64,000 nucleotides of DNA from Lysinibacillus fusiformis (GTDB lineage: Bacteria > Bacillota > Bacilli > Bacillales_A > Planococcaceae), in contig NZ_CP041696.1 of NCBI RefSeq assembly GCF_007362955.1, positions 2,108,001-2,172,000 on the forward strand. The letters are read 5' to 3'. Of the stretch, positions 1-64,000 are shown one piece after another (position 1 is the stretch's first letter; the number at the start of each line of letters is the position of its first letter). A program made the position numbers and the translations under genes. Below the pieces are notes generated by a model. That model saw nothing but the letters and a program-made list of their open reading frames with translations, was not told the DNA's origin and ran no database searches.

Positions 1-182
1 ACGGTGCAGAAGTAACAACTGCATTATTACTTGAAACTGGTTTAGTGAGCAATGAAAAAGCTGGAATTAAAGTTCTTGGAAACGGAACTCTTAACAAAAA
101 GCTTACAGTAAAAGCTCATAAATTCTCAGCTTCGGCTAAAGAAGCAATTGAAAATGCCGGCGGAACTACTGAGGTGATTTAA
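1..182 (+). CDS. rplO: 50S ribosomal protein L15, C-terminal part (cut by window edge)
   Basis: The reading frame open from base 3 to the TAA at 180-182 encodes about 59 residues. It contains [19 protein letters not shown] and then [14 protein letters not shown], the conserved C-terminal region of ribosomal protein L15 of the large subunit. The N-terminal part lies outside the window. The stop overlaps the start of secY (TAATG, sharing base 182), the usual rplO-secY junction in the spc operon, so translation of the two genes is probably coupled. The identification is secure from family sequence and context. Confidence 0.93.
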
Positions 183-1477
183 TGTTTCAGACAATCTCTA
201 ACTTTATGCGTGTTCGAGATATAAGAAATAAAATCATTTTCACACTTTTAATGTTAATCGTTTTTCGTATTGGGACATTCGTTCCAGTACCGAACGTTGA
301 CGCTAATGTATTAAAGGCAACTGATGAGTTTAACCTCGTTGGTTTCCTGAATACTTTCGGCGGTGGTGCTCTGAGCAACTTCTCTATTTTTGCGATGGGG
401 ATTATGCCTTACATCACAGCTTCAATCATTGTTCAGTTATTGCAAATGGACGTAGTACCGAAATTTGCTGAATGGGCAAAGCAAGGTGAAGTCGGAAGAC
501 GTAAACTTGCACAATTTACTCGTTACTTTACTATTGTTCTTGCTTTTATCCAATCATTCGCGATGTCATTTGGTTTCAATAAAATGTATGGTGGATCATT
601 GATTAAAGAAGAAGGAATTTTAACATATGTTACAATTTCGATCGTATTGACAGCGGGTACAGCATTCCTTGTATGGCTTGCTGAACAAATTACTGCTCAT
701 GGTGTTGGTAATGGTATTTCCGTTGTTATCTTCGCAGGTATCGTTGCCGCATTACCTACAGCAGCAAACCAAATTTACGCACAACAAATCGAGGGTGCGG
801 GTGATGAACTGTTTATTAACATCATTGTCCTTGCATTACTTGTTTTAATCTTACTTGCTATTGTAGTTGGTGTTATCTATGTGCAACAAGCACTACGTAA
901 AATTCCAATTCAATATGCTAAACGAGTTACTGGACGTAATCAACAAACAGGTGGTCAACAAACGCACTTACCGTTAAAGGTAAATGCTGCAGGGGTTATT
1001 CCGGTAATCTTTGCATCAGCGTTTATTATGACACCTCGTACGTTAGTTCCGTTCTTTGGTGAAAATGCTGTGACAACATTCATTGAAAGCACGTTTGATA
1101 ATACAAAACCTGTTGGGATGATTGTTTACGTTGCATTGATCATCGCGTTCACATATTTCTATGCGTTCGTACAAGTGAACCCAGAAAATGTGGCAGATAA
1201 CTTGAAAAAACAGGGTGCTTACATTCCAGGTATTCGTCCGGGTGAAAACACTCAAACGTATTTAACAAGCGTGTTATATCGTTTGACATTTGTCGGAGCG
1301 ATTTTCTTAACTGTTATTTCTATTATGCCGATTATATTCATAAACTTTATGAATTTACCTGCATCAGTGCAAATCGGTGGTACTAGTATAATTATCGTAG
1401 TCGGCGTAGCGCTAGAAACGATGAAACAGCTAGAGTCTCAACTTGTTAAACGTCACTACAAAGGCTTTATGAAATAA
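182..1477 (+). CDS. secY: Preprotein translocase subunit SecY
   Basis: This is the 431-residue central channel of the SecYEG translocon, the usual length for the Bacillus protein. The N-terminus (NFMRVRDIRNKIIFTLLMLI) and GTFVPVPNVD are typical SecY motifs. About ten hydrophobic segments follow, with the plug region (FNTFGGGALS-type, seen here as FLNTFGGGALSNFSIFAMGI) near residues 56-75. The cytoplasmic loop KRVTGRNQQTGGQQTHLPLK falls near residue 245, and the C-terminal tail is KRHYKGFMK. It follows rplO with a one-base overlap and precedes adk, as in the Firmicute spc operon. It is expected in the cell membrane, working with SecA, SecE and SecG. Confidence 0.98.
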   Translation: MFQTISNFMRVRDIRNKIIFTLLMLIVFRIGTFVPVPNVDANVLKATDEFNLVGFLNTFGGGALSNFSIFAMGIMPYITASIIVQLLQMDVVPKFAEWAKQGEVGRRKLAQFTRYFTIVLAFIQSFAMSFGFNKMYGGSLIKEEGILTYVTISIVLTAGTAFLVWLAEQITAHGVGNGISVVIFAGIVAALPTAANQIYAQQIEGAGDELFINIIVLALLVLILLAIVVGVIYVQQALRKIPIQYAKRVTGRNQQTGGQQTHLPLKVNAAGVIPVIFASAFIMTPRTLVPFFGENAVTTFIESTFDNTKPVGMIVYVALIIAFTYFYAFVQVNPENVADNLKKQGAYIPGIRPGENTQTYLTSVLYRLTFVGAIFLTVISIMPIIFINFMNLPASVQIGGTSIIIVVGVALETMKQLESQLVKRHYKGFMK

Positions 1478-1512
1478 TGTTGGTTTTTAGGGAACGTTTG
1501 CTCGTTTCCTGA

Positions 1513-2199
<687 letters not shown>

Positions 2200-2614
2200 T
2201 ACCCGGCTCCGGGCGCAGAGTACTGCTTCCGCGGGAGGCATGCGGAAGCAACAACGAAACATAATTTTTTTGAGAGTTGCAAAAGCATATTGTGCCCGGT
2301 ATATATTTCTTTTAAAAAGTGCAACATTACTTTTGAGAGAGTATAATGGGTTTCGTGGAAGCATCTGTGTAACGGGTATGAATATCTCATCCAAGACATT
2401 CCGGTATTCGTGTAAACATGGAAGATTCAGTTCCCTTACTGGTTCTGTCTATTCCGTGGATTGTGTGAAGCGAAACCAGACGAGCGTCTTTCAAACATCT
2501 CTCATACAATCCAAACATATGTTGAAACGAGGTTGCTTCTATAGTTGCAGCAGATATATCCGTTTGATGTAACGATGAGAACTTTAATTTGCATATAGAG
2601 AGGAGACAGAGTAG
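2200..2614. other. adk-infA spacer without map
   Basis: This 415-bp spacer holds no convincing gene. One + strand frame stays open through most of it, but it starts inside adk, has unusual composition and no ribosome-binding site. An 8-bp inverted repeat (GCTTCCGC 2225-2232, GCGGAAGC 2242-2249, 9-nt loop) has no T tract directly after it, so it is a doubtful terminator. In B. subtilis the adk-infA interval holds map and a small KOW-domain gene. Neither is recognisable here. Confidence 0.6.
2277..2305 (+). promoter_or_regulatory. Possible sigma-A promoter for infA-rpoA-rplQ
   Basis: TTGCAA (2277-2282), a 17-nt spacer and TATATA (2300-2305) form a reasonable sigma-A promoter. A perfect TATAAT at 2342-2347 lies just downstream but has no good -35. 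Either could start an internal transcript for the infA to rplQ genes. This is inferred from sequence only. Confidence 0.35.
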
Positions 2615-2833
2615 ATGGCGAAAGATGATGTAATTGAAGTCGAAGGGACAGTTGTTGAGACTTTGCCAAACGCGATGTTTAAGGTAGAATTAGAAAATGG
2701 ACATGTGATTTTAGCACACGTATCTGGTAAGATTCGTATGCACTTTATCCGCATTCTACCTGGAGATAAGGTTACTATTGAGTTATCTCCTTATGATTTA
2801 ACTCGCGGTCGTATCACATACCGTTTTAAATAA
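2615..2833 (+). CDS. infA: Translation initiation factor IF-1
   Basis: This is a 72-residue single OB-fold protein that occupies the ribosomal A site during initiation. The N-terminus [20 protein letters not shown], the internal [17 protein letters not shown] and the ending GRITYRFK are the IF-1 signature, at full length. The Shine-Dalgarno AGAGGAGA lies about 10 nt upstream of the ATG. It is the first gene of the infA-rpmJ-rpsM-rpsK-rpoA-rplQ cluster in its canonical position. Confidence 0.98.
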
Positions 2834-2870
2834 TCTTTTGCGCTCCGGACTACTAAGGAGGTTAGGTTAG

Positions 2871-2984
<114 letters not shown>

Positions 2985-3008
2985 TTATAAAGGAGGTGCA
3001 CAACGTAC

Positions 3009-3374
3009 ATGGCACGTATTTCTGGTGTTGACATTCCTCGCGACAAACGCGTGGTAATTTCATTAACTTACATTTACGGTATTGGTAAAACTTCAGCTCA
3101 GAAAGTATTAGCTGATGCAGGTATCTCTGAAGATACTCGCGTACGCGACTTAACTGAAGATGAGTTAAACAAAATCCGTGAACAATTAGACTCTTATAAA
3201 CTTGAAGGTGACTTACGTCGCGAAACTTCATTAAATATCAAACGCTTGATGGAAATCGGTTGTAACCGTGGTATCCGTCACCGTCGTGGTTTACCTGTTC
3301 GTGGTCAAAATACGAAGAACAATGCGCGTACGCGTAAAGGTCCTCGTAAAACAGTTGCGAACAAGAAAAAATAA
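3009..3374 (+). CDS. rpsM: 30S ribosomal protein S13
   Basis: A 121-residue protein of the small-subunit head that contacts P-site tRNA and the 50S subunit. The start [31 protein letters not shown], the loop [20 protein letters not shown] and the basic tail [16 protein letters not shown] are diagnostic. A strong AAAGGAGGTGC Shine-Dalgarno precedes the ATG. It lies 24 nt after rpmJ and 25 nt before rpsK, so the three are almost certainly co-transcribed. Confidence 0.98.
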
Positions 3375-3381
3375 TCGGTAA

Positions 3382-3789
<408 letters not shown>

Positions 3790-3928
3790 TGGGTGCGTCT
3801 CATATTGTATGAGAACATCATTTTTTGTACAGACTGTCTTGTGCAGATGAATAACGATACGTCAATGACGATCGAATCTATGATGGAAAGAACCTATACA
3901 TTCGATGTTTTGAGGGAGGGTAAATGAA

Positions 3929-4873
3929 ATGATCGAAATTGAAAAACCAAAGATTGAAACGGTGGAGATCAGCGAAGATTCCAAATATGGAAAGTTTGTT
4001 GTAGAACCGCTTGAACGCGGATATGGAAACACTTTGGGTAATTCTTTACGTCGTATCCTTCTGTCTTCATTACCAGGGGCTGCTGTCACTTCAATTCAAA
4101 TTGATGGCGTTCTTCACGAATTCTCAACTGTGGAAGGCGTAGTAGAAGATGTGGCTTCAATTATTTTGAACGTGAAAAAACTTGCTCTTAAAATCTACTC
4201 TGACGAAGAAAAAGTTATTGAGATTGATGTAAAGGGCGATGGTACAGTTACGGCTGCTGACATTACACATGACAGTGACGTAGAAATTTTAAACCCAGAT
4301 CTATATATTGCAACAATCGCTAAAAACGGTCATTTACGTATGCGTATGTACGCTCAACGCGGCCGTGGTTACACTCCTGCTGATCAAAACAAACGTGAGG
4401 ATCTTCCTATCGGCGTGATCCCGATCGACTCTATTTACACTCCAGTATCACGCGTCAACTTCCAAGTGGAAAATACTCGTGTAGGTCAGTCTTCTGACTA
4501 CGATAAACTTTCTCTTGATGTGTGGACAGATGGTAGCATCGGTCCGAAAGAGGCGATTTCGCTTGGAGCAAAAATTTTAACCGAGCATCTTAACATCTTC
4601 GTTGGCATGACAGATGAGGCACAAACTGCTGAAATCATGGTCGAAAAAGAAGAGGATCAAAAAGAAAAAGTTTTAGAGATGACTATCGAAGAACTTGATC
4701 TTTCTGTTCGTTCTTATAACTGCTTAAAACGCGCTGGTATTAATACAGTATTAGAACTAGCGAATAAGTCAGAAGACGATATGATGAAAGTCCGTAACCT
4801 TGGACGTAAGTCACTAGAAGAAGTAAAAGCGAAGTTAGAAGAGCTTGGTTTAGGATTACGCAAAGAAGACTAA
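3929..4873 (+). CDS. rpoA: RNA polymerase subunit alpha
   Basis: A 314-residue alpha subunit. The N-terminal domain (about residues 1-230) dimerises and assembles beta and beta'. It shows [22 protein letters not shown] near residues 29-50 and [14 protein letters not shown]. The C-terminal domain (about 245-314), with [19 protein letters not shown] and [20 protein letters not shown], is the UP-element and activator-binding module. The ATG at 3929 follows GGGAGGG. A nearby ATG at 3924 is in another frame. The length and order (rpsK-rpoA-rplQ) match Bacillus. Confidence 0.98.
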
Positions 4874-4928
4874 GCGATTTAAACTAATTAACAAGATCAG
4901 ATATTTTCTATAAAGGAGGGAAACATCC

Positions 4929-5309
4929 ATGGGTTACAGAAAACTTGGTCGTACAAGTTCTCAACGTAAAGCGATGTTACGTGACTTAGCTACTGATTTA
5001 ATCATCAACGAGCGTATCGAAACTACTGAGGCTCGCGCTAAAGAAGTACGTAAAGCTGTTGAAAAAATGATTACTTTAGGTAAACGCGGAGATTTACATG
5101 CACGCCGTCAAGCTGCTGCATTCATCCGTCGTGAACTAGTAACAACTACTGACGAAGAAGGTAACGAAACAACTTCATTTGCGCTTCAAAAGCTATTTGA
5201 TGATGTTGCACCACGTTATGCAGAACGTCAAGGTGGTTACACTCGTATTCTTAAAGTAGGTCCTCGTCGTGGTGACGGTGCACCTGTTGTTGTGATTGAA
5301 CTAGTTTAA
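4929..5309 (+). CDS. rplQ: 50S ribosomal protein L17
   Basis: A 126-residue large-subunit protein near the peptide exit tunnel. [20 protein letters not shown] and the tail [20 protein letters not shown] are family hallmarks. It has a few more residues than the 120-residue B. subtilis protein, mainly around [13 protein letters not shown] perfect AAAGGAGG Shine-Dalgarno precedes it. It is the last gene of the alpha operon and is followed by a strong hairpin. Confidence 0.97.
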
Positions 5310-5330
5310 TCATAAGAGAAAACTAGTGGT

Positions 5331-5360
5331 GAAGAGGGTGGACCACCACCCTCTTTCTTT
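5331..5360 (+). terminator. Rho-independent terminator after rplQ
   Basis: AAGAGGGTGG (5332-5341) pairs perfectly with CCACCCTCTT (5346-5355) around a 4-nt loop. A T-rich tract follows, about 20 nt after the rplQ stop. Confidence 0.85.
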
Positions 5361-5387
5361 ATAAATGATTTATACGACAAATAATTA

Positions 5388-5536
5388 AGCTGAGCGTTAT
5401 GATGAGCGGACACTTTTGTGTGGCGTCTCGTTTAGCTCTCCGCACCTCATTCAAAAAGATCAAGGGCTTGAGCACCCGTGTTTCTTGTAAATGTAACGTC
5501 TAGCGCATTTCTATCGAATGAGGTGCGCGCTTTTTT
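5388..5536 (+). ncRNA. Candidate structured RNA ending in a long-loop terminator
   Basis: Downstream of the rplQ terminator, AGCTGAGCG (5388-5396) can pair with CGTTTAGCT (5429-5437) around an inner ACAC-TTTT-GTGT hairpin. Immediately after, CGCACCTCATTC (5441-5452) pairs perfectly over 12 bp with GAATGAGGTGCG (5516-5527), enclosing 63 nt and followed by CGCTTTTTT. The 12-bp stem plus T tract shows directly. That it is a separate small RNA or a leader for the ecf genes is inference. It could also be a decayed double terminator. Confidence 0.35.
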
Positions 5537-5558
5537 ATTATTTTAGGTAAGATAGGAC

Positions 5559-5587
5559 AGCGCCAATTGATGGTGCTTTTTTTTTAT
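5559..5587 (+). terminator. Possible terminator or attenuator before ecfA1
   Basis: AGCGCC (5559-5564) and GGTGCT (5572-5577) form a 6-bp stem with one G-T pair, followed by a run of nine or more T. The stem is short, so efficiency is uncertain. Confidence 0.5.
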
Positions 5588-5857
5588 CTTCATTCAGCCG
5601 ACCCATCTCTATAGATAAGGAGATGAATGTGGGTTTGGCCCTTTTTCAGTTGGTGTAAATGCCGTTTGAACGAAGATAATGCCTCCGGCGGATGTCAGAG
5701 ATTTTTGGAGGGAGTTAATTGTGCAAGCACAATTCAAAATATGGACGCAAATACGCCAAGGCGGATTTGATGGCGACATATTGATTGTGGTGGCATTCAT
5801 ACATAAAACAGTGTAAGTTAGTTAGTAGAGCTGAGCATGTAGAGAGGAGTACGAGAG
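5588..5857. other. Leader region upstream of ecfA1 with a perfect palindrome
   Basis: No gene is seen. AATTGTGC-AA-GCACAATT (5717-5734) is a perfect palindrome, and CCTCCGGCGG and CGCCAAGGCGG are further short self-complementary pieces. The stretch could be a folded leader, an operator or a dispersed repeat. I see no sigma-A promoter I would defend. Confidence 0.3.
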
Positions 5858-6703
5858 ATGCCCGAAATCTTATCGTTAAATAGTGTAACGTTTTCCTATA
5901 CACCAGATGATACAGAAAGTCGCAATGCTGTAGAGAATGTGAGCTTTGCTGTTCAAGAAGGTGAATGGATTGCCATTGTCGGCCATAATGGCTCTGGTAA
6001 ATCAACAATTGCAAAACTAATGAATGGCTTATTATTCCCGCAACAAGGGGATGTTCGTATATTGCGTCAAATACTAAATGAAGAAAATTTATGGGACAGC
6101 CGTTCGCAAATGGGAATGGTGTTTCAAAATCCTGATAATCAGTTTGTAGGAGCTACGGTACAGGATGATGTCGCCTTTGCGCTTGAAAATAACGGTGTGC
6201 CGTTTGAAGAGATGGTAAAGCGTGTCCATGCAGCCCTTGAGCAAGTAAAGATGGGGAGTTTTTTAGATCATGAGCCACACCATTTATCGGGAGGGCAAAA
6301 GCAACGTGTGGCCATTGCAGGTGCACTAGCATTAAAACCCAAATTACTCATCTTAGACGAAGCTACATCCATGTTAGATCCACAAGGACGGGCGGAGGTA
6401 TTACAAACTGTTCAAACATTACGTGCAGAAACAGGTTTAACGGTCTTATCAATTACGCATGATTTAGAAGAAGCTATGCTAGCAGATCGGGTCCTTTTTA
6501 TGAACGATGGTAAGAAGTTTGCAGAGGGGACACCTGCGGAAATTTTTGCATTTGGGGACAAGCTTGTCGAGTTAGGACTTGATTTACCATTTGCCATGAA
6601 GTTATCAAAGTTATTGCAAAAGGAAGGTGTTCCACTGATGGGACAACATATGACAGAAGAAGAGTTGGTGAATGATTTATGGACATCAAACTTCAACAAG
6701 TAA
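5858..6703 (+). CDS. ecfA1: Energy-coupling factor transporter ATPase EcfA1
   Basis: A 281-residue ABC ATPase of the shared ECF module that powers uptake by many vitamin and metal S components. Walker A is GHNGSGKST (near residues 42-50), the Q loop lies in MVFQNPDNQF, the signature is LSGGQKQRVAIAG, Walker B is LLILDEATSMLD and the switch histidine is in SITHDLEEA. It heads the ecfA1-ecfA2-ecfT-truA group after the alpha operon, as in Bacillus. Its end overlaps ecfA2 by 25 nt, so translation is probably coupled. The Shine-Dalgarno is GAGAGGAG. Confidence 0.96.
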   Translation: MPEILSLNSVTFSYTPDDTESRNAVENVSFAVQEGEWIAIVGHNGSGKSTIAKLMNGLLFPQQGDVRILRQILNEENLWDSRSQMGMVFQNPDNQFVGATVQDDVAFALENNGVPFEEMVKRVHAALEQVKMGSFLDHEPHHLSGGQKQRVAIAGALALKPKLLILDEATSMLDPQGRAEVLQTVQTLRAETGLTVLSITHDLEEAMLADRVLFMNDGKKFAEGTPAEIFAFGDKLVELGLDLPFAMKLSKLLQKEGVPLMGQHMTEEELVNDLWTSNFNK

Positions 6704-7551
6704 GCTATGCCTATGCACAAGGCACACCTTTTGAAAAACGTGCATTATTTGATGTGGATTTTGACATTCCATCACATACGTATCAAGCGATTATTGGACA
6801 TACCGGTTCTGGTAAATCTACAATCTTGCAACATTTTAATGCGCTTTTAAAGCCAACTTCCGGTGAGGTCCATATTGGTGACAGGATTGTTGTAGCTGGG
6901 AAAAAAGCGAAGGATTTAAAAGCTGTGCGTCAAAAGGTTGGCATTGTTTTTCAATTTCCCGAGCATCAGCTTTTTGAAGAAACAGTGTTAAAGGATATTA
7001 TGTTTGGCCCAATGAATTTCGGTGTTTCGGAGAAAGAGGCTGAAATTCGTGCTAGAGAGCTTGTCCGTTTAGTTGGTCTGCCGGAAAATGTGCTTGAAAA
7101 GTCACCATTTGATTTATCAGGTGGACAAATGCGTCGCGTCGCAATTGCTGGTGTACTGGCAATGGAACCTGAAGTCATTGTTTTAGACGAACCAACGGCT
7201 GGACTAGACCCACGTGGGCAAAAAGAGATTATGGATATGTTTTATGCATTGCATCAGGAACGGGGCTTAACAACAATTCTCGTCACGCACAGTATGGAAG
7301 ATGCAGCGCGTTATGCAGACAATATTGTCATTATGCATGAGGGGAAAAATGTGTTGAGAGGAACGCCCCGTGAAATTTTTAAGGATGTTCAGACATTGAA
7401 GGAATTTCGTTTAGAACCACCTCGTATTGTACGCTTCCAACATAAAATTGAAAAGATGATGAATTCATCACTATCAAAAGTGTGTTTAACAGAAGAAGAA
7501 CTAGCAAATGAAATAGCCTGCTTGCTAAGAAAGGAGCGTGCGGAATCATGA
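6679..7551 (+). CDS. ecfA2: Energy-coupling factor transporter ATPase EcfA2
   Basis: The 290-residue second ATPase of the ECF module, forming a heterodimer with EcfA1. Walker A is GHTGSGKST, the Q-loop region is GIVFQFPEHQLFEETV, the signature is LSGGQMRRVAIAG, Walker B is VIVLDEPTAGLDP and the H loop is VTHSMEDAARYA. FPEHQLFE instead of NPDNQF is the usual difference between the A2 and A1 paralogues. Its stop overlaps the ecfT start (ATGA). Confidence 0.96.
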   Translation: MDIKLQQVSYAYAQGTPFEKRALFDVDFDIPSHTYQAIIGHTGSGKSTILQHFNALLKPTSGEVHIGDRIVVAGKKAKDLKAVRQKVGIVFQFPEHQLFEETVLKDIMFGPMNFGVSEKEAEIRARELVRLVGLPENVLEKSPFDLSGGQMRRVAIAGVLAMEPEVIVLDEPTAGLDPRGQKEIMDMFYALHQERGLTTILVTHSMEDAARYADNIVIMHEGKNVLRGTPREIFKDVQTLKEFRLEPPRIVRFQHKIEKMMNSSLSKVCLTEEELANEIACLLRKERAES

Positions 7552-8345
7552 TGGAAAAAATGATTTTCGGGCGCTTCCTTCCAGGAAACTCCTTTGTGCA
7601 CAAACTAGATCCACGATCAAAGCTACTATTCGTATTTGCATTTATCATTATTGTATTTTTGGGAAATAATACGATTACGTATGCAATGTTACTCGCATTT
7701 ACGTTACTGATTGTTTTAGTATCACGTATTCGCTTGTATTTTCTAATAAACGGCTTGAAGCCCGTACTATTTTTAATGGCATTTACATTCCTACTTCATA
7801 TTTTTATGACGAAGGAAGGCGACATATTATTGCATTGGAAGTTTATAACAGTTTATGAAGAAGGCGTTCGACAAGGGATATTTATTTCAGTACGTTTCCT
7901 TGTATTAGTATTTATGACATCAATTTTAACGTTAACTACGTCCCCGATTTCAATTACGGATGGAATCGAAGTACTACTAAACCCTTTAAAAAAGGTGAAA
8001 GTACCTGTGCATGAGCTGGCCCTTATGATGTCGATTTCCCTGCGCTTTATTCCAACATTAATGGATGAGACCGATAAAATTATGAAGGCACAAATGGCAC
8101 GTGGATCGGATTTGTCCTCAGGACCAATAAAAGATCGTATTAAGGCGGTTGTCCCACTACTAGTCCCTCTATTTGTGAGTGCTTTTAAACGCGCGGAGGA
8201 TTTGGCGACGGCAATGGAAGTACGAGGCTACCGTGGGGGCGAAGGACGTACCCGCTATCGTCAGCTGAAGTGGGATATGGGCGATACATTTGCTCTTGTA
8301 TTATTAGTAGCAATGGCTGTTTTACTATTCTTCTATAGAAGTTAA
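7548..8345 (+). CDS. ecfT: Energy-coupling factor transporter transmembrane protein EcfT
   Basis: A 265-residue membrane scaffold joining the EcfA1/A2 ATPases to substrate-binding S components. Hydrophobic segments fill the N-terminal half. The cytoplasmic coupling helices carry the two A/V-R-G motifs, seen as MARGSDLSSG (near residues 182-191) and MEVRGYRGG (near 223-231), which touch the ATPases. The start overlaps the ecfA2 stop, with AAGGAGCG upstream. No S-component gene is adjacent, consistent with a group II shared ECF module. Confidence 0.95.
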   Translation: MMEKMIFGRFLPGNSFVHKLDPRSKLLFVFAFIIIVFLGNNTITYAMLLAFTLLIVLVSRIRLYFLINGLKPVLFLMAFTFLLHIFMTKEGDILLHWKFITVYEEGVRQGIFISVRFLVLVFMTSILTLTTSPISITDGIEVLLNPLKKVKVPVHELALMMSISLRFIPTLMDETDKIMKAQMARGSDLSSGPIKDRIKAVVPLLVPLFVSAFKRAEDLATAMEVRGYRGGEGRTRYRQLKWDMGDTFALVLLVAMAVLLFFYRS

Positions 8346-8358
8346 AAGGAGTAACTTT

Positions 8359-9099
8359 ATGCGACGATTAAAAGCAATAATTAGTTATGATGGAACGCAA
8401 TTTTCTGGCTACCAAGTACAACCTGGAGAGCGTACGGTACAAGCAGAACTTGAGCGTGTACTTGCCATCATGCATAAAGGGGAAAAGGTGAAGGTCACTG
8501 CAAGTGGTCGTACGGATGCAAGAGTACATGCAACTGGGCAAACACTGCATTTTGATACGCGGCTTACTATCCCGATAGAAAAGTATATGAAGGCACTAAA
8601 TGTTCAGTTACCAAGGGACATTCGGGTATTAACAATGGAAGACGTCGCTACTGATTTTCATGCGCGTTATAGTGTGACAGGAAAACGCTATCGTTATATT
8701 TGGTCATGTGAGTCTATACAAAGTCCATTTCGCAGACATTACACGGTTGAGACAAATGGCCAGAAGCCTGATGTTGCAGTGATGCGGGAGGCGGCCCAAG
8801 CGATAATAGGTACGCACGATTTCTCATGCTTCTGTGCGGCTAATACAAGTGTGCAGGATAAGGTGAGAACAGTATATACTCTCGAGTTTGAGTGGCATGG
8901 AGAAGAGCTACATATGATTATCGAAGGTAGTGGTTTCCTATATAACATGGTGCGCATCATTGCAGGTACTTTATGGGAAGTTGGCATCGGACGACGCGAG
9001 ATTGTCAATGTAGAAAAGGTCGTAGCATCGATGAATCGCGATAAAGCTGGTAAAACCGCACCACCACAAGGTTTATACCTTGAAAAAGTATTCTATTAG
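8359..9099 (+). CDS. truA: tRNA pseudouridine synthase A
   Basis: A 246-residue cytoplasmic enzyme making pseudouridine at tRNA positions 38-40. The catalytic aspartate is in GRTDARVHATGQ (near residues 51-62). YDGTQFSGYQVQP at the N-terminus, KRYRYIWS and GSGFLYNMVRIIAGTLWEVG are other conserved segments. The length matches the family. The Shine-Dalgarno AAAGGAG sits 13 nt after the ecfT stop, so the gene is part of the ecf transcript, as in Bacillus. Confidence 0.96.
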   Translation: MRRLKAIISYDGTQFSGYQVQPGERTVQAELERVLAIMHKGEKVKVTASGRTDARVHATGQTLHFDTRLTIPIEKYMKALNVQLPRDIRVLTMEDVATDFHARYSVTGKRYRYIWSCESIQSPFRRHYTVETNGQKPDVAVMREAAQAIIGTHDFSCFCAANTSVQDKVRTVYTLEFEWHGEELHMIIEGSGFLYNMVRIIAGTLWEVGIGRREIVNVEKVVASMNRDKAGKTAPPQGLYLEKVFY

Positions 9100-9227
9100 C
9101 TGTGCATTTACAAGAATTTTATTGCGCTGTAAATAGGAGAATTACCATTCAAAAAAGGGTGGAAATATGCCTAGGTAAATCTGGTCATTTACCCTGTACA
9201 ACATCACCAGGTGTTTAATGAAATTAC

Positions 9228-9256
9228 TTGACTTTAAAAGGCATTCATTATATGAT
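9228..9256 (+). promoter_or_regulatory. Sigma-A promoter for rplM-rpsI
   Basis: TTGACT (9228-9233), a 17-nt spacer and TATGAT (9251-9256) form a near-consensus sigma-A promoter. Transcription would start near 9263, leaving about 94 nt of leader before rplM. Confidence 0.8.
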
Positions 9257-9262
9257 AACAGA

Positions 9263-9356
9263 TGGTATTTTCATTACCACCACAAATAAGCCCCGAAACT
9301 TATAGTGTAGTCTAATGAAAAATAACGGTAATCGAATTGATTAGGAGGATATATAC
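9263..9356 (+). promoter_or_regulatory. Probable L13 leader (autoregulatory 5' UTR of rplM)
   Basis: The roughly 94-nt untranslated leader between the promoter and rplM occupies the place of the Firmicute L13 leader RNA, through which L13 is thought to repress its own operon. I inferred this from position and length. I did not verify the pairing against a covariance model. Confidence 0.45.
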
Positions 9357-9794
9357 ATGCGTACAACATTCATGGCTAAAGGTCACGAAGTAGACCGTAA
9401 ATGGTTAGTAGTTGATGCAGAAGGCCAAACTCTTGGACGTTTAGCTTCTGAAGTAGCTGCAATCTTACGTGGTAAACATAAACCAACATTCACACCAAAC
9501 GTTGACACAGGTGATCACGTAATCATCATCAACGCTGACAAAATCCATTTAACTGGTAACAAATTAGAGGGTAAACTTTACCGTCACCATACTCAATTTG
9601 CGGGTGGTTTAAAAACTCGTACTGCTGGTGAAATGTTAGAGAAGTACCCAACAAAAATGATTGAATTAGCTATTAAAGGGATGCTTCCTAAAAACTCTTT
9701 AGGTCGCAAAATGTTCGGTAAACTAAATGTTTACACTGGAACAGAGCACCCACATGCTGCACAAAAACCAGAAGCATATGAGCTTCGCGGATAA
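9357..9794 (+). CDS. rplM: 50S ribosomal protein L13
   Basis: A 145-residue large-subunit assembly protein. Signature segments are [61 protein letters not shown] and the C-terminal [15 protein letters not shown]. The ATG at 9357 follows TTAGGAGGA. It is co-transcribed with rpsI 25 nt downstream, the universal L13-S9 pair. Confidence 0.98.
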
Positions 9795-9819
9795 TATAAA
9801 TTAAGAGGAGGATATTACT

Positions 9820-10212
9820 TTGGCACAAGTTCAATACATCGGCACTGGTCGCCGTAAAAGCTCTGTAGCTCGTGTACGTTTAGTACCAGGTACAGGTAAA
9901 ATTGTTATCAACAAACGTGAAATCGAAGAATACGTACCATTCGCTGCATTACGTGAAGTAATTAAACAACCATTAGTAGCTACTGAAACTACAGGAAGCT
10001 ATGATATCCACGTAAACGTTAACGGTGGTGGATACACTGGTCAAGCTGGTGCTGTACGTCACGGTATCGCTCGTGCTCTACTTCAAGTAGACCCAGACTT
10101 CCGTGCTGCACTAAAATCTGCTGGATTACTTACTCGTGATTCACGCATGAAAGAACGTAAAAAACCAGGTCTACGCGGCGCTCGTCGTGCACCTCAGTTC
10201 TCAAAACGTTAA
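9820..10212 (+). CDS. rpsI: 30S ribosomal protein S9
   Basis: A 130-residue small-subunit protein whose C-terminal tail reaches the P-site tRNA. The TTG start at 9820 is supported by AAGAGGAGGA just upstream and by the conserved [20 protein letters not shown] immediately after. [20 protein letters not shown] and the tail ending in PQFSKR are typical. It ends the rplM-rpsI transcript at a clear terminator. Confidence 0.98.
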
Positions 10213-10231
10213 TCTACGGAATATTCGTTTC

Positions 10232-10264
10232 AAACTCTCAAGCTTATGCTTGGGAGTTTTTTTT
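10232..10264 (+). terminator. Rho-independent terminator after rpsI
   Basis: AAACTCTCAAGC (10232-10243) pairs with GCTTGGGAGTTT (10248-10259), with one T-G pair and the loop TTAT, followed by a run of T. Confidence 0.9.
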
Positions 10265-10326
10265 ACTTTCTAGCATAGTTCCATCACTATTTTCGTACAC
10301 TATATGTAAAAGGGTGGTGGATATGG

Positions 10327-11040
10327 GTGAAGCGCTGGCTTGCACTAGGAGTAATTATGCTAATGAGTATAGTGGTCGTGGCATATGAGACGAATGCTTC
10401 GGACCGTAACTTCTTCTTACCGGACCCACTTGGTGGCATGAAAATTGTCATTGATGCGGGGCATGGTGGTGAGGATGGAGGTGCTTCAAAGGGCGAAGTA
10501 ATTGAAAAGGAGATCACACTTGCTATTGCGCAGCAAGTAGAGAAGCGATTAAAGAATAAGGGCGCAACAGTCGTGATGACACGAACGAAAAATGGTGATG
10601 TCATTGACGAGCACGCATCTTCAGAAAGCTATAGTACATTAAGAGAGCGAAAAAAGCAGGATATCTTTTTACGCAAGGATATCGTTGAAAAAGAACAACC
10701 CAATGTCTTTATTACAATTCACGCGAATGCAATCCCGGAAACTAAATGGCGAGGAGCACAGGTGTTTTATCATAAGGGCGGACATGCTGATGGGGAACTG
10801 CTAGCTAAGAGTATTCAGCAATCGATTCGTACGAACTTACAGAATACAGACCGTGAAGCCCTGTCGATAAAACAGATATATCTGTTGAAGAAAGTGGAGG
10901 TTCCTGCGGCGTTAGTGGAGACGGGATTTATCAGTAATGACGAGGAACGTGCATTATTAGTTAATAAGAAATATCAAGAAAAGATGGCAGATGCCATCGT
11001 AGAAGGTATAGAAGACTATCTATTAGCAAAAATTGAATAG
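10327..11040 (+). CDS. cwlD: N-acetylmuramoyl-L-alanine amidase CwlD (spore cortex)
   Basis: A 237-residue Amidase_3 protein. CwlD, with PdaA, makes muramic-delta-lactam in the spore cortex, the mark recognised by germination lytic enzymes. A single N-terminal hydrophobic segment (about residues 4-20) acts as signal or anchor. The zinc ligands lie in IVIDAGHGGEDGG (H46) and FITIHANAI, and the catalytic glutamate is in ALVETGFISNDEE. The GTG start at 10327 follows AAGGGTGGTGG. The ATG at 10323 is in another frame. It sits between rpsI and salA, the Bacillus location. Confidence 0.93.
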   Translation: MKRWLALGVIMLMSIVVVAYETNASDRNFFLPDPLGGMKIVIDAGHGGEDGGASKGEVIEKEITLAIAQQVEKRLKNKGATVVMTRTKNGDVIDEHASSESYSTLRERKKQDIFLRKDIVEKEQPNVFITIHANAIPETKWRGAQVFYHKGGHADGELLAKSIQQSIRTNLQNTDREALSIKQIYLLKKVEVPAALVETGFISNDEERALLVNKKYQEKMADAIVEGIEDYLLAKIE

Positions 11041-11112
11041 AGCAACTGCTACCACGTAATTCAAATCATTATGATATACTAACATTGAGATAATATAAGG
11101 GGAGTGTTCGTC

Positions 11113-12168
11113 GTGATAACAGAACAACAAGTGCGAGAAATATTAGGACAACTACAAGATCCATTTTTACATAAATCATTAGCAGAAACAGATGGTATTA
11201 CAAATGTAGCCATTAAAGAAGAAAAAAATCATGTAAGTGTGAAAATAGCTATTGCCAAAACAAATACGCCTGAGCAGATGCAACTGCAAATGAAAATTGT
11301 TGATGTATTAAAAGAAGCGGGTGCTAACACAGTTGGTATTCGATTTGAAGAATTACCAGTAGAGAAGTTACAAAGCTTCCGTGGAACAGCAACAGAGGCA
11401 GAAGCTCAAGATATTTTATCGCCACTTAGCACAGTGCAAGTGATTTCAATTGCCTCTGGTAAGGGCGGTGTAGGGAAATCTACAGTATCAGTTAACTTAG
11501 CGGTTGCTTTGGCACGTCTAGGCAAAAAAGTTGGTTTAATTGATGCCGATATATATGGTTTCAGTGTACCAGATATGATGGGTGTTACAGACATGCCGAA
11601 AGTAGTCGACAATCGAATATATCCTGTTGATCGTTTAGGCGTGAAGGTTATTTCAATGGGCTTCTTCGTTGAAAATAATGCGCCGATTGTATGGCGTGGA
11701 CCAATGTTAGGAAAAGTATTAGATCAATTCTTCCGTGATGTAGAGTGGGGAGAGTTAGATTACTTATTATTAGACCTACCTCCAGGTACAGGTGATGTCG
11801 CTTTAGATATTCATCAAATGTTACCATCATCAAAAGAAATTGTGGTGACAACACCGCATCCGACAGCAGCTTTTGTAGCGGCTCGTGCGGGGGCAATGGC
11901 TTTACAAACAGATCATGAAATCTTAGGTGTTATTGAAAATATGGCATGGTTCGAGTCGAAATCAGGCGAACGCGAATTTGTATTCGGACAAGGCGGAGGA
12001 CCAAAATTAGCAGAAGAGTTACGCACAGAGCTACTTGGGCAAATCCCACTTGGCCAACCAGATTGGACAGAAGAGGACTTTGCACCTTCTGTGTATGCAG
12101 AGAAACACAGCACGGGACAAATCTATTTAGATATAGCGGCGGAAGTAATAAAAAAATTAAATAAATAA
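11113..12168 (+). CDS. salA: Mrp/NBP35-family P-loop ATPase (SalA/ApbC)
   Basis: A 351-residue protein with an N-terminal MIP18/DUF59-like domain (about 1-90) and an Mrp ATPase domain from about residue 105. The deviant Walker A is SGKGGVGKST, followed by GLIDADIYGFS and LLLDLPPGTGDVAL. The family acts as iron-sulphur carrier, and SalA in B. subtilis also affects scoC and protease expression. GTG 11113 was chosen because AAGGGGAG at 11097-11104 sits 8 nt before it. The upstream GTG at 11104 overlaps that site. Position between cwlD and gerD matches Bacillus. Confidence 0.9.
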   Translation: MITEQQVREILGQLQDPFLHKSLAETDGITNVAIKEEKNHVSVKIAIAKTNTPEQMQLQMKIVDVLKEAGANTVGIRFEELPVEKLQSFRGTATEAEAQDILSPLSTVQVISIASGKGGVGKSTVSVNLAVALARLGKKVGLIDADIYGFSVPDMMGVTDMPKVVDNRIYPVDRLGVKVISMGFFVENNAPIVWRGPMLGKVLDQFFRDVEWGELDYLLLDLPPGTGDVALDIHQMLPSSKEIVVTTPHPTAAFVAARAGAMALQTDHEILGVIENMAWFESKSGEREFVFGQGGGPKLAEELRTELLGQIPLGQPDWTEEDFAPSVYAEKHSTGQIYLDIAAEVIKKLNK

Positions 12169-12171
12169 GCA

Positions 12172-12207
12172 AAAACGGATTTCCTCAAGAAGGAGGAAAT
12201 CCGTTTT
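12172..12207. terminator. Bidirectional terminator between salA and gerD
   Basis: AAAACGGATTTCCTC (12172-12186) and GAGGAAATCCGTTTT (12193-12207) form a perfect 15-bp stem with a 6-nt loop and A/T tails on both sides. It serves the converging salA and gerD transcripts. Confidence 0.92.
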
Positions 12208-12223
12208 ACTATAATGTAGAGGA

Positions 12224-12832
12224 TTATTGCTTACTTTTTTGGTCACTTGCAGAACTTTCGCCACTTTCCCCACTGGTCGCTTTTTTCTCTCCATCAGCAG
12301 AGGCGCTGCCCTCACCGCTTTTTTTAATGAGCTCCTGCCATTTTGATTGCATAAGAGGACTTTCAATTGTTTCCTTTACGATTTCTTCCATTTGTTTCCG
12401 AAGATTGGCGGACTTTAAAATCGTCTCTAACTGCTTTTGCATATCAGGCTGACCGAAGAATGCCTCCATATCCTTTTGGAAAGTGGGATCTTTTATGAGT
12501 TCCTTCATAATATCCTGCTGTTGCTTTTGCATACTCTTTGCTACAGTTTCCTTAAACTTTGGATCTTCAAAAGTTTTTTTCCAAAAATCCTCTGCTTCCT
12601 TTGAAAGTAAAGTTTCTTCTGTCGCCTTCTTCACTTCGTCATGCTCCAATATCAATAATTCCCGGAAACTTGGCTCCTCTAAAAGCTGTCGCAATGCCTT
12701 TTTACCATCCTCTGTTTGAAGAGAGTCAATCATAATTTTTTTTATTTCATCATAGGACATGGTAGAAGTTTTATCTTGTGCACAGGCAGTAAGGAAAAGC
12801 ATTAGAATTAGTAATAAGGTGAATTTTCGCAT
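12224..12832 (-). CDS. gerD: Spore germination lipoprotein GerD
   Basis: A 202-residue lipoprotein. GerD clusters nutrient germinant receptors into the germinosome on the inner spore membrane. The lipobox LFLTAC puts the lipid cysteine at residue 17. The middle is a charged helical scaffold (EEPSFRELLILEHDEVKKAT, GQPDMQKQLETILKSANLR), and the tail is low-complexity Ser/Gly/Lys. The inner ATG at 12832 fits the AAAGGAC ribosome site better than the ATG two codons earlier. Opposite orientation to its neighbours is usual for this locus. Confidence 0.9.
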   Translation of the reverse strand: MRKFTLLLILMLFLTACAQDKTSTMSYDEIKKIMIDSLQTEDGKKALRQLLEEPSFRELLILEHDEVKKATEETLLSKEAEDFWKKTFEDPKFKETVAKSMQKQQQDIMKELIKDPTFQKDMEAFFGQPDMQKQLETILKSANLRKQMEEIVKETIESPLMQSKWQELIKKSGEGSASADGEKKATSGESGESSASDQKSKQ

Positions 12833-12982
12833 CAACATCAGTCCTTTCTATAGATAGACTCTTTCATTTATTGTTCACATTTATGATGACTTTATGTATT
12901 GGATGGGATGAGAAATAGCTTTTTTAACAATGCATTGTTAAAATGAGTACAGATATATTGAGAAATTGGGGGATTTTTTGTT

Positions 12983-13657
12983 GTGACGATACGAAATTGG
13001 GCAAAGTTTTTCTTCTTTGCAATGCTCGTTGGTGGTGTAGTCAACGGAGTTTTTAGTTTATTTATTCGTTGGGATTTCTTCCAACCTTATGTAACAGAGG
13101 GTCACTGGGGTGAATTTTTTGCCGGACTATTATGGATGGTATTTTTAGGGTTCACAATGAGCGTTATTGCGCAAGCAGGATTTTTCGCCTATTTAACTTT
13201 ACATCAAGTCGGAGTTAATATATTCAGAACACTAACATTATGGAATTGGGTACAGCTACTGCTAATTGCCGTAACCATCTTTGATATTGTGTTTTTCCGT
13301 TTTATACCGGGTGTAAAAGATGGGCAAAGTTGGTTATTTTATATTGGTTTATTAGTCGTATTAATCTTTGGATCTATTGCAACAGCTATGCAAAAAGTGA
13401 AAATGACTGGAAAAAAACATGTATTAGTTTCCGCGTTATTCTTTATGATAGTCATTACGACATTAGAATGGACAATTGCTTTAATGGGGCGAGATGAAAA
13501 TATCAATGAGTACGTCGCGTTGTTGCTATTTCCATTATTAGCTGTCAATGCCTATCAATTGTTAGTATTACCGAAATACAATGCAAAATCCGAAGAAGAT
13601 CGGCAAAAATTAGAAGCACGTCGTAAAGCAAGACGTGAACAAGCCAAAAATGCATGA
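12983..13657 (+). CDS. kbaA: KinB signalling pathway activation protein KbaA
   Basis: A 224-residue integral membrane protein with about six hydrophobic segments and a basic C-terminal tail (RQKLEARRKARREQAKNA). In B. subtilis KbaA is needed for full KinB activity in the sporulation phosphorelay. MTIRNWAKFFFFAMLVGGVV and the GEFFAGLLWMVFLGFTMSVI region fit the family. The GTG start at 12983 follows GGGGGA. It lies divergently from gerD and upstream of the rRNA operon, as in Bacillus. Confidence 0.88.
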   Translation: MTIRNWAKFFFFAMLVGGVVNGVFSLFIRWDFFQPYVTEGHWGEFFAGLLWMVFLGFTMSVIAQAGFFAYLTLHQVGVNIFRTLTLWNWVQLLLIAVTIFDIVFFRFIPGVKDGQSWLFYIGLLVVLIFGSIATAMQKVKMTGKKHVLVSALFFMIVITTLEWTIALMGRDENINEYVALLLFPLLAVNAYQLLVLPKYNAKSEEDRQKLEARRKARREQAKNA

Positions 13658-13665
13658 TAAAGCAT

Positions 13666-13704
13666 AAAAGAGTTGCCTCAAGATATCTTGAGGCAACTCT
13701 TTTT
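13666..13704. terminator. Bidirectional terminator after kbaA
   Basis: A 38-nt perfect palindrome (AAAAGAGTTGCCTCAAGATA and its complement) with T tracts on both strands serves kbaA and the converging minus-strand gene, whose stop overlaps it. Confidence 0.92.
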
Positions 13705-14359
13705 ATGGGGATTTTTTGGATTGAACTGAATAACCGAATATATTTTCTTCAATTGATATAAATTTATTTTGTTGTATTAAGGTATTAAATTCATTAAATG
13801 TAATGTTGCTATTTTGATGTAAAGAAATAAACAAAAAATCTCCTTTTTGTAATTTTGGTGTTTTATCTCCTTGCCAAATTAAAGAAGGAGAAAGGATATT
13901 TACCTGTTGTTGGAACAAAGTCTTTTGTAAATCCTGCGAATATTGATGATTTCGTGTGGCAAACCAAAGTGGTGTAGTGTTCAAGTGTTTTTCGTAAATA
14001 TTAATATCTTTTTGTACCAAAGCAAAATCAATGGGCTCGTCTACAGAATCTTCAGGACCTAATAATCCTGTTGGTAGTTTTCTTTCTAGAATGATTTTCA
14101 TATGTTCGGGTGAACGTTCAATCCAAGCAGCATCTAAAAGAAGAAGCGGGTAAGGTTCTTTTACAGTCTTTAGCCATTCTAAAAGTGATTCATCTGAAAA
14201 AGAAATTTCGACAATAAGTGATGTGCCATAATGTCCTTTAGTTACAACAGCTGGGGCATTTGCGATATTAAATACAGAAATCATAGTAGAATTTAAAGGC
14301 TTTATAAATACAAACAATATTACGATCAAACACAATGATATCAACGTTTTACGAAACAT
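13703..14359 (-). CDS. Hypothetical exported or membrane-anchored protein; possible degenerate polysaccharide-deacetylase fold
   Basis: A 218-residue protein I cannot name firmly. Residues 5-21 are a hydrophobic signal or anchor and the rest is soluble. It lacks the TFDD and HGYSH metal motifs of NodB deacetylases. Even so, the layout (LLLLDAAWIE, PLWFATRNHQYSQDLQKTLF, QVNILSPSLIWQGD, KGDFLFISLHQ) recalls the late motifs of the PdaB/YbaN group, and pdaB occupies this spot (kbaA to rrn) in B. subtilis, although on the other strand. I regard deacetylase ancestry as a hypothesis. The ATG is preceded by GAGGGTG. Confidence 0.55.
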   Translation of the reverse strand: MFRKTLISLCLIVILFVFIKPLNSTMISVFNIANAPAVVTKGHYGTSLIVEISFSDESLLEWLKTVKEPYPLLLLDAAWIERSPEHMKIILERKLPTGLLGPEDSVDEPIDFALVQKDINIYEKHLNTTPLWFATRNHQYSQDLQKTLFQQQVNILSPSLIWQGDKTPKLQKGDFLFISLHQNSNITFNEFNTLIQQNKFISIEENIFGYSVQSKKSP

Positions 14360-14428
14360 ATTAACACCCTCGTCTCTATTTAATTTAAGTGAAAAAATTA
14401 ACTCCTTAAAAAAACTTATGATTTAGTG

Positions 14429-14458
14429 TTGACTTTCATGAATAATCGATGTTATTAT
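14429..14458 (+). promoter_or_regulatory. rRNA operon promoter
   Basis: TTGACT (14429-14434), an 18-nt spacer and TATTAT (14453-14458) lie about 170 nt upstream of the 16S gene. The leader that follows contains CCTTGAAAACTGAACAAGC, a sequence usual in Bacillus rrn leaders. Confidence 0.7.
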
Positions 14459-14630
14459 GTATAAGTCGCCAAGAGATGACGCACTAAACGAAACAACATG
14501 AACCTTGAAAACTGAACAAGCAAAACGTAATCAATATAGTTTTCAGTAGCTAACTTCGGTAAGTGAACAAAACAAAATTTTGGACATCAAAATTGATGCC
14601 AGCAAAACAATTTGAGCTTATCAAATTTCT

Positions 14631-19413
<4,783 letters not shown>

Positions 19414-19479
19414 AAAATGTTTGAAACATTCAATGCACCGTTTATCCAGTTTTGAAAGAATAACATCTTTCTACATAGG

Positions 19480-19598
19480 GTTTCAAGATACAAGTAGTTC
19501 GAGGAAGCGATTGAGAGAAGGAAGGAACGTACCCAAGTACGTGACTGACTGAACGAATGAAGCTGACAAAGAAATACGCTGTATATTGAAAGCCGACA
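19480..19598 (+). repeat. Spacer module copy 2 (before 5S)
   Basis: The same module as 16369-16486, here filling the 23S-5S spacer. Conserved blocks include GAGGAAGCGATTGAG, AGTACGTGACTGA and GTATATTGAAAG. Confidence 0.8.
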
Positions 19599-19601
19599 AT
19601 A

Positions 19602-19717
19602 GTCTAGTGATGATGGCAAAGAGGTCACACCCGTTCCCATACCGAACACGGAAGTTAAGCTCTTTAGCGCCGATGGTAGTTGGGGGCTTCCCCCTGTGAG
19701 AGTAGGACATCGCTAGG
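19602..19717 (+). rRNA. rrf: 5S ribosomal RNA
   Basis: The gene of about 116 nt begins GTCTAGTGATGATGGCAAAG, contains CACACCCGTTCCCATACCGA and ends GTAGGACATCGCTAGGC. The terminal strands pair as expected. It is followed by a terminator. Confidence 0.96.
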
Positions 19718-19723
19718 CGCAAA

Positions 19724-19760
19724 AAGTCGCTGCTGATACACTCAGTAGTGGCTTTTTTTA
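19724..19760 (+). terminator. rRNA operon terminator
   Basis: AAGTCGCTGCTGA pairs with TCAGTAGTGGCTT (three G-T pairs), followed by TTTTTT, just after the 5S gene. Confidence 0.88.
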
Positions 19761-19806
19761 TGAGCTTTTCTATACAATAATGTGAAATTTTAGCCAGTGA
19801 CATAAA

Positions 19807-19848
19807 AAGGAGATATATCAGCAAGGTTCTTAGTTGATATATCTCCTT
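19807..19848. terminator. Terminator for the acyl-CoA synthetase gene
   Basis: AAGGAGATATATCA (19807-19820) and TGATATATCTCCTT (19835-19848) form a perfect 14-bp stem. The minus strand runs into TTTTT, so it ends the minus-strand transcript. Confidence 0.85.
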
Positions 19849-19855
19849 AATTATT

Positions 19856-21433
19856 TTAAACAGTTGTTGCTCGTAGCTCAACCCGTCTAATTTTACCGGA
19901 TGTTGTTTTTGGAAGCTCATCTAAAAAGACAATACTACGAGGATATTTATAAGGCGCTGTTAGCGTTTTAACGTGCTCCTGTAACTCTTTTGTTAGCTCA
20001 TCTTCATCACGATTTCGGAACCCTTCACGTAAGATTACAAACGCTTTAACAATATGACCCCTAATTTCATCTGGTGCTGCAACAACAGCACATTCTTGTA
20101 CAGCTTCATGTTTGTTTAAAGCATCTTCTACTTCAAACGGCCCAATCGTATAACCTGAAGAAATAATAATATCATCACCGCGACCTTCAAACCAGAAGTA
20201 GCCGTCCACGTCGCATTTAGCTTGGTCACCTGTAATGTACCAATCACCCCGGAAGGCAGCATGTGTGCGCTCAGGCTCACGATAATACTCTTTAAATAAT
20301 GCAGGAGATGATTTGTGTACAGCAATATCTCCAACTTCTCCTACTGGCGCCTCATTACCTTCTTGGTCAATAATGCGGACGATATTACCAGGTGTCGGAA
20401 CACCCATAGAACCAGGGCGTAATTCGGTATTTTCAAGTGTCCCTATTAGTAGCGTGTTTTCTGTTTGTCCATAGCCATCACGCACTTTAAGGCCAAAGTT
20501 TTGCATAAATGTTTCAATTACAGGGCGATTCAAAGGTTCCCCAGCTGAAACAGCACTTCGTAGAGCTGATAGATTATAATCTTTCAAACTATCAATCTTC
20601 GCAATAATACGATATTCGGTTGGTGTGCAACAAAGGACATTTACCTGCTCATCTTGAATGAGCTGAAGATACGTTTTTGGATCAAAACCGCCGTGATATA
20701 CGAATGCCGTTGCTCCAAGCATAATTGTTGATAAGAATGGGCTCCAAATCCACTTCTGCCAGCCAGGTGCCGCTGTTGCCCAAACTAAGTCACCTTCACG
20801 TACACAAAGCCATTTAGAAGCTGCTGTTCGAATATGTGCATACCCCCAGCCGTGTGAGTGAACGACACCCTTAGGCTTACCCGTTGTACCCGAAGTATAA
20901 GAAAGAAATGCCATGTCGTCACGTTTTGTAGCAACTGCTGTAAAAGTAACAGGTTGTGTACTTGCAAGTTCATCTAAAGAAGTCCAATTAGTATTCGCGT
21001 TGCCAATGACTAACTTTGTATTCAATGCATCAACTGTTGAAGTAATACGGTCTACCTCACAAGTAAATGCTTCATATGCAATAACTGCCTTTGCAGAAGA
21101 GTGCTCCATACGATATTCTAGATCACTTGCACGTAACATCTCCGAACACGAGATAGGAACGATTCCCGCCTTTAAACAGCCTAGGAACACGAAGTATGCT
21201 TCTGGTAGGCGTGGAATGATGACTAATACGCGGTCGCCTTTTTGAAGCCCCTTATTTGTGAAGGCATTTGCGTATTGATTCATTTTCTGAATAAGCTCAG
21301 CATAAGAAATTCCCCGACGTTGTTGTTGTGCATCTAGCCAGCGTATTGCTTGGCGGTCACTATCTAAGGAAAATTTTTCTAATTCCTCTGTGATGTTATA
21401 AAGTTCTGGTGCGATTAAATCATTTGTTACCAT
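19856..21433 (-). CDS. Acyl-CoA synthetase of the MbcS/AcsA type
   Basis: A 525-residue AMP-forming synthetase of the ANL superfamily. Motifs in order are YTSGTTGKPKGVVHSHG (about 184-200), CCTPTEYR, DGYGQTE (about 325-331), YITGDQAKCDVDGYFWFEGR and the acetylation-site lysine in PKTTSGKIRR near the C-terminus. It resembles B. subtilis YtcI/MbcS, which activates branched short-chain acids, but medium-chain substrates are also possible. ATG 21433 follows GGGGAGGAC. A TTG further upstream lies inside that site and was not used. It is a single-gene transcript between rrn and the tRNA cluster. Confidence 0.85.
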   Translation of the reverse strand: MVTNDLIAPELYNITEELEKFSLDSDRQAIRWLDAQQQRRGISYAELIQKMNQYANAFTNKGLQKGDRVLVIIPRLPEAYFVFLGCLKAGIVPISCSEMLRASDLEYRMEHSSAKAVIAYEAFTCEVDRITSTVDALNTKLVIGNANTNWTSLDELASTQPVTFTAVATKRDDMAFLSYTSGTTGKPKGVVHSHGWGYAHIRTAASKWLCVREGDLVWATAAPGWQKWIWSPFLSTIMLGATAFVYHGGFDPKTYLQLIQDEQVNVLCCTPTEYRIIAKIDSLKDYNLSALRSAVSAGEPLNRPVIETFMQNFGLKVRDGYGQTENTLLIGTLENTELRPGSMGVPTPGNIVRIIDQEGNEAPVGEVGDIAVHKSSPALFKEYYREPERTHAAFRGDWYITGDQAKCDVDGYFWFEGRGDDIIISSGYTIGPFEVEDALNKHEAVQECAVVAAPDEIRGHIVKAFVILREGFRNRDEDELTKELQEHVKTLTAPYKYPRSIVFLDELPKTTSGKIRRVELRATTV

Positions 21434-21627
21434 ATGAACAGTCCTCCCCAAAACAAATTTAATTGAAAATTCTTTAAACTATTTATATTTTAACAATTAC
21501 AATAATATACAGCAAGAATATTTGGTGCATAAAATAGAAATATTAGATTTAATAGAGAACTATCAGGTGTTTTTGTAAGGGGAAATAGAAGCTCTATAAT
21601 TAATATGAAAATTTTTATAAAAAGGGA

Positions 21628-21655
21628 TTGCATAATTTACAATCCTTGCTATAAT
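21628..21655 (+). promoter_or_regulatory. Promoter of the tRNA cluster
   Basis: TTGCAT (21628-21633), a 16-nt spacer and a perfect TATAAT (21650-21655) with an extended -10 TG. A second, weaker TTGCAT-17-TAATAT follows at 21844-21872, before tRNA-Glu. Confidence 0.75.
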
Positions 21656-21708
21656 AATAAATGTACTTATGAGGTTGTTGAAAAACAGCTAAAATTGAAT
21701 AGTATTGT

Positions 21709-21785
21709 TCCGAAGTAGCTCAGTTGGTAGTAGCACCTGACTGTTAATCAGGTTGTCGCAGGTTCGAGTCCTGCCTTCGGAGCCA
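21709..21785 (+). tRNA. tRNA-Asn (GTT)
   Basis: The acceptor strands TCCGAAG and CTTCGGA pair perfectly. The anticodon GTT sits in CTGTTAATC, the T arm is GCAGGTTCGAGTCCTGC, and CCA is encoded. Confidence 0.95.
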
Positions 21786-21904
21786 TTTTTTTGCCCATTT
21801 TTAACATACATATATTTTGAAAAAATAAATTATTAAAAAAGGGTTGCATCATGAAAGAAATGATGTTAATATAAATCTTGTCTTGTTTGAGACATAAAAA
21901 AAAT

Positions 21905-21979
21905 GGCCCCTTGGTCAAGCGGTTAAGACACCGCCCTTTCACGGCGGTAACACGGGTTCGAATCCCGTAGGGGTCACCA
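21905..21979 (+). tRNA. tRNA-Glu (TTC)
   Basis: The acceptor GGCCCCT pairs with AGGGGTC (one G-T). The anticodon TTC sits in CCTTTCACG, the T arm is ACGGGTTCGAATCCCGT, and CCA is encoded. Confidence 0.95.
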
Positions 21980-22053
21980 TTTCCTTAGCATTGTAGTAAT
22001 GCAAAGGCTTAAAAAGAATAAATAAACTGTAAAGAAATTACACCTGTTTTTAT

Positions 22054-22129
22054 GGAGGATTAGCTCAGCTGGGAGAGCATCTGCCTTACAAGCAGAGGGT
22101 CGGCGGTTCGAGCCCGTCATCCTCCACCA
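22054..22129 (+). tRNA. tRNA-Val (TAC)
   Basis: The acceptor GGAGGAT pairs with ATCCTCC. The anticodon TAC sits in CCTTACAAG, and CCA is encoded. Confidence 0.95.
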
Positions 22130-22144
22130 TATAGTGTTAATTTC

Positions 22145-22228
22145 GGAGGGGTAGCGAAGTGGCTAAACGCGGCGGACTGTAAATCCGCTCCTTAGGGTTC
22201 GGCGGTTCGAATCCGTCCCCCTCCACCA
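22145..22228 (+). tRNA. tRNA-Tyr (GTA)
   Basis: The 84-nt length, with a long variable arm (class II), fits tRNA-Tyr. The anticodon GTA sits in ACTGTAAAT, the acceptor GGAGGGG pairs with CCCCTCC, and CCA is encoded. Confidence 0.95.
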
Positions 22229-22247
22229 GTTTTATTTATACAATGAT

Positions 22248-22322
22248 TGGGGTATAGCCAAGCGGTAAGGCAACGGATTTTGATTCCGTCATGCCCTGGT
22301 TCGAATCCAGGTACCCCAGCCA
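22248..22322 (+). tRNA. tRNA-Gln (TTG)
   Basis: The acceptor TGGGGTA pairs with TACCCCA. The anticodon TTG sits in ATTTTGATT, and CCA is encoded. Confidence 0.95.
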
Positions 22323-22333
22323 TTTTTTATTTT

Positions 22334-22406
22334 GAGCCATTAGCTCAGTTGGTAGAGCATCTGACTTTTAATCAGAGGGTCGAAGGTTCGAGTCCTTCAT
22401 GGCTCA
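22334..22406 (+). tRNA. tRNA-Lys (TTT), no encoded CCA
   Basis: The acceptor GAGCCAT pairs with ATGGCTC. The anticodon TTT sits in ACTTTTAAT. After the discriminator A the sequence reads CTTTT, so CCA must be added by the tRNA nucleotidyltransferase, unlike the five upstream tRNAs. Confidence 0.95.
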
Positions 22407-22454
22407 CTTTTCTATAAAATATATTCAAAAGTGTCACATTAACTACAGATACTA

Positions 22455-22487
22455 ATCTCTTACTGAAAACAGTAGGAGATTTTTTTA
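22455..22487 (+). terminator. Terminator of the tRNA cluster
   Basis: ATCTCTTACTG (22455-22465) pairs with CAGTAGGAGAT (22470-22480) around AAAA, followed by seven T. Confidence 0.9.
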
Positions 22488-22589
22488 TTTTCCTTTTTTG
22501 CTTGCATGAATATGCACAAATGTGTTGAGTTGAGCCAAAGGTATTGTTGGCTTTACAATAGTTATACAACACAGAGGGGGTATAAAATA

Positions 22590-23495
22590 TTGAATAAACA
22601 TAGTATTTCAATCATTGGAGTGCCGACAGATTACGGACAAACACGCAGAGGCGTAGATATGGGGCCAAGTGCCATTCGTTATGCAGGTATTGTTGATCGT
22701 TTAGAAGCGATTGGTCATGAGGTACAGGATCAGGGAGATATCCGTGTTAATCATAAGCAAGAAATTTCAATTATTGATAAACAACTGTTAAATTTAGAAG
22801 AAGTTGTCGATATAAGTACTACTTTGGCAAGCAGAGTGCATGAAGCGGTTGAGCAGAAGAAATTTCCACTTGTATTTGGTGGAGATCATAGCATTGCAAT
22901 CGGCACGCTAGCTGGACTTGGTGAACATTATAAAAATTTAGGTGTTATCTGGTTTGATGCACATGCAGATTTAAACACGCCAGATACAACACCATCGGGG
23001 AATATTCATGGGATGCCGCTAGCTGTTAGTATTGGACTAGGGCATGAACGACTTGTACAAATTCGTAATTATGCACCGAAAATTAAACCTGAAAATGTCA
23101 TTATTATCGGAGCTCGTTCAGTAGATCCTGGAGAACGTGAACTGATTCGTCAACAAGGTATAAAAGTCTATTCAATGCACGAGGTAGATCGACTAGGTAT
23201 GACTCGTGTTATGGAAGATGCTCTTTCCTATTTAAAAGAACGCAAGGTGGATGGTTTGCACTTATCGCTTGATTTAGATGGCCTAGATCCGCTGTATACA
23301 CCTGGGGTGGGAACGCCAGTACCTGGTGGAATGACATACCGTGAAAGTCATTTAGCGATGGAAATGTTACAGGAATCAGGTATGCTTACATCCGCTGAAT
23401 TTGTAGAGGTTAACCCGATATTAGATGAAAAGAACAAAACAGCAGATGTTGCAGTGGCATTAATGGGCTCATTATTTGGAGAGACCCTCGTATAA
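22590..23495 (+). CDS. rocF: Arginase
   Basis: A 301-residue Mn-dependent arginase that splits arginine to ornithine and urea, the first step of arginine catabolism. Metal-binding motifs are GGDHSIAIG (near 96), WFDAHADLNTP (near 120-130) and SLDLDGLDP (near 223-231). GVGTPVPGGMTYRE is also conserved. The TTG at 22590, with GAGGGGG 9 nt upstream, gives the normal family start NKHSISIIGVPTDYG. The upstream ATG at 22506 adds an untypical extension. It lies between the tRNA cluster and sigW. Confidence 0.93.
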   Translation: MNKHSISIIGVPTDYGQTRRGVDMGPSAIRYAGIVDRLEAIGHEVQDQGDIRVNHKQEISIIDKQLLNLEEVVDISTTLASRVHEAVEQKKFPLVFGGDHSIAIGTLAGLGEHYKNLGVIWFDAHADLNTPDTTPSGNIHGMPLAVSIGLGHERLVQIRNYAPKIKPENVIIIGARSVDPGERELIRQQGIKVYSMHEVDRLGMTRVMEDALSYLKERKVDGLHLSLDLDGLDPLYTPGVGTPVPGGMTYRESHLAMEMLQESGMLTSAEFVEVNPILDEKNKTADVAVALMGSLFGETLV

Positions 23496-23559
23496 TAAAA
23501 TTATCAAAAAATGTCTATTGTCGCATCGAATAAAAATCTTTTGTTATAATTAATTAAAA

Positions 23560-23586
23560 TGAAACTTTTCTTATCGATGGGTCGTA
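23560..23586 (+). promoter_or_regulatory. SigW-type autoregulatory promoter
   Basis: TGAAAC (23560-23565), a 17-nt spacer and CGTA (23583-23586) match the extracytoplasmic-function SigW consensus. Its place about 40 nt before sigW agrees with known autoregulation in B. subtilis. Confidence 0.85.
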
Positions 23587-23624
23587 TAGTATAAGACAGT
23601 TGTAAAGGTGGAGAAGTTAACACA

Positions 23625-24188
23625 ATGGATGCGTTAGTAAATAAGAGAATAAAACAAGTGCTTAAAGGCGATCAAAACGCATTTGCCGATATTGTGAGTC
23701 TCTATCAGCACAAACTGTACCAAGTATGCTACCGGATGTTAGGCAATAAACAAGAATCAGAGGACATCGCACAAGAAGCGTTTGTACGTGCCTACATGAA
23801 TCTGCATACATTTGATCAAAAGAGAAAATTTTCGACATGGCTTTATCGCATAGCAACAAATCTCTGCATAGATCGTATTCGAAAAAAGAAGCCGGATTAC
23901 TATTTAGATGCGGAAGTGGCTGGTACTGAAGGGCTTGATATGTATTCTCAAATTGCTGCAGACGACCAGTTACCAGAGGAACAGCTAGAGCAGATGGAGT
24001 TACAAGATCGCATTCAATATGAGATTGGACGTTTACCGGATAAATATCGTTCAGTTATAGTATTGAAATATATTGAAGAATTATCGTTACAGGAAATTAG
24101 TGAAATTTTGGATATGCCTCTTGGAACGGTGAAAACGAGAATTCACCGAGGACGTGAAGCATTACGAAAGCAATTAAACAATCTGTAG
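23625..24188 (+). CDS. sigW: ECF RNA polymerase sigma factor SigW
   Basis: A 187-residue sigma factor of the cell-envelope stress and antimicrobial resistance regulon. Region 2 (about 20-90) shows ESEDIAQEAFVRAYMNLHTF and KFSTWLYRIATNLCIDRIRK. Region 4 (about 130-180) shows LPDKYRSVIVLKYIEELSLQ and MPLGTVKTRIHRGREALRKQ. A SigW-type promoter precedes it and its anti-sigma gene follows 13 nt later. Gene order sigW-rsiW-cdaA-cdaR-glmM-glmS is as in Bacillus. Confidence 0.95.
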   Translation: MDALVNKRIKQVLKGDQNAFADIVSLYQHKLYQVCYRMLGNKQESEDIAQEAFVRAYMNLHTFDQKRKFSTWLYRIATNLCIDRIRKKKPDYYLDAEVAGTEGLDMYSQIAADDQLPEEQLEQMELQDRIQYEIGRLPDKYRSVIVLKYIEELSLQEISEILDMPLGTVKTRIHRGREALRKQLNNL

Positions 24189-24201
24189 GAGGGGGAGCGT
24201 C

Positions 24202-24825
24202 ATGAATATTTGTCCAGAGCATATTATAGACTATATGCATGATTATTTAGACGGTGACATTAGTCGTGAGCATGAGCAAGAGTTGAAGCAGCATTTGCAT
24301 TCATGCGGTGATTGCAAGCAGCTGATGCAGGAATTGAGTGAAACGATCGCCTTTGTGAAGAGTGCTTCCCATATTACAGCACCTCCGCATTTTGAAGCTG
24401 CAGTGATGGCTCGTTTACCCAAACCTAAAAGTCGTGTGGGCATGCAAAAATGGATTCGTCGTCACCCATTATTTGTGGCGGCAGCGGTTTTTTGCCTATT
24501 TATGAGTGCTACTTTACTTGGAAGTTTCATGGATGACCAACATTTTTCTGTCACAAAACAGCCGAATCTAGTTGTTGAAGGGCAAACGGTCATCGTACCA
24601 AAAGGTGAAGTTGTCAAAGGGGATATCGTTGTAAAAAATGGTGATCTAATTGTTGAGGGGCAAGTAGATGGCAATGTTACTGTTATTAATGGGCAGTACA
24701 TGGCGTCCTCGGCAGTTGTGACAGGTCAAATTGAAGAAATTGACCAAGCATTTGAATGGCTGTGGTATACTATTAAAAATTCATTCAAAGATGCCATGGC
24801 ATTTGAAGATAAAGAAACTAAATAA
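24202..24825 (+). CDS. rsiW: Anti-sigma-W factor RsiW
   Basis: A 207-residue single-pass membrane protein that holds SigW until regulated proteolysis releases it. The cytosolic ZAS domain has H31-X3-C35-X2-C38 in QHLHSCGDC. The transmembrane segment is HPLFVAAAVFCLFMSATLLG (about 92-111). The extracellular part contains bactofilin-like repeats (GDIVVKNGDLIVEGQVDGNV). The GGAGGGGG ribosome site lies directly after the sigW stop. A terminator ends this two-gene unit. Confidence 0.93.
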   Translation: MNICPEHIIDYMHDYLDGDISREHEQELKQHLHSCGDCKQLMQELSETIAFVKSASHITAPPHFEAAVMARLPKPKSRVGMQKWIRRHPLFVAAAVFCLFMSATLLGSFMDDQHFSVTKQPNLVVEGQTVIVPKGEVVKGDIVVKNGDLIVEGQVDGNVTVINGQYMASSAVVTGQIEEIDQAFEWLWYTIKNSFKDAMAFEDKETK

Positions 24826-24867
24826 CACTCTATACGTCCTACATGATAGTGCACGTGAGAGGCTGAG

Positions 24868-24898
24868 AAGTCTACTCTTTTGAGTAGACTTTTTATTT
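24868..24898 (+). terminator. Terminator of sigW-rsiW
   Basis: AAGTCTACTC (24868-24877) pairs with GAGTAGACTT (24882-24891) around TTTT, followed by a T-rich tail. Confidence 0.9.
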
Positions 24899-24905
24899 GA
24901 AAAAA

Positions 24906-24933
24906 GTTACATTTGATAAGAATGTGCTATACT
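24906..24933 (+). promoter_or_regulatory. Extended -10 promoter for cdaA-cdaR-glmM
   Basis: TATACT (24928-24933) is preceded by TGC (extended -10) and a weak GTTACA at -35 with a 16-nt spacer. It lies between the rsiW terminator and cdaA. Confidence 0.55.
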
Positions 24934-24974
24934 TAAATGTGTATGGATTCGCAATGAAAAGTGGGGGATGCCAC

Positions 24975-25811
24975 GTGCAAATTATCGAACAATTCACGGA
25001 TTTGACGCCAGTGAACATTGTTATTAACTTCATAGATGTACTGCTCGTTTGGTACGTTGTTTATAAAATCTTAACCCTCATTAAAGGTACGAAGGCTGTC
25101 CAATTATTAAAAGGAATTTTCGTCATTATTATTGCGCGCATCGCAACAGACTTTTTAGGGTTAGAAACATTAGGTTGGATGCTAAAACAGGTGATCGAGT
25201 TCGGTTTCTTGGCGATTATTATCATCTTCCAACCTGAAATTCGACGTGGACTTGAACAGATTGGACGAGGAAAGCTATTCCAACGTTCAACGAGCCAAGT
25301 AGAAGAAGAGCAGACAAGACTTATTGAGGCTATGAAGAAATCCGTTAGTTATATGGCAAAACGTCGTATTGGGGCGTTGATTTCTATTGAAAAAGAAACA
25401 GGTCTGAATGAATATATTGAAACGGGAATAGGCTTAAATGCTGAAATTTCATCTGAACTACTCATCAATATTTTTATACCGAATACACCACTTCACGATG
25501 GAGCGGTAATTATGCAAAAGGATAAGGTAACGGCAGCGGCATGTTATTTACCTCTTTCTGAAAGCCCATTTATTTCAAAAGAACTTGGAACACGACACCG
25601 TGCGGCACTTGGCTTAAGTGAAGTGACAGATGCCATTACGATTGTCGTATCGGAAGAAACAGGAGCCATTAGTATTACATTAAACGGTAACCTACATCGC
25701 AATCTTTCTCTAGAGGAATTCGAAACTCTATTACGTAGAATGTGGTTCGGATCAGTACAAGAATCGAATACAGCCTCTAAGTTGACTTGGAGGGGGAAAA
25801 AGAATGGATAA
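24975..25811 (+). CDS. cdaA: Diadenylate cyclase CdaA
   Basis: A 278-residue membrane enzyme making c-di-AMP from two ATP. Three hydrophobic segments occupy about residues 12-95 (VNIVINFIDVLLVWYVVYKI onward). The DAC domain has LHDGAVIM and GTRHRAALG, the two catalytic motifs. The GTG at 24975 follows GTGGGGGA and matches the family N-terminus. A longer opening upstream would overlap the promoter. The gene overlaps cdaR by 8 nt. c-di-AMP controls potassium and osmotic balance, and the link to glmM is conserved. Confidence 0.95.
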   Translation: MQIIEQFTDLTPVNIVINFIDVLLVWYVVYKILTLIKGTKAVQLLKGIFVIIIARIATDFLGLETLGWMLKQVIEFGFLAIIIIFQPEIRRGLEQIGRGKLFQRSTSQVEEEQTRLIEAMKKSVSYMAKRRIGALISIEKETGLNEYIETGIGLNAEISSELLINIFIPNTPLHDGAVIMQKDKVTAAACYLPLSESPFISKELGTRHRAALGLSEVTDAITIVVSEETGAISITLNGNLHRNLSLEEFETLLRRMWFGSVQESNTASKLTWRGKKNG

Positions 25812-26859
25812 AATGATGGATAGCCCTTGGGTATTACGGATCATCGCACTTTTTCTAGCCTGTTTACTGTTTTTCTCCGTTCGTACTGAGTTATCTTCAA
25901 CAAATAAAACGATAACGAATGAACAGGTGGAAGTGATTCGTGATGTACCTGTAGATGTTTATTATGATGATGAAAGCCTAATTGTGACGGGTATACCAAA
26001 AACGGTTAATGTCACAATTAAGGGTCCAATGCCACTTGTCATACAAACAAAAGCAATAAAGGATTTCTCAATTTTTGTAGACTTAAACCACTTACTAATA
26101 GGTGAGCATAATGTAGAGCTGCAATACGAAAATATCTCTGATAAGCTGCAAGTTACATTAGACCCGGCGACAATCAATGTGAATATAGAGGAAAAAGTCA
26201 CGCAGGAATTCCGTGTGGATCCGGAGATGAACAACCGTTTAATTGATGAAGGCTATATATTAAAGGGCATGACAGCAAACCCAGCAACAGTATTTGTCAC
26301 AGGGGCAAAAAGTGCCATTGAGAGCATCAGCTATGTAAAAGCGACAGTAACTGGTGAGCAGGGCTTAAATCAACCTTTCTCACAAGAAGCGGCAGTGAAA
26401 GTATTGGATCGAGATTTAAATAAATTAGACGTGACTATTGAACCGGACAGCGTTAAGGTACAAGTGGATATTGGAGAATACAGCAAGGAACTACCTGTTA
26501 CGATGAATGAAACAGGTAAAGTACAGGATGGTATAACAATCAATAAATTATTGCTGGATACGACAACGTTGAGAGTATATGGTAAAAAATCGATTATTGA
26601 TGTCTTGGCTGAAATATTGGTAGATGTCGATCTGTCAAAAATTACTGAATCAAAAACATATGAATTTGATGTGAAATTACCAGAAGGTGTGACAAAGGTA
26701 TCTGAACCAAAAATAAAAGTTAAAGCAGATATTACGAAGGTGGAAGAGGAAACTACTACTACTCCAAATCTAAATCCTAATCCTAATCCTAATCCTAATC
26801 CTAATCCTAATCCTGAAGAAACTGAACCTGATACAATTACAGAAGATATTGATTCTTAA
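25804..26859 (+). CDS. cdaR: CdaA regulatory protein CdaR (YbbR domains)
   Basis: A 351-residue protein with one N-terminal membrane segment (about 10-25) and about three extracellular YbbR repeats (for example VDPEMNNRLIDEGYILKGMT near 139-158). It modulates CdaA activity at the membrane. Its C-terminus carries an Asn-Pro tract encoded by a hexanucleotide repeat, which is not part of the usual family. The overlap with cdaA and the following glmM match the Bacillus cdaA-cdaR-glmM operon. Confidence 0.92.
   Translation: MDKMMDSPWVLRIIALFLACLLFFSVRTELSSTNKTITNEQVEVIRDVPVDVYYDDESLIVTGIPKTVNVTIKGPMPLVIQTKAIKDFSIFVDLNHLLIGEHNVELQYENISDKLQVTLDPATINVNIEEKVTQEFRVDPEMNNRLIDEGYILKGMTANPATVFVTGAKSAIESISYVKATVTGEQGLNQPFSQEAAVKVLDRDLNKLDVTIEPDSVKVQVDIGEYSKELPVTMNETGKVQDGITINKLLLDTTTLRVYGKKSIIDVLAEILVDVDLSKITESKTYEFDVKLPEGVTKVSEPKIKVKADITKVEEETTTTPNLNPNPNPNPNPNPNPEETEPDTITEDIDS
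26766..26814 (+). repeat. In-frame AATCCT hexanucleotide microsatellite
   Basis: About eight tandem AATCCT units within the 3' end of cdaR encode (Asn-Pro)n. A unit of six keeps the frame, so slippage would change only the tail length. Confidence 0.9.
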
Positions 26860-27194
26860 ACAATAACTGACTATAATTTTATTTTGACTCAGTAGCAAGG
26901 TTAAGAAACAATACCTTGTTGGCTGAAACCTCTAGGAGATGTCGTGGATACAAGCCTAGACACATTGTTTATTTGTCCGAAATGCGACAAAGTGTGTTAA
27001 GTATGATAAAGAAGCGACAGTAGCAAAGGTTCTATGCACAAGAGCGTCAGGTACAATCGTAGGGGTGTAATTAATAGTTACTAGCAAATGAACGAAAATA
27101 GACTTTTCCAAAAGTAAGCAGACGGGCCGTCCAATTGTCTACAAGAGACAAGCATGATTTAGGTCGTCTTGCATTGAAGGAGAGAACAATTAGA
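26860..27194 (+). other. cdaR-glmM spacer with imperfect hairpins
   Basis: This 335-nt spacer has no gene. CAAGGT/ACCTTG (near 26895-26917) and ACACATTGT against ACAAAGTGTGT (near 26960-26998) can form hairpins. An unrecognised leader RNA is possible. I see no clear terminator, so read-through into glmM is likely. Confidence 0.35.
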
Positions 27195-28547
27195 ATGGGT
27201 AAATATTTTGGAACAGATGGCGTCCGTGGCGTCGCGAATAGTGAATTAACACCGGAATTTGCATTTAAACTAGGTCGCGTAGGTGGCTATGTTTTAACGA
27301 AAGATGCAACGGAACGTCCAAAGGTATTAATTGGTCGTGACACACGTATTTCAGGTGAAATGCTTGAAGGTGCACTTGTCGCTGGTCTTCTTTCGATTGG
27401 CGTAGAGGTGATGCGTCTTGGTGTTATTTCAACACCAGGTGTCGCTTATCTTACTCGAATTATGAGTGCAGATGCAGGCGTCATGATTTCAGCTTCACAT
27501 AACCCAGTTGCCGACAATGGCATAAAATTCTTCGGTCCTGATGGCTTTAAGCTAACAGATGCGCAAGAAGCTGAAATCGAAGCAATTCTTGATGCAGAAG
27601 TGGATACATTGCCACGTCCAATCGGGGCAGATTTGGGCTCTGTAAGTGACTACTTCGAAGGTGGGCAAAAATATATTCAATACTTGAAACAAACAGTAGA
27701 TGAAGAATTCGATGGCATTCATGTGGCATTAGACTGTGCGCATGGTGCAACATCTTCTCTTGCAACCCATTTATTTGCGGATTTAGAAGCAGACATTTCA
27801 ACAATGGGTGCTTCACCAACGGGCTTAAATATTAATGAAGGCGTTGGCTCAACGCATCCAGAGGGCTTAGCTACATTTGTTGCGGAAAAGGGTGCGGATG
27901 TTGGATTAGCCTTTGATGGAGATGGTGACCGTTTAATCGCAGTCGATGAAAACGGGAAAGTCGTGGATGGTGACCAAATTATGTTCATCATCGGTAAACA
28001 TTTGAATGCTGTAGGTCGCCTGAAAAAGCAAACAATTGTGTCAACGGTTATGAGTAATATGGGCTTCTATAAAGCAGTTGGGGAAAATAGTATGCAAAGT
28101 GTACAAACAGCTGTTGGTGATCGCTATGTCGTGGAAGAAATGCGTGCTAATGATTACAACTTAGGTGGCGAACAATCTGGCCATATTGTTTTCTTAGACT
28201 TCAATACAACTGGTGATGGCTTGTTAACGGGTATTCAACTCGTGAATATTATGAAGGCTACAGGTAAAAAGCTTTCTGAGCTTGCATCCGAAATGACAAT
28301 TTTCCCACAACGTTTAGTAAATGTACGTGTAACAGACAAGCATGCTGTAACGGAAAATGCTAAGGTTGCTACCGTTATTGCTGAAGTCGAAGCTGAAATG
28401 GCTGGTAATGGTCGAATTTTAGTACGTCCTTCTGGTACAGAACCACTTGTTCGTGTGATGGTGGAAGCTGCTACAGAAGCAGATTGCCAGCGTTATGTAG
28501 AGCGCATTGCAGATGTTGTACGAGCTGAAATGGGTTTAACTGAATAA
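27195..28547 (+). CDS. glmM: Phosphoglucosamine mutase
   Basis: A 450-residue enzyme converting glucosamine-6-phosphate to glucosamine-1-phosphate for cell-wall precursors. The phosphoserine loop is [12 protein letters not shown] (Ser101), the Mg site is [12 protein letters not shown] (near 240), the sugar-binding loop is [10 protein letters not shown] and the phosphate-binding loop is [17 protein letters not shown] 27195 follows GAAGGAGAG. The longer upstream opening lacks family similarity. It works with GlmS, encoded 1.8 kb downstream. Confidence 0.96.
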
Positions 28548-28556
28548 ACCACATGT

Positions 28557-28597
28557 AAACTCGGTTTTCTTCTAACAAGATAGAAAGCCGAGTTTTT
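28557..28597 (+). terminator. Terminator after glmM
   Basis: AAACTCGGTTTTCT (28557-28570) pairs with AGAAAGCCGAGTTT (28582-28595, one T-G), followed by T. Confidence 0.88.
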
Positions 28598-28607
28598 AGT
28601 TTGCAAT

Positions 28608-29026
28608 TGTATGTACTCAGCTCAAGAGGGGACTGTGTGTACATTTGAAAACACAGATCGCCAGTTAATCCGTGATTTAATGAAGCGTACAGTAGAAGGG
28701 ATTGCAGTAAGCTTCGGAGCGGAAGTGGATTTTCGATGGTTTGATTATTTACCTGTCGTGAACAATGCAAGTGTTTTTGCAGATGTTGCAAAGGAGGCTG
28801 TTGAAAGTATTGGCTATCTAGCAGTAGAGGCTAAACAAAGTCCTGGTGGTGAAGATTTCGCTTATTACCAGACATTAAAACCGGGCCTCTTTGTTTGAAT
28901 GGGTACGAGGGTACAGAAGAATGGCATCATCCAGCCTTTACATTAAACGAAGAAGCCTTACTAGTGGCGGCAAAATATTTTAGTAATTTATCGATAAAAG
29001 TTTTGCAGCAACTAGCTAATGAATAA
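28608..29026 (+). pseudogene. Remnant of an M20 amidohydrolase (hippurate/acetyl-amino-acid hydrolase type)
   Basis: The first frame reads EGTVCTFENTDRQLIRDLMK, SFGAEVDFRWFDYLPVVNN and SPGGEDFAYYQTLKPGLF, the C-terminal catalytic part of M20D peptidases. It stops at TGA 28896-28898. A second frame continues the homology (GTEEWHHPAFTLNEEALLVA) to a stop at 29024-29026. So the gene is 5'-truncated (no metal-binding N-terminus, dimerisation domain incomplete) and frameshifted. It lies directly after the glmM terminator and lacks its own ribosome site. Confidence 0.85.
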
Positions 29027-29097
29027 TTAACATGTTTACTTTGCATAGCTAGGGGAATAAATAAAGTAACCTATTATGTAAGGAGTGTTTGATTGAA

Positions 29098-29616
29098 ATG
29101 GCTAAGATTGCAACATTAATTACTGATATGTTCGAAGATAGTGAGTGGACAAGCCCCAAAAAGGCATTAGAAGAGGCTGGTCATGAGCTTACAACGATTG
29201 ACACGAAGGCAGGAAAAGTAGTGAAAGGAAAGCACGGTGAAAGCGTAACGATTGCAAAAGGAATCGATGAAGTCAAGGCTTCTGAGTTCGATGCGTTATT
29301 TATTCCAGGTGGATTTTCTCCAGATATACTACGTGCAGATGACCGTGTAGTAGCTTTTGTGAAGGACTTTATGGATGCCATGAAGCCTACCTTTGCGATT
29401 TGTCATGGTCCGCAGTTACTTATTACAGCTAAAACATTAAAAGGTAGAGATGCGACAGGTTATAAATCTATTCTCGTTGATCTTGAAAATGCCGGTGCTA
29501 CGGTGCATGATGAGGAAGTATTTGTCTGCCAAAAGCAACTTGTAACAAGTCGAACACCAGAGGATTTACCAGCTTTTAATCGAGAGATTGTAAAGTTGTT
29601 ACATGAAGTCGTATAA
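29098..29616 (+). CDS. yfkM: DJ-1/PfpI family protein (YfkM-like, general stress protein 18)
   Basis: A 172-residue cytoplasmic protein of the DJ-1/PfpI superfamily. The nucleophile elbow is AICHGPQLLI (Cys near residue 102), with the glutamate partner early in the chain and DALFIPGGFSPDILR before it. Members act on glycated or damaged proteins, or as glyoxalase-like enzymes. The exact activity cannot be told from sequence. ATG 29098 with TAAGGAG about 12 nt upstream was preferred to a TTG three codons earlier, which lies too close to the site. Confidence 0.85.
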   Translation: MAKIATLITDMFEDSEWTSPKKALEEAGHELTTIDTKAGKVVKGKHGESVTIAKGIDEVKASEFDALFIPGGFSPDILRADDRVVAFVKDFMDAMKPTFAICHGPQLLITAKTLKGRDATGYKSILVDLENAGATVHDEEVFVCQKQLVTSRTPEDLPAFNREIVKLLHEVV

Positions 29617-29624
29617 TTATTTCG

Positions 29625-29658
29625 AAAGTTACTATCTAATTAGGTAGTAACTTTTTTT
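29625..29658 (+). terminator. Terminator after the yfkM-like gene
   Basis: AAAGTTACTA (29625-29634) and TAGTAACTTT (29645-29654) form a 10-bp perfect stem followed by a T tract. Confidence 0.88.
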
Positions 29659-29768
29659 ATGCGTAAAAATGCAACTTCACTGCATGAGATTGTAGAAGGT
29701 CATTTTGTATATTGTCAAGATGAAGAGGTTGCTGCATATCGGCAAAAAAGCACTTAATATTGCGCGGG

Positions 29769-29809
29769 AAATAACGGTTCATGACTGCAAATGAGCCGTT
29801 ATTTTTATG
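29769..29809 (+). terminator. Hairpin terminator upstream of the glmS promoter
   Basis: AAATAACGGTTCAT (29769-29782) pairs with ATGAGCCGTTATTT (29791-29804, one G-T), followed by TT. It would insulate glmS from upstream reading. Confidence 0.8.
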
Positions 29810-29847
29810 GGAAATAAAGTAATTGTCTTTTGAAACAGCGGATCTAT

Positions 29848-29876
29848 TTGACTAATGAACTACTTTTAAGTATGAT
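29848..29876 (+). promoter_or_regulatory. Sigma-A promoter of glmS
   Basis: TTGACT (29848-29853), a 17-nt spacer and TATGAT (29871-29876). Transcription would begin near 29883, about 90 nt before the ribozyme cleavage point. Confidence 0.85.
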
Positions 29877-29973
29877 GGAAATGCTATTGGAACGGAACAG
29901 CTGTTGCGTTACATATAATAGCTTAATATGCTAAGGAGGATAGGAGAGAAGCATAAAAACGGAAAACAATTAT

Positions 29974-30140
29974 AGCGCCTGAGCTGAAGAAATTGGACGG
30001 TCACATCTTCAGCAGACGAGGTGGAGGTTTATCGAAAATTCGGCGGATGCCTCCCAATCGACATACCCGATTGTCATTTTTCATTTTGAAAGCATTTGAG
30101 TGATTGAATGTACAGAAAATGGAGAAGGTATAGTTAAAGC
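29974..30140 (+). ncRNA. glmS ribozyme-riboswitch
   Basis: The core begins TATAGCGCC, with the expected cleavage between A29974 and G29975. It contains GACGAGGTGGAGGTTTATCG and then TTCGGCGGATGCCTCC, the nearly invariant pseudoknotted P2-P2.1-P2.2 core. The P3 hairpin (CCAATCG..CGATTG) follows. Glucosamine-6-phosphate is the cofactor that triggers self-cleavage and mRNA decay, giving feedback control of GlmS. The 3' limit (P4 region) is approximate. Confidence 0.93.
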
Positions 30141-30335
30141 AATAGATAAATAGGAAAACTTCACATATCGAAGCGGAGCACTATTCAGATGGCTGAATAG
30201 TACGAGAACGTGCGCGTATTTGTATGCTTATTTTGTCAAAAATTAAGTAAAACATTTACGTCCACTAAAAAATTCGATAGGTTGAGGTCTGGTTTGTCAT
30301 TGCGCTAAATTGACAATAGCGGAGGATTATAAATT

Positions 30336-32138
30336 ATGTGTGGAATTGTAGGATATATTGGTGAAATAGATGCAAAGGAAATCTTATTAAAAGGTTTAGA
30401 GAAACTAGAATATCGTGGTTATGACTCAGCAGGTATTGCTGTACGCAATGAAGAGGGCGTTACAATCTTCAAGGAAAAAGGACGGATTGCAGAATTACGT
30501 GAAGCAGTGGACGAGGATGTAGCAGCGAAAATCGGTATTGGTCATACTCGTTGGGCAACACATGGTGTACCTAACCGTTTAAATGCCCACCCTCATCAAA
30601 GTGCATCAGGTCGCTTTACGCTTGTGCATAACGGCGTAATTGAAAACTATCATTTATTACAAAAGACATATTTGAAAGGTATTCCGATGAAATCTGATAC
30701 AGATACAGAGGTTATCGTACAATTAGTCGAGTTATTTGTGAAAGATGGACTGGAAACAGCTGAAGCATTCCGTAAAACATTATCTCTATTACATGGCTCT
30801 TACGCACTCGCGCTACTAGATGCAGAGGCGGCTGACACAATTTTTGTAGCGAAAAACAAATCACCACTTCTTGTAGGTGTGGGCGAGGACTTCAATGTGG
30901 TTGCATCAGATGCAATGGCGATGCTACAAGTCACGGATCAGTACGTAGAATTACACGATAAAGAAGTCGTGATTGTACACAAAGAAAGCGTTCAAATTAC
31001 GAAACTAGATGGTACTGTAGTAGAGCGTGCGCCATATACAGCAGAGCTTGATATGAGCGATATTGAAAAAGGTACGTACCCTCACTACATGTTAAAAGAA
31101 ATGGATGAGCAACCAACTGTTATCCGTAAAATTATTCAAGCATATGAAAGTGAAGCTGGCGACTTAACAATTGATGCAGCTATTTTACATGCATTACAAG
31201 ACGCGGATCGCTTATATATTATTGCAGCCGGCACCAGTTACCATGCAGGTTTAATCGGTAAACAATACTTCGAAAAAATGGCAGGTATCCCAGTAGAAGT
31301 TCATATTTCAAGTGAATTTGGCTACAATATGCCATTACTTTCTGAAAAACCATTGTTTATCTTCATTACCCAATCAGGTGAAACAGCTGACAGCCGTCAA
31401 GTGCTTGTGAAAATTAAAGAGCTTGGCTACCCGACGTTAACAATTACAAACGTACCAGGCTCAACATTGTCACGTGAAGCCGACCATACTTTGTTACTAC
31501 ACGCAGGCCCAGAAATAGCAGTAGCTTCAACAAAAGCGTACGTAGCACAAGTAGCTGTACTTGCAGTAGCAGCATATGTAACTGCGAAGGCGAATGGCCA
31601 AGGATTAGAATTTGATTTAAAACAAGAGCTGGCGATTGCTGCAAACGGTATCCAAACAATTATTGATTCAAAAGATGTACTAGAGGATATTGCGGAAGAT
31701 TACTTAAAAATTGCACGTAATGCTTTCTTCATCGGCCGTAACATAGACTTCTGTGTTAGTCTTGAAGGTGCATTGAAATTAAAAGAAATCTCCTATATCC
31801 AAGCGGAAGGTTTTGCAGGTGGCGAGCTAAAACACGGTACGATTGCTTTGATTGAAGAAGGTACGCCAGTGTTTGCTCTTGTAACGCAAGAAGCGGTATC
31901 GCTAAACATTCGTGGGAATGTCAAAGAGGTAGCCGCACGTGGCGCATATCCATGTATTATTGCAATGGCAGGGGTAGACGAAGATGGTGACCGTTTAGTA
32001 ATTCCACCAGTAAATGAATTATTAACACCGCTTGTATCTGTAGTGCCATTACAATTAATTAGCTATTACGCAGCTTTACACCGTCGCTGTGACGTTGATA
32101 AACCACGTAACTTAGCTAAATCGGTGACTGTGGAATAA
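30336..32138 (+). CDS. glmS: Glutamine-fructose-6-phosphate aminotransferase (isomerising)
   Basis: A 600-residue enzyme that makes glucosamine-6-phosphate from fructose-6-phosphate and glutamine. The N-terminal glutaminase domain starts MCGIVGYIG with the catalytic Cys2, then [11 protein letters not shown] and [10 protein letters not shown]. The two SIS isomerase domains show [21 protein letters not shown] and the C-terminal [17 protein letters not shown] precedes the ATG, and the glmS ribozyme lies in its leader. The 3' end of glmS is the recognition site of classical Tn7, which matters for what lies downstream. Confidence 0.98.
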
Positions 32139-32175
32139 GATTATAGTTAAATTTTAAAATGTGAGTTATAATTAA

Positions 32176-32240
32176 TGCTGTCATAATTTATAGTTATATT
32201 TGTCATAAGAATATAAGATATTTTGACACTAAAATAAACC
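32176..32240 (+). repeat. Left end of the 9.3-kb element
   Basis: Two TGTCATAA copies (32179 and 32201) and a TTTGACAC at about 32222 form an array like those of Tn7-type ends. A hairpin terminator begins directly inside. Confidence 0.55.
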
Positions 32241-32284
32241 TTGGTACAGAATAGTTGTTGCTGTATCAGGGTTTGTATTTTTTC
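32236..32284 (+). terminator. Terminator downstream of glmS
   Basis: AAACCTTGGTACAG (32236-32249) pairs with CTGTATCAGGGTTT (32261-32274, two G-T pairs), then a T tract. It may serve glmS or belong to the adjoining element end. Confidence 0.8.
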
Positions 32285-32480
32285 CAGTTTATTTTTTATA
32301 ATATGATACATAACAAATAAATTTAAATATTACAGCAAAAATTATAATTAATATTGTCACTTTAGCAGTTTTAATAGAGGATATATAAATTACATTTTTA
32401 ACTTAATTAATTGGTTTTTGCAACGCCATTAAGGATAGAATTGTTCTATTTAAAATATGATTGAATATTTATAATAAAGT

Positions 32481-32565
32481 TGTTGATTGACAACAAAGTC
32501 GGGTACTGACTGTACAGAACAAATAAAGTTGGAATCGTACAAAAAAAGTTGGAATCTGTGGATAA
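32481..32565 (+). repeat. Tn7-type right end, nested
   Basis: The terminus TGTTGATTGACAACAAAGTC matches the classical Tn7 terminus (TGTGGGCGGACAATAAAGTC, from memory) at 15 of 20 positions, including AAAGTC at the same distance. Two 20-bp-spaced AAAGTTGGAATC repeats follow at 32525 and 32545. No matching left end was found, and no gene lies in 32285-32880 apart from this. Confidence 0.65.
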
Positions 32566-32880
32566 CTCTCGACCTTATTATCAAGTAGACATAAATATAC
32601 GTTTTAGATTAAAATAAAATTCATAATAATAATGGCGGTAACTAAACATTATAGTTATAAACAATGCTTGTTTTCTTAGAGGTTATTGCTATTCAACTAC
32701 AGTTGAACAAGTATCTGTGTCTAGTGGTAAAAATATGCTTAGCTTGATGGGGATGTGTCTGCCCCCATAATGATGTTAAAATATATAATATATTAAATGT
32801 ATAAAAATTACTTTTTTGGCTTTTAATTCAATATCTTATAAGGTATAATGTATTTAAAAATTAACCAAGGAGTGATTTTT

Positions 32881-33189
32881 ATGTCTAGTTGGGGAAATAG
32901 TATAGTTAATGCTGCTAAACAAACAGCAAAGGATCAAATTTGGCCAGTTGTTACTGTGGGTTCTGCTATAGCAGGGGCTAAAGATGGATATAACAAAGGT
33001 GTTGATACGTATAATAATAACAAAGCAAACGCACATAAAGCAGCAGTTGGTGCTGGTGCTACACAAGCGAAACATTCTGTTGCTAAAGCTGTTGTGTCTA
33101 CCGCTGCAAAGTCAACAGGAGTAGGGGCTGTAATTAGTATTGGCACAAACTTCGCTTATCGTTTAGGACAAGAGCGAGGAGCATGGTAA
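32881..33189 (+). CDS. Small Ala/Gly-rich protein of unknown function
   Basis: A 102-residue protein. The ATG at 32881 follows CCAAGGAGTG, and an earlier in-frame opening upstream is not used. The composition is rich in Ala, Gly, Lys and Val (AIAGAKDGYNKGVDTYNNN, AAVGAGATQAKHSVAKAVVS, TGVGAVISIGTNFAY), suggesting glycine-zipper-like helices that could insert in membranes. There is no cleavable signal peptide. Its stop overlaps the start of the next gene (ATGGTAA), so the two are translationally coupled. A bacteriocin- or toxin-like role is conceivable but unproven. Confidence 0.6.
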   Translation: MSSWGNSIVNAAKQTAKDQIWPVVTVGSAIAGAKDGYNKGVDTYNNNKANAHKAAVGAGATQAKHSVAKAVVSTAAKSTGVGAVISIGTNFAYRLGQERGAW

Positions 33190-33854
33190 AAAATTTTTTT
33201 CAGCTCAATTTATCTCCTCATGCAAAAAAGTTAGAAATGAGGTATTTAGAAAATAATAATTTATTTTCTGTTCCTTTTTCTTATAATATGAATTCTTGTC
33301 AGTGGGAGATTGATAATTTAATATTAAATCAAAATTCTTTGTATTTTTTCTGTTTAAATGATTCTAACTATTTTTTAGACCCTTTAAATCAAAATATACA
33401 TACAGCTAAAAATTCCATGATATATTCTGTTCACAATCAACATATAAATGGAACAGAAATCTATTCGGATTTAATATTTTCTGTCCAGTCTTTTAAAATT
33501 CAAAATGCTAATTTAGATTCACATTTGTTTACCAAAAATTTTTTTGTAACAGATGAAGTAGTTGGTCTTTTAATAGATATGAATAAAACTATTATTGATA
33601 CGATTAAGGAAAGTATTATTTTGACTTTTGAATGGATAGGACCAAATGGGACATATTATATTACTGATAAATTTTTAACTGTAGATTTTCTTCGAGGTTC
33701 ATCTAAAATAAAGCATGGGCTTAGAATTGATTCCAGTACAATGGAACAAGGAAAATGGACTGTGAGAATACTAGTTAATAATATATTGAATTATGAATCT
33801 GTATTTTTTGTTCAAAGTATGACATATAAAAAGCCTTATAGTTTGAAGATGTAA
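33183..33854 (+). CDS. Unknown protein coupled to the small Ala/Gly-rich gene
   Basis: A 223-residue soluble-looking protein, very AT-rich in codon use (many Asn, Ile, Phe), consistent with transfer. The N-terminal half (SVPFSYNMNSCQWEIDNLIL, SLYFFCLNDSNYFLDPLNQN) has the rhythm of a carbohydrate-binding/isoamylase-N-like beta sandwich. The C-terminal half (TFEWIGPNGTYYITDKF, GKWTVRILVNNILNYESVFF) resembles a second Ig-like beta domain. I do not recognise the family. Because it shares an ATG/TAA overlap with the preceding gene, it may be the partner or immunity component of that product. Confidence 0.6.
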   Translation: MVKNFFQLNLSPHAKKLEMRYLENNNLFSVPFSYNMNSCQWEIDNLILNQNSLYFFCLNDSNYFLDPLNQNIHTAKNSMIYSVHNQHINGTEIYSDLIFSVQSFKIQNANLDSHLFTKNFFVTDEVVGLLIDMNKTIIDTIKESIILTFEWIGPNGTYYITDKFLTVDFLRGSSKIKHGLRIDSSTMEQGKWTVRILVNNILNYESVFFVQSMTYKKPYSLKM

Positions 33855-33927
33855 TAATAGTTAAATTATGCGGTACAACTACATTTACCATTAATTAGAA
33901 ATACTGAATTTTAGCATATATTTAAAA

Positions 33928-34010
33928 TGAAAACTCCTCTTCGTTAATCGATAGAAAACGAGAGGGGTTTTCATTTTATCTAATTCCTATGAATTAGATA
34001 AAATGTTTTA
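33928..34010 (+). terminator. Two consecutive hairpin terminators
   Basis: First, TGAAAACTCCTCT (33928-33940) pairs with AGAGGGGTTTTCA (33961-33973). Second, CATTTTATCTAATTC (33972-33986) pairs perfectly with GAATTAGATAAAATG (33991-34005), then TTTTA. They close the preceding two-gene unit. Confidence 0.8.
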
Positions 34011-34053
34011 TAATAAAGAATAAGCGTTTTATAGAGGGGAGAGTTATAATAGT

Positions 34054-34590
34054 TTGAAAAAGTATCTAATTATATTAATATTCATTATTTTATTTATAGT
34101 TCTTATATTTTATATTACAGAGAAAAATTACAATATCGAATTAAATGAAAATGAAATTACAAATAGCATTCAAAATAGACTAGGGGAAGAGCTAGACATT
34201 TCATTGATTGAAAAATATATTATTTCAAATTCAAATACACAAATTATTTTTTTTGAGTATAGTAAAAAAAATGGCTATGCACTTTTTAAAAAGAATCATT
34301 TTAACAATAAGCTAAAGCTTGTATCTTTAAATAAAAATCTTTTAGATGAATATATAGGTATTATCTATACAAATAAGGGGAATTATATCATTTTAAGTGG
34401 AAATTATAATGAAAAAATAGGCAGTTTTTTAGTAAAAGAAGGGGATAGTGAATATTTATTTAAAGTCGAAAATATTGCTGGGGAATTCGGTGATTTATAT
34501 ATTACACTCGAAACTATTCCGAGAAGTATTACTGAAAAAATGCTTGAAAATCCAATACTTTATAATGAGAATAATGAGCAAGTTTATTGA
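34054..34590 (+). CDS. Hypothetical single-pass membrane protein
   Basis: A 178-residue protein from a TTG start at 34054 (AGAGGGGAGAG upstream). Residues 4-24 (YLIILIFIILFIVLIFYITE) are a strong N-terminal membrane anchor, and the rest is a Lys/Asn/Ile-rich extracellular or soluble domain. I recognise no family motif. The AT-rich composition matches the two genes before it, suggesting common foreign origin. It stands alone between terminators. Confidence 0.5.
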   Translation: MKKYLIILIFIILFIVLIFYITEKNYNIELNENEITNSIQNRLGEELDISLIEKYIISNSNTQIIFFEYSKKNGYALFKKNHFNNKLKLVSLNKNLLDEYIGIIYTNKGNYIILSGNYNEKIGSFLVKEGDSEYLFKVENIAGEFGDLYITLETIPRSITEKMLENPILYNENNEQVY

Positions 34591-34740
34591 GAAAAACTTT
34601 GAATTTTATGGAAAAAAAAGACTACTTGTAATTTTAATTGAACGAGCTGTGGTAGCTCAACAATAGCAAAAAAGAATATATATCTTCATACACTTCTATA
34701 CAAAATAATGTTCCCAAATTAAAGTTAGGGAAGAGACCGA

Positions 34741-34785
34741 AAACAAAGAAATGTTGTTAAACCAACATTTCTTTGTTTTTTCCTT
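34741..34785 (+). terminator. Strong hairpin terminator
   Basis: AAACAAAGAAATGTTG (34741-34756) pairs perfectly with CAACATTTCTTTGTTT (34763-34778) around a 6-nt loop, followed by TTTTT. Confidence 0.85.
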
Positions 34786-34877
34786 TAAATATTGTTTATA
34801 CAGCTTTTTATGCAAATACATAAACAGGGCTACGATAATACTTTTTAAGATTATGAGAGTGTGTTATCTGAATAAAA

Positions 34878-36754
34878 GCTCTCGCGCAATGGGGGACAAG
34901 GGGCAATGCAGATGGTCAGTTTTTAAATCCTTCAGGAATCGCGATCACTAATAACGGTATCCTGTATGTGGGCGATCGTGATAATCGTCGAATTCAACAT
35001 TTTGATATCAACGGAAACTTTCTAGGCAAATGGGGGAGCGCAGGCACTGGAGACGGGCAGTTTAATCAGCCCTACGGTATTGCAGTTGATGAATGGGGTC
35101 ACGTCTATGTAACGGATAGTGAATTGCACCGGGTCCAAAAATTTGATGCAGATGGTACTTTCTTAAGCCAATGGGGAAATCAAGGCACTGGTGATGGTCA
35201 GTTTCGGTATCCTTTTAGTATTACGGTAGACAGCACAAACGGCCATATCTACATCCCTGATGCTCAGAACAATCGAATTCAAAAGTTTAATCTAGATGGG
35301 AGCTATGTGAGTCAATGGGGGAGCGCGTGGAGTGGAGATGGACAATTCAACTTCCCAAACGGTATAGCGATTGACAGTAACGGTAGCGTCTATGTAACGG
35401 AAGCCAATAATCATCAAGTCCAAAAGTTCGATAGCGATGGCCATTTCCTGAACAGGTGGTCCGGCTCGATTACCGCTACAGGTATTGTTCTTTCATCAAA
35501 AACGGGGCAGTTGATTGTAGGAGGAAAGCAAAGTTTCCAACTGACAGAGAACTTCTCAAATGGAACGAGTCAAGACCAAACGGCAAACACAACGTTTACG
35601 GTAAGTGATCCTTCCATCGCCTCGATTCAGAACAACGAATTAACAGCGATCTCGCCAGGAACAGTGACTGTAACGGCAACCTATGGCAGTACGTCAGATA
35701 GGGCGACGATTACGGTGAGTACACCACCTGTCACAACGACTGGCATTGTTCTATCACCAAAAACAGGACAATTAACAATAGGAGGCACACTAGACTTCCA
35801 ACTAGTAGAAAAACTATCAGATGGTACAAGTCAGGACCGAACAGCCTATACAACCTTTTCGGTAAGCAATCCAACCATCGCCACGATTTATTGGATCATG
35901 TCCAAGCGTTAGTACCACAACTGTCAAGTCAAGAGCGAACAATTCGCCTTGTATATCCAGCAGAAACAGCGACGGCAGAGGCTCATTTGAATCTTTCAAG
36001 AGATGCAGGATTATTTTTAAACCATCAACATACGGATTTCTTCATGCAAACAGGGTTAGCACAATTGACGATGCCGTCAACATCATTGGATGGCGTGACA
36101 GAAGATGTATTCTTCCGCATTGTGCCAGTCAAGGCACAACAACAGGAAACGATTCATACGAATGCACTAAAAAACGAACAGATCCAACAAACAATGCCGA
36201 AGAAAGCGATTATTTCGCTAATGGGAACCCCCATTACGATTGAAACGAATCTACAAAATCGCCCCGTAACGATTACGTTACCAATTTCGGCTGGGCTAAC
36301 AGAAGAACAAAGGGCTTCATTAGTCGTTTATATAGAGCATAGTGACGCTACAACGGAAGTAAAACGAGGGCGTATGGTTGAATTTGAACCAGGCGTGAAA
36401 GGGTTCCAGTTTGAAGTCGATCATTTCTCCACATTTAACTTAATCTATGCTTCAGAAGTTCAAGAAGAGGAAGCAGAAATGGAAGTGAATCGATTAGCAC
36501 CCTACATTCAAGGATACCCAGATGGCACATTTAAGCCAAATGCTTCGGTAACACGTGCACAAATGGCAATGATGTTAGCGCGTTTCTTAACGAATGGTAA
36601 CATCCCAACAACGACTAATAGTACTTTTGAGGATACAACAAATCACCCTTCAAAAGATGCGATTGAAGTTGTGAAGCAAGTGGGTTTATTTAATGGCACA
36701 ACTGAAACGACATTTAATCCAAACGGCACGATTAGAAAGGCTCTGTTAATGTAA
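34878..36754 (+). pseudogene. Truncated, internally deleted copy of the NHL/Big_2/SLH surface protein
   Basis: From about 34878 the sequence is nearly identical to 49508 onward in the intact gene, so the signal peptide and first NHL repeats are missing. At about 35889 it jumps to the equivalent of 51003, deleting about 490 bp (one and a half Big_2 domains) and shifting the frame. It ends at GGCACGATTA (about 36734), where it joins the 490-bp repeat, losing the last SLH domains. Three independent lesions mean no functional protein. The few mismatches suggest a recent duplication. Confidence 0.9.
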
Positions 36755-37220
36755 CGAAAAGCTAATCTTCTATAACTTATAAAATCCTTAGAGCCGATAT
36801 TATGCAGCTTTTTACACAGAGTTGCATAGTTTTGGCTTAAAAAGTTCTTTATTACTGCTCAATTCAAGTTTAATTTTTTTACCTATTGGGGTTAATTCTT
36901 TGTTATTTTTTAAGAATGAAACTTCCATTGTAGCTTCGCCCTCTAACTTGAAGTCTTCTTTGAGAAATTCAAACTTAAGTGATTCACCTTTTTTAATTTT
37001 AGAGCCATCAGCGTTAACACCTGTTGGTGAATGTCCTAATATATTTACTTCCACTCCATAGATATCAAAATTAGCATTATTTTTATATTAATTATCATAT
37101 TTTCATTGTTCGGTTCAATTGCACCGCCAGAAGATCCCGTACAGACTGATAAAATATAAATAGATGATTTGTTTATCTAACAGGGAAGATATTAGCCTAT
37201 CACTTATGTGTAGTTACAGC
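36731..37220 (+). repeat. 490-bp direct repeat, copy 1
   Basis: Same length and about 97 percent identical by eye to 54691-55180. It starts ATTAGAAAGGCTCTGTTAAT and ends TGTGTAGTTACAGC, the last bases being the 3' end of the reductase gene 37200-38246. Copy 1 therefore looks like the parent location. Confidence 0.95.
36812..37054 (-). CDS. Small hypothetical protein in the 490-bp repeat
   Basis: An 80-residue frame (MEVNILGHSPTGVNADGSKI) with lysine/glutamate-rich beta-strand-like segments. The same frame is kept in the second repeat copy with a handful of amino-acid changes, which mildly supports coding. There is no clear ribosome site (upstream reads TGGAGTGG, plausible), and I recognise no family. 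It could be the conserved tail of a larger lost protein. Confidence 0.4.
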   Translation of the reverse strand: MEVNILGHSPTGVNADGSKIKKGESLKFEFLKEDFKLEGEATMEVSFLKNNKELTPIGKKIKLELSSNKELFKPKLCNSV

Positions 37221-38246
37221 TTTATTCTTTTGTTGTAACGCTTCATTTTTTTCAGCGAAGCGGTCATTGTGAGAAGAAACGCCCGCCATTTTTGATTCTG
37301 TAGGGTCAATGTATAATTTTGCGCTATTTACAGCGAGAACAGCATCGCTAAATGCGCCTGCAATCAGTCTTATTTTTCCTTCATTCGTTACAAAATCGCC
37401 TGCGCCAAAGATGCCTGGCATGCTTGTGCACATTTTTGGTGTAACGGAAATGCCCCATTCTTCAGAGGCTAAGCCCCAATCCATAATGGCGCCACCAAAG
37501 TGACGGTCAAACCCGTGATTGACAAGCACTTCGTCTACTTCAATTTTTGTCGTATCATTTGAATCAACATGCTGTAATGTGACATGTTCGATTTTATTGC
37601 CATTGCCATGTAAACGGGAAACCGTATAAGGAACATAGGTTGTTGCGATAGACTTCATGCGTGTTACAGACGATTCAAAGGCACTAAAGTCATCTCGTCT
37701 ATGAACGATGTATACTTCTTTGGCGATAGGAGCCATTTCAATAGCCCAATCTACAGCTGAGTCGCCTCCACCAGAAATGAGTACACGTTTATCTTTAAAC
37801 TTATTTATGTTCGTTACCGTATAGTGAAGGTTGTTTAGTTCATAACGGTCAGCGCCTTCAACCGTTAATTTCTGAATGCGTGTAATACCACGTCCTGTAG
37901 CTAAAATAATCGTTTTCGTATAATGCTTCTCGCCTGTTTTAGCTGTTAAGACGAATATGCCATCATCGCGTTTTTCCATGCCAACAACTTCTTGACCAAA
38001 TACGATTGTTGGATTAAATGTCATAGCTTGCTTGATTAAGGAGTGAATAATATCTTCACAGCGAACAGGCTCAATGCCACCGACATCCCAAACTAGTTTC
38101 TCAGGATAGGTGCGCATAAACCCACCTAATTCATGTTTTACTTCGATAATTTTTGTTTTCATTTCACGCATGCCACTGTAAAAGGCAGCATACATGCCAG
38201 CTGGGCCACCACCGATTATAATTACATCATAAATCTCTTGTTCCAT
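37200..38246 (-). CDS. Ferredoxin/flavodoxin-NADP+ reductase (thioredoxin-reductase-like type)
   Basis: A 348-residue flavoprotein. The FAD site is IIIGGGPAGMYAAFYSG (residues 9-25), the NADPH site is VLISGGGDSAVDWAIEMA (near 153) and the C-terminal FAD contact is GIFGAGDFVTNEGK. No CxxC redox pair is present, so it is the YumC/YcgT ferredoxin-NADP reductase group rather than a thioredoxin reductase. Its start abuts the stop of the siderophore-binding gene (TAAATG), indicating one operon. It may supply electrons for iron release or haem/siderophore processing. That role is inferred from context. Confidence 0.88.
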   Translation of the reverse strand: MEQEIYDVIIIGGGPAGMYAAFYSGMREMKTKIIEVKHELGGFMRTYPEKLVWDVGGIEPVRCEDIIHSLIKQAMTFNPTIVFGQEVVGMEKRDDGIFVLTAKTGEKHYTKTIILATGRGITRIQKLTVEGADRYELNNLHYTVTNINKFKDKRVLISGGGDSAVDWAIEMAPIAKEVYIVHRRDDFSAFESSVTRMKSIATTYVPYTVSRLHGNGNKIEHVTLQHVDSNDTTKIEVDEVLVNHGFDRHFGGAIMDWGLASEEWGISVTPKMCTSMPGIFGAGDFVTNEGKIRLIAGAFSDAVLAVNSAKLYIDPTESKMAGVSSHNDRFAEKNEALQQKNKAVTTHK

Positions 38247-39224
38247 TTAAGGCACCAACCTTTCAACTAAATAATCAAGGAATAGTGGAGAGCCAATTAA
38301 ACCTTCACCTACAACGTAATCTGCTGTTTTTAATGGGTAAACATTGCCTGCTTTCACAGCATCCATTGCTTGCCACATCGGGCTATTCTTTAAATCTTTC
38401 AAGGATTGTTCACTACTATAATTTTGCATTTGACGTTGTTCGACAAAAATATGATCTGCGTCAATTTCAGGTAAAACTTCTAAGGAAATGGGCGTGAACC
38501 AATCATTATTATCTTTCAACATAGTTGGAATATTTAATCCAAGTTGTGTGTATAGCATGTCACTTCCAGGACTACCCTTTTCAGTGCCTAGCACACGATA
38601 TTGATTTTGTTCTACACGTAATACGAGAATTTTTTCGTCACCTATAGCATTGTGTAGTTTTTCTTTGGTTTCTTCTATTTTTTTCCTAAACTTCTTGAGA
38701 GCAAGTTCAGCTTCTTTCTCTTTATTGAACAGTTCACCAAGCACAGGAACAAATTCATCTATTGCAACGCCTGCCTCAACAGCAACAGTAGGGGCAATTT
38801 TACTTAAAGCCTCGTATTTTTTAGCATCAATCGCTGCACCTTGAGCAATAATGACATCTGGTGCTGCTTCAAGAATAACTTCTAAATTATCCTCATATTG
38901 CACAGTCGGAATTATTTTAACATTGTTGTCATTGAATAATTTGAAGCGATATTCAGGTTCAATTTCTTCAACGACTGTCACCATTTGAGGCGTTACACCG
39001 ATTTCAATTAAGTTTTCAGCATAGTTAGAACCAAGGACTAACATATTTTTAGGTTCGGTAGGGATAGTGACATCACCGTAGGCATCTTTTACAACACGCG
39101 TTGTAGACTCGCTTTTTTCTTTTTGATTCTTTGCCTTATTTCCGCTCTCTTTGTTAGTGCTTGAGCAAGCAACTAATGTTAAAGCAACTAACAGTAAAAG
39201 TATATATTGCATAGTTTTTTTCAT
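38247..39224 (-). CDS. Siderophore-binding lipoprotein (FeuA/YfiY-like)
   Basis: A 325-residue ABC-transporter substrate-binding protein of the FhuD/BtuF fold. The lipobox LTLVAC places the lipid cysteine at residue 20. The mature protein shows VVKDAYGDVTIPTEPKNMLV, PDVIIAQGAA and VLRVEQNQYRVLG, the usual class III layout with two lobes and a long helix. AAAAGGAG lies before the ATG, and a Fur box covers the promoter. It is followed immediately by the reductase. No permease or ATPase genes are adjacent, so it must share a transporter encoded elsewhere. Confidence 0.9.
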   Translation of the reverse strand: MKKTMQYILLLLVALTLVACSSTNKESGNKAKNQKEKSESTTRVVKDAYGDVTIPTEPKNMLVLGSNYAENLIEIGVTPQMVTVVEEIEPEYRFKLFNDNNVKIIPTVQYEDNLEVILEAAPDVIIAQGAAIDAKKYEALSKIAPTVAVEAGVAIDEFVPVLGELFNKEKEAELALKKFRKKIEETKEKLHNAIGDEKILVLRVEQNQYRVLGTEKGSPGSDMLYTQLGLNIPTMLKDNNDWFTPISLEVLPEIDADHIFVEQRQMQNYSSEQSLKDLKNSPMWQAMDAVKAGNVYPLKTADYVVGEGLIGSPLFLDYLVERLVP

Positions 39225-39246
39225 TGATTATAGCTCCTTTTTATTT

Positions 39247-39265
39247 GATAATGATTATCACTATC
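39247..39265 (-). promoter_or_regulatory. Fur box
   Basis: GATAATGATTATCACTATC matches the 19-bp Fur consensus at 18 positions and lies about 25 nt upstream of the siderophore-binding gene. It predicts iron repression of the two-gene operon. Confidence 0.92.
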
Positions 39266-39322
39266 AAATAATAACAGGTAATGAGGGCGCCTAATATAGC
39301 ATAAAGTGCCTTAAAAATTGGA

Positions 39323-40924
39323 TTATTGTGTTTTAGGGCAAACATCTAAAATCGATTGTTCAATCTGTTGCATAATTTTCCTTTTGCCAAACACACTGCA
39401 ATTGTTAATCCATAAACCCGTATCCACATAAAAAACACGCTTATTTTTTACAGCATCTAAATTCGCCCACGGCTCACTTTTTTGTAAAGTAGCTAAGCTA
39501 AGGTCGGCAGTAAAATAATCCATTATGCGTTTTTCAATAAACAAATAAGTAGGATTGGCTACCACTAATTGTTGTAAAGAACATATGTTGAAACTATTTT
39601 CATTTGCGCGCAATATTTCAGGCATTTGTAAGCCAAGTTCCTGATATAAAAGGATAGCCGAGTCACTAGAAGATTCACCGACATAGCGATAACCCAACTC
39701 CTCCACACGTAAGTAAAGTACAGTAGCATCCTTTGCAATATGATGTTGTATTTTATTTTTTAGAACGTCTACATGTGTCGTAAGTTCGTGAATGATTTGT
39801 GTAGCTTCATTCTCTTTATTAAACAATTCACCAAAATAACGAATTAGTGAATTTAAATCATAAGGTAGCCCAGTGATAACAGGGGCGATAGTTTGGAAGT
39901 GTTGTTTTGTCTCTTCCGTTAAGTCGACACCGATAATTAAATCGGGTTGTTGTTGTACAATTATGTCTTGTTGAATCACATATTGAGGCATTTCTAAAAT
40001 GGTTGTACCAACTTCATGAAAAAGAATCTTTTGATACTTCGGAGTTAGGGAGCTAGTCACAGTAACACAATTAGGTACAATACCTAATGCAATCACAATT
40101 TCTGCATGTGCAGGTGAGAGAAAGCAAATACGATATTCACCAACAGCCTTTTTGAATTGCTTAGGAGGGCGATCAACAATGCGTTTAAACTGTCGACTAA
40201 AGTTTTGCACATCATCAAAACCAACTTTTTTTGCGATATTTTGTGATAAATCATCTGTTGTTAATAGCATTTCTTGTGCGCGGAAAATACGATAACTAAT
40301 TAAATAGGCTATCGGTGTTTTATCATATAACTCAATGAACTTTCTCGAATAATACCATGGGCTATATCCAGCGATAGCTGCTAGTTCATCTCTTGTCATC
40401 ATTTGATTATATTTTTTTTGCATATAAATAACAGTATGTTCAATTCTTTGTTCAAGTGTGTATTCATCTGTTGGCCGCTCTTGTTGTAATTCTTTCAACA
40501 AGCTGTATAAAATAAATTGTTTAATGGTGATATGGAGATGGTCTGTGTTTTTAGCGAGCGATATGCGAATATCTGCGATGACCGTTTCAGGCACTCGTTG
40601 AAGGTAGTAACCATTCGTTGTATCGATAGACCAATTACAGGTTGATTTCATTTCGGTATCATACGACACAAAGCTAATTAAATAGCCTGAAAAATCAAGA
40701 CGGTTTGTATTTGTAAGTTGGATAACCGCACCACTTTCAATGGCGGTTAAATGCCCAAATACAATATGTTCTTTGTGCCCATTAATGGATAGAGTGGTTT
40801 GGCCATCCGTAATCAATAAGAGAGCCGCACTATCAAGATGTATCGTTGATTTTTGAAATAATGATTTGGCTAAATCTTTTATTTCTGTGCAATGTGCCAG
40901 CCAATTAGGATTAGAATCAAGCAT
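39323..40924 (-). CDS. AraC-type regulator fused to a siderophore-binding domain (Btr-like)
   Basis: A 533-residue protein with a small N-terminal sensor-like part, an AraC double helix-turn-helix at about 165-262 (ELAAIAGYSPWYYSRKFIEL, KKVGFDDVQNFSRQFKRIV) and a FhuD-type binding domain at about 268-530. The fusion is that of B. subtilis Btr, which senses Fe-bacillibactin and activates the feu uptake operon. Here it precedes the siderophore-binding gene in the same direction and probably activates it. AAAGGAG lies 8 nt before the ATG. Confidence 0.88.
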   Translation of the reverse strand: MLDSNPNWLAHCTEIKDLAKSLFQKSTIHLDSAALLLITDGQTTLSINGHKEHIVFGHLTAIESGAVIQLTNTNRLDFSGYLISFVSYDTEMKSTCNWSIDTTNGYYLQRVPETVIADIRISLAKNTDHLHITIKQFILYSLLKELQQERPTDEYTLEQRIEHTVIYMQKKYNQMMTRDELAAIAGYSPWYYSRKFIELYDKTPIAYLISYRIFRAQEMLLTTDDLSQNIAKKVGFDDVQNFSRQFKRIVDRPPKQFKKAVGEYRICFLSPAHAEIVIALGIVPNCVTVTSSLTPKYQKILFHEVGTTILEMPQYVIQQDIIVQQQPDLIIGVDLTEETKQHFQTIAPVITGLPYDLNSLIRYFGELFNKENEATQIIHELTTHVDVLKNKIQHHIAKDATVLYLRVEELGYRYVGESSSDSAILLYQELGLQMPEILRANENSFNICSLQQLVVANPTYLFIEKRIMDYFTADLSLATLQKSEPWANLDAVKNKRVFYVDTGLWINNCSVFGKRKIMQQIEQSILDVCPKTQ

Positions 40925-41054
40925 TTATTTACTCCTTTACTTTGTTGTGATAAAAGTATACTACGGAATGTCACAGCAAACGGCATAAAATCGACAAGTT
41001 CAAAATGAATAACATAAGGAAATAAAAAATCATTACAAAACATTGAAATGTATG

Positions 41055-41088
41055 AAACAGCCTCCCTATGATAAGGGAGGCTGTTTCT
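41055..41088. terminator. Hairpin terminator
   Basis: AAACAGCCTCCCT pairs perfectly with AGGGAGGCTGTTT around ATGATA. It lies immediately after the minus-strand frame 41087-41380 and upstream of the AraC gene. Confidence 0.85.
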
Positions 41089-41380
41089 AATGAGGCACAT
41101 ATAAGGGGAGTTCATCAATGGTTGTAAATATTCTAGTATAAGCATCTTTTATATTCTTTTCATTTCGTACATCATCGTAAAGCCCGTATCCCCAATAGAG
41201 CATTTCATCATTTGATTGATTGTAAACACCAGTAGCATAATCTCCTGTTTGTGCGTCAGACATATCTTCATATGATAAGAATATGGAACACGTTGAAGAC
41301 GAACAAGTACTTGAATGTGTTGATGATATAGATGAATTTAAAATGTGGAATAGCCTACAGAATACACTTCTCATAATCAA
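41087..41380 (-). CDS. Small hypothetical protein, possibly a fragment
   Basis: A 97-residue frame ending at a strong terminator. The C-terminal half (SNDEMLYWGYGLYDDVRNEK, AYTRIFTTIDELPLYVPH) looks like genuine protein, but the N-terminal half is Ser/Cys-rich and unconvincing and there is no good ribosome site. It adjoins the right-end array of the 9.3-kb element. It may be the 3' remnant of a gene cut by transposon activity. Confidence 0.35.
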   Translation of the reverse strand: MIMRSVFCRLFHILNSSISSTHSSTCSSSTCSIFLSYEDMSDAQTGDYATGVYNQSNDEMLYWGYGLYDDVRNEKNIKDAYTRIFTTIDELPLYVPH

Positions 41381-41399
41381 ACTATAAACAAACTTAAAA

Positions 41400-41519
41400 C
41401 CTGTACAAGTTTATGACAGTGTATATTATAAAATTGTGTAATTGTGACAGGTGTTATTATAAAAAGTGACACCGTGATCTTATAAATTGCTATAAAAAAC
41501 TTATAATTTTATGACAACA
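41400..41519 (-). repeat. Right end array of the 9.3-kb element
   Basis: Read inward on the minus strand, the TGTCATAAAATTATAAG terminus is followed by further TGTCAC and TGTCATAAAC units (four TGTCA motifs within 120 nt) separated by AT-rich spacers. This is the mirrored counterpart of 32176-32240. Confidence 0.55.
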
Positions 41520-41545
41520 TTAAATATAATTCACATTAAAAGTTG

Positions 41546-41645
41546 TGTATCTTTAAAACAAAATTTAACCGTTTGTAATAAAGTTGTACCGTTTTGAAAA
41601 AAGTTATACCGTTTATAAAAAAGATGAACTGTTTTTAAGATCTTA
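41546..41645 (+). repeat. Right-type end with abutting 20-bp sites
   Basis: Related motifs start at 41560 (AAAATTTAACCG), 41580 (AAAGTTGTACCG), 41600 (AAAGTTATACCG) and 41620 (AAAGATGAACTG), exactly 20 bp apart. These fit TnsB-type binding sites. Confidence 0.8.
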
Positions 41646-41673
41646 GAATGATAATTTATAATAGTTTGATCAA

Positions 41674-41704
41674 AAATCCTGTTATATGCAGGATTTTTTT
41701 TTTT
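41674..41704 (+). terminator. Hairpin just inside the right-type end
   Basis: AAATCCTG (41674-41681) pairs with CAGGATTT (41689-41696), then ten T. A hairpin at this place recurs inside the other Tn7-like ends. Confidence 0.85.
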
Positions 41705-41913
41705 CAGCAATCGGGCCAGTTAGTTAAAGAAGACATACTTAAACAAAACATGTGAGTAGTTTGATAATACGATAATAATTAGACAAGCATTCGGAACTCG
41801 TTGAATGAGCAACAATACTTTGGTTTTTGGTCAAATATATAACTTTCAAGTAAACTACTTAATAAATACTAATAGGTGGCTAAACGTTTTGTTGTGATTC
41901 TTTATTTTGAAAA

Positions 41914-41939
41914 TGAACGATTTTTCCCAGTTAATCGTA
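41914..41939 (+). promoter_or_regulatory. SigY-type promoter of the sigma operon
   Basis: TGAACG (41914-41919), exactly 16 nt, then CGTA (41936-41939) agrees with the B. subtilis SigY recognition pattern. It lies 35 nt before the sigma gene, suggesting autoregulation. Confidence 0.78.
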
Positions 41940-41974
41940 TTACATATAAATCATTATTGTATGGAGTAGATCTC

Positions 41975-42505
41975 ATGGATGAAAAGGATTTAATTCGAAA
42001 GGCGAAAAAAGGAGATACATTGGCTCTTTCGAAACTGCTACAACAGAACTATTCGTTCCTCGTAAAGTATTTAATGAAAGTTACCCTTCATCCACAAATC
42101 GCAGAAGATTTAACACAAGAGACGATGATGAAGTGTATTGAAAAAATCCAACTGTATAATGGTGAATCCAAGTTTTCCTCATGGCTCATCACAATCGCAA
42201 CGAACCTTTTTATCGATCAACAGCGCAGAAAGAAGCGGGAGAAAAACTGGCTAGAGCAGGAACAAGCGCTCCGAAAAATGAAATGGAATGCAGCCATTAT
42301 GAACGAAGAATGGAATGATGTACTTGATGTACTTGCTCAAATTAATGAAGAAATACGTATGCCAATCGTGTTAAAGCATTATTACGGATATTCATATAAG
42401 GAAATTGGAAAAATGATGGGTATTGCAGAAGGAACAGTAAAATCTCGAGTTTCAAATGGTCTAAAAAGTGTACGAAAGGAGTTGGCTGAACTTGAAAGAG
42501 TATGA
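41975..42505 (+). CDS. sigY: ECF sigma factor, SigY-like
   Basis: A 176-residue extracytoplasmic-function sigma factor. Region 2 carries LHPQIAEDLTQETMMKCIEK and KFSSWLITIATNLFIDQQRR. Region 4 carries MPIVLKHYYGYSYKEIGKMM and GIAEGTVKSRVSNGLKSVRK. ATG 41975 (ATGGAGT upstream) lies downstream of the predicted promoter. The longer opening from 41876 would include that promoter. Length, the following YxlC/YxlD-like genes and the promoter type all point to SigY. SigY responds to nitrogen starvation and maintains a toxin plasmid region in B. subtilis, but its role here is unknown. Confidence 0.8.
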   Translation: MDEKDLIRKAKKGDTLALSKLLQQNYSFLVKYLMKVTLHPQIAEDLTQETMMKCIEKIQLYNGESKFSSWLITIATNLFIDQQRRKKREKNWLEQEQALRKMKWNAAIMNEEWNDVLDVLAQINEEIRMPIVLKHYYGYSYKEIGKMMGIAEGTVKSRVSNGLKSVRKELAELERV

Positions 42506-42836
42506 TTCTAAAAAAAGTAATTTTATGTTGGATGATGAAAATGAATTAACGGTTAAGCAATTAATAGATGGTTTAGAAAAACTGGATCAATGGAATCCAG
42601 TATCTACTCCAAGCTTACAATGGTTTCAACAGAATGTTGAATTAGAGAAAAAAAGAATACGAAAAAAACAATGGAAAGACCTCCTCACGTTTATCTCTGT
42701 TGCAGTATTTGTGCTTTCGGTTGGGATTGCTGTCGTTTATCGTCAGCCAATTCTTTTTCTTTATTTTCAGCTTGTGGGGATTATCTTACTGCCCTTAGCG
42801 CTTAACAAAACTAGAAAGAAGGTCAGTAATGAATGA
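42492..42836 (+). CDS. yxlC: YxlC-like SigY-associated membrane protein
   Basis: A 114-residue protein from TTG 42492 (GAAAGGAG 10 nt upstream), overlapping the sigma gene by 14 nt. The N-terminal 60 residues are hydrophilic (EKLDQWNPVSTPSLQWFQQN). Two hydrophobic segments follow (LTFISVAVFVLSVGIAVVY and ILFLYFQLVGIILLPLAL). This is the architecture of YxlC, which in B. subtilis belongs to the negative control of SigY. Overlapping genes support one regulatory unit. Confidence 0.7.
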   Translation: MKEYDSKKSNFMLDDENELTVKQLIDGLEKLDQWNPVSTPSLQWFQQNVELEKKRIRKKQWKDLLTFISVAVFVLSVGIAVVYRQPILFLYFQLVGIILLPLALNKTRKKVSNE

Positions 42837-43057
42837 TCTCAAACGAACTAAGTAGCACACCGTTTTGGTTATGCGTCGTAATTGCATTCATTCTGATTTG
42901 CCAGAGCTCATGGATGTTTTGGGATGCACGGAAGAGGGGATATAATGCTTGGCTATGGGGCATTTTAGGCCTTATTCAATTTCCAACGTATCTTATTATC
43001 TATCTTTTTTTTGCAAGAAAAATATTTAAAAGAAAGGTCTCAGGTTCAAATTCCTGA
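42833..43057 (+). CDS. yxlD: YxlD-like small membrane protein (phospholipase D-nuclease N-like)
   Basis: A 74-residue protein with two membrane segments and the motif SSWMFWDARKRGYNAWLWGI between them, typical of PLDc_N/YxlD anti-sigma accessory proteins. It overlaps the preceding gene (ATGA). With YxlC it probably forms the membrane anti-sigma complex for the SigY-like factor. A terminator overlaps its 3' end, so the operon ends here and lacks the YxlF/YxlG ABC transporter of B. subtilis. Confidence 0.72.
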   Translation: MISNELSSTPFWLCVVIAFILICQSSWMFWDARKRGYNAWLWGILGLIQFPTYLIIYLFFARKIFKRKVSGSNS

Positions 43058-43070
43058 GATTTTTTTTATT
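43038..43070 (+). terminator. Terminator of the sigma operon
   Basis: TCTCAGG (43038-43044) pairs with CCTGAGA (43053-43059), then eight T. It overlaps the yxlD stop. Confidence 0.85.
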
Positions 43071-43084
43071 TATTTTTTCGTGAG

Positions 43085-43110
43085 TGAACGATTAGACGAA
43101 CGTAATCGTA
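43085..43110 (+). promoter_or_regulatory. Second SigY-type promoter
   Basis: TGAACG (43085-43090), 16 nt, CGTA (43107-43110): identical elements and spacing to 41914-41939. It drives the decayed small gene and probably the serine hydrolase. Confidence 0.78.
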
Positions 43111-43144
43111 TTAAGGGTAAATAAACAATTTGGAGGAGAAAAAA

Positions 43145-43333
43145 ATGAATGAACTAGTAAATGGAATCCTATGGGAAAGGATTGCGCAAATTCTTGTCTT
43201 ACAATGATTACCGCATTAGTTTGGTTGTATTAGAAATGAAAAAATTGAATCTCTTGTAAGCAATTTTGAGAAATTACTTGATAAATATCTTATGGAAGGC
43301 AGCTTCTATAAATTTTTACCATCTGTTAAATAA
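43145..43333 (+). pseudogene. Decayed small membrane-protein gene
   Basis: It has a good Shine-Dalgarno (TGGAGGAG) and ATG, then NELVNGILWERIAQILVLQ before a stop. A neighbouring frame gives MITALVWLY. The first frame resumes as NEKIESLVSNFEKLLDKYLM and SFYKFLPSVK. Two compensating frameshifts in a 62-codon gene indicate recent loss. I do not recognise the family, but its position is that of yxlE in the B. subtilis operon. Confidence 0.6.
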
Positions 43334-43407
43334 AGACAACAAGGAGATACCTTTGTTCGAAATAACAGCAATGAAATCAATCACTTATCTAAGGAGGCAA
43401 TTCTTTT

Positions 43408-45489
43408 ATGAAAAATAAACTATCTGGGGTGTTAGCCGCTACATTAGCGTTAACGATGAGCTTATCAACAGGGGCGATGGCGTTTTCTAGCAGTCAGACT
43501 ACGGTTGTAGCTAGCCAAGAAGTAGCTAGCCAGGAACTGAAGAAGATTGCGGCAGAGAAGGCTGCGCTACTCACGAAGTCGTATGAGACGAATAGCGTGC
43601 AGTATGCGCTAATTGACAATGGCCAAATTATTTTGTCGGGTCAGGCAGGTAAGAACGATATGAAAGGGAAACAGCCGCTGACCAAAGATACCCTATACGG
43701 GATTGGTTCAGTCAGTAAAATGTATGCAACGGCGGCTGTGATGAAATTGGTCGACGTAGGAAAAGTTGATTTGGATGCTCCTGTTGTCCACTATGTTCCT
43801 GATTTCAAAATGAAAGACGAGCGTTACAAAAGCATTACGCCGCGTATGCTGTTGAACCACTCCTCCGGCTTGCAAGGTACTGAGTATAGGAATGCATTTT
43901 TATTTAAAGATAATGATACCTATGCCCATGATAACTTGTTGCAGCGATTGTCCAACCAGCACTTGAAGGCGGATCCTGGCGCGTTCTCGGTATACTGCAA
44001 CGACGGCTTTACGCTGGCTGAGATTTTGGTGGAAAGAGTCAGCGGTCTAAGCTTTACCGAATTTCTACATAAACAGTTTACAGAACCCTTAAAGCTAAAT
44101 CATACGAAAACGCCGCAGGATAAATGGGAAGATGATAAGCGGGCTGGACTTTATTTTCCAATGTACCAAGGGCAGCTTCCCACTGAATCGGTGAATGTTA
44201 TCGGGGCGGGAGGGATCTCTTCCACGGTAGAGGATATGGTGCGATTCTCACAATTATTTATGGGACAGGGAAAAGGGATCCTCTCTAATCAGGCAGTCAA
44301 AGCGATGGAGCAAGAGGAATATAAAAAAGGAATGTGGCCGGGGGATGAAGATAACATTTTCAAATATGGTCTTGGTTGGGATAGTGTGAAACTATATCCA
44401 TTCAGTGAATATGGAATAAAGGGCTTGGCTAAGGGCGGAGATACGTTTTTACAACATGCTTCACTGGTCGTGCTTCCGGAACAGAAGATGGCAGCGGCTG
44501 TCTTGTCATCTGGCGGCAGCAGCTCTACAAATCAATTGCTGGCAACTGAATTGCTACTTGCCGCACTCAAAGAGAAGGGCACAATTAAGGATATCAAGCC
44601 GAACAGATCCTTTGACAAGCCGGTCAAGGCCAAGATGCCTCGAGACGTAGCGAAGAAAGCGGGTTTTTACGGTAATAGTTCAAGTCAGTTCAAAATAGAA
44701 ATTACGAAGAATGGAGAACTGTTCTTATCATCTAATCCAGAAGAAAAATATGTATATACTGCGAATGGAAGCTTTATTAATGAGACAGGTACCTCCAAAC
44801 TCAACTTTGTCACAGAGAAGAATAGACGAACATATTTGAGGGAGAGCACATTTATATCGATGCCTGGCTTAGGGCAAGTAGCGATGAATCACTATGGAGC
44901 AGAGAAACTAGAAGACAACGTACTATCGAAGGAAACCACTGCCGCATGGGCAAAGCGGGAAGGCGTCAAGTTCTATCTTGTTAACGAGAAATATAGTTCT
45001 GCTCAATATCTCGTACCAATGTTACTTACAACACAAATTAATCGCAATGATGGTCTAGAGGGCTATTGGAACGGCAGAAAAATTACCGGCCCAAACACGG
45101 TTGCGCATCAGCTCCAGATCCCCGGGTTGGCAGGCCGTGATACGACGGAATCTCGTTTCTATACAGAAGGCGGCGATGAATATTTGGAGATGTCCGGATC
45201 TTTATACGTAAGTGAATCCAACGTAAAACCGCTTGATACAAGCCAATCATCCAAAGTTACACTACAAGCAAATGGTCATGCGAGATGGTTTACGATCCCG
45301 CAATCGGTAGCGGGGAAAATGATGACCGTTGAGTTACCATCGAATAGTTCGTTTGCGGTGTATGATGAGAAGGGATTATGTATTAATTTTACCGTTGTAA
45401 GCGGCAATAACAAAGTAAAACTGCCGAAGAACGGAACGGTTGTATTTGCTGGTGCGCCGAATTCGGAATTTGCAATCAAGTTGAACTAA
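43408..45489 (+). CDS. Secreted serine hydrolase of the beta-lactamase/PBP4* family
   Basis: A 693-residue exported protein. The signal peptide covers about residues 1-25 (LSGVLAATLALTMSLSTGAM). The class C beta-lactamase-like domain (about 45-390) has the active-site S101-V-S-K104 in YGIGSVSKMYAT, Y196-C-N198 as the YxN motif and KGG near 350. About 300 C-terminal residues of unknown fold follow. It could be a D-amino-peptidase, esterase or penicillin-recognising protein. Its GC-richer codon use contrasts with neighbours and suggests separate import. CTAAGGAGG precedes the ATG. Confidence 0.85.
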   Translation: MKNKLSGVLAATLALTMSLSTGAMAFSSSQTTVVASQEVASQELKKIAAEKAALLTKSYETNSVQYALIDNGQIILSGQAGKNDMKGKQPLTKDTLYGIGSVSKMYATAAVMKLVDVGKVDLDAPVVHYVPDFKMKDERYKSITPRMLLNHSSGLQGTEYRNAFLFKDNDTYAHDNLLQRLSNQHLKADPGAFSVYCNDGFTLAEILVERVSGLSFTEFLHKQFTEPLKLNHTKTPQDKWEDDKRAGLYFPMYQGQLPTESVNVIGAGGISSTVEDMVRFSQLFMGQGKGILSNQAVKAMEQEEYKKGMWPGDEDNIFKYGLGWDSVKLYPFSEYGIKGLAKGGDTFLQHASLVVLPEQKMAAAVLSSGGSSSTNQLLATELLLAALKEKGTIKDIKPNRSFDKPVKAKMPRDVAKKAGFYGNSSSQFKIEITKNGELFLSSNPEEKYVYTANGSFINETGTSKLNFVTEKNRRTYLRESTFISMPGLGQVAMNHYGAEKLEDNVLSKETTAAWAKREGVKFYLVNEKYSSAQYLVPMLLTTQINRNDGLEGYWNGRKITGPNTVAHQLQIPGLAGRDTTESRFYTEGGDEYLEMSGSLYVSESNVKPLDTSQSSKVTLQANGHARWFTIPQSVAGKMMTVELPSNSSFAVYDEKGLCINFTVVSGNNKVKLPKNGTVVFAGAPNSEFAIKLN

Positions 45490-45510
45490 CTACAATTTAA
45501 GATGTACTTC

Positions 45511-45560
45511 AACAAAACCAGTATGACACCGAAAAGGTGTTTTGCTGGTTTTGTTTGTAT
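45511..45560 (+). terminator. Two-level hairpin terminator
   Basis: AACAAAACCAG (45511-45521) pairs with CTGGTTTTGTT (45545-45555), and an inner ACACC-GAAAA-GGTGT hairpin sits within. Confidence 0.85.
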
Positions 45561-45793
45561 TTACGCATTCTCTTTACGAAGGGGCTTACTGAACTCTTAT
45601 CATTTCCCCATAAACAATCATGGTAATAATCTGTTAATGGTGTTTGTCTTAAAATACTAAAAGCTTTATGACAATAGCTGAAAGCATAAATTAAAGTGAA
45701 AGGGAATGAAATTGTTCCCTTTTTACTTTAGAACTTCTTAAACTAATGGTGTTTACTTGAAGATCATTGAGTTGCATAGGCAGCTCTTTATTG

Positions 45794-45820
45794 AACTAAC
45801 GGAGCAGGATAGTTGAAGAA
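45794..45820 (+). repeat. Dispersed CTAACGGRGCAG motif, copy 1
   Basis: AACTAACGGAGCAGGATAG followed by TTGAAGAAG. Arms AACTA and TAGTT can pair. Related copies lie at 46490, 46807 and 52485. The 45561-45901 spacer otherwise holds only a further hairpin (AAAGGGAA 45700, TTCCCTTT 45716). Confidence 0.6.
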
Positions 45821-45901
45821 GGATTTATAGATGTAATTGAAGAAGTATCTGTCAATATACGTAATTTATTTATATACTGATTTTTTAAGGGAGAAATTAA
45901 A

Positions 45902-46432
45902 GTGAGGGAATTAAACAAACATTTCGCAATAAAATTTGGTGAGATGGTGGATTCACGTTTAATATGGTACAAACATTATTTTAAGTTTTGTGATGAGATA
46001 ATTGAACATATGGAGAATCCTCCATATTGGATAATAGAACTTGCAACAACTAAATATATTCCAGAGGCTACAAAAGTTATTAACGAATATGCTTATTCAG
46101 AACCTTTTGAGGAAATACCATCTGAAATATGTGATTTTTTCATTGCTTGTTTATATTTAAGATATAACAGGAGAGAAATCTCCTGGGCAACATTTTTACA
46201 AGAAGCTGGTGAATATGCTGATGGTACCCAGGCAGTAAAGTGTGATTGTGAATGGTTTTTCGAACTGCTTAATGTTTATGAGGATAGTGAGTTTTCAAAA
46301 GGATTAGAGAAAAACCAGATCAAAAAAGTAAGGGAAATATTCCAAGATAATATTACAGAAGCCCAGGAATTATATAGACCATTTCAACATTATTTTCAAG
46401 AATTTTTAACTCAAAATAATAAAAATAAATAA
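45902..46432 (+). CDS. Hypothetical protein, possibly immunity-type
   Basis: A 176-residue soluble, acidic, aromatic-rich protein (YWIIELATTKYIPEATKVIN, CDFFIACLYLRYNRREISW, CDCEWFFELLNVYEDSEFSK). GTG 45902 follows AAGGGAG. The all-helical look and Trp/Tyr content resemble DUF2247-like and other small cytosolic proteins often found as immunity factors of polymorphic toxins, but I cannot assign it. It lies alone inside the 5.1-kb element just before its left-type end. Confidence 0.6.
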   Translation: MRELNKHFAIKFGEMVDSRLIWYKHYFKFCDEIIEHMENPPYWIIELATTKYIPEATKVINEYAYSEPFEEIPSEICDFFIACLYLRYNRREISWATFLQEAGEYADGTQAVKCDCEWFFELLNVYEDSEFSKGLEKNQIKKVREIFQDNITEAQELYRPFQHYFQEFLTQNNKNK

Positions 46433-46532
46433 CCCCTTGAATATCATTTTGTTAAAAGATTGTGAAGAATTGTACTTAAAGTAACGGGGTGCTTTAATTG
46501 AATATTCGCATCCCGAAGTAACCAAACTTTTT

Positions 46533-46665
46533 TATAAAAAAACCAAACTAGATAAATAAAGAACCAACTGTTTTGATCAAACTTTGTTTCAAAACAGTTG
46601 GTTTCTTTCTGTATAAAAACAGCGTTCGCAACTTACTTTTAATCGAACTTTATTAAAAAACTACA
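46533..46665 (-). repeat. Left-type end of the 5.1-kb element with three spaced sites
   Basis: Read inward, TGTAGTTTTTTAATAAAGTT is the terminus and first site (AAAG at +14). Further sites AAAGTTTGATCAAAAC and AAAGTTTGGTTAC follow. A 15-bp perfect inverted repeat (AACCAACTGTTTTGA at 46562-46576, TCAAAACAGTTGGTT at 46589-46603) encloses the second site. Confidence 0.75.
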
Positions 46666-46670
46666 AGTTG

Positions 46671-46745
46671 TGTGGCTTTGTAATAAAGATTGATAATTTG
46701 TAATATAGTTTGATAAAAATCACCTCTTTAGTTATTCTTTGAGAT
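46671..46745 (+). repeat. Second right-type end, head-to-head with the previous left-type end
   Basis: The terminus TGTGGCTTTGTAATAAAGAT has AAAG at +14 and a second site 20 bp on (ATAGTTTGATAAAAAT at 46705), then a degenerate hairpin (CACCTCTTTAG..TTTGAGATG). Only AGTTG separates it from the left-type end. Confidence 0.72.
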
Positions 46746-46806
46746 GTTTTATTTATTGGACACGTATGTTGAATTTGATTTTTATCTTGTGAAGAATTGT
46801 ACTTAC

Positions 46807-46833
46807 ACTAACGGAGCAGTTTTGTTGAAGAAG
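46807..46833 (+). repeat. Dispersed CTAACGGRGCAG motif, copy 2
   Basis: ACTAACGGAGCAGTTTTGTT then GAAGAAG, preceded by TTGTGAAGAATTGTACTTA. The same 19-nt preface stands before the degenerate copy at 46490-46512 (AGTAACGGGGTGCTTTAATT). Confidence 0.6.
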
Positions 46834-46848
46834 ATACATACTGAAAAA

Positions 46849-46875
46849 AGTCCCTTCAGATAGTTTGAAGGGACA
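46849..46875 (-). terminator. Terminator of the XRE-like gene
   Basis: GTCCCTTCA (46850-46858) pairs with TGAAGGGAC (46866-46874). The minus strand then reads TTTTTT. Confidence 0.8.
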
Positions 46876-46914
46876 TTCCTAAATAATTAGTGTATAACCC
46901 TAAATCCAAAATGA

Positions 46915-47362
46915 TTATTTATATTTTTTGGCTAGAGATTCGCTGCCAATTGCTCCAATGATAGTCATAAAAAACGGTCCAATTTGAAATAACAGAGAAT
47001 CCTGTAAGAACACAATATTTAAATCAAATAACTTATTACCTATTACAATGAATATCTTAACTAGTATGATTAATAATCCAATTATTAGGAAAATATCGAA
47101 AAACAATTTCCACCTGGGATAGACTAATTTTTGGCTATCTTTTATGAGTTTCTCTTTCAAAGAATTATCCTCCTTTACTAATTCATCAAGAGTAATATCA
47201 AATATGTCACTTAACTTAATTAACAATTCAATACTAGGGTAACTTTCTCCACGTTCCCATTTGGAAATAGATTGTCTACTAAATATTAAGTTTTTCTCCA
47301 AGCTGTTGTTGTGACATATTATGCTTTTGACGTTCTTCTTTTATTTTTGAAGAAAAATACAT
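46915..47362 (-). pseudogene. XRE-type regulator with membrane tail, frameshifted
   Basis: The gene starts at 47362 ([20 protein letters not shown], then LGEKLNI and a stop). The helix-turn-helix continues in the next frame as [35 protein letters not shown] sequence and two membrane segments ([33 protein letters not shown]) to 46915. A single-base indel in the AAAAACTT run splits the DNA-binding domain. AGGAG precedes the ATG. Intact relatives are about 145 residues, so this is probably a recent inactivation or a sequencing slip. Confidence 0.8.
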
Positions 47363-47836
47363 ATGATCAACTCCTATCCACAGTATATTTATTTGCACTA
47401 AAAAACTAAAGAACCGTATCGTTGCAAGGGTGTAAACTATTAGTTTCCCCTTGGAAACAGCGTTTATTTTTGTTTATAGCCCTTTATTTACTCATTAATT
47501 ATTACAAAAATAGATATTTAGAGGACTTTGTGTAAACTTCTGAAGTGCAGTTTAGTCAGTGTCTTTTATGGGATTTTCTTAATTATAGGAGTTCTTTTGT
47601 TATTTCGCATTGCTGTAATAACTGAAAGGAAATCTAGAGTTTGTGAAATAAAACATTTAAGATAACGAAGGGCTTTAATTGAAGATTATTGAGTTGCATA
47701 GTAACGGGTTCGGTTCAGAAGTACAAAAATTTAGATAAACACCATAAATAGCAGTGAAATTAGCATCAAAATTGAACCATATTTAACATTATAAAAAGCA
47801 TCGATCAATAACCGTTACCTTTTTAACATTTAATTC

Positions 47837-48055
47837 TTATTGAGTTTCAACTGTGTTCTTTCGGGCAGATGAAAAATTTGTTAAGCCGAATAGTAAAAAT
47901 AACATACTAACTGCTGATAAAACGCCTACAATTCCAAGGCATAGAGAAATTTCTTCAGATGCCATTGGATTGTTAACATCAAAACTGATTGTATTTAACA
48001 CTTGGCTTTTTGCCCAACTAAAAAAAGCAACTGAAATAATCAGTTACATTTTTTA
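47837..48055 (-). pseudogene. Remnant of a small membrane protein
   Basis: A minus-strand frame without a start codon encodes about 72 residues (DYFSCFFSWAKSQVLNTISF, GIVGVLSAVSMLFLLFGLTN) and ends at TAA (47837-47839). It has two hydrophobic segments. An upstream stop and lack of a start indicate a truncated remnant. The 47363-47836 stretch holds nothing I can identify. Confidence 0.5.
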
Positions 48056-48085
48056 GGAATTAATTTGTTTCATATTTTGTTCGTA

Positions 48086-48240
48086 CTATGAAACAACCTC
48101 AGATTTCAAGGTATTTCGATTTACTACGATATATTCACCTGTTGATTTATTCATTACTTGAGACACTTCCTTGGTATGCGTTATCTCAAGCCAATCATTT
48201 TGTATATCAACCAATAATTTTACTTCCACACCAATTTCTA
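48086..48240 (-). pseudogene. C-terminal remnant interrupted by a transposon end
   Basis: About 50 residues are open on the minus strand (GVEVKLLVDIQNDWLEITHT, SQVMNKSTGEYIVVNRNTLK) to TAG at 48086-48088. The frame breaks exactly where the Tn7-type repeats begin at about 48241, so the parent gene was cut there. Family unknown. Confidence 0.5.
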
Positions 48241-48316
48241 ATAAAGTTATACCGTTTGTAAAAAAGTTGCACCGGTTTTACCCCTTTGGATAATTTTAAT
48301 CTAAAGGGGTGTTTTT
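48241..48316 (+). repeat. Right-type end remnant (terminus lost) plus hairpin
   Basis: AAAGTTATACCG (48243) and AAAGTTGCACCG (48263) lie 20 bp apart. ACCCCTTT/CTAAAGGGGT then forms a hairpin with a T tract ahead of the tnsA-like start. No TGT is found at the expected distance upstream. Confidence 0.7.
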
Positions 48317-48632
48317 ATGTCAAAATGAACTAGAACATCTAAAGTTGAAAAGTGAATTAAAGAAGGTCGTGGCTCTGGAATTGGAGAGGATTATAAACCA
48401 TGGTTAAACATTCAAGAATTGTCTTCTAAAGGTCGGTCTACACGTTTAAAAGGTATTAAAACAAATAGACAGCATGAATTTCTATCAGATTTGGAACGGA
48501 ATTACTTTTATTTAACTGAATTCGGATTCTATCGTTAGTATTCGAGAACAATTTCCTTTATTGCCGTTGGAAAAATCGAAATATGAGGAACATGAACTTT
48601 ATAGAAGGTTAGGATTGAATGAATGTGCTTAA
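48317..48632 (+). pseudogene. tnsA: Decayed tnsA-like transposase subunit
   Basis: From ATG 48317 the frame encodes IKEGRGSGIGEDYKPWLNIQ, SKGRSTRLKGIKTNRQHEF and LSDLERNYFYLTEF, the N-terminal part of TnsA, the Tn7 5'-end-cutting endonuclease. It then shifts frame to DSIVSIREQFPLLPLEKS and stops at 48632. Two TGA codons (fourth codon and before IKEG) and the frameshift kill it, and the catalytic C-terminal half is absent. It lies directly inside a right-type end, as tnsA does in Tn7. Confidence 0.85.
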
Positions 48633-49138
48633 ATACCCCCCGTATAAGAATCCGTATGTATGGTGATGTAAGAGAATCAGAGGTAAATAGGTGCCGTAAA
48701 AGGCACAACACTAAAACCTATCTTTTAACCTTAAACTAGTATGTTGGATCCTCATTTGGAATGTTAATTGTCATATCATTAACATTTGTCAGTATCGTCC
48801 TTTTTTTACCTAGAGTACTATGTAATTGAATTACCCACTTAGTGGAGATTGCTACTACAAAGAAAAAAAGAGAAAGAGAGCAACTACATGAAAGAACTAT
48901 CTAGCCTATTCCGAATATTGTTACTCTTCCATTTACAATGGGGAATTATATCAGTAGGTGGCGCAGCTTTTCAGCAAAGGCAATGGTCAGTCTACTAAGT
49001 TCCGGAGAGTACTTCGGCAAGAAAACAAATTGCAGTCAATGATGTGCTTGCAGGTAGGCTTGTACCTGTGTGGCATGATGAATCTGGCTGTTATCCAAGA
49101 TTATATTATTAAAATCAGGCAAGGAGGAAGATTGTAAC
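48633..49138 (+). other. Spacer upstream of the NHL/SLH gene
   Basis: No confident gene. Short frames such as 48888-48998 and an open stretch reading VLAGRLVPVWHDESGCYPRL before a stop near 49110 may be coding debris. I see no clear promoter. The ribosome site AAGGAGGA stands 8 nt before the next ATG. Confidence 0.4.
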
Positions 49139-52100
49139 ATGCGTCAAAAGTGGATGTTCAACAAAAAAATATGGATAATTTCATTAGTCGTCACGATGCT
49201 ATTCTTCAATACGTCTTCCATATCTAGGGCAAACGTCAGCTCGGTTATGGCCCAAGGTTCTACTTTGTTTGACAGACCTGTTGCGGTAGCCATTAATGAT
49301 CAAGGGATAATCTATGTTGCAGACTACGGTAACAATCGAATCGTTGTGTTAGATCCTGTTGGGAGATACGTTGCAGAGTGGGGCGGGCAGGGAAGCGGCA
49401 ATGGACAATTTAACTATCCTAGTGGAATCGCCTTCGATTCGCATGGCAATGTATATATTGTTGATAGAGAGAACCACCGAATCCAGAAGTTTGACGTAAA
49501 TGGGAACTATCTCGCGCAATGGGGGACAAGGGGCAATGCAGATGGTCAGTTTTTAAATCCTTCAGGAATCGCAATCACTAATAACGATATCCTGTATGTG
49601 GGCGATCGTGATAATCGTCGAATCCAACATTTTGATATCAACGGAAATTTTCTAGGCAAATGGGGGAGCGCGGGCACTGGAGACGGGCAGTTTAATCGAC
49701 CCTACGGTATTGCAGTTGATGAATGGGGTCACGTCTATGTAACGGATAGTGAATTGCACCGGGTCCAAAAATTTGATGCAGATGGTACTTTCTTAAGCCA
49801 ATGGGGAAATCAAGGCACTGGTGATGGTCAGTTTCGGTATCCTTTTAGTATTACGGTAGACAGCACAAACGGCCATATCTACATCCCTGATGCTCAGAAC
49901 AATCGAATTCAAAAGTTTAATCTAGATGGGAGCTATGTGAGTCAATGGGGGAGCGCGGGGAGTGGAGATGGACAATTCAACTTCCCAAACGGTATAGCGA
50001 TTGATAGTAACGGTAGCGTCTATGTAACGGAAGCCAATAATCATCAAGTCCAAAAGTTCGATAGCGATGGCCATTTCCTGAACAGGTGGTCCGGCTCGAT
50101 TACCGCTACAGGTATTGTTCTTTCACCAAAAACGGGGCAGTTGATTGTAGGAGGAAAGCAAAGTTTCCAACTGACAGAGAACTTCTCAAATGGAACGAGT
50201 CAAGACCAAACGGCAAACACAACGTTTACGGTAAGTGATCCTTCCATCGCCTCGATTCAGAACAACGAATTAACAGCGATCTCGCCAGGAACAGTGACTG
50301 TAACGGCAACCTATGGTAGTACGTCTGATACGGCGACGATTACGGTGAGTACACCACCTGTCACAACGACTGGTATTGTTCTATCACCAAAAACAGGACA
50401 ATTAACAATAGGAGGCACACAAGACTTCCAACTAGTAGAAAATCTATCAGATGGTACAAGTCAAGACCGAACAGCCTATACAACCTTCTCGGTAAGCAAT
50501 CCAACCATCGCTACGATGCAAGGGAATAAATTAACAGCGATTACGCCGGGCACTATAACGGTAACAGGAACCTATGGTAGTACCACTGATACAGCGACGA
50601 TTACAGTGAGTACACCACCTGTCACAACGACTGGTATTGTTCTATCACCAAAAACAGGACAATTAACAATAGGAGGCACACAAGACTTCCAACTAGTAGA
50701 AAAATTATCAGATGGTATAAGTCAGGACCGAACAGCCTATACAACCTTCTCGGTAAGCAATCCAAACATCGCCACGATGCAAGGGAATAAATTAACAGCG
50801 ATTACGCCGGGCACTATAACGGTAACAGGAACCTATGGCAGTACGTCAGATACGGCAACGATTACGGTGAATGTACCAACATCAGTACCAGAGCCGACAC
50901 CGGTACCACAGCCAGTCTATCCAACGGAACCGGCGCCATCACGTGAGATCAACATGATACGTACTGTGGAACAAGGAATCGTGAAGTATCGAGCGGTCGT
51001 TTTATTGGATCATGTCCAAGCGTTAGTACCACAACTGTCAAGTCAAGAGCGAACAATTCGCCTTGTATATCCAGCAGAAACAGCGACGGCAGAGGCTCAT
51101 CTGAATCTTTCAAGAGATGCAGGATTATTTTTAAACCATCAACATATGGATTTCTTCATGCAAACAGGGTTAGCACAATTGACGATGCCGTCAACATCAT
51201 TGGATGGCGTGACAGAAGATGTATTCTTCCGCATTGTGCCAGTCAAGGCACAACAACAGGAAACGATTCATACGAATGCACTAAAAAACGAACAGATCCA
51301 ACAAACAATGCCGAAGGAAGGGATTATTACGCTAATGGGAACCCCCGTTACGATTGAAACGAATCTACAAAATCGCCCCGTAACGATTACGTTACCAATT
51401 TCAGCTGAGCTAACAGAAGAACAAAGGGCTTCATTAGTCGTTTATATAGAGCATAGTGACGCTACAACGGAAGTAAAACGAGGGCGTATGGTTGAATTTG
51501 AACCAGGCGTGAAAGGGTTCCAGTTTGAAGTCGATCATTTCTCCACATTTAACTTAGTCTATGCTTCAGAAGTTCAAGAAGAGGAAGCAGAGATGGAAGT
51601 GAATCGATTAGCACCTTACATTCAAGGATACCCAGATGGCACATTTAAGCCAAATGCTTCGGTAACACGTGCACAAATGGCAATGATGTTAGCGCGTTTC
51701 TTAACGAATGGTAACATCCCAACAACGACTAATAGTACTTTTGAGGATACAACAAATCACCCTTCAAAAGATGCGATTGAAGTTGTGAAGCAAGTGGGTT
51801 TATTTAATGGCACAACTGAAACGACATTTAATCCAAACGGCACGATTACACGCGCACAAATGGCAAGTGTAGTGGCTCATTGGGTCGAAACTGTATGTGC
51901 ACAGGATCCATCTAAAACGATCTGCCATACCTCTGGAAAAGGTAAATCATTTACAGACGTTTCGCCAACTCACTGGGCTGCAAGTGCAATTGAACAAGTG
52001 AGTGCATGGGGGATTATGACCGGTAATAGTGAAACGACATTTAATCCAAACGGTTCCTTAACACGGGCACAAGCCGTGAAAGTAATCAACCAATTATTCG

Positions 52101-52204
52101 AACGACCAGCTCTAGAAGGAATCACAACGTCTACATTTAGCGATGTCCCTTCTACACATTGGGCCATTGGGGAAATCGAGGCAGCTGTACGAAAGAATGG
52201 TTAA
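49139..52204 (+). CDS. S-layer-anchored surface protein with NHL and Big_2 repeats
   Basis: A 1021-residue exported protein. The signal peptide covers about 1-31. About six NHL beta-propeller repeats follow to about residue 325 (units such as RIQHFDINGNFLGKWGSAG, GDGQFNYPSGIAFDSHGN). Three bacterial Ig-like Big_2 domains span about 327-590 (TGIVLSPKTGQLTIGGTQDF, repeated), then a Pro-rich linker and a spacer domain. C-terminal SLH repeats bind wall polymer (YIQGYPDGTFKPNASVTRAQ, FNPNGTITRAQMASVVAHW, FTDVSPTHWAASAIEQVSAW). It probably binds polysaccharide or protein at the cell surface. A broken copy lies at 34878-36754. Confidence 0.9.
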   Translation: MRQKWMFNKKIWIISLVVTMLFFNTSSISRANVSSVMAQGSTLFDRPVAVAINDQGIIYVADYGNNRIVVLDPVGRYVAEWGGQGSGNGQFNYPSGIAFDSHGNVYIVDRENHRIQKFDVNGNYLAQWGTRGNADGQFLNPSGIAITNNDILYVGDRDNRRIQHFDINGNFLGKWGSAGTGDGQFNRPYGIAVDEWGHVYVTDSELHRVQKFDADGTFLSQWGNQGTGDGQFRYPFSITVDSTNGHIYIPDAQNNRIQKFNLDGSYVSQWGSAGSGDGQFNFPNGIAIDSNGSVYVTEANNHQVQKFDSDGHFLNRWSGSITATGIVLSPKTGQLIVGGKQSFQLTENFSNGTSQDQTANTTFTVSDPSIASIQNNELTAISPGTVTVTATYGSTSDTATITVSTPPVTTTGIVLSPKTGQLTIGGTQDFQLVENLSDGTSQDRTAYTTFSVSNPTIATMQGNKLTAITPGTITVTGTYGSTTDTATITVSTPPVTTTGIVLSPKTGQLTIGGTQDFQLVEKLSDGISQDRTAYTTFSVSNPNIATMQGNKLTAITPGTITVTGTYGSTSDTATITVNVPTSVPEPTPVPQPVYPTEPAPSREINMIRTVEQGIVKYRAVVLLDHVQALVPQLSSQERTIRLVYPAETATAEAHLNLSRDAGLFLNHQHMDFFMQTGLAQLTMPSTSLDGVTEDVFFRIVPVKAQQQETIHTNALKNEQIQQTMPKEGIITLMGTPVTIETNLQNRPVTITLPISAELTEEQRASLVVYIEHSDATTEVKRGRMVEFEPGVKGFQFEVDHFSTFNLVYASEVQEEEAEMEVNRLAPYIQGYPDGTFKPNASVTRAQMAMMLARFLTNGNIPTTTNSTFEDTTNHPSKDAIEVVKQVGLFNGTTETTFNPNGTITRAQMASVVAHWVETVCAQDPSKTICHTSGKGKSFTDVSPTHWAASAIEQVSAWGIMTGNSETTFNPNGSLTRAQAVKVINQLFERPALEGITTSTFSDVPSTHWAIGEIEAAVRKNG

Positions 52205-52215
52205 AAAATAAAAAG

Positions 52216-52270
52216 AAACTACACATGTACGGCTTGCGAGGGTAACGCCGTAACATGTGTAGTTTTTTAT
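52216..52270 (+). terminator. Terminator after the NHL/SLH gene
   Basis: AAACTACACATGT (52216-52228) pairs with ACATGTGTAGTTT (52253-52265), with an inner TACGGC/GCCGTA stem and a T tract. Confidence 0.88.
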
Positions 52271-52484
52271 TGGGATCATTCCTACTTGTTGAAAAAATAG
52301 TTTTACAAAAATGAAGAGTTTTGAACAATCTTTTTTATAAAAATTATGTTCAAACAAAACTAACCCCACTTCCAAGGACTGTAAAATTATGGAATTATCT
52401 CTAAAGATTCTTCTGAAATTGTATTTGAGATACTAACAGGTGAAAATTTTGAAGATTACAAGTAACGAAGTTGTTGTTTTATTT

Positions 52485-52510
52485 ACTAACGGGGCAGGTT
52501 AGCTGTACAA
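52485..52510 (+). repeat. Dispersed CTAACGGRGCAG motif, copy 3
   Basis: CTAAC-GGGGCAG-GTTAG: five-base arms pair perfectly. The remaining spacer 52271-52689 shows no gene. Confidence 0.6.
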
Positions 52511-52689
52511 GTTATAAATTTAATGGTTTAAAGTTATAGAGCATTTCTTTGAATGAGGAATGCTTTTTGTTTTTGCTAAAAACAAAGGCCTACAATAAAA
52601 ATTGTATAATAAGCAATAAAAATTTATTGAAAATCAATAAATTATATATTAAAATCAAAAATAATAATAAATAAGTGAGGTGCTTTTTT

Positions 52690-53172
52690 TTGGAAAAAGT
52701 AACTACGTTGTTTTTAAAAATAGCTGTTATTCTTTTAGGAGTCCCAGTACTTGCTCTGTGCATCTTTTTGGTACCTGAGATGGCGAATCTTGCAGCAAAA
52801 TTGCTTCCAGAGTTTGCTTTTATAAAATATCTTGTTTTCATCGCTTTTGATGCATCGGCGATACCTTTTTACGTTGCTTTGTATCAGGCTTTCAAACTCT
52901 TACGCTATATTGACAAAGATAAAGCTTTCTCCGATTTATCTGTAAAAGCTTTAAAGAAAATCAAATACTGTGCCATCACAATCAGTATTTTGCATGTGCT
53001 AGTTTGGCCGCTCTTCTTTATCTTCGCGGAAGTAGACGACGCACCAGGAGTTATCTTTGTCGGATTAGTTGTTCCTTTTGCTTCAATGGTTATTGCAGTC
53101 TTTGCGGCTGTTCTTCAAAAACTTTTACAAGAAGCAATTAATATCAAATCAGAAAATGATTTAACGGTCTGA
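52690..53172 (+). CDS. DUF2975 membrane protein
   Basis: A 160-residue protein with four hydrophobic segments (FLKIAVILLGVPVLALCIFL, YLVFIAFDASAIPFYVALYQ, ITISILHVLVWPLFFIFAEV, VIFVGLVVPFASMVIAVFAA) and the loop YIDKDKAFSDLSVKALKKIK that marks DUF2975. TTG 52690 follows AGTGAGGTG. The family is nearly always paired with a small YozG-like helix-turn-helix gene, as here 11 nt downstream. Function is unknown. A membrane sensor controlling its partner regulator is the usual guess. Confidence 0.85.
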   Translation: MEKVTTLFLKIAVILLGVPVLALCIFLVPEMANLAAKLLPEFAFIKYLVFIAFDASAIPFYVALYQAFKLLRYIDKDKAFSDLSVKALKKIKYCAITISILHVLVWPLFFIFAEVDDAPGVIFVGLVVPFASMVIAVFAAVLQKLLQEAINIKSENDLTV

Positions 53173-53183
53173 GGTGAATAACA

Positions 53184-53399
53184 ATGGCAATTATAATCAA
53201 TATTGATGTGATGTTAGCAAAAAGGAAAATGAGCGTAACAGAACTTTCGGAGAAGGTTGGAATAACAATGGCGAACCTTTCTATATTGAAAAATGGAAAG
53301 GCAAAAGCGATTCGATTATCCACTTTAGAGGCAATTTGTAAGGCTTTAGAATGTCAGCCTGGAGATATTTTAGAATATAAAAATGACGAGGACAGTTAA
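53184..53399 (+). CDS. YozG-like XRE family regulator
   Basis: A 71-residue Cro/C1-type DNA-binding protein: LAKRKMSVTELSEKVGITMA, LSILKNGKAKAIRLSTLEAI and CKALECQPGDILEY cover the helix-turn-helix and the typical C-terminus. GAGGTG precedes the ATG. It pairs with the DUF2975 gene upstream, and the gene downstream follows after 48 nt, so the three may be one unit. Confidence 0.88.
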   Translation: MAIIINIDVMLAKRKMSVTELSEKVGITMANLSILKNGKAKAIRLSTLEAICKALECQPGDILEYKNDEDS

Positions 53400-53447
53400 A
53401 CATTGTGGAGGAAACGTTATAAAACAATTATTAGGGGAGGTATAACG

Positions 53448-54695
53448 ATGGACATTAACAATTTGATTATTGAAAATATTGCTAACCCTCATGAGCTGGA
53501 GAGAATGTATAGAAAAGACCCGAAAGCTTTTAAAAAGTCATTCTCACACGCATGGGAACAAAATCCTGATTCTCAGGTTCTTGGTATTTGGTATGAAAGA
53601 TTGCATTTCAAGGAGACGGCAAATACAGAAAAATCTTCCTTGCTTCAAAAAGGTTTCTTATTCATGGGCATTTTATCCATTCTGGCCGGGATAAGCACCA
53701 GGATCATTTTCCATTTTGTCGAACAGGAAGCAATTGCTCCAATTAACCTGGCTTTTGGAATAATTCCCTTTATTGCTGCCTATTTTGTTTACAATAATAC
53801 TCCGAAAAAAAGTATTATTTTTTCCCTTGCAGCGTTGTTCCTAATTTCCGGGATTTATCTTAATATGCTGCCATTAAATTATAAAGACAGTATTATCCTT
53901 GCTTATTTACACCTTCCCTTATTCTTATGGGTATTGGTAGGGCTTGCATTTGCAGGAAATGAATATTCAAAAGGCAGTACAAGATTAGCCTATATTAAAT
54001 TTAATTTGGAATATTGTATTCTCTACGCCAGCATGGCAGTTAGCGGAATGGTACTAGCAGCATTAACCATGAAGTTATTTAGCTTTGTTGGTCTGGATAT
54101 AGAAGACTTCTATTTTAGTAATGTTGTTTTATTTGGTGCTGCCGCTCTCGCTATTGTGGCTGCATACCTGGTATCAATGAATCTTAAACTTGCTAAGAAT
54201 ATTACACCATATATAGCTAAAATTTTTAGTCCTCTTGTTCTGGTCACATTGTTGGTCTATCTTATAACGGTTATATGGGTCGGAAAAAATCCATTCTTGG
54301 ACCGTAATTTCCTGATAGCCTTCAACGGAATACTACTTGGTGTATTGGCCGTTACCATATTTTCCATTATCGAGAGCGATTCAGACGAGAAAAAGAACAT
54401 TTCAGATTATATAAATTTTGCCTTAATTGTTCTTGCGCTTATCATTGACAGTGTGGCTTTGTCAGCCATCGTGTTCAGACTTTCTTCTTATGGGATTACG
54501 CCTAATAGACTTGCTGTTTTAGGAGTAAACATACTTATCTGGGCAAATCTAATTTGGATTATGCTCTCCTATATGCGTTTTCTACAAAATAAATCCGGAC
54601 CTTCAACTATCCAAGATGCAGTTACTAAGTATTTACCGGTCTACGGACTTTGGGCAGCTTTCGTTACATTTACTTTTCCTATAATTTTTAATTAG
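53448..54695 (+). CDS. Polytopic membrane protein (DUF4153-like)
   Basis: A 415-residue protein from ATG 53448 (TAGGGGAGG upstream). Residues 1-75 are hydrophilic (NPHELERMYRKDPKAFKKSF). About eleven membrane segments follow, including SLLQKGFLFMGILSILAGIS, LIWANLIWIMLSYMRFLQN-type stretches near the end and YLPVYGLWAAFVTFTFPIIF at the C-terminus. The pattern fits DUF4153-type proteins. No transport motif is apparent. Its stop codon lies in the first bases of the second 490-bp repeat. Confidence 0.65.
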   Translation: MDINNLIIENIANPHELERMYRKDPKAFKKSFSHAWEQNPDSQVLGIWYERLHFKETANTEKSSLLQKGFLFMGILSILAGISTRIIFHFVEQEAIAPINLAFGIIPFIAAYFVYNNTPKKSIIFSLAALFLISGIYLNMLPLNYKDSIILAYLHLPLFLWVLVGLAFAGNEYSKGSTRLAYIKFNLEYCILYASMAVSGMVLAALTMKLFSFVGLDIEDFYFSNVVLFGAAALAIVAAYLVSMNLKLAKNITPYIAKIFSPLVLVTLLVYLITVIWVGKNPFLDRNFLIAFNGILLGVLAVTIFSIIESDSDEKKNISDYINFALIVLALIIDSVALSAIVFRLSSYGITPNRLAVLGVNILIWANLIWIMLSYMRFLQNKSGPSTIQDAVTKYLPVYGLWAAFVTFTFPIIFN

Positions 54696-55180
54696 AAAGG
54701 CTCTGTTAATGTAACGAAAAGCTAATCTTCTATAACTTATAAAATCCTTAGAGCCGATATTATGCAGCTTTTTACACAGAGTTGCATAATATCGGCTTAA
54801 AAAGTTCTTTATTACTGCTCAATTCAAGTTTAATTTTTTTACCTATTGGGGTTACTTCGTTGTTATTTTTTAAGAATGAAACTTCCATTGTAATTACGCC
54901 CTCTAACTTGAAGCCTTCTTTGAGAAATTCAAACTTAAGTGATTCACCTTTTTTAATTTTAGAGCCATCAGCGTTAACACCTGTTGGTGAATGTCCTAAT
55001 ATATTTACTTCCACTCCATAGATATCAAAATTAGCATTATTTTTATATTAATTATCATATTTTCATTGTTCGGTTCAATTGCACCGCCAGAAGATCCCGT
55101 ACAGACTGATAAAATATAAATAGATGATTTGTTTATCTAACAGGGAAGATATTAGCCTATCACTTATGTGTAGTTACAGC
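54691..55180 (+). repeat. 490-bp direct repeat, copy 2
   Basis: Equal in length to 36731-37220. It keeps a perfect 15-bp inverted repeat (AGCCGATATTATGCA 54752-54766, TGCATAATATCGGCT 54783-54797) that is damaged in copy 1. It ends with the last codons of the reductase gene though no reductase follows, so this copy is the derived one. Confidence 0.95.
54772..55014 (-). CDS. Small hypothetical protein in the 490-bp repeat (copy 2)
   Basis: The 80-residue counterpart of 36812-37054, differing at about six positions (for example EGFKLEGVITMEVSF against EDFKLEGEATMEVSF). Both copies stay open, and the differences are substitutions rather than frame changes. This is mild evidence of coding. Function unknown. 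Confidence 0.4.
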   Translation of the reverse strand: MEVNILGHSPTGVNADGSKIKKGESLKFEFLKEGFKLEGVITMEVSFLKNNNEVTPIGKKIKLELSSNKELFKPILCNSV

Positions 55181-55286
55181 AAAAATATGGCATCGAATTT
55201 TTTGAGTTAATTTTGTTCTTGTATGTCTTCTAATTCAAGGTCTGTAAAATAAATATTCTTTTCTCTAATATCAGGCGGGTTTCCCA

Positions 55287-55598
55287 CTTGTTATTGACCA
55301 AATCATTCATGAAGGCTCTCGATTAAACTCAATAGCTAACTATAAAAAAGTAGTAAAAGCACTAGAAAAAAATATTCAAACGAACTTAACAATTGATTAA
55401 ATGATGGCTATTTAACGCACTCATAAAAGTGGCGTCAAGAATATTAAACAAATGGAAATTATCGGTGAATGGAGAATAATTGGGGATTTGTGGTATTATG
55501 TAGTGAGCGAAGAAACAAGAATAAAATTATCCAACGAGCTTCGCAAACAATTGAAATTACCAATAGAGAGTCCCGCCGACAAAACGCTACAGACCTAA
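55287..55598 (+). pseudogene. Remnant of a LytR-CpsA-Psr family gene
   Basis: Frames read VIDQIIHEGSRLNSIANYKK, VVKALEKNIQTNLTID and stop, then after a shift GVKNIKQMEIIGEWRIIGD, WYYVVSEETRIKLSNELRKQ and a stop at 55596-55598. These are C-terminal segments of LCP ligases that attach teichoic acid to peptidoglycan. The N-terminal catalytic domain is gone. The rest of 55181-55768 shows no gene. Confidence 0.75.
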
Positions 55599-55768
55599 TT
55601 ACTGTGAGACACTTTTTGGAAGGATAAATCAGTTCCTACTTTTATAGAATTGGCTGATTTGGTATTTACTTAGGTTATAGTAACAGCTAGATTTTAATAG
55701 CTGAGAATTAGTTGTTGAAAAATAATTATAAAAAATAATTATTTAAAAAAGGAGAGATTTTATTATTT

Positions 55769-57352
55769 ATGTTTAAAAATTTTTTTGGTAAGTGCTTAGT
55801 AACTTTTTTGATTTTACTTTTACTTATCCCTGTTTTTGCAAATCAAAAGGCTACAGCTAATTCACTACCTCAAAATGAAATGCGTGCAGCCTGGATTTCA
55901 TCAGTCTCTAATATTGATATGAAGGCAGGTATGAATCAAGCCCAATATACTCAATGGGCTCAAAGTACTTTAGACAAATTAAAAGCCGCTAACTTTAATA
56001 CAGTTATTTTCCAAGTTAAGCCATTAAATGATGCACTGTACCCGTCTAAGCTTGCTCCATGGTCATCGTACATAACGGGCAAAAAACAAGGCACAAACCC
56101 AGGTTTTGATCCTTTGCAAATCATGCTGGACGAAGCACATAAGCGAGGATTAGAACTTCATGCATGGGTAAATCCATATAGAGTCACTATGCCTTCGCAC
56201 GCGTTGTCTGATCTAGCTGCAGACAATGTAGCTCGTAAAAATCCTAGCTGGATAGTGAAATACGGTAAACAATACTACTTAAATCCTGGTATACCAGAAG
56301 TTCAAAATTACTTAATATCAACTATAGAAGAATTAGTCAGCAACTATGATATCGACGCTGTACATATGGATGATTATTTCTATCCGTATAAAATTAAAGG
56401 TGAGACTTTTCCAGATCAACAAACTTTTAAAAAGTATGGTAGCTCTTTCAAAAAAATTGAAGACTGGCGCCGAGATAATGTTAATCAATTAGTAAAAAAG
56501 GTTTATGAAAGCATTAAAGCAACTAAACCTCATGTTCAATATGGAATATCTCCGTTTGGAATTTGGCGAAACAAAGCGCAAGATTCCACTGGTAGTAATA
56601 CAAATGGAATGAGTAACTACGATGATATCTATGCTGATACAAGACAATGGATTAAAGATGGCAGTATCGATTACATTACTCCTCAAATCTATTGGTCTAG
56701 AAATCATAAAGTCGCAAATTACTCTGTTTTATTAGATTGGTGGGGAAAAGAAATTGAAACGTACGCAAAAGCCCACCCTGTCAATCTCTATATTGGCATG
56801 GCCGATTATAAAGTTGGAAATGATTCTGATACTGCATGGAAAAATAAGATGGAGCTTACCAACCAAGTAATCGCCAACAGAGCAAATAAAAATGCCAAAG
56901 GACAAATGCATTTTTCTCTAAAAAGCATTAACAATAACGCTCTTGGATATGCTTCTTATCTAAATCAGCAATTATACAATTATAAAGCTTTGACACCTAT
57001 AATTTATTGGAAAGGCTCTGCAATTCCTTTATGTCCAACTGATGTTCAATTGAGTAAAGAGTCTTTCGGCATGAAGCTTACTATTACAGATGAAAATAGT
57101 ACTCAACCAAGGAAATATGTAATATACCGATTTGATGGAACAAAAGAAGGATCATATGAAGACGTTAAAAATATAGTAGACGTGGTTTATAACACAAAAG
57201 GTAATACTGTTTATGTAGATACTATTGCAAACAAGAATAAAGTGTACACATATGGTATAAAATCACTATCTGCTACAGGTGTGGAAAGTAAAACTGCTTT
57301 TGTTCTAATAGATGGAAAACCTACGTTACCAACACCTGAAGAGGCAGAGTAA
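55769..57352 (+). CDS. Glycosyl hydrolase-like GHL10 (DUF187) exported protein
   Basis: A 527-residue secreted protein. The signal peptide covers about 1-31. The GHL10/DUF187 TIM barrel (about 36-390) has MRAAWISSVSNIDMKAG, FNTVIFQVKPLNDALYPSKL, ELHAWVNPYRV, IDAVHMDDYFYPYK and ITPQIYWSRNH. A fibronectin-like C-terminal domain follows (PLCPTDVQLSKESFGMKLTI). YngK of B. subtilis is similar. It probably cleaves a cell-wall or surface glycan. The frame ends at TAA 57350-57352, but SLH sequence continues in frame beyond, so the wall-anchoring domain has been lost by a stop mutation. GGAGAG lies 12 nt before the ATG. Confidence 0.88.
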   Translation: MFKNFFGKCLVTFLILLLLIPVFANQKATANSLPQNEMRAAWISSVSNIDMKAGMNQAQYTQWAQSTLDKLKAANFNTVIFQVKPLNDALYPSKLAPWSSYITGKKQGTNPGFDPLQIMLDEAHKRGLELHAWVNPYRVTMPSHALSDLAADNVARKNPSWIVKYGKQYYLNPGIPEVQNYLISTIEELVSNYDIDAVHMDDYFYPYKIKGETFPDQQTFKKYGSSFKKIEDWRRDNVNQLVKKVYESIKATKPHVQYGISPFGIWRNKAQDSTGSNTNGMSNYDDIYADTRQWIKDGSIDYITPQIYWSRNHKVANYSVLLDWWGKEIETYAKAHPVNLYIGMADYKVGNDSDTAWKNKMELTNQVIANRANKNAKGQMHFSLKSINNNALGYASYLNQQLYNYKALTPIIYWKGSAIPLCPTDVQLSKESFGMKLTITDENSTQPRKYVIYRFDGTKEGSYEDVKNIVDVVYNTKGNTVYVDTIANKNKVYTYGIKSLSATGVESKTAFVLIDGKPTLPTPEEAE

Positions 57353-57480
57353 CTAGAAAAAAACGTAGATTCAAAGCCTATTATTACATTTAACGATGTC
57401 TCCACAAACTAGGCTAAGGACATGATTGAAGACATCGCAGCTCGTGGTATTATCACAGGTTATCAGCTATCCAGACTGCA
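57353..57480 (+). pseudogene. In-frame SLH-domain remnant of the GHL10 gene
   Basis: Directly in frame after the stop: SKPIITFNDVSTN, a TAG, then AKDMIEDIAARGIITGY. This is the start of an S-layer homology domain. Later sequence is unrelated. Confidence 0.75.
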
Positions 57481-57534
57481 CGTTTCGACCGAAGTTTCAG
57501 AATTTTATAGAGTGTTTTAGAATGTGGGTTTGAA

Positions 57535-57569
57535 CATTTTATAGTAAACAGCTTTATTGGAACTCTTCA
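57535..57569 (-). repeat. Left-type end, partner unknown
   Basis: Read inward, TGAAGAGTTCCAATAAAGCT has AAAG at +14 and resembles the 46665 end. Exactly five bases (GTTAT) separate it from the next terminus. Confidence 0.55.
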
Positions 57570-57574
57570 GTTAT

Positions 57575-57837
57575 TGTAGATTTGGAATAAAGTCATACCG
57601 TTTTAAATAAAGTTCTATCGTTTGTAAAAAAGTTGCGATGAAATACCTCTTTAGATTATAGTCATCTAAAGGGGTATTTTTTATGTTCAGACGTACAGGA
57701 TTATCAAATAATGAAAAATGTATTAAAGAAGGCCGTGGCTCTGGAACGGACAGTAATAAGTATGAACATGGCATAAAAAAGACCCTTGCAGGGGTTAAAT
57801 AGCTTCCAAACGAATCAAAAATTTTTCTAAACCAACA
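57575..57837 (+). mobile_element. 263-bp miniature Tn7-like element with GTTAT target duplications
   Basis: The terminus TGTAGATTTGGAATAAAGTC is followed by three sites exactly 20 bp apart (57589, 57609, 57629), a hairpin (CCTCTTTAGAT..ATCTAAAGGGG), a truncated tnsA start, a minus-facing hairpin (ACCCTTGCAGGGGT) and the opposite end (inward TGTTGGTTTAGAAAAATTTT). GTTAT stands on both sides (57570-57574 and 57838-57842). It looks like a MITE-style deletion derivative. Confidence 0.75.
57683..57802 (+). pseudogene. tnsA: 5' fragment of a tnsA-like gene
   Basis: A 39-codon frame starting MFRRTGLSNNEKCIKEGRGS, matching the TnsA N-terminus (compare IKEGRGSGIGEDY at 48317-48632). It diverges after GSGTDSN and stops at 57800-57802. 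The position directly inside a right-type end is that of tnsA in Tn7. Confidence 0.75.
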
Positions 57838-57858
57838 GTTATGTATAGTTTTTTTAGT

Positions 57859-57932
57859 TAAAAAAATGATCATTTGAATAAAGTTTGATTAAAGATAACC
57901 TCTTTGGGTATGATGCCTGTGAGAGGTTTTTT
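57859..57932 (+). repeat. Further right-type end remnant with hairpin
   Basis: AAAGTTTGATTAAAGAT (57880), preceded 20 bp earlier by a weaker copy, then AACCTCT (57897-57903) pairing with AGAGGTT (57922-57928) and seven T. No terminus fits the +14 rule. The 57933-58101 stretch is without a gene. Confidence 0.5.
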
Positions 57933-58101
57933 TGTGGGAAATGATAGAATTTAAGAAGTTTAAAATGTTTTAAGTAGTTAGATGGTGAATGTATATCCAA
58001 ACGATTTAAAAAGAAAAAGCTCAAAAAATAATCAAGCGATTTAAACAGGAAATTGGAGAAATGAGAGTAGTATCGCCACAGCAGTATAGAAAGAAAAAAC
58101 T

Positions 58102-58230
58102 ATGACTGAACAAAAGGTGATTTTTGAGGTGTCTAAGTATCCTGTCAAAGATACGGGTGAGGTTGCGAATGGAGCAATTGATGTTATTTGGCATGAAAAA
58201 TTACATCGCTCAAATTATTTTTTATTTTAG
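58102..58230 (+). CDS. Short frame of 42 codons, doubtful
   Basis: [20 protein letters not shown] begins at ATG 58102 and ends at TAG 58228-58230, which overlaps the ribosome site of the next gene. The text looks protein-like but there is no clear ribosome site. It may be the N-terminal remnant of a longer lost gene. Confidence 0.25.
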
Positions 58231-58241
58231 GAGAGAATGAT

Positions 58242-58613
58242 ATGGAAGTTTTTGCAGAATATTTAGCGCATATTGATAACCCGCAACATAGGGATCGTAC
58301 GGAAGAAGTATTGGCGTGGGTAACGGACAAATTTCCAAATTTAATGCCGAAAATTGCGTGGAATCAGCCTATGTTTAGCGAGCATGGCACATTTATTATT
58401 GGCTTTAGCATAGCCAAACATCATTTGGCTGTTGGCCCTGAAAGGGCAGGGATTATTCATTTTTCTGATGAGATTGTGCAGGCTGGCTATGATCATACCA
58501 AGCAGTTGGTACGTATCCCATGGGGGAGTCCAGTTGATTTCTCATTACTTGAGAAAATAATCGAGTTTAATATTTTGGATAAAGCGGACTGCACAACTTT
58601 TTGGCGACAATGA
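58242..58613 (+). CDS. DUF1801 / iron-chaperone-like protein (YdhG family)
   Basis: A 123-residue cytosolic protein of the YdhG/DUF1801 fold: [20 protein letters not shown] at the start, [40 protein letters not shown] and [21 protein letters not shown]. subtilis Fra, a frataxin-like iron chaperone, belongs to this family. Whether this copy binds iron is not shown by sequence. TAGGAGAG precedes the ATG. It marks a return to ordinary chromosomal composition. Confidence 0.85.
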
Positions 58614-58865
58614 AAAATCGTAGTATTAAGAGTTCAGTTCAATTATTTTAATCAAACTTTTCAATAAGAAATAATCTCTTGCCGAGAAATTTTGGTAAGA
58701 GGTTATTTTAGTTTTAGGAGAGATTTCTTTTTTTAAAAAAAGTAAACAGATAAATAGACCTTTAATGCAAACCATATAAAGACTAAGAGAAACCTTTCAA
58801 CTATTAGACGGAGCAAGTCCCATTTGGTTGTAAAATATTTACTCTAAAGTGCTACATTAAAACAT

Positions 58866-59096
58866 ATGTATTCATTGTTAAAGACAAAGGGAGTGAGTGT
58901 TCAATTAGCGCCATCACTTCCTGTGCTATGGCAGCAGGAAGGCTTATATGTAACACTTGTACTAATGATGTTAGTTATTCTGGTTAGCGCAACAATATTG
59001 GATGATGAATATTCAGGTATAGCAATGTTCGTTTGTTTAGGCTTATTTTTAATTGGCACAACCTTTTATATAAATACCAAACAATTAAAAAAATAG
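58866..59096 (+). CDS. Small membrane protein, unknown
   Basis: A 76-residue frame with two hydrophobic segments (LYVTLVLMMLVILVSATIL and GIAMFVCLGLFLIGTTFYI). No strong ribosome site precedes ATG 58866. The hydrophobic pattern favours a real gene, but no family is recognised. The upstream spacer holds a hairpin (CTCTTGCC 58676, GGTAAGAG 58699). Confidence 0.45.
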   Translation: MYSLLKTKGVSVQLAPSLPVLWQQEGLYVTLVLMMLVILVSATILDDEYSGIAMFVCLGLFLIGTTFYINTKQLKK

Positions 59097-59132
59097 AACA
59101 CGACAATCACAAACGAATTAAGGCAAAGCTAA

Positions 59133-59169
59133 AAGGATTAAGTCCGGTACAATACCGAACTCAATCCTT
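59133..59169 (-). terminator. Terminator of the binding-protein gene
   Basis: AAGGATTAAGTCCGGTA and TACCGAACTCAATCCTT form a long imperfect stem. On the minus strand the T run TTTT follows, 120 nt after the stop of 59292-60155. Confidence 0.55.
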
Positions 59170-59291
59170 ACAAGCTCTTTAATAATAATAGTGTCTAACA
59201 TCGGGGAGCGCTTCAATTTGCATTTTTTTATATAACCTCTAGCTACAGTAAATGTGAAAAGTCCAGTACATTATAAAACTTGAGATTTTCA

Positions 59292-60155
59292 TTACTTTAC
59301 ATCTTTTGTCCAATCCGCAACTTTATCTTCATTATTTTTAATCCATTTTTTGGCGGCAACTTTAGGGTCAGCGCCTTCCATAATATCAAGCATCACACTT
59401 TCTATATCTTCTGCAGTCCAGTGGAAGTTATTGAGGACACTGTATGCTCCCGGATTATCTTCTTTAAATCCTTTACGCGCAAATGTGCCAATATATTCTT
59501 CAGCACCGTATATTCCTTTAGGATCATCTAAATATTTTAAGTCAAAAGCATTAAATTTCCAGTGAGGAGACCAACCTGTAACGATAATTTCTTCTTTTTT
59601 TGCAATCGCTTGACTAAGAGCTGCTGTCATTGCACCAGAAGATGAGGTAACTACAGTCCAGCCTTCTAGGTTAGGATATTCCTTATAAGCATTTTCTGTA
59701 GCTGCTGTCATATTTGCTCCAGGTTCAATACCTGTTATCGTTTTACCAGCTTCATTTGTTAAATCTTCAATAGCATTTACATCCATATAACTAGGGACAA
59801 CTAAGCCAATCTTGGCACCCGTTAAGTTTTCACCCAAATCGTCTAGATCATCCTTATACTTCTCAACTTGTGGGGCATGCGTCTGTGGTAGCCAAGCTGA
59901 CACCATACCATCAACCTCACCGTTTGCAATTGCCTCCCACATAATGCCATTATCAAGCGGTGTTAGTGTTACATCATATCCTAAATCCTCTAGAACCTGT
60001 CCTACTACATTTGTAGAGGCAATCTCAGTATCCCATTCTACATAGGTTAAGTTGACTTCTTTATTTTTTGTGTCTGCATTAACTGAGTTACAGGCAGCTA
60101 ATAGTAAAATGAATCCTAAAGCCAATCCTATCTTTGATAATTTTCCCAATCTCAT
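59292..60155 (-). CDS. Glycine betaine/proline-type substrate-binding lipoprotein (OpuAC-like)
   Basis: A 287-residue lipoprotein of the OpuAC fold. The lipobox FILLLAAC has its cysteine at residue 22. VEWDTEIASTNVVGQVLEDL, GMVSAWLPQTHAPQVEKYKD and VTGWSPHWKFNAFDLKYLDD carry the aromatic-box residues (Trp, Tyr) that grip quaternary ammonium. ATG 60155 with AGAAAGGGAG upstream was chosen over an ATG six codons earlier. No OpuAA or OpuAB gene is adjacent, so it is an orphan binding protein. The 345-nt spacer on its 5' side contains an inverted repeat AGTAACAAC/GTTGTTACT (60223-60256). Confidence 0.88.
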   Translation of the reverse strand: MRLGKLSKIGLALGFILLLAACNSVNADTKNKEVNLTYVEWDTEIASTNVVGQVLEDLGYDVTLTPLDNGIMWEAIANGEVDGMVSAWLPQTHAPQVEKYKDDLDDLGENLTGAKIGLVVPSYMDVNAIEDLTNEAGKTITGIEPGANMTAATENAYKEYPNLEGWTVVTSSSGAMTAALSQAIAKKEEIIVTGWSPHWKFNAFDLKYLDDPKGIYGAEEYIGTFARKGFKEDNPGAYSVLNNFHWTAEDIESVMLDIMEGADPKVAAKKWIKNNEDKVADWTKDVK

Positions 60156-60500
60156 AAAATCTCCCTTTCTCATTGGTTTGACTACGTTATATTATGGAAC
60201 AAAATTTAACCAAAAATTAGCAAGTAACAACTTAATGTTAGCAAAGGGTTGTTACTTTTGTCAAATAGGCGATGAATCAGTTGGGTTGGCTTAAAAAAGA
60301 GTAAATATAGTTGAAAAAGTGGTTAGAAAGTATGGAACTAGAAATGTAAAGTTCATCTAAGGAAGTAAACGAGTAAGGTAAAATATGGAATTGAAGGTTA
60401 TTGTTTTGGCATTTTTGTGGTGTATTAATATTAAAAATCACAAGAAATATCAAAAAAAAGAAATGAATACCTCGTACAATTTTATTTAGGAGTGAGAAAA

Positions 60501-61577
60501 ATGAATGAACATATACAGCTTATGATCGATTGGATTGAAGGACATTTAAAAAATGATTTTTCATTAGATGAACTATCTACTTATATGGGCTATTCCCCTT
60601 ATTATTGTTCTTTTAAATTTCACCAAGTAACAGGTATAAGCATCCGACGCTATATACTGCTTAGAAGATTGTATTTATCTACGAAGGATTTAGAAAATGA
60701 TAGGAAGATAATAGACATTGCCTTTGATTACGATTATTCTTCCCAGGAAGCATATAGTAGAGCTTTTAAAACTGTTTTCGGGATAAATCCAAAGGAATTT
60801 CAACAGAACAAGATGCCTGTTCAATCATTTGATAAACTCATTATCAATAAAGACGAGGAGTGGTGTAGAATGAATATTTCTAGAGAATTTGAGGTTGAAC
60901 AGTTACAAAGTGAAAACAGTGAGTTGTTTGACAAATACGTACTCAACATATTGAATGGGCAAGTCATGTATGAAGAGTTTAAAGATAATAAATTAATGGG
61001 TGATTCTGATTACGCTCCATTTAATGAAGCGATGTGTGTAAATACGGCTAGCAAACAAGTTTTTGATTTAGCGTTTATAAAAACACGAGCATCTGGGCAT
61101 CACGAGTCAGTAGAAAATTATATCAAAAAGGTTATGGATCCATTAGATAATCTTTTTAATAAAGAGTATAGATGTATTGTTTTATGGTTTGGGGAAGATA
61201 TGTTTTGTCAAATGAACCTACTTACACTACTTGCCTATCTTGAACAGTCTGGGTATGAAGGCAAAGTGTTTTTAAATAGCTTTCGAGAGGATGAATTTAA
61301 AGTAAGTCAAATTGAACTTCAATTAGGTCACTATTATTCTATATATGAAGAAGTATTGGTGAAACATGAAAAACCATCTAAAGAACTACTGCCAGTAATG
61401 TATCAGGCAATTGCCATCTATTTGGATATGCTAAAAGAAAATAATGCAGTAGTAAAATATATTTCCAAAAATAAAAATTTACCAACATCAGAATTAATAA
61501 ATCGATTATTTGAACTTTTCCCAACAATAGGGTATGGTGATTCGCAATATATTGAGCTTATTAATAAAATTAGATGA
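60501..61577 (+). CDS. AraC-type regulator with DUF1835-like C-terminal domain
   Basis: A 358-residue protein. The N-terminal AraC helix-turn-helix pair covers about 1-100 (FSLDELSTYMGYSPYYCSFK, IDIAFDYDYSSQEAYSRAFK, FGINPKEFQ). The C-terminal domain (about 175-358) with YRCIVLWFGEDMFCQMNLLT and LLAYLEQSGYEG resembles DUF1835. Target and ligand are unknown. ATG 60501 was preferred, 8 nt after TTAGGAG. The GTG three codons before overlaps that site. Converging terminator at its end. Confidence 0.82.
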   Translation: MNEHIQLMIDWIEGHLKNDFSLDELSTYMGYSPYYCSFKFHQVTGISIRRYILLRRLYLSTKDLENDRKIIDIAFDYDYSSQEAYSRAFKTVFGINPKEFQQNKMPVQSFDKLIINKDEEWCRMNISREFEVEQLQSENSELFDKYVLNILNGQVMYEEFKDNKLMGDSDYAPFNEAMCVNTASKQVFDLAFIKTRASGHHESVENYIKKVMDPLDNLFNKEYRCIVLWFGEDMFCQMNLLTLLAYLEQSGYEGKVFLNSFREDEFKVSQIELQLGHYYSIYEEVLVKHEKPSKELLPVMYQAIAIYLDMLKENNAVVKYISKNKNLPTSELINRLFELFPTIGYGDSQYIELINKIR

Positions 61578-61621
61578 AACCTAAAGAAGCGTCCGCCGTA
61601 GCAGACATCAATGGTTACAGC

Positions 61622-61663
61622 AAAAAAGTGTTAGATCGACGGCAGTCAATCTAACACTTTTTT
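61622..61663. terminator. Bidirectional terminator
   Basis: AAAAAAGTGTTAGAT (61622-61636) and ATCTAACACTTTTTT (61649-61663) form a perfect 15-bp stem between converging genes. The minus-strand stop overlaps it. Confidence 0.92.
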
Positions 61664-61955
61664 AAGGAAACGGAGTAATAGACCAGCCAACCAAAAATAT
61701 GACAATTATAAATAACACGAGGTAGCAACCAAGAAAGATGCCCCACTTCCCAAGAGAACGGCTAGATTTTGGAATAATAGCAAGTATTCCAAAAACGAAT
61801 GCCAAGATAATGACTGTTGTAGAATTACTAGTCAATGGAGCATCATAACCAATGATTATCCAACTATTAATCATAATAAGTATCCATAAGCCTAAGCTAA
61901 CACTAGCCCAGCCAAACAATTTAAAAATTGATTGTTTTAACGCACCCAATTCCAT
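61662..61955 (-). CDS. Small three-pass membrane protein
   Basis: A 97-residue protein with three hydrophobic segments (ASVSLGLWILIMINSWIIIG, STTVIILAFVFGILAIIP, LGCYLVLFIIVIFLVGWSI). Its start overlaps the end of the anti-sigma gene by 19 nt, so it is the last gene of the sigma/anti-sigma operon. Function unknown. An accessory role in holding the anti-sigma protein is possible. Confidence 0.7.
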   Translation of the reverse strand: MELGALKQSIFKLFGWASVSLGLWILIMINSWIIIGYDAPLTSNSTTVIILAFVFGILAIIPKSSRSLGKWGIFLGCYLVLFIIVIFLVGWSITPFP

Positions 61956-62917
61956 AATTTAACCTCCCCAAGTTTTAAATGTTTAATCATTTCCTGATTT
62001 TGTAACTGTTCAATCTCAGCTTTAGGGCCTGTAATGACAACCGCGTAAGTTTTCATGTCTTGTTGCTCTAAATATTTTATTCTTTCTTTTAGTTCCAAAT
62101 TTTTATGTGAGGAAACAGCAGTAGCAGTATCCTCATAATTAGCTAAAAAATGTAAGATGGATAAAAAAGTTTTTTCACGAGAAGTAGAATCTTTGAATGG
62201 CGACCAATTTGTCTGATCTCGTTGTACAGGATAGCCAATTGGTGATACGACATTCCCATTAGCACTTAGCATTTTATCTTCTACACCGGTATAAATGGCT
62301 GCCCATGTGACATCCACTTTCGGCATTTGCTGGATGACTTCTTCAACTGTATATAAATCGTTTAAAGAAATATATGCTTCGACAACTGTTTCATTTGGTA
62401 ATCCTTTTAACACTTGTCGTTCCTCTGTTGTATTAAATTCTGCTCGATTATTTGGATGCACTAGCCACTGGTTTGTTTCAGTTGGGTATTTCGGATACGT
62501 CTTTTCCAGTTTAGAAGTAATCTTTTTTTCTACTAAATCATTCAACATAAAACGTGTGTCATAATGTTTAACGGGATAGACCTCATCACCTATTTGCTTA
62601 AATTGCTCAAATGATAATCCCATTGAAAAGAGCGAAAAATCCATATCAAATTCAAGTTCTTCTAATGTCGTATTCGGTTCTGTTACGTAAAGAGTCTGGC
62701 TTGTAACATCCATTAATGTTGTAGATTTTGTACCAAAAGCATAGTACAAAAATGTTAGCATATAACATGTAGGGGCAATTAAAAGGGCAATCGTCAGTGT
62801 GGTTAAAATAAGTTTCCACTTAGATGATGCAATGGCTTTCTTTATAACGTTTGTGGAAGGTGCATCTCTTTTTTCACTATCCTTTGCTTGTTGTAATAAT
62901 TGTTTATAAGAATCCAA
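61937..62917 (-). CDS. Anti-sigma factor with sigma_reg domains
   Basis: A 326-residue membrane protein. A short cytosolic N-terminus (MDSYKQLLQQAKDSEKRD) precedes one membrane segment (LILTTLTIALLIAPTCYMLT, about 36-55) and an extracytoplasmic part with MGLSFEQFKQIGDEVYPVKH, VVEAYISLNDLYTVEEVIQQ and YAVVITGPKAEIEQLQ, typical of sigma-factor regulator N/C domains. TTG 62917 starts 2 nt after the sigma stop, with AAGGAGGA inside the sigma gene. It should restrain the neighbouring ECF sigma factor. Confidence 0.82.
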   Translation of the reverse strand: MDSYKQLLQQAKDSEKRDAPSTNVIKKAIASSKWKLILTTLTIALLIAPTCYMLTFLYYAFGTKSTTLMDVTSQTLYVTEPNTTLEELEFDMDFSLFSMGLSFEQFKQIGDEVYPVKHYDTRFMLNDLVEKKITSKLEKTYPKYPTETNQWLVHPNNRAEFNTTEERQVLKGLPNETVVEAYISLNDLYTVEEVIQQMPKVDVTWAAIYTGVEDKMLSANGNVVSPIGYPVQRDQTNWSPFKDSTSREKTFLSILHFLANYEDTATAVSSHKNLELKERIKYLEQQDMKTYAVVITGPKAEIEQLQNQEMIKHLKLGEVKLWNWVR

Positions 62918-62919
62918 CT

Positions 62920-63395
62920 CTATTCCTCCTTCGTAATCAGTGCTCGCATTTTTTTGCGTCCTCGTGCTAAATGACTTTTCACTGTATTCAAATTTAAATT
63001 TAAAATGTTTGCAGCCTGTTCATTTGTACAGTCATGACATCACATAACAAGATAATTTGTTTTTCAATTGGTTTAATTTGTTCTAGTAGGTTTAATAATT
63101 TTAAATAAGCATCTTGTTCGACAATGATTTGTTCCGGTGTAGTGGAGAGGATTTGATCAACGGTGTCGGAAGTAATATACCATTGCTCTTTCCGTGTACT
63201 GTCGATATATGTATAGTATGCTACTTTAAAAAGCCAAGGTTTGATATCTTGAATCTCTTGACCAAGAAGGGTAATATGCGCTTTTGTAAATGTGTCCTGA
63301 AGCAAATCTTCCGCTGCAGTATGATTTTTAGTAAGTGAATATAAATAGCGATATATATCATTCATATAGGTGATATATATTGTTTCAAGTTCCAT
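62920..63395 (-). pseudogene. ECF sigma factor gene with a frameshift in region 4
   Basis: From ATG 63395 (GGTGGGAAG upstream) the frame gives region 2 (NHTAAEDLLQDTFTKAHITL, DIKPWLFKVAYYTYIDSTRK) and the start of region 4 (IKPIEKQIILLCDV). It then runs into a stop at 63000. The other frame continues as HDCTNEQAANILNLNLNTVK and SHLARGRKKMRALITKEE to TAG 62920-62922. One missing base near 63032 therefore removes the -35-binding helix. The anti-sigma genes downstream are intact. Confidence 0.85.
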
Positions 63396-63490
63396 CTCTT
63401 CCCACCTTTCATCCTATCCTCGTTTAAGCGCTAAAAAAAGTTGCAAAATAATTTAAAAATCATTATAAAATGTTGAAATAGTTTGATTAA

Positions 63491-63535
63491 AAAACGGCTT
63501 AAGCCCAGTGAGTAAAGGGCTCAAGCCGTTTTATT
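63491..63535. terminator. Bidirectional terminator
   Basis: AAAACGGCTTAAGCCC (63491-63506) pairs with GGGCTCAAGCCGTTTT (63517-63532, one mismatch), T tracts on both strands. Confidence 0.88.
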
Positions 63536-63563
63536 TATTTTACAAGGAGAAGGGGATAAAATG

Positions 63564-64000
63564 TTACTTCGACCGTTTAAAGACGATTTTCCATAGTGCA
63601 AAATTAATGGTGATAAGCACAATTAAGTAAATCATGGTGCCATAGGAAATACGAGTTGCTATGAAATAGTGTAGTCCCGCTATCATGCCTAATGGAATAA
63701 ATAATAATACAGATTTCCAGCCCTGGGCATCACCAATTTCATCATAGGGCTTTGTGAAAGGAATCTTGTCTCCCATAAAGATGTGACAAAACACTGTGTA
63801 CATACAACTTGCTACGAAGACAGCCAGTAAATCTGGAATGATTCTTGTACCATAAATAAAACAGAAAATTATGCTTAGGACAATATATAAGGGAATATAG
63901 AGCTTAATTAAAAACGCCTTTAAACTGCCTTTTTTTAAATCCATATAGTCTTTGGTTGGAAATGTTTTATAGATCCAAGCTGCCTTGTACTTTCCAGAAT
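63564..64000 (-). CDS. Polytopic membrane protein, C-terminal part (cut by window edge)
   Basis: The frame is open from the window edge. Before the internal Met at 63944 it reads GKYKAAWIYKTFPTKDY, so the gene is longer than an ATG-to-stop reading suggests (at least 144 residues). About four hydrophobic segments follow (LYIVLSIIFCFIYGTRIIPD, LLAVFVASCMYTVFCHIFMG, LLFIPLGMIAGLHYFIATRI, IYLIVLITINFALWKIVFKR). It may be an ABC-type permease or transporter-associated protein. The family cannot be fixed from this part. Confidence 0.65.
   Translation of the reverse strand, partial: SGKYKAAWIYKTFPTKDYMDLKKGSLKAFLIKLYIPLYIVLSIIFCFIYGTRIIPDLLAVFVASCMYTVFCHIFMGDKIPFTKPYDEIGDAQGWKSVLLFIPLGMIAGLHYFIATRISYGTMIYLIVLITINFALWKIVFKRSK

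Follow-up and report, generated by a model that had tools for sequence, protein, structure and literature searches.

The ends of Tn7 itself contain arrays of sites that are contiguous in the right end and spread in the left end. Tn7 is described as inserting ~20-25 bp past glmS and duplicating 5 bp there (PMC2918618), and as able to inhibit a second insertion nearby, a behaviour called target immunity (PMC11406308, PMC12452197). In a large survey, ends were mapped around elements that carry a transposase (PMC8649781); a survey of that design would not see elements that lack tns genes. In Bacillus cereus ATCC 10987, the island BCEGI-1 lies directly behind glmS and is described with two tnsABCD sets (PMC2359905).

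Here, we describe a 64,000-nucleotide stretch (the window) of a complete genome of the Lysinibacillus group, in which the glmS-downstream region very probably consists of decayed Tn7-family transposons stacked in layers. Like BCEGI-1, the island begins directly behind glmS; unlike BCEGI-1 as described, the window has no intact tns gene, and its right ends and right-end remnants number seven. Likenesses to Tn7 and to Firmicute Tn7-like elements at attTn7 include the TnsA-E gene order (seen in the relative G010), a right end toward glmS, insertion ~25 nt past the stop codon, 5-bp duplications, and arrays whose sites are contiguous at the right and spread out at the left. The window differs from both in holding remnants and elements without tns genes only, in its mixed end dialects, and in an end of another type (B) at nucleotide 22. 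Such a stack would account for an accessory island that begins at precisely this point, and would make the order of insertion readable.

Ends and layers in the window

The features of the locus are as follows.

30336..32138, plus strand: glmS (Pfam SIS and GATase), encoded C-terminus ...NLAKSVTVE
32154..32159: TTAAAA, left direct-repeat copy of element 1, identical to 41536-41541
32160..41535, plus strand: element 1 (type B), 9.4 kb, with inverted ends and a flanking 6-bp repeat
32160..32380, plus strand: element 1 right end, type B, with its terminus at nt 22 past the stop codon of glmS
32481..32560, plus strand: type C right end inside element 1, TGT with the core 14 nt in
41440..41535, minus strand: element 1 left end, type B, matching the right end of this type in inverted orientation
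41541..41545: AGTTG on the glmS-proximal side of element 2
41546..46665, plus strand: element 2, 5.1 kb, right end at 41546, left end at 46665, AGTTG on both sides
46524..46665, minus strand: element 2 left end, three sites over ~140 bp
46666..46670: AGTTG separating element 2 from the right end that follows
46671..46756, plus strand: right end and hairpin of the next element
48235..48578, plus strand: truncated right end followed by a hairpin and the N-terminal part of a broken tnsA (48317-48578)
57500..57569, minus strand: left end terminating in TGA, as do left ends of this type in G009 and G011
57575..57837, plus strand: mini-element, 263 bp, with right end, hairpin, first tnsA codons and degenerate left end
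57842..57940, plus strand: right end and hairpin farthest from glmS, 76% match to L110, spacing disturbed

Direct reading of the ends bears out the grammar proposed in an earlier, sequence-only reading, namely a TGT terminus, an AAAG core 14 nt in, and later sites every 20 bp, with the reservation that the spacing is mostly 20; at 32481, for instance, it is 30 past the first core. Termini could be read for the right ends at 32481, 41546, 46671 and 57575, and for the left ends at 46665, 57569 (TGA) and 57837 (degenerate core), all of which had been listed, and every listed right-type end is indeed oriented to glmS. The listed end at 48241 belongs to a truncated right end without a terminus (sites at 48235 and 48255, followed by tnsA), and 57859 is an inner site of an end whose visible terminus is 57842. 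The end nearest glmS, type B at 32160 with its inverted partner at 41535 and 6-bp repeat, had been overlooked. Several end dialects are mixed in the one stack.

The window has 2 runs of three cores at a period of 20, as compared to a mean of 0.2 and a maximum of 1 in 40 simulations under a third-order Markov model. A strict scan for a terminus plus two cores is weak, giving 3 matches (one probably chance, one an inner site) against a simulated mean of 0.45 and maximum of 2. In the whole genome, a two-unit pattern with at most one mismatch gave 21 matches versus 2 for the reversed-pattern control, and 32 versus 11 with two mismatches allowed, where the two-mismatch matches are largely chance.

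Moving away from glmS, the order is element 1, element 2, the right end at 46671, the truncated right end with broken tnsA, the left end at 57569, the mini-element, and the right end at 57842. Element 2 is the clearest case: AGTTG flanks it on both sides as a 5-bp target duplication, and the Tn7 arrangement of TGT termini and arrays contiguous at the right and spread at the left is best seen here. Its four ORFs encode, by Pfam, a sigma factor, a DUF5345 protein, a beta-lactamase-family protein, and a product without assigned function; no Tns A-E tblastn match lies inside it, and a stretch 90% identical to its left end is present in G021 and G009. The cargo of element 1 consists, by Pfam, of NHL and SLH gene fragments, ORFs of no known function, and a siderophore-type cassette, made up of a redox enzyme, a binding protein and an AraC fusion, that is 93-95% identical in the glmS islands of G004, G007, G008 and G021. 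Element 1 likewise has no Tns A-E tblastn match, and its direct repeat of 6 bp, which can also be read as 5 bp and an extra base, is unlike the 5-bp duplication of element 2.

Of the two tnsA-like remnants claimed earlier, that at 48317-48578 is recovered by tblastn at E 2.5e-36 (87% over 70 aa, and a further 19 aa in a different frame) with two in-frame stops and one frameshift, and 48240-48575 has 94% DNA identity to the right end and tnsA of G014. The second, 57683-57745, gave no tblastn match, and its assignment is based on DNA similarity, 57596-57745 being 79% similar to the right end and tnsA start of G014. No right end partner of the left end at 57569 was seen in the window. At the far side, 59291-64000 is common with G028 at 86% identity, where OpuAC is ~42 kb behind glmS; glmS and OpuAC are far apart in other genomes having both on one contig.

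Among the observations that sit against the stack reading, a type C end lies inside element 1, the end at 46671 is of a type with dispersed relatives in the same genome (L110, 87%; L111, 77%), the outer junctions, GTTAT and GTTA, differ from AGTTG, and type B is not known to have a transposase.

The glmS site and tns genes in relatives

Profile searches of the own genome found no TnsA, TnsB (Mu-transpos_C) or TniQ family match; the same searches gave no match in 14 named control genomes and did match in relatives. Tns A-E queries of the window returned only the broken tnsA, and thus no tnsABCD set. Across the genus, TnsA was found in 15 of 32 genomes, and in 8 of the 32 (G010, G014, G016, G022, G024, G027, G028 and G030) tnsA lies at most 1.6 kb past the glmS gene, with the right end facing it, preceded by arrays of the same end grammar as in the window. 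The full tnsABCDE set that the sequence-only reading had suggested seeking at this locus is present in G010, where the element at glmS encodes full-length TnsA (E 3.3e-37 to Tn7 TnsA 1t0f), TnsB (E 2.5e-114 to Tn7 TnsB 7pik), TnsC (AAA_22 and TniB matches), TnsD (PF15978, E 1.1e-85; Tn7 TnsD 8glu, E 2.3e-32) and TnsE (PF18623, E 6.7e-11). These genes, together with the position of tnsA in relatives and the repeated att 5-mers described below, support the assignment to the Tn7 group that had been made from family knowledge. The tns gene order of G010 is shared by pLEW6932 of Staphylococcus sp. 693-2 (TnsB 76% identical, TnsE annotated) and by a Peribacillus asahii plasmid (TnsB 83% identical); unlike the G010 element, both are plasmid-borne, with no glmS annotated in the stretches viewed. 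G014 carries a tandem TnsB pair from distant clades, the first 88% and the second 38% identical to G010 TnsB.

The position of the ends is similarly constant. In a scan restricted to the right-end-toward-glmS orientation, a clear end lies 19-26 nt past the glmS stop in 23 of 32 genomes, directly 3' of glmS and by scan score of A- or C-type in 17 and of type B in a further 6 (G001, G003, G012, G013 and G019 among the genomes with a type B end there); in the remaining 9 the end is degenerate, of another repeat type, or not clear. The A- and C-type termini fall 22-26 nt past the stop genus-wide, as for insertion ~25 nt behind glmS, and G017 has a type C end at 22 nt. We infer the same insertion position for element 2 once element 1 is set aside. 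A clean empty glmS site, of the kind proposed for comparison, was seen in none of the 32 genus genomes, which weighs against the reading.

Recurrence of a genome's att 5-mer at internal junctions was examined in 23 genomes with 76 left-end and 43 internal right-end candidates, using offsets set by eye. Of the 76 left-end candidates, 8 are followed by the att 5-mer of their own genome, versus 0.70 when 5-mers were shuffled among genomes (0 of 5000 shuffles reach 8), and 8 of the 43 right-end candidates are preceded by it, versus 0.74 (0 of 5000); the shuffled maxima were 6 and 7. For the own genome the att 5-mer was drawn from its internal junction, making one left and two right matches circular, and 7 and 6 remain; one right-end match (G024 +18025) is an inner-site false positive. 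An internal left end followed by the own att 5-mer occurs in 7 of the 23 genomes, with no left-end match in the other 16.

The 3' end of glmS would be the target of TnsD, and the family match of TnsD and the geometry of the target are suggestive of TnsD of successive elements having recognised it. Each new element would have been placed with its right end toward glmS, ~25 nt past the stop codon, duplicating ~5 bp and displacing older elements, such that the layers would run from youngest near glmS to oldest distally. Transposase genes would later have been lost or broken, with elements 1 and 2 retaining both ends and cargo alone.

Dispersed copies and alternative explanations

Ten end arrays lie outside the glmS island in the own genome, and 11 other genomes have 1 to 18 dispersed arrays each, with none in G020 and arrays solely at glmS in G027. 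The sequence-only reading had held that repeats found genome-wide away from tns genes would speak against it, and this is in part what is seen. Seven of the dispersed copies, though, are two-ended elements with exact 5-bp repeats that differ between copies and with no TnsA, TnsB or TniQ match. For L161 the 5-bp match is weaker evidence because its flanks are themselves repeats. The joined flanks of the seven, compared with all loci of the sequence collection, gave only partial matches, many to repeats, beyond their own loci. Since similar ends are dispersed genome-wide, not every end in the window needs the glmS route. That the ends spread altogether by a route that is not site-specific, TnsE-like or as small end-pairs moved in trans, with glmS merely one of many landing places, would account for these arrays and for the differing repeats, but is very unlikely, because a random route would not give the fixed position behind glmS in 23 of 32 genomes together with internal junctions that repeat the att 5-mer in several. 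It is scarcely credible that the 20-bp repeats are regulatory or structural: they are AT-rich and several precede hairpins, yet in relatives the same arrays lie immediately 5' of tnsA, and they are paired with left ends and exact direct repeats.

A better case, though still an unlikely one, can be made that type B (32160-41535) falls outside the Tn7 family, as a mobile element of a different kind or as native sequence 3' of glmS that includes a terminator. By position, no TnsA, TnsB or TniQ match lies downstream of type B right ends, where some contigs end early; no type B copy carrying tns genes was found by nhmmer over the loci of the sequence collection or by an exact pattern scan of genome contigs (three records); the direct repeat is not plainly 5 bp; the type B hairpin also occurs near glmS behind A-type ends in G002, G006, G009, G011 and G018; and further copies are found in G026 at a distance from glmS and in G002 on a different contig. 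On the other hand, type B has an inverted left end, the left-side nucleotides of its junction differ among genomes whereas the right side is conserved, B left and right ends are 46 bp apart in Ureibacillus massiliensis, and in G010 a B copy stands behind the left end of an A-type element with GTGAG at both ends. A left end related to that of type B is found in G014 (C87). The ORF beside the B left end in Ureibacillus massiliensis is incomplete at the locus start and has no informative match by Pfam, pairwise comparison with TnsD or protein search.

Elements without tns genes

Within the layered stack of Tn7-family transposons favored here, the elements without tns genes are the less expected part. 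Replication bias was analysed in 12 of 32 genomes, leaving out G028 (chromosome in pieces), G020 (no array), G027 (glmS arrays only) and drafts, and assuming the terminus to be the midpoint opposite dnaA. With shared insertions incompletely merged (4 of 73 removed), 38 of 54 copies are co-directional with replication, 28 lie in the terminus-proximal fifth, and 44 agree with the strand of the genes around them; among copies farther than 6% from the midpoint, again with incomplete merging, 31 of 38 are co-directional and 29 of 38 follow the gene strand. For instance, G001 2834673 and G024 2786000 have 98% identical surroundings and are counted separately, and several arrays near the G001 and G013 midpoints are within ~30 kb of each other. 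The clustering and mostly replication-directed orientation are as TnsE targeting would give, and are confounded by gene orientation and shared ancestry.

Tentatively, and at somewhat less than an even chance, Lysinibacillus genomes may hold complete Tn7-family elements without tns genes (two ends enclosing 1-6 kb of ordinary cargo, with exact 5-bp duplications) that were moved in trans by passing TnsABCDE elements. Fossils of both pathways would then be left, for TnsD as layers in order at glmS and for TnsE as a terminus-biased, replication-oriented scatter. If such elements are common, counts of gene transfer by Tn7-family machinery are too low. The mixture of end dialects is, in addition, natural material for asking how one attachment site takes several elements despite target immunity; compared by eye in a few cases, neighbouring layers in G007/G008 and G013 have ends of like type.

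Layered ends behind glmS

The stack of transposon ends behind glmS is real; its best reading is serial insertion of Tn7-family elements at the glmS attachment site, with the transposase genes lost. The Tn7-like ends proposed by the sequence-only reading are present on direct reading, although several of the positions needed correction and the end nearest to glmS, at 32160, had been overlooked. The features recognised in the window (bases 2108001-2172000 of a complete genome of 4.97 Mb) are as follows.

Ends, sites and layers in the window
30336-32138: glmS
41572-41612, 46677-46697, 48235-48255 and 57581-57621, plus strand: site runs (site scoring)
Ending at 46665, minus strand: three sites over about 140 bp (site scoring)
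57563, minus strand: site match, corresponding to the left end 57569 (site scoring)
52341, minus strand: site match, with no end recognised there (site scoring)
48235-48578: truncated right end and then a broken tnsA, beyond the 46671 right end
57569: left end, followed by GTTAT
57575-57837: mini-element of 263 bp, followed by GTTA
57842: last right end, after GTTA

In Tn7, the right-end sites are contiguous and the left-end sites are spread, and the sites in the window are arranged in the same way. Element 2 (41546-46665) is bounded by a right and a left end with AGTTG flanking both sides, and immediately past the second AGTTG, at 46671, another right end begins. Its cargo consists of a sigma factor, a DUF5345 protein, a beta-lactamase-family protein and an ORF with no assigned function, and tns genes were absent from it when TnsA-E queries were run over the window. 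The sole match to these queries in the window (TnsA and TnsB from four relatives; TnsC, TnsD and TnsE from the genus genome G010) is the broken tnsA within 48235-48578, and the same queries found no match in ten loci around the dispersed ends of this genome.

The overlooked end is of a separate type, B, and begins at nucleotide 22 after the glmS stop. Because its inverted partner terminates at 41535, and because TTAAAA stands on both flanks (32154-32159 and 41536-41541), the segment 32160-41535, or element 1, reads as a single insertion. With element 1 set aside, ...TTTTAAAAGTTG precedes the 41546 right end as a 25-nt spacer behind glmS.

Serial insertion was assessed with the att 5-mer, the five nucleotides before the glmS-proximal end, in 23 genomes, the null being 5-mers shuffled among genomes in 5000 rounds. 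Of 76 left-end candidates, 8, from 7 genomes, have the exact 5-mer after them (shuffled mean 0.70, maximum 6, no round reaching 8), and of 43 internal right-end candidates, 8 have it before them (shuffled mean 0.74, maximum 7, 0 of 5000 rounds). Matches in the window's own genome are circular, since its 5-mer, AGTTG, came from its own internal junction; with that genome excluded, seven left-end and six right-end matches stay, with one right-end match (G024 +18025) being an inner site.

The glmS site and tns genes across the genus

By scan score, an end of type A or C stands behind glmS in 17 of the 32 genus genomes, and type B in six. The remaining nine comprise, on our own reading, four whose end is degenerate or has a single site (G004, G005, G006 and G025), two with a further repeat type (G021 and G029), and three with no clear assignment (G020, G023 and G026). 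A clean empty glmS site, the comparison proposed earlier, was seen in none of the 32. Type B is found directly behind glmS in five more genus genomes, further downstream of it in G010, G021, G022, G028 and G029, and away from it in G026; G002 has it on another contig. From genome to genome, the stretch separating the stop from type B varies and the sequence past the start of the end is conserved, an arrangement that fits an insertion border.

Family searches gave matches to TnsA in 15, TniQ in 12 and Mu-transpos_C in 15 of the 32 genomes, and the same searches gave zero matches to these families in the window's own genome. A tnsA lies at most 1.6 kb behind glmS in 8 of the 32. The search for a relative with full tnsABCDE at glmS, suggested by the sequence-only reading, was successful in the case of G010, where TnsA, TnsB, TnsC, TnsD and TnsE are all full-length. 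For G016 and G028, ORF lengths match the tns set, with the sequence comparison covering their TnsA and TnsB. Elsewhere, tnsA is cut short to a 155-aa frame (G027), TnsD is split into two ORFs (G030), and two tns operons stand in tandem (G014), the first with tnsC split into two ORFs and the second with a short tnsA. CTATG, the att 5-mer of G014, stands before its second right end.

In the G028 element (locus L052, reversed), an ORF at 221-1045 between the right end and tnsA looks nuclease-like by eye. Two entries of a plasmid collection labelled as Stenotrophomonas rhizophila plasmids, CP031730 and CP065518, carry a glmS resembling that of Lysinibacillus and, at 97% identity, part of the Tn7-like TnsB; their labels likely reflect mislabelling or contamination.

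Copies away from glmS

A two-unit pattern with at most one mismatch has 21 matches in the window's own genome and is present in 31 of 32 genus genomes, as against 0-2 per genome for a reversed-pattern control. Across 12 genomes that are complete or nearly so, 73 dispersed arrays were placed (10 in the window's own genome), some of which have no terminus and may be chance. With the replication terminus assumed to lie opposite dnaA, 51 of the 73 are co-directional with replication and 22 against, or 42 and 9 when 6% either side of the midpoint is removed. Gene co-orientation with replication in Bacillus is 0.74, from which 42 of 51 does not differ (p 0.20), and thus orientation alone is no proof of TnsE. 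In a set of 54 copies, where shared insertions were partly merged and each copy had to have a terminus or two or more hits, 38 are co-directional (p 0.004) and 28 lie in the terminus-proximal fifth (p 2e-7); the upstream gene is on the same strand in 38 of 53, and 44 match the local majority gene strand. All of these p values ignore the relatedness of genomes and of neighbouring arrays. When directed by TnsE, Tn7 is reported to insert preferentially where replication terminates and with a bias in orientation (PMC5371812).

Among the dispersed right ends, 49 have a terminus, and for seven of these a left end lies 1.2-6.1 kb off with identical 5 nt outside (shuffled 0.62, maximum 4 in 2000). These two-ended elements carry 1-5 ORFs of at least 80 aa each, none coincides with a match to the three families searched (TnsA, TnsB and TniQ), and none is in the window's own genome. 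They look like products of transposition away from glmS. Repeats occurring genome-wide away from tns genes had been put forward as evidence against a Tn7 origin; such repeats literally do occur, yet the Tn7 reading still stands, with a second route added, because these seven elements can be read as such products.

At about 5269-7020 of locus L132 (G013), a second array without TGT comes directly after the 5-bp repeat GGATC of a dispersed element, which is stacking away from glmS. In L117 (10471-11337, minus strand; 4306470-4307336 of the window's own genome), a DUF2785 protein starts with the tnsA start MSKRTRT, from a right end and hairpin; this gene is a fusion of a transposon gene start to another gene.

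Known islands and shared cargo

Serial Tn7-family stacking behind glmS is of a kind already known, and this stack is a further instance. Tn7 elements forming genomic islands were reportedly described by Parks and Peters in 2007. That Tn7 inserts behind glmS and duplicates 5 bp is established (PMC2918618), and Bacillus cereus ATCC 10987 is reported to have an island behind glmS with two tnsABCD sets (PMC2359905). One survey delineated 6,549 Tn7-like transposons around transposase-bearing elements, and 'nonautonomous' and 'non-autonomous' are absent from its main text (PMC8649781). Among the matches listed in open-licence literature on Lysinibacillus Tn7-like, tandem or stacked, miniature and non-autonomous Tn7, the case is undescribed, bar the B. 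cereus paper. What merits follow-up is the two-ended elements that lack tns genes, both those at glmS and the dispersed ones.

Within the island, stretches of NHL-repeat and S-layer-homology genes are doubled at 97-99% identity (34880-36183 with 49510-51297; 36731-37030 with 54691-54990), which is recent internal duplication or gene conversion. Short repeat families, for instance ACTAACGGAGCAG...TAGTTGAAGAAG, lie at 45795, 46457, 46784, 46807, 47638 and 52485, and a related stretch adjoins a dispersed end at 4027522 of the same genome. A siderophore-type cassette (37156-41092) recurs at 93-95% identity in the islands behind glmS of G004, G007, G008 and G021, where its orientation to glmS is the same, and is cargo common to different species at one site.
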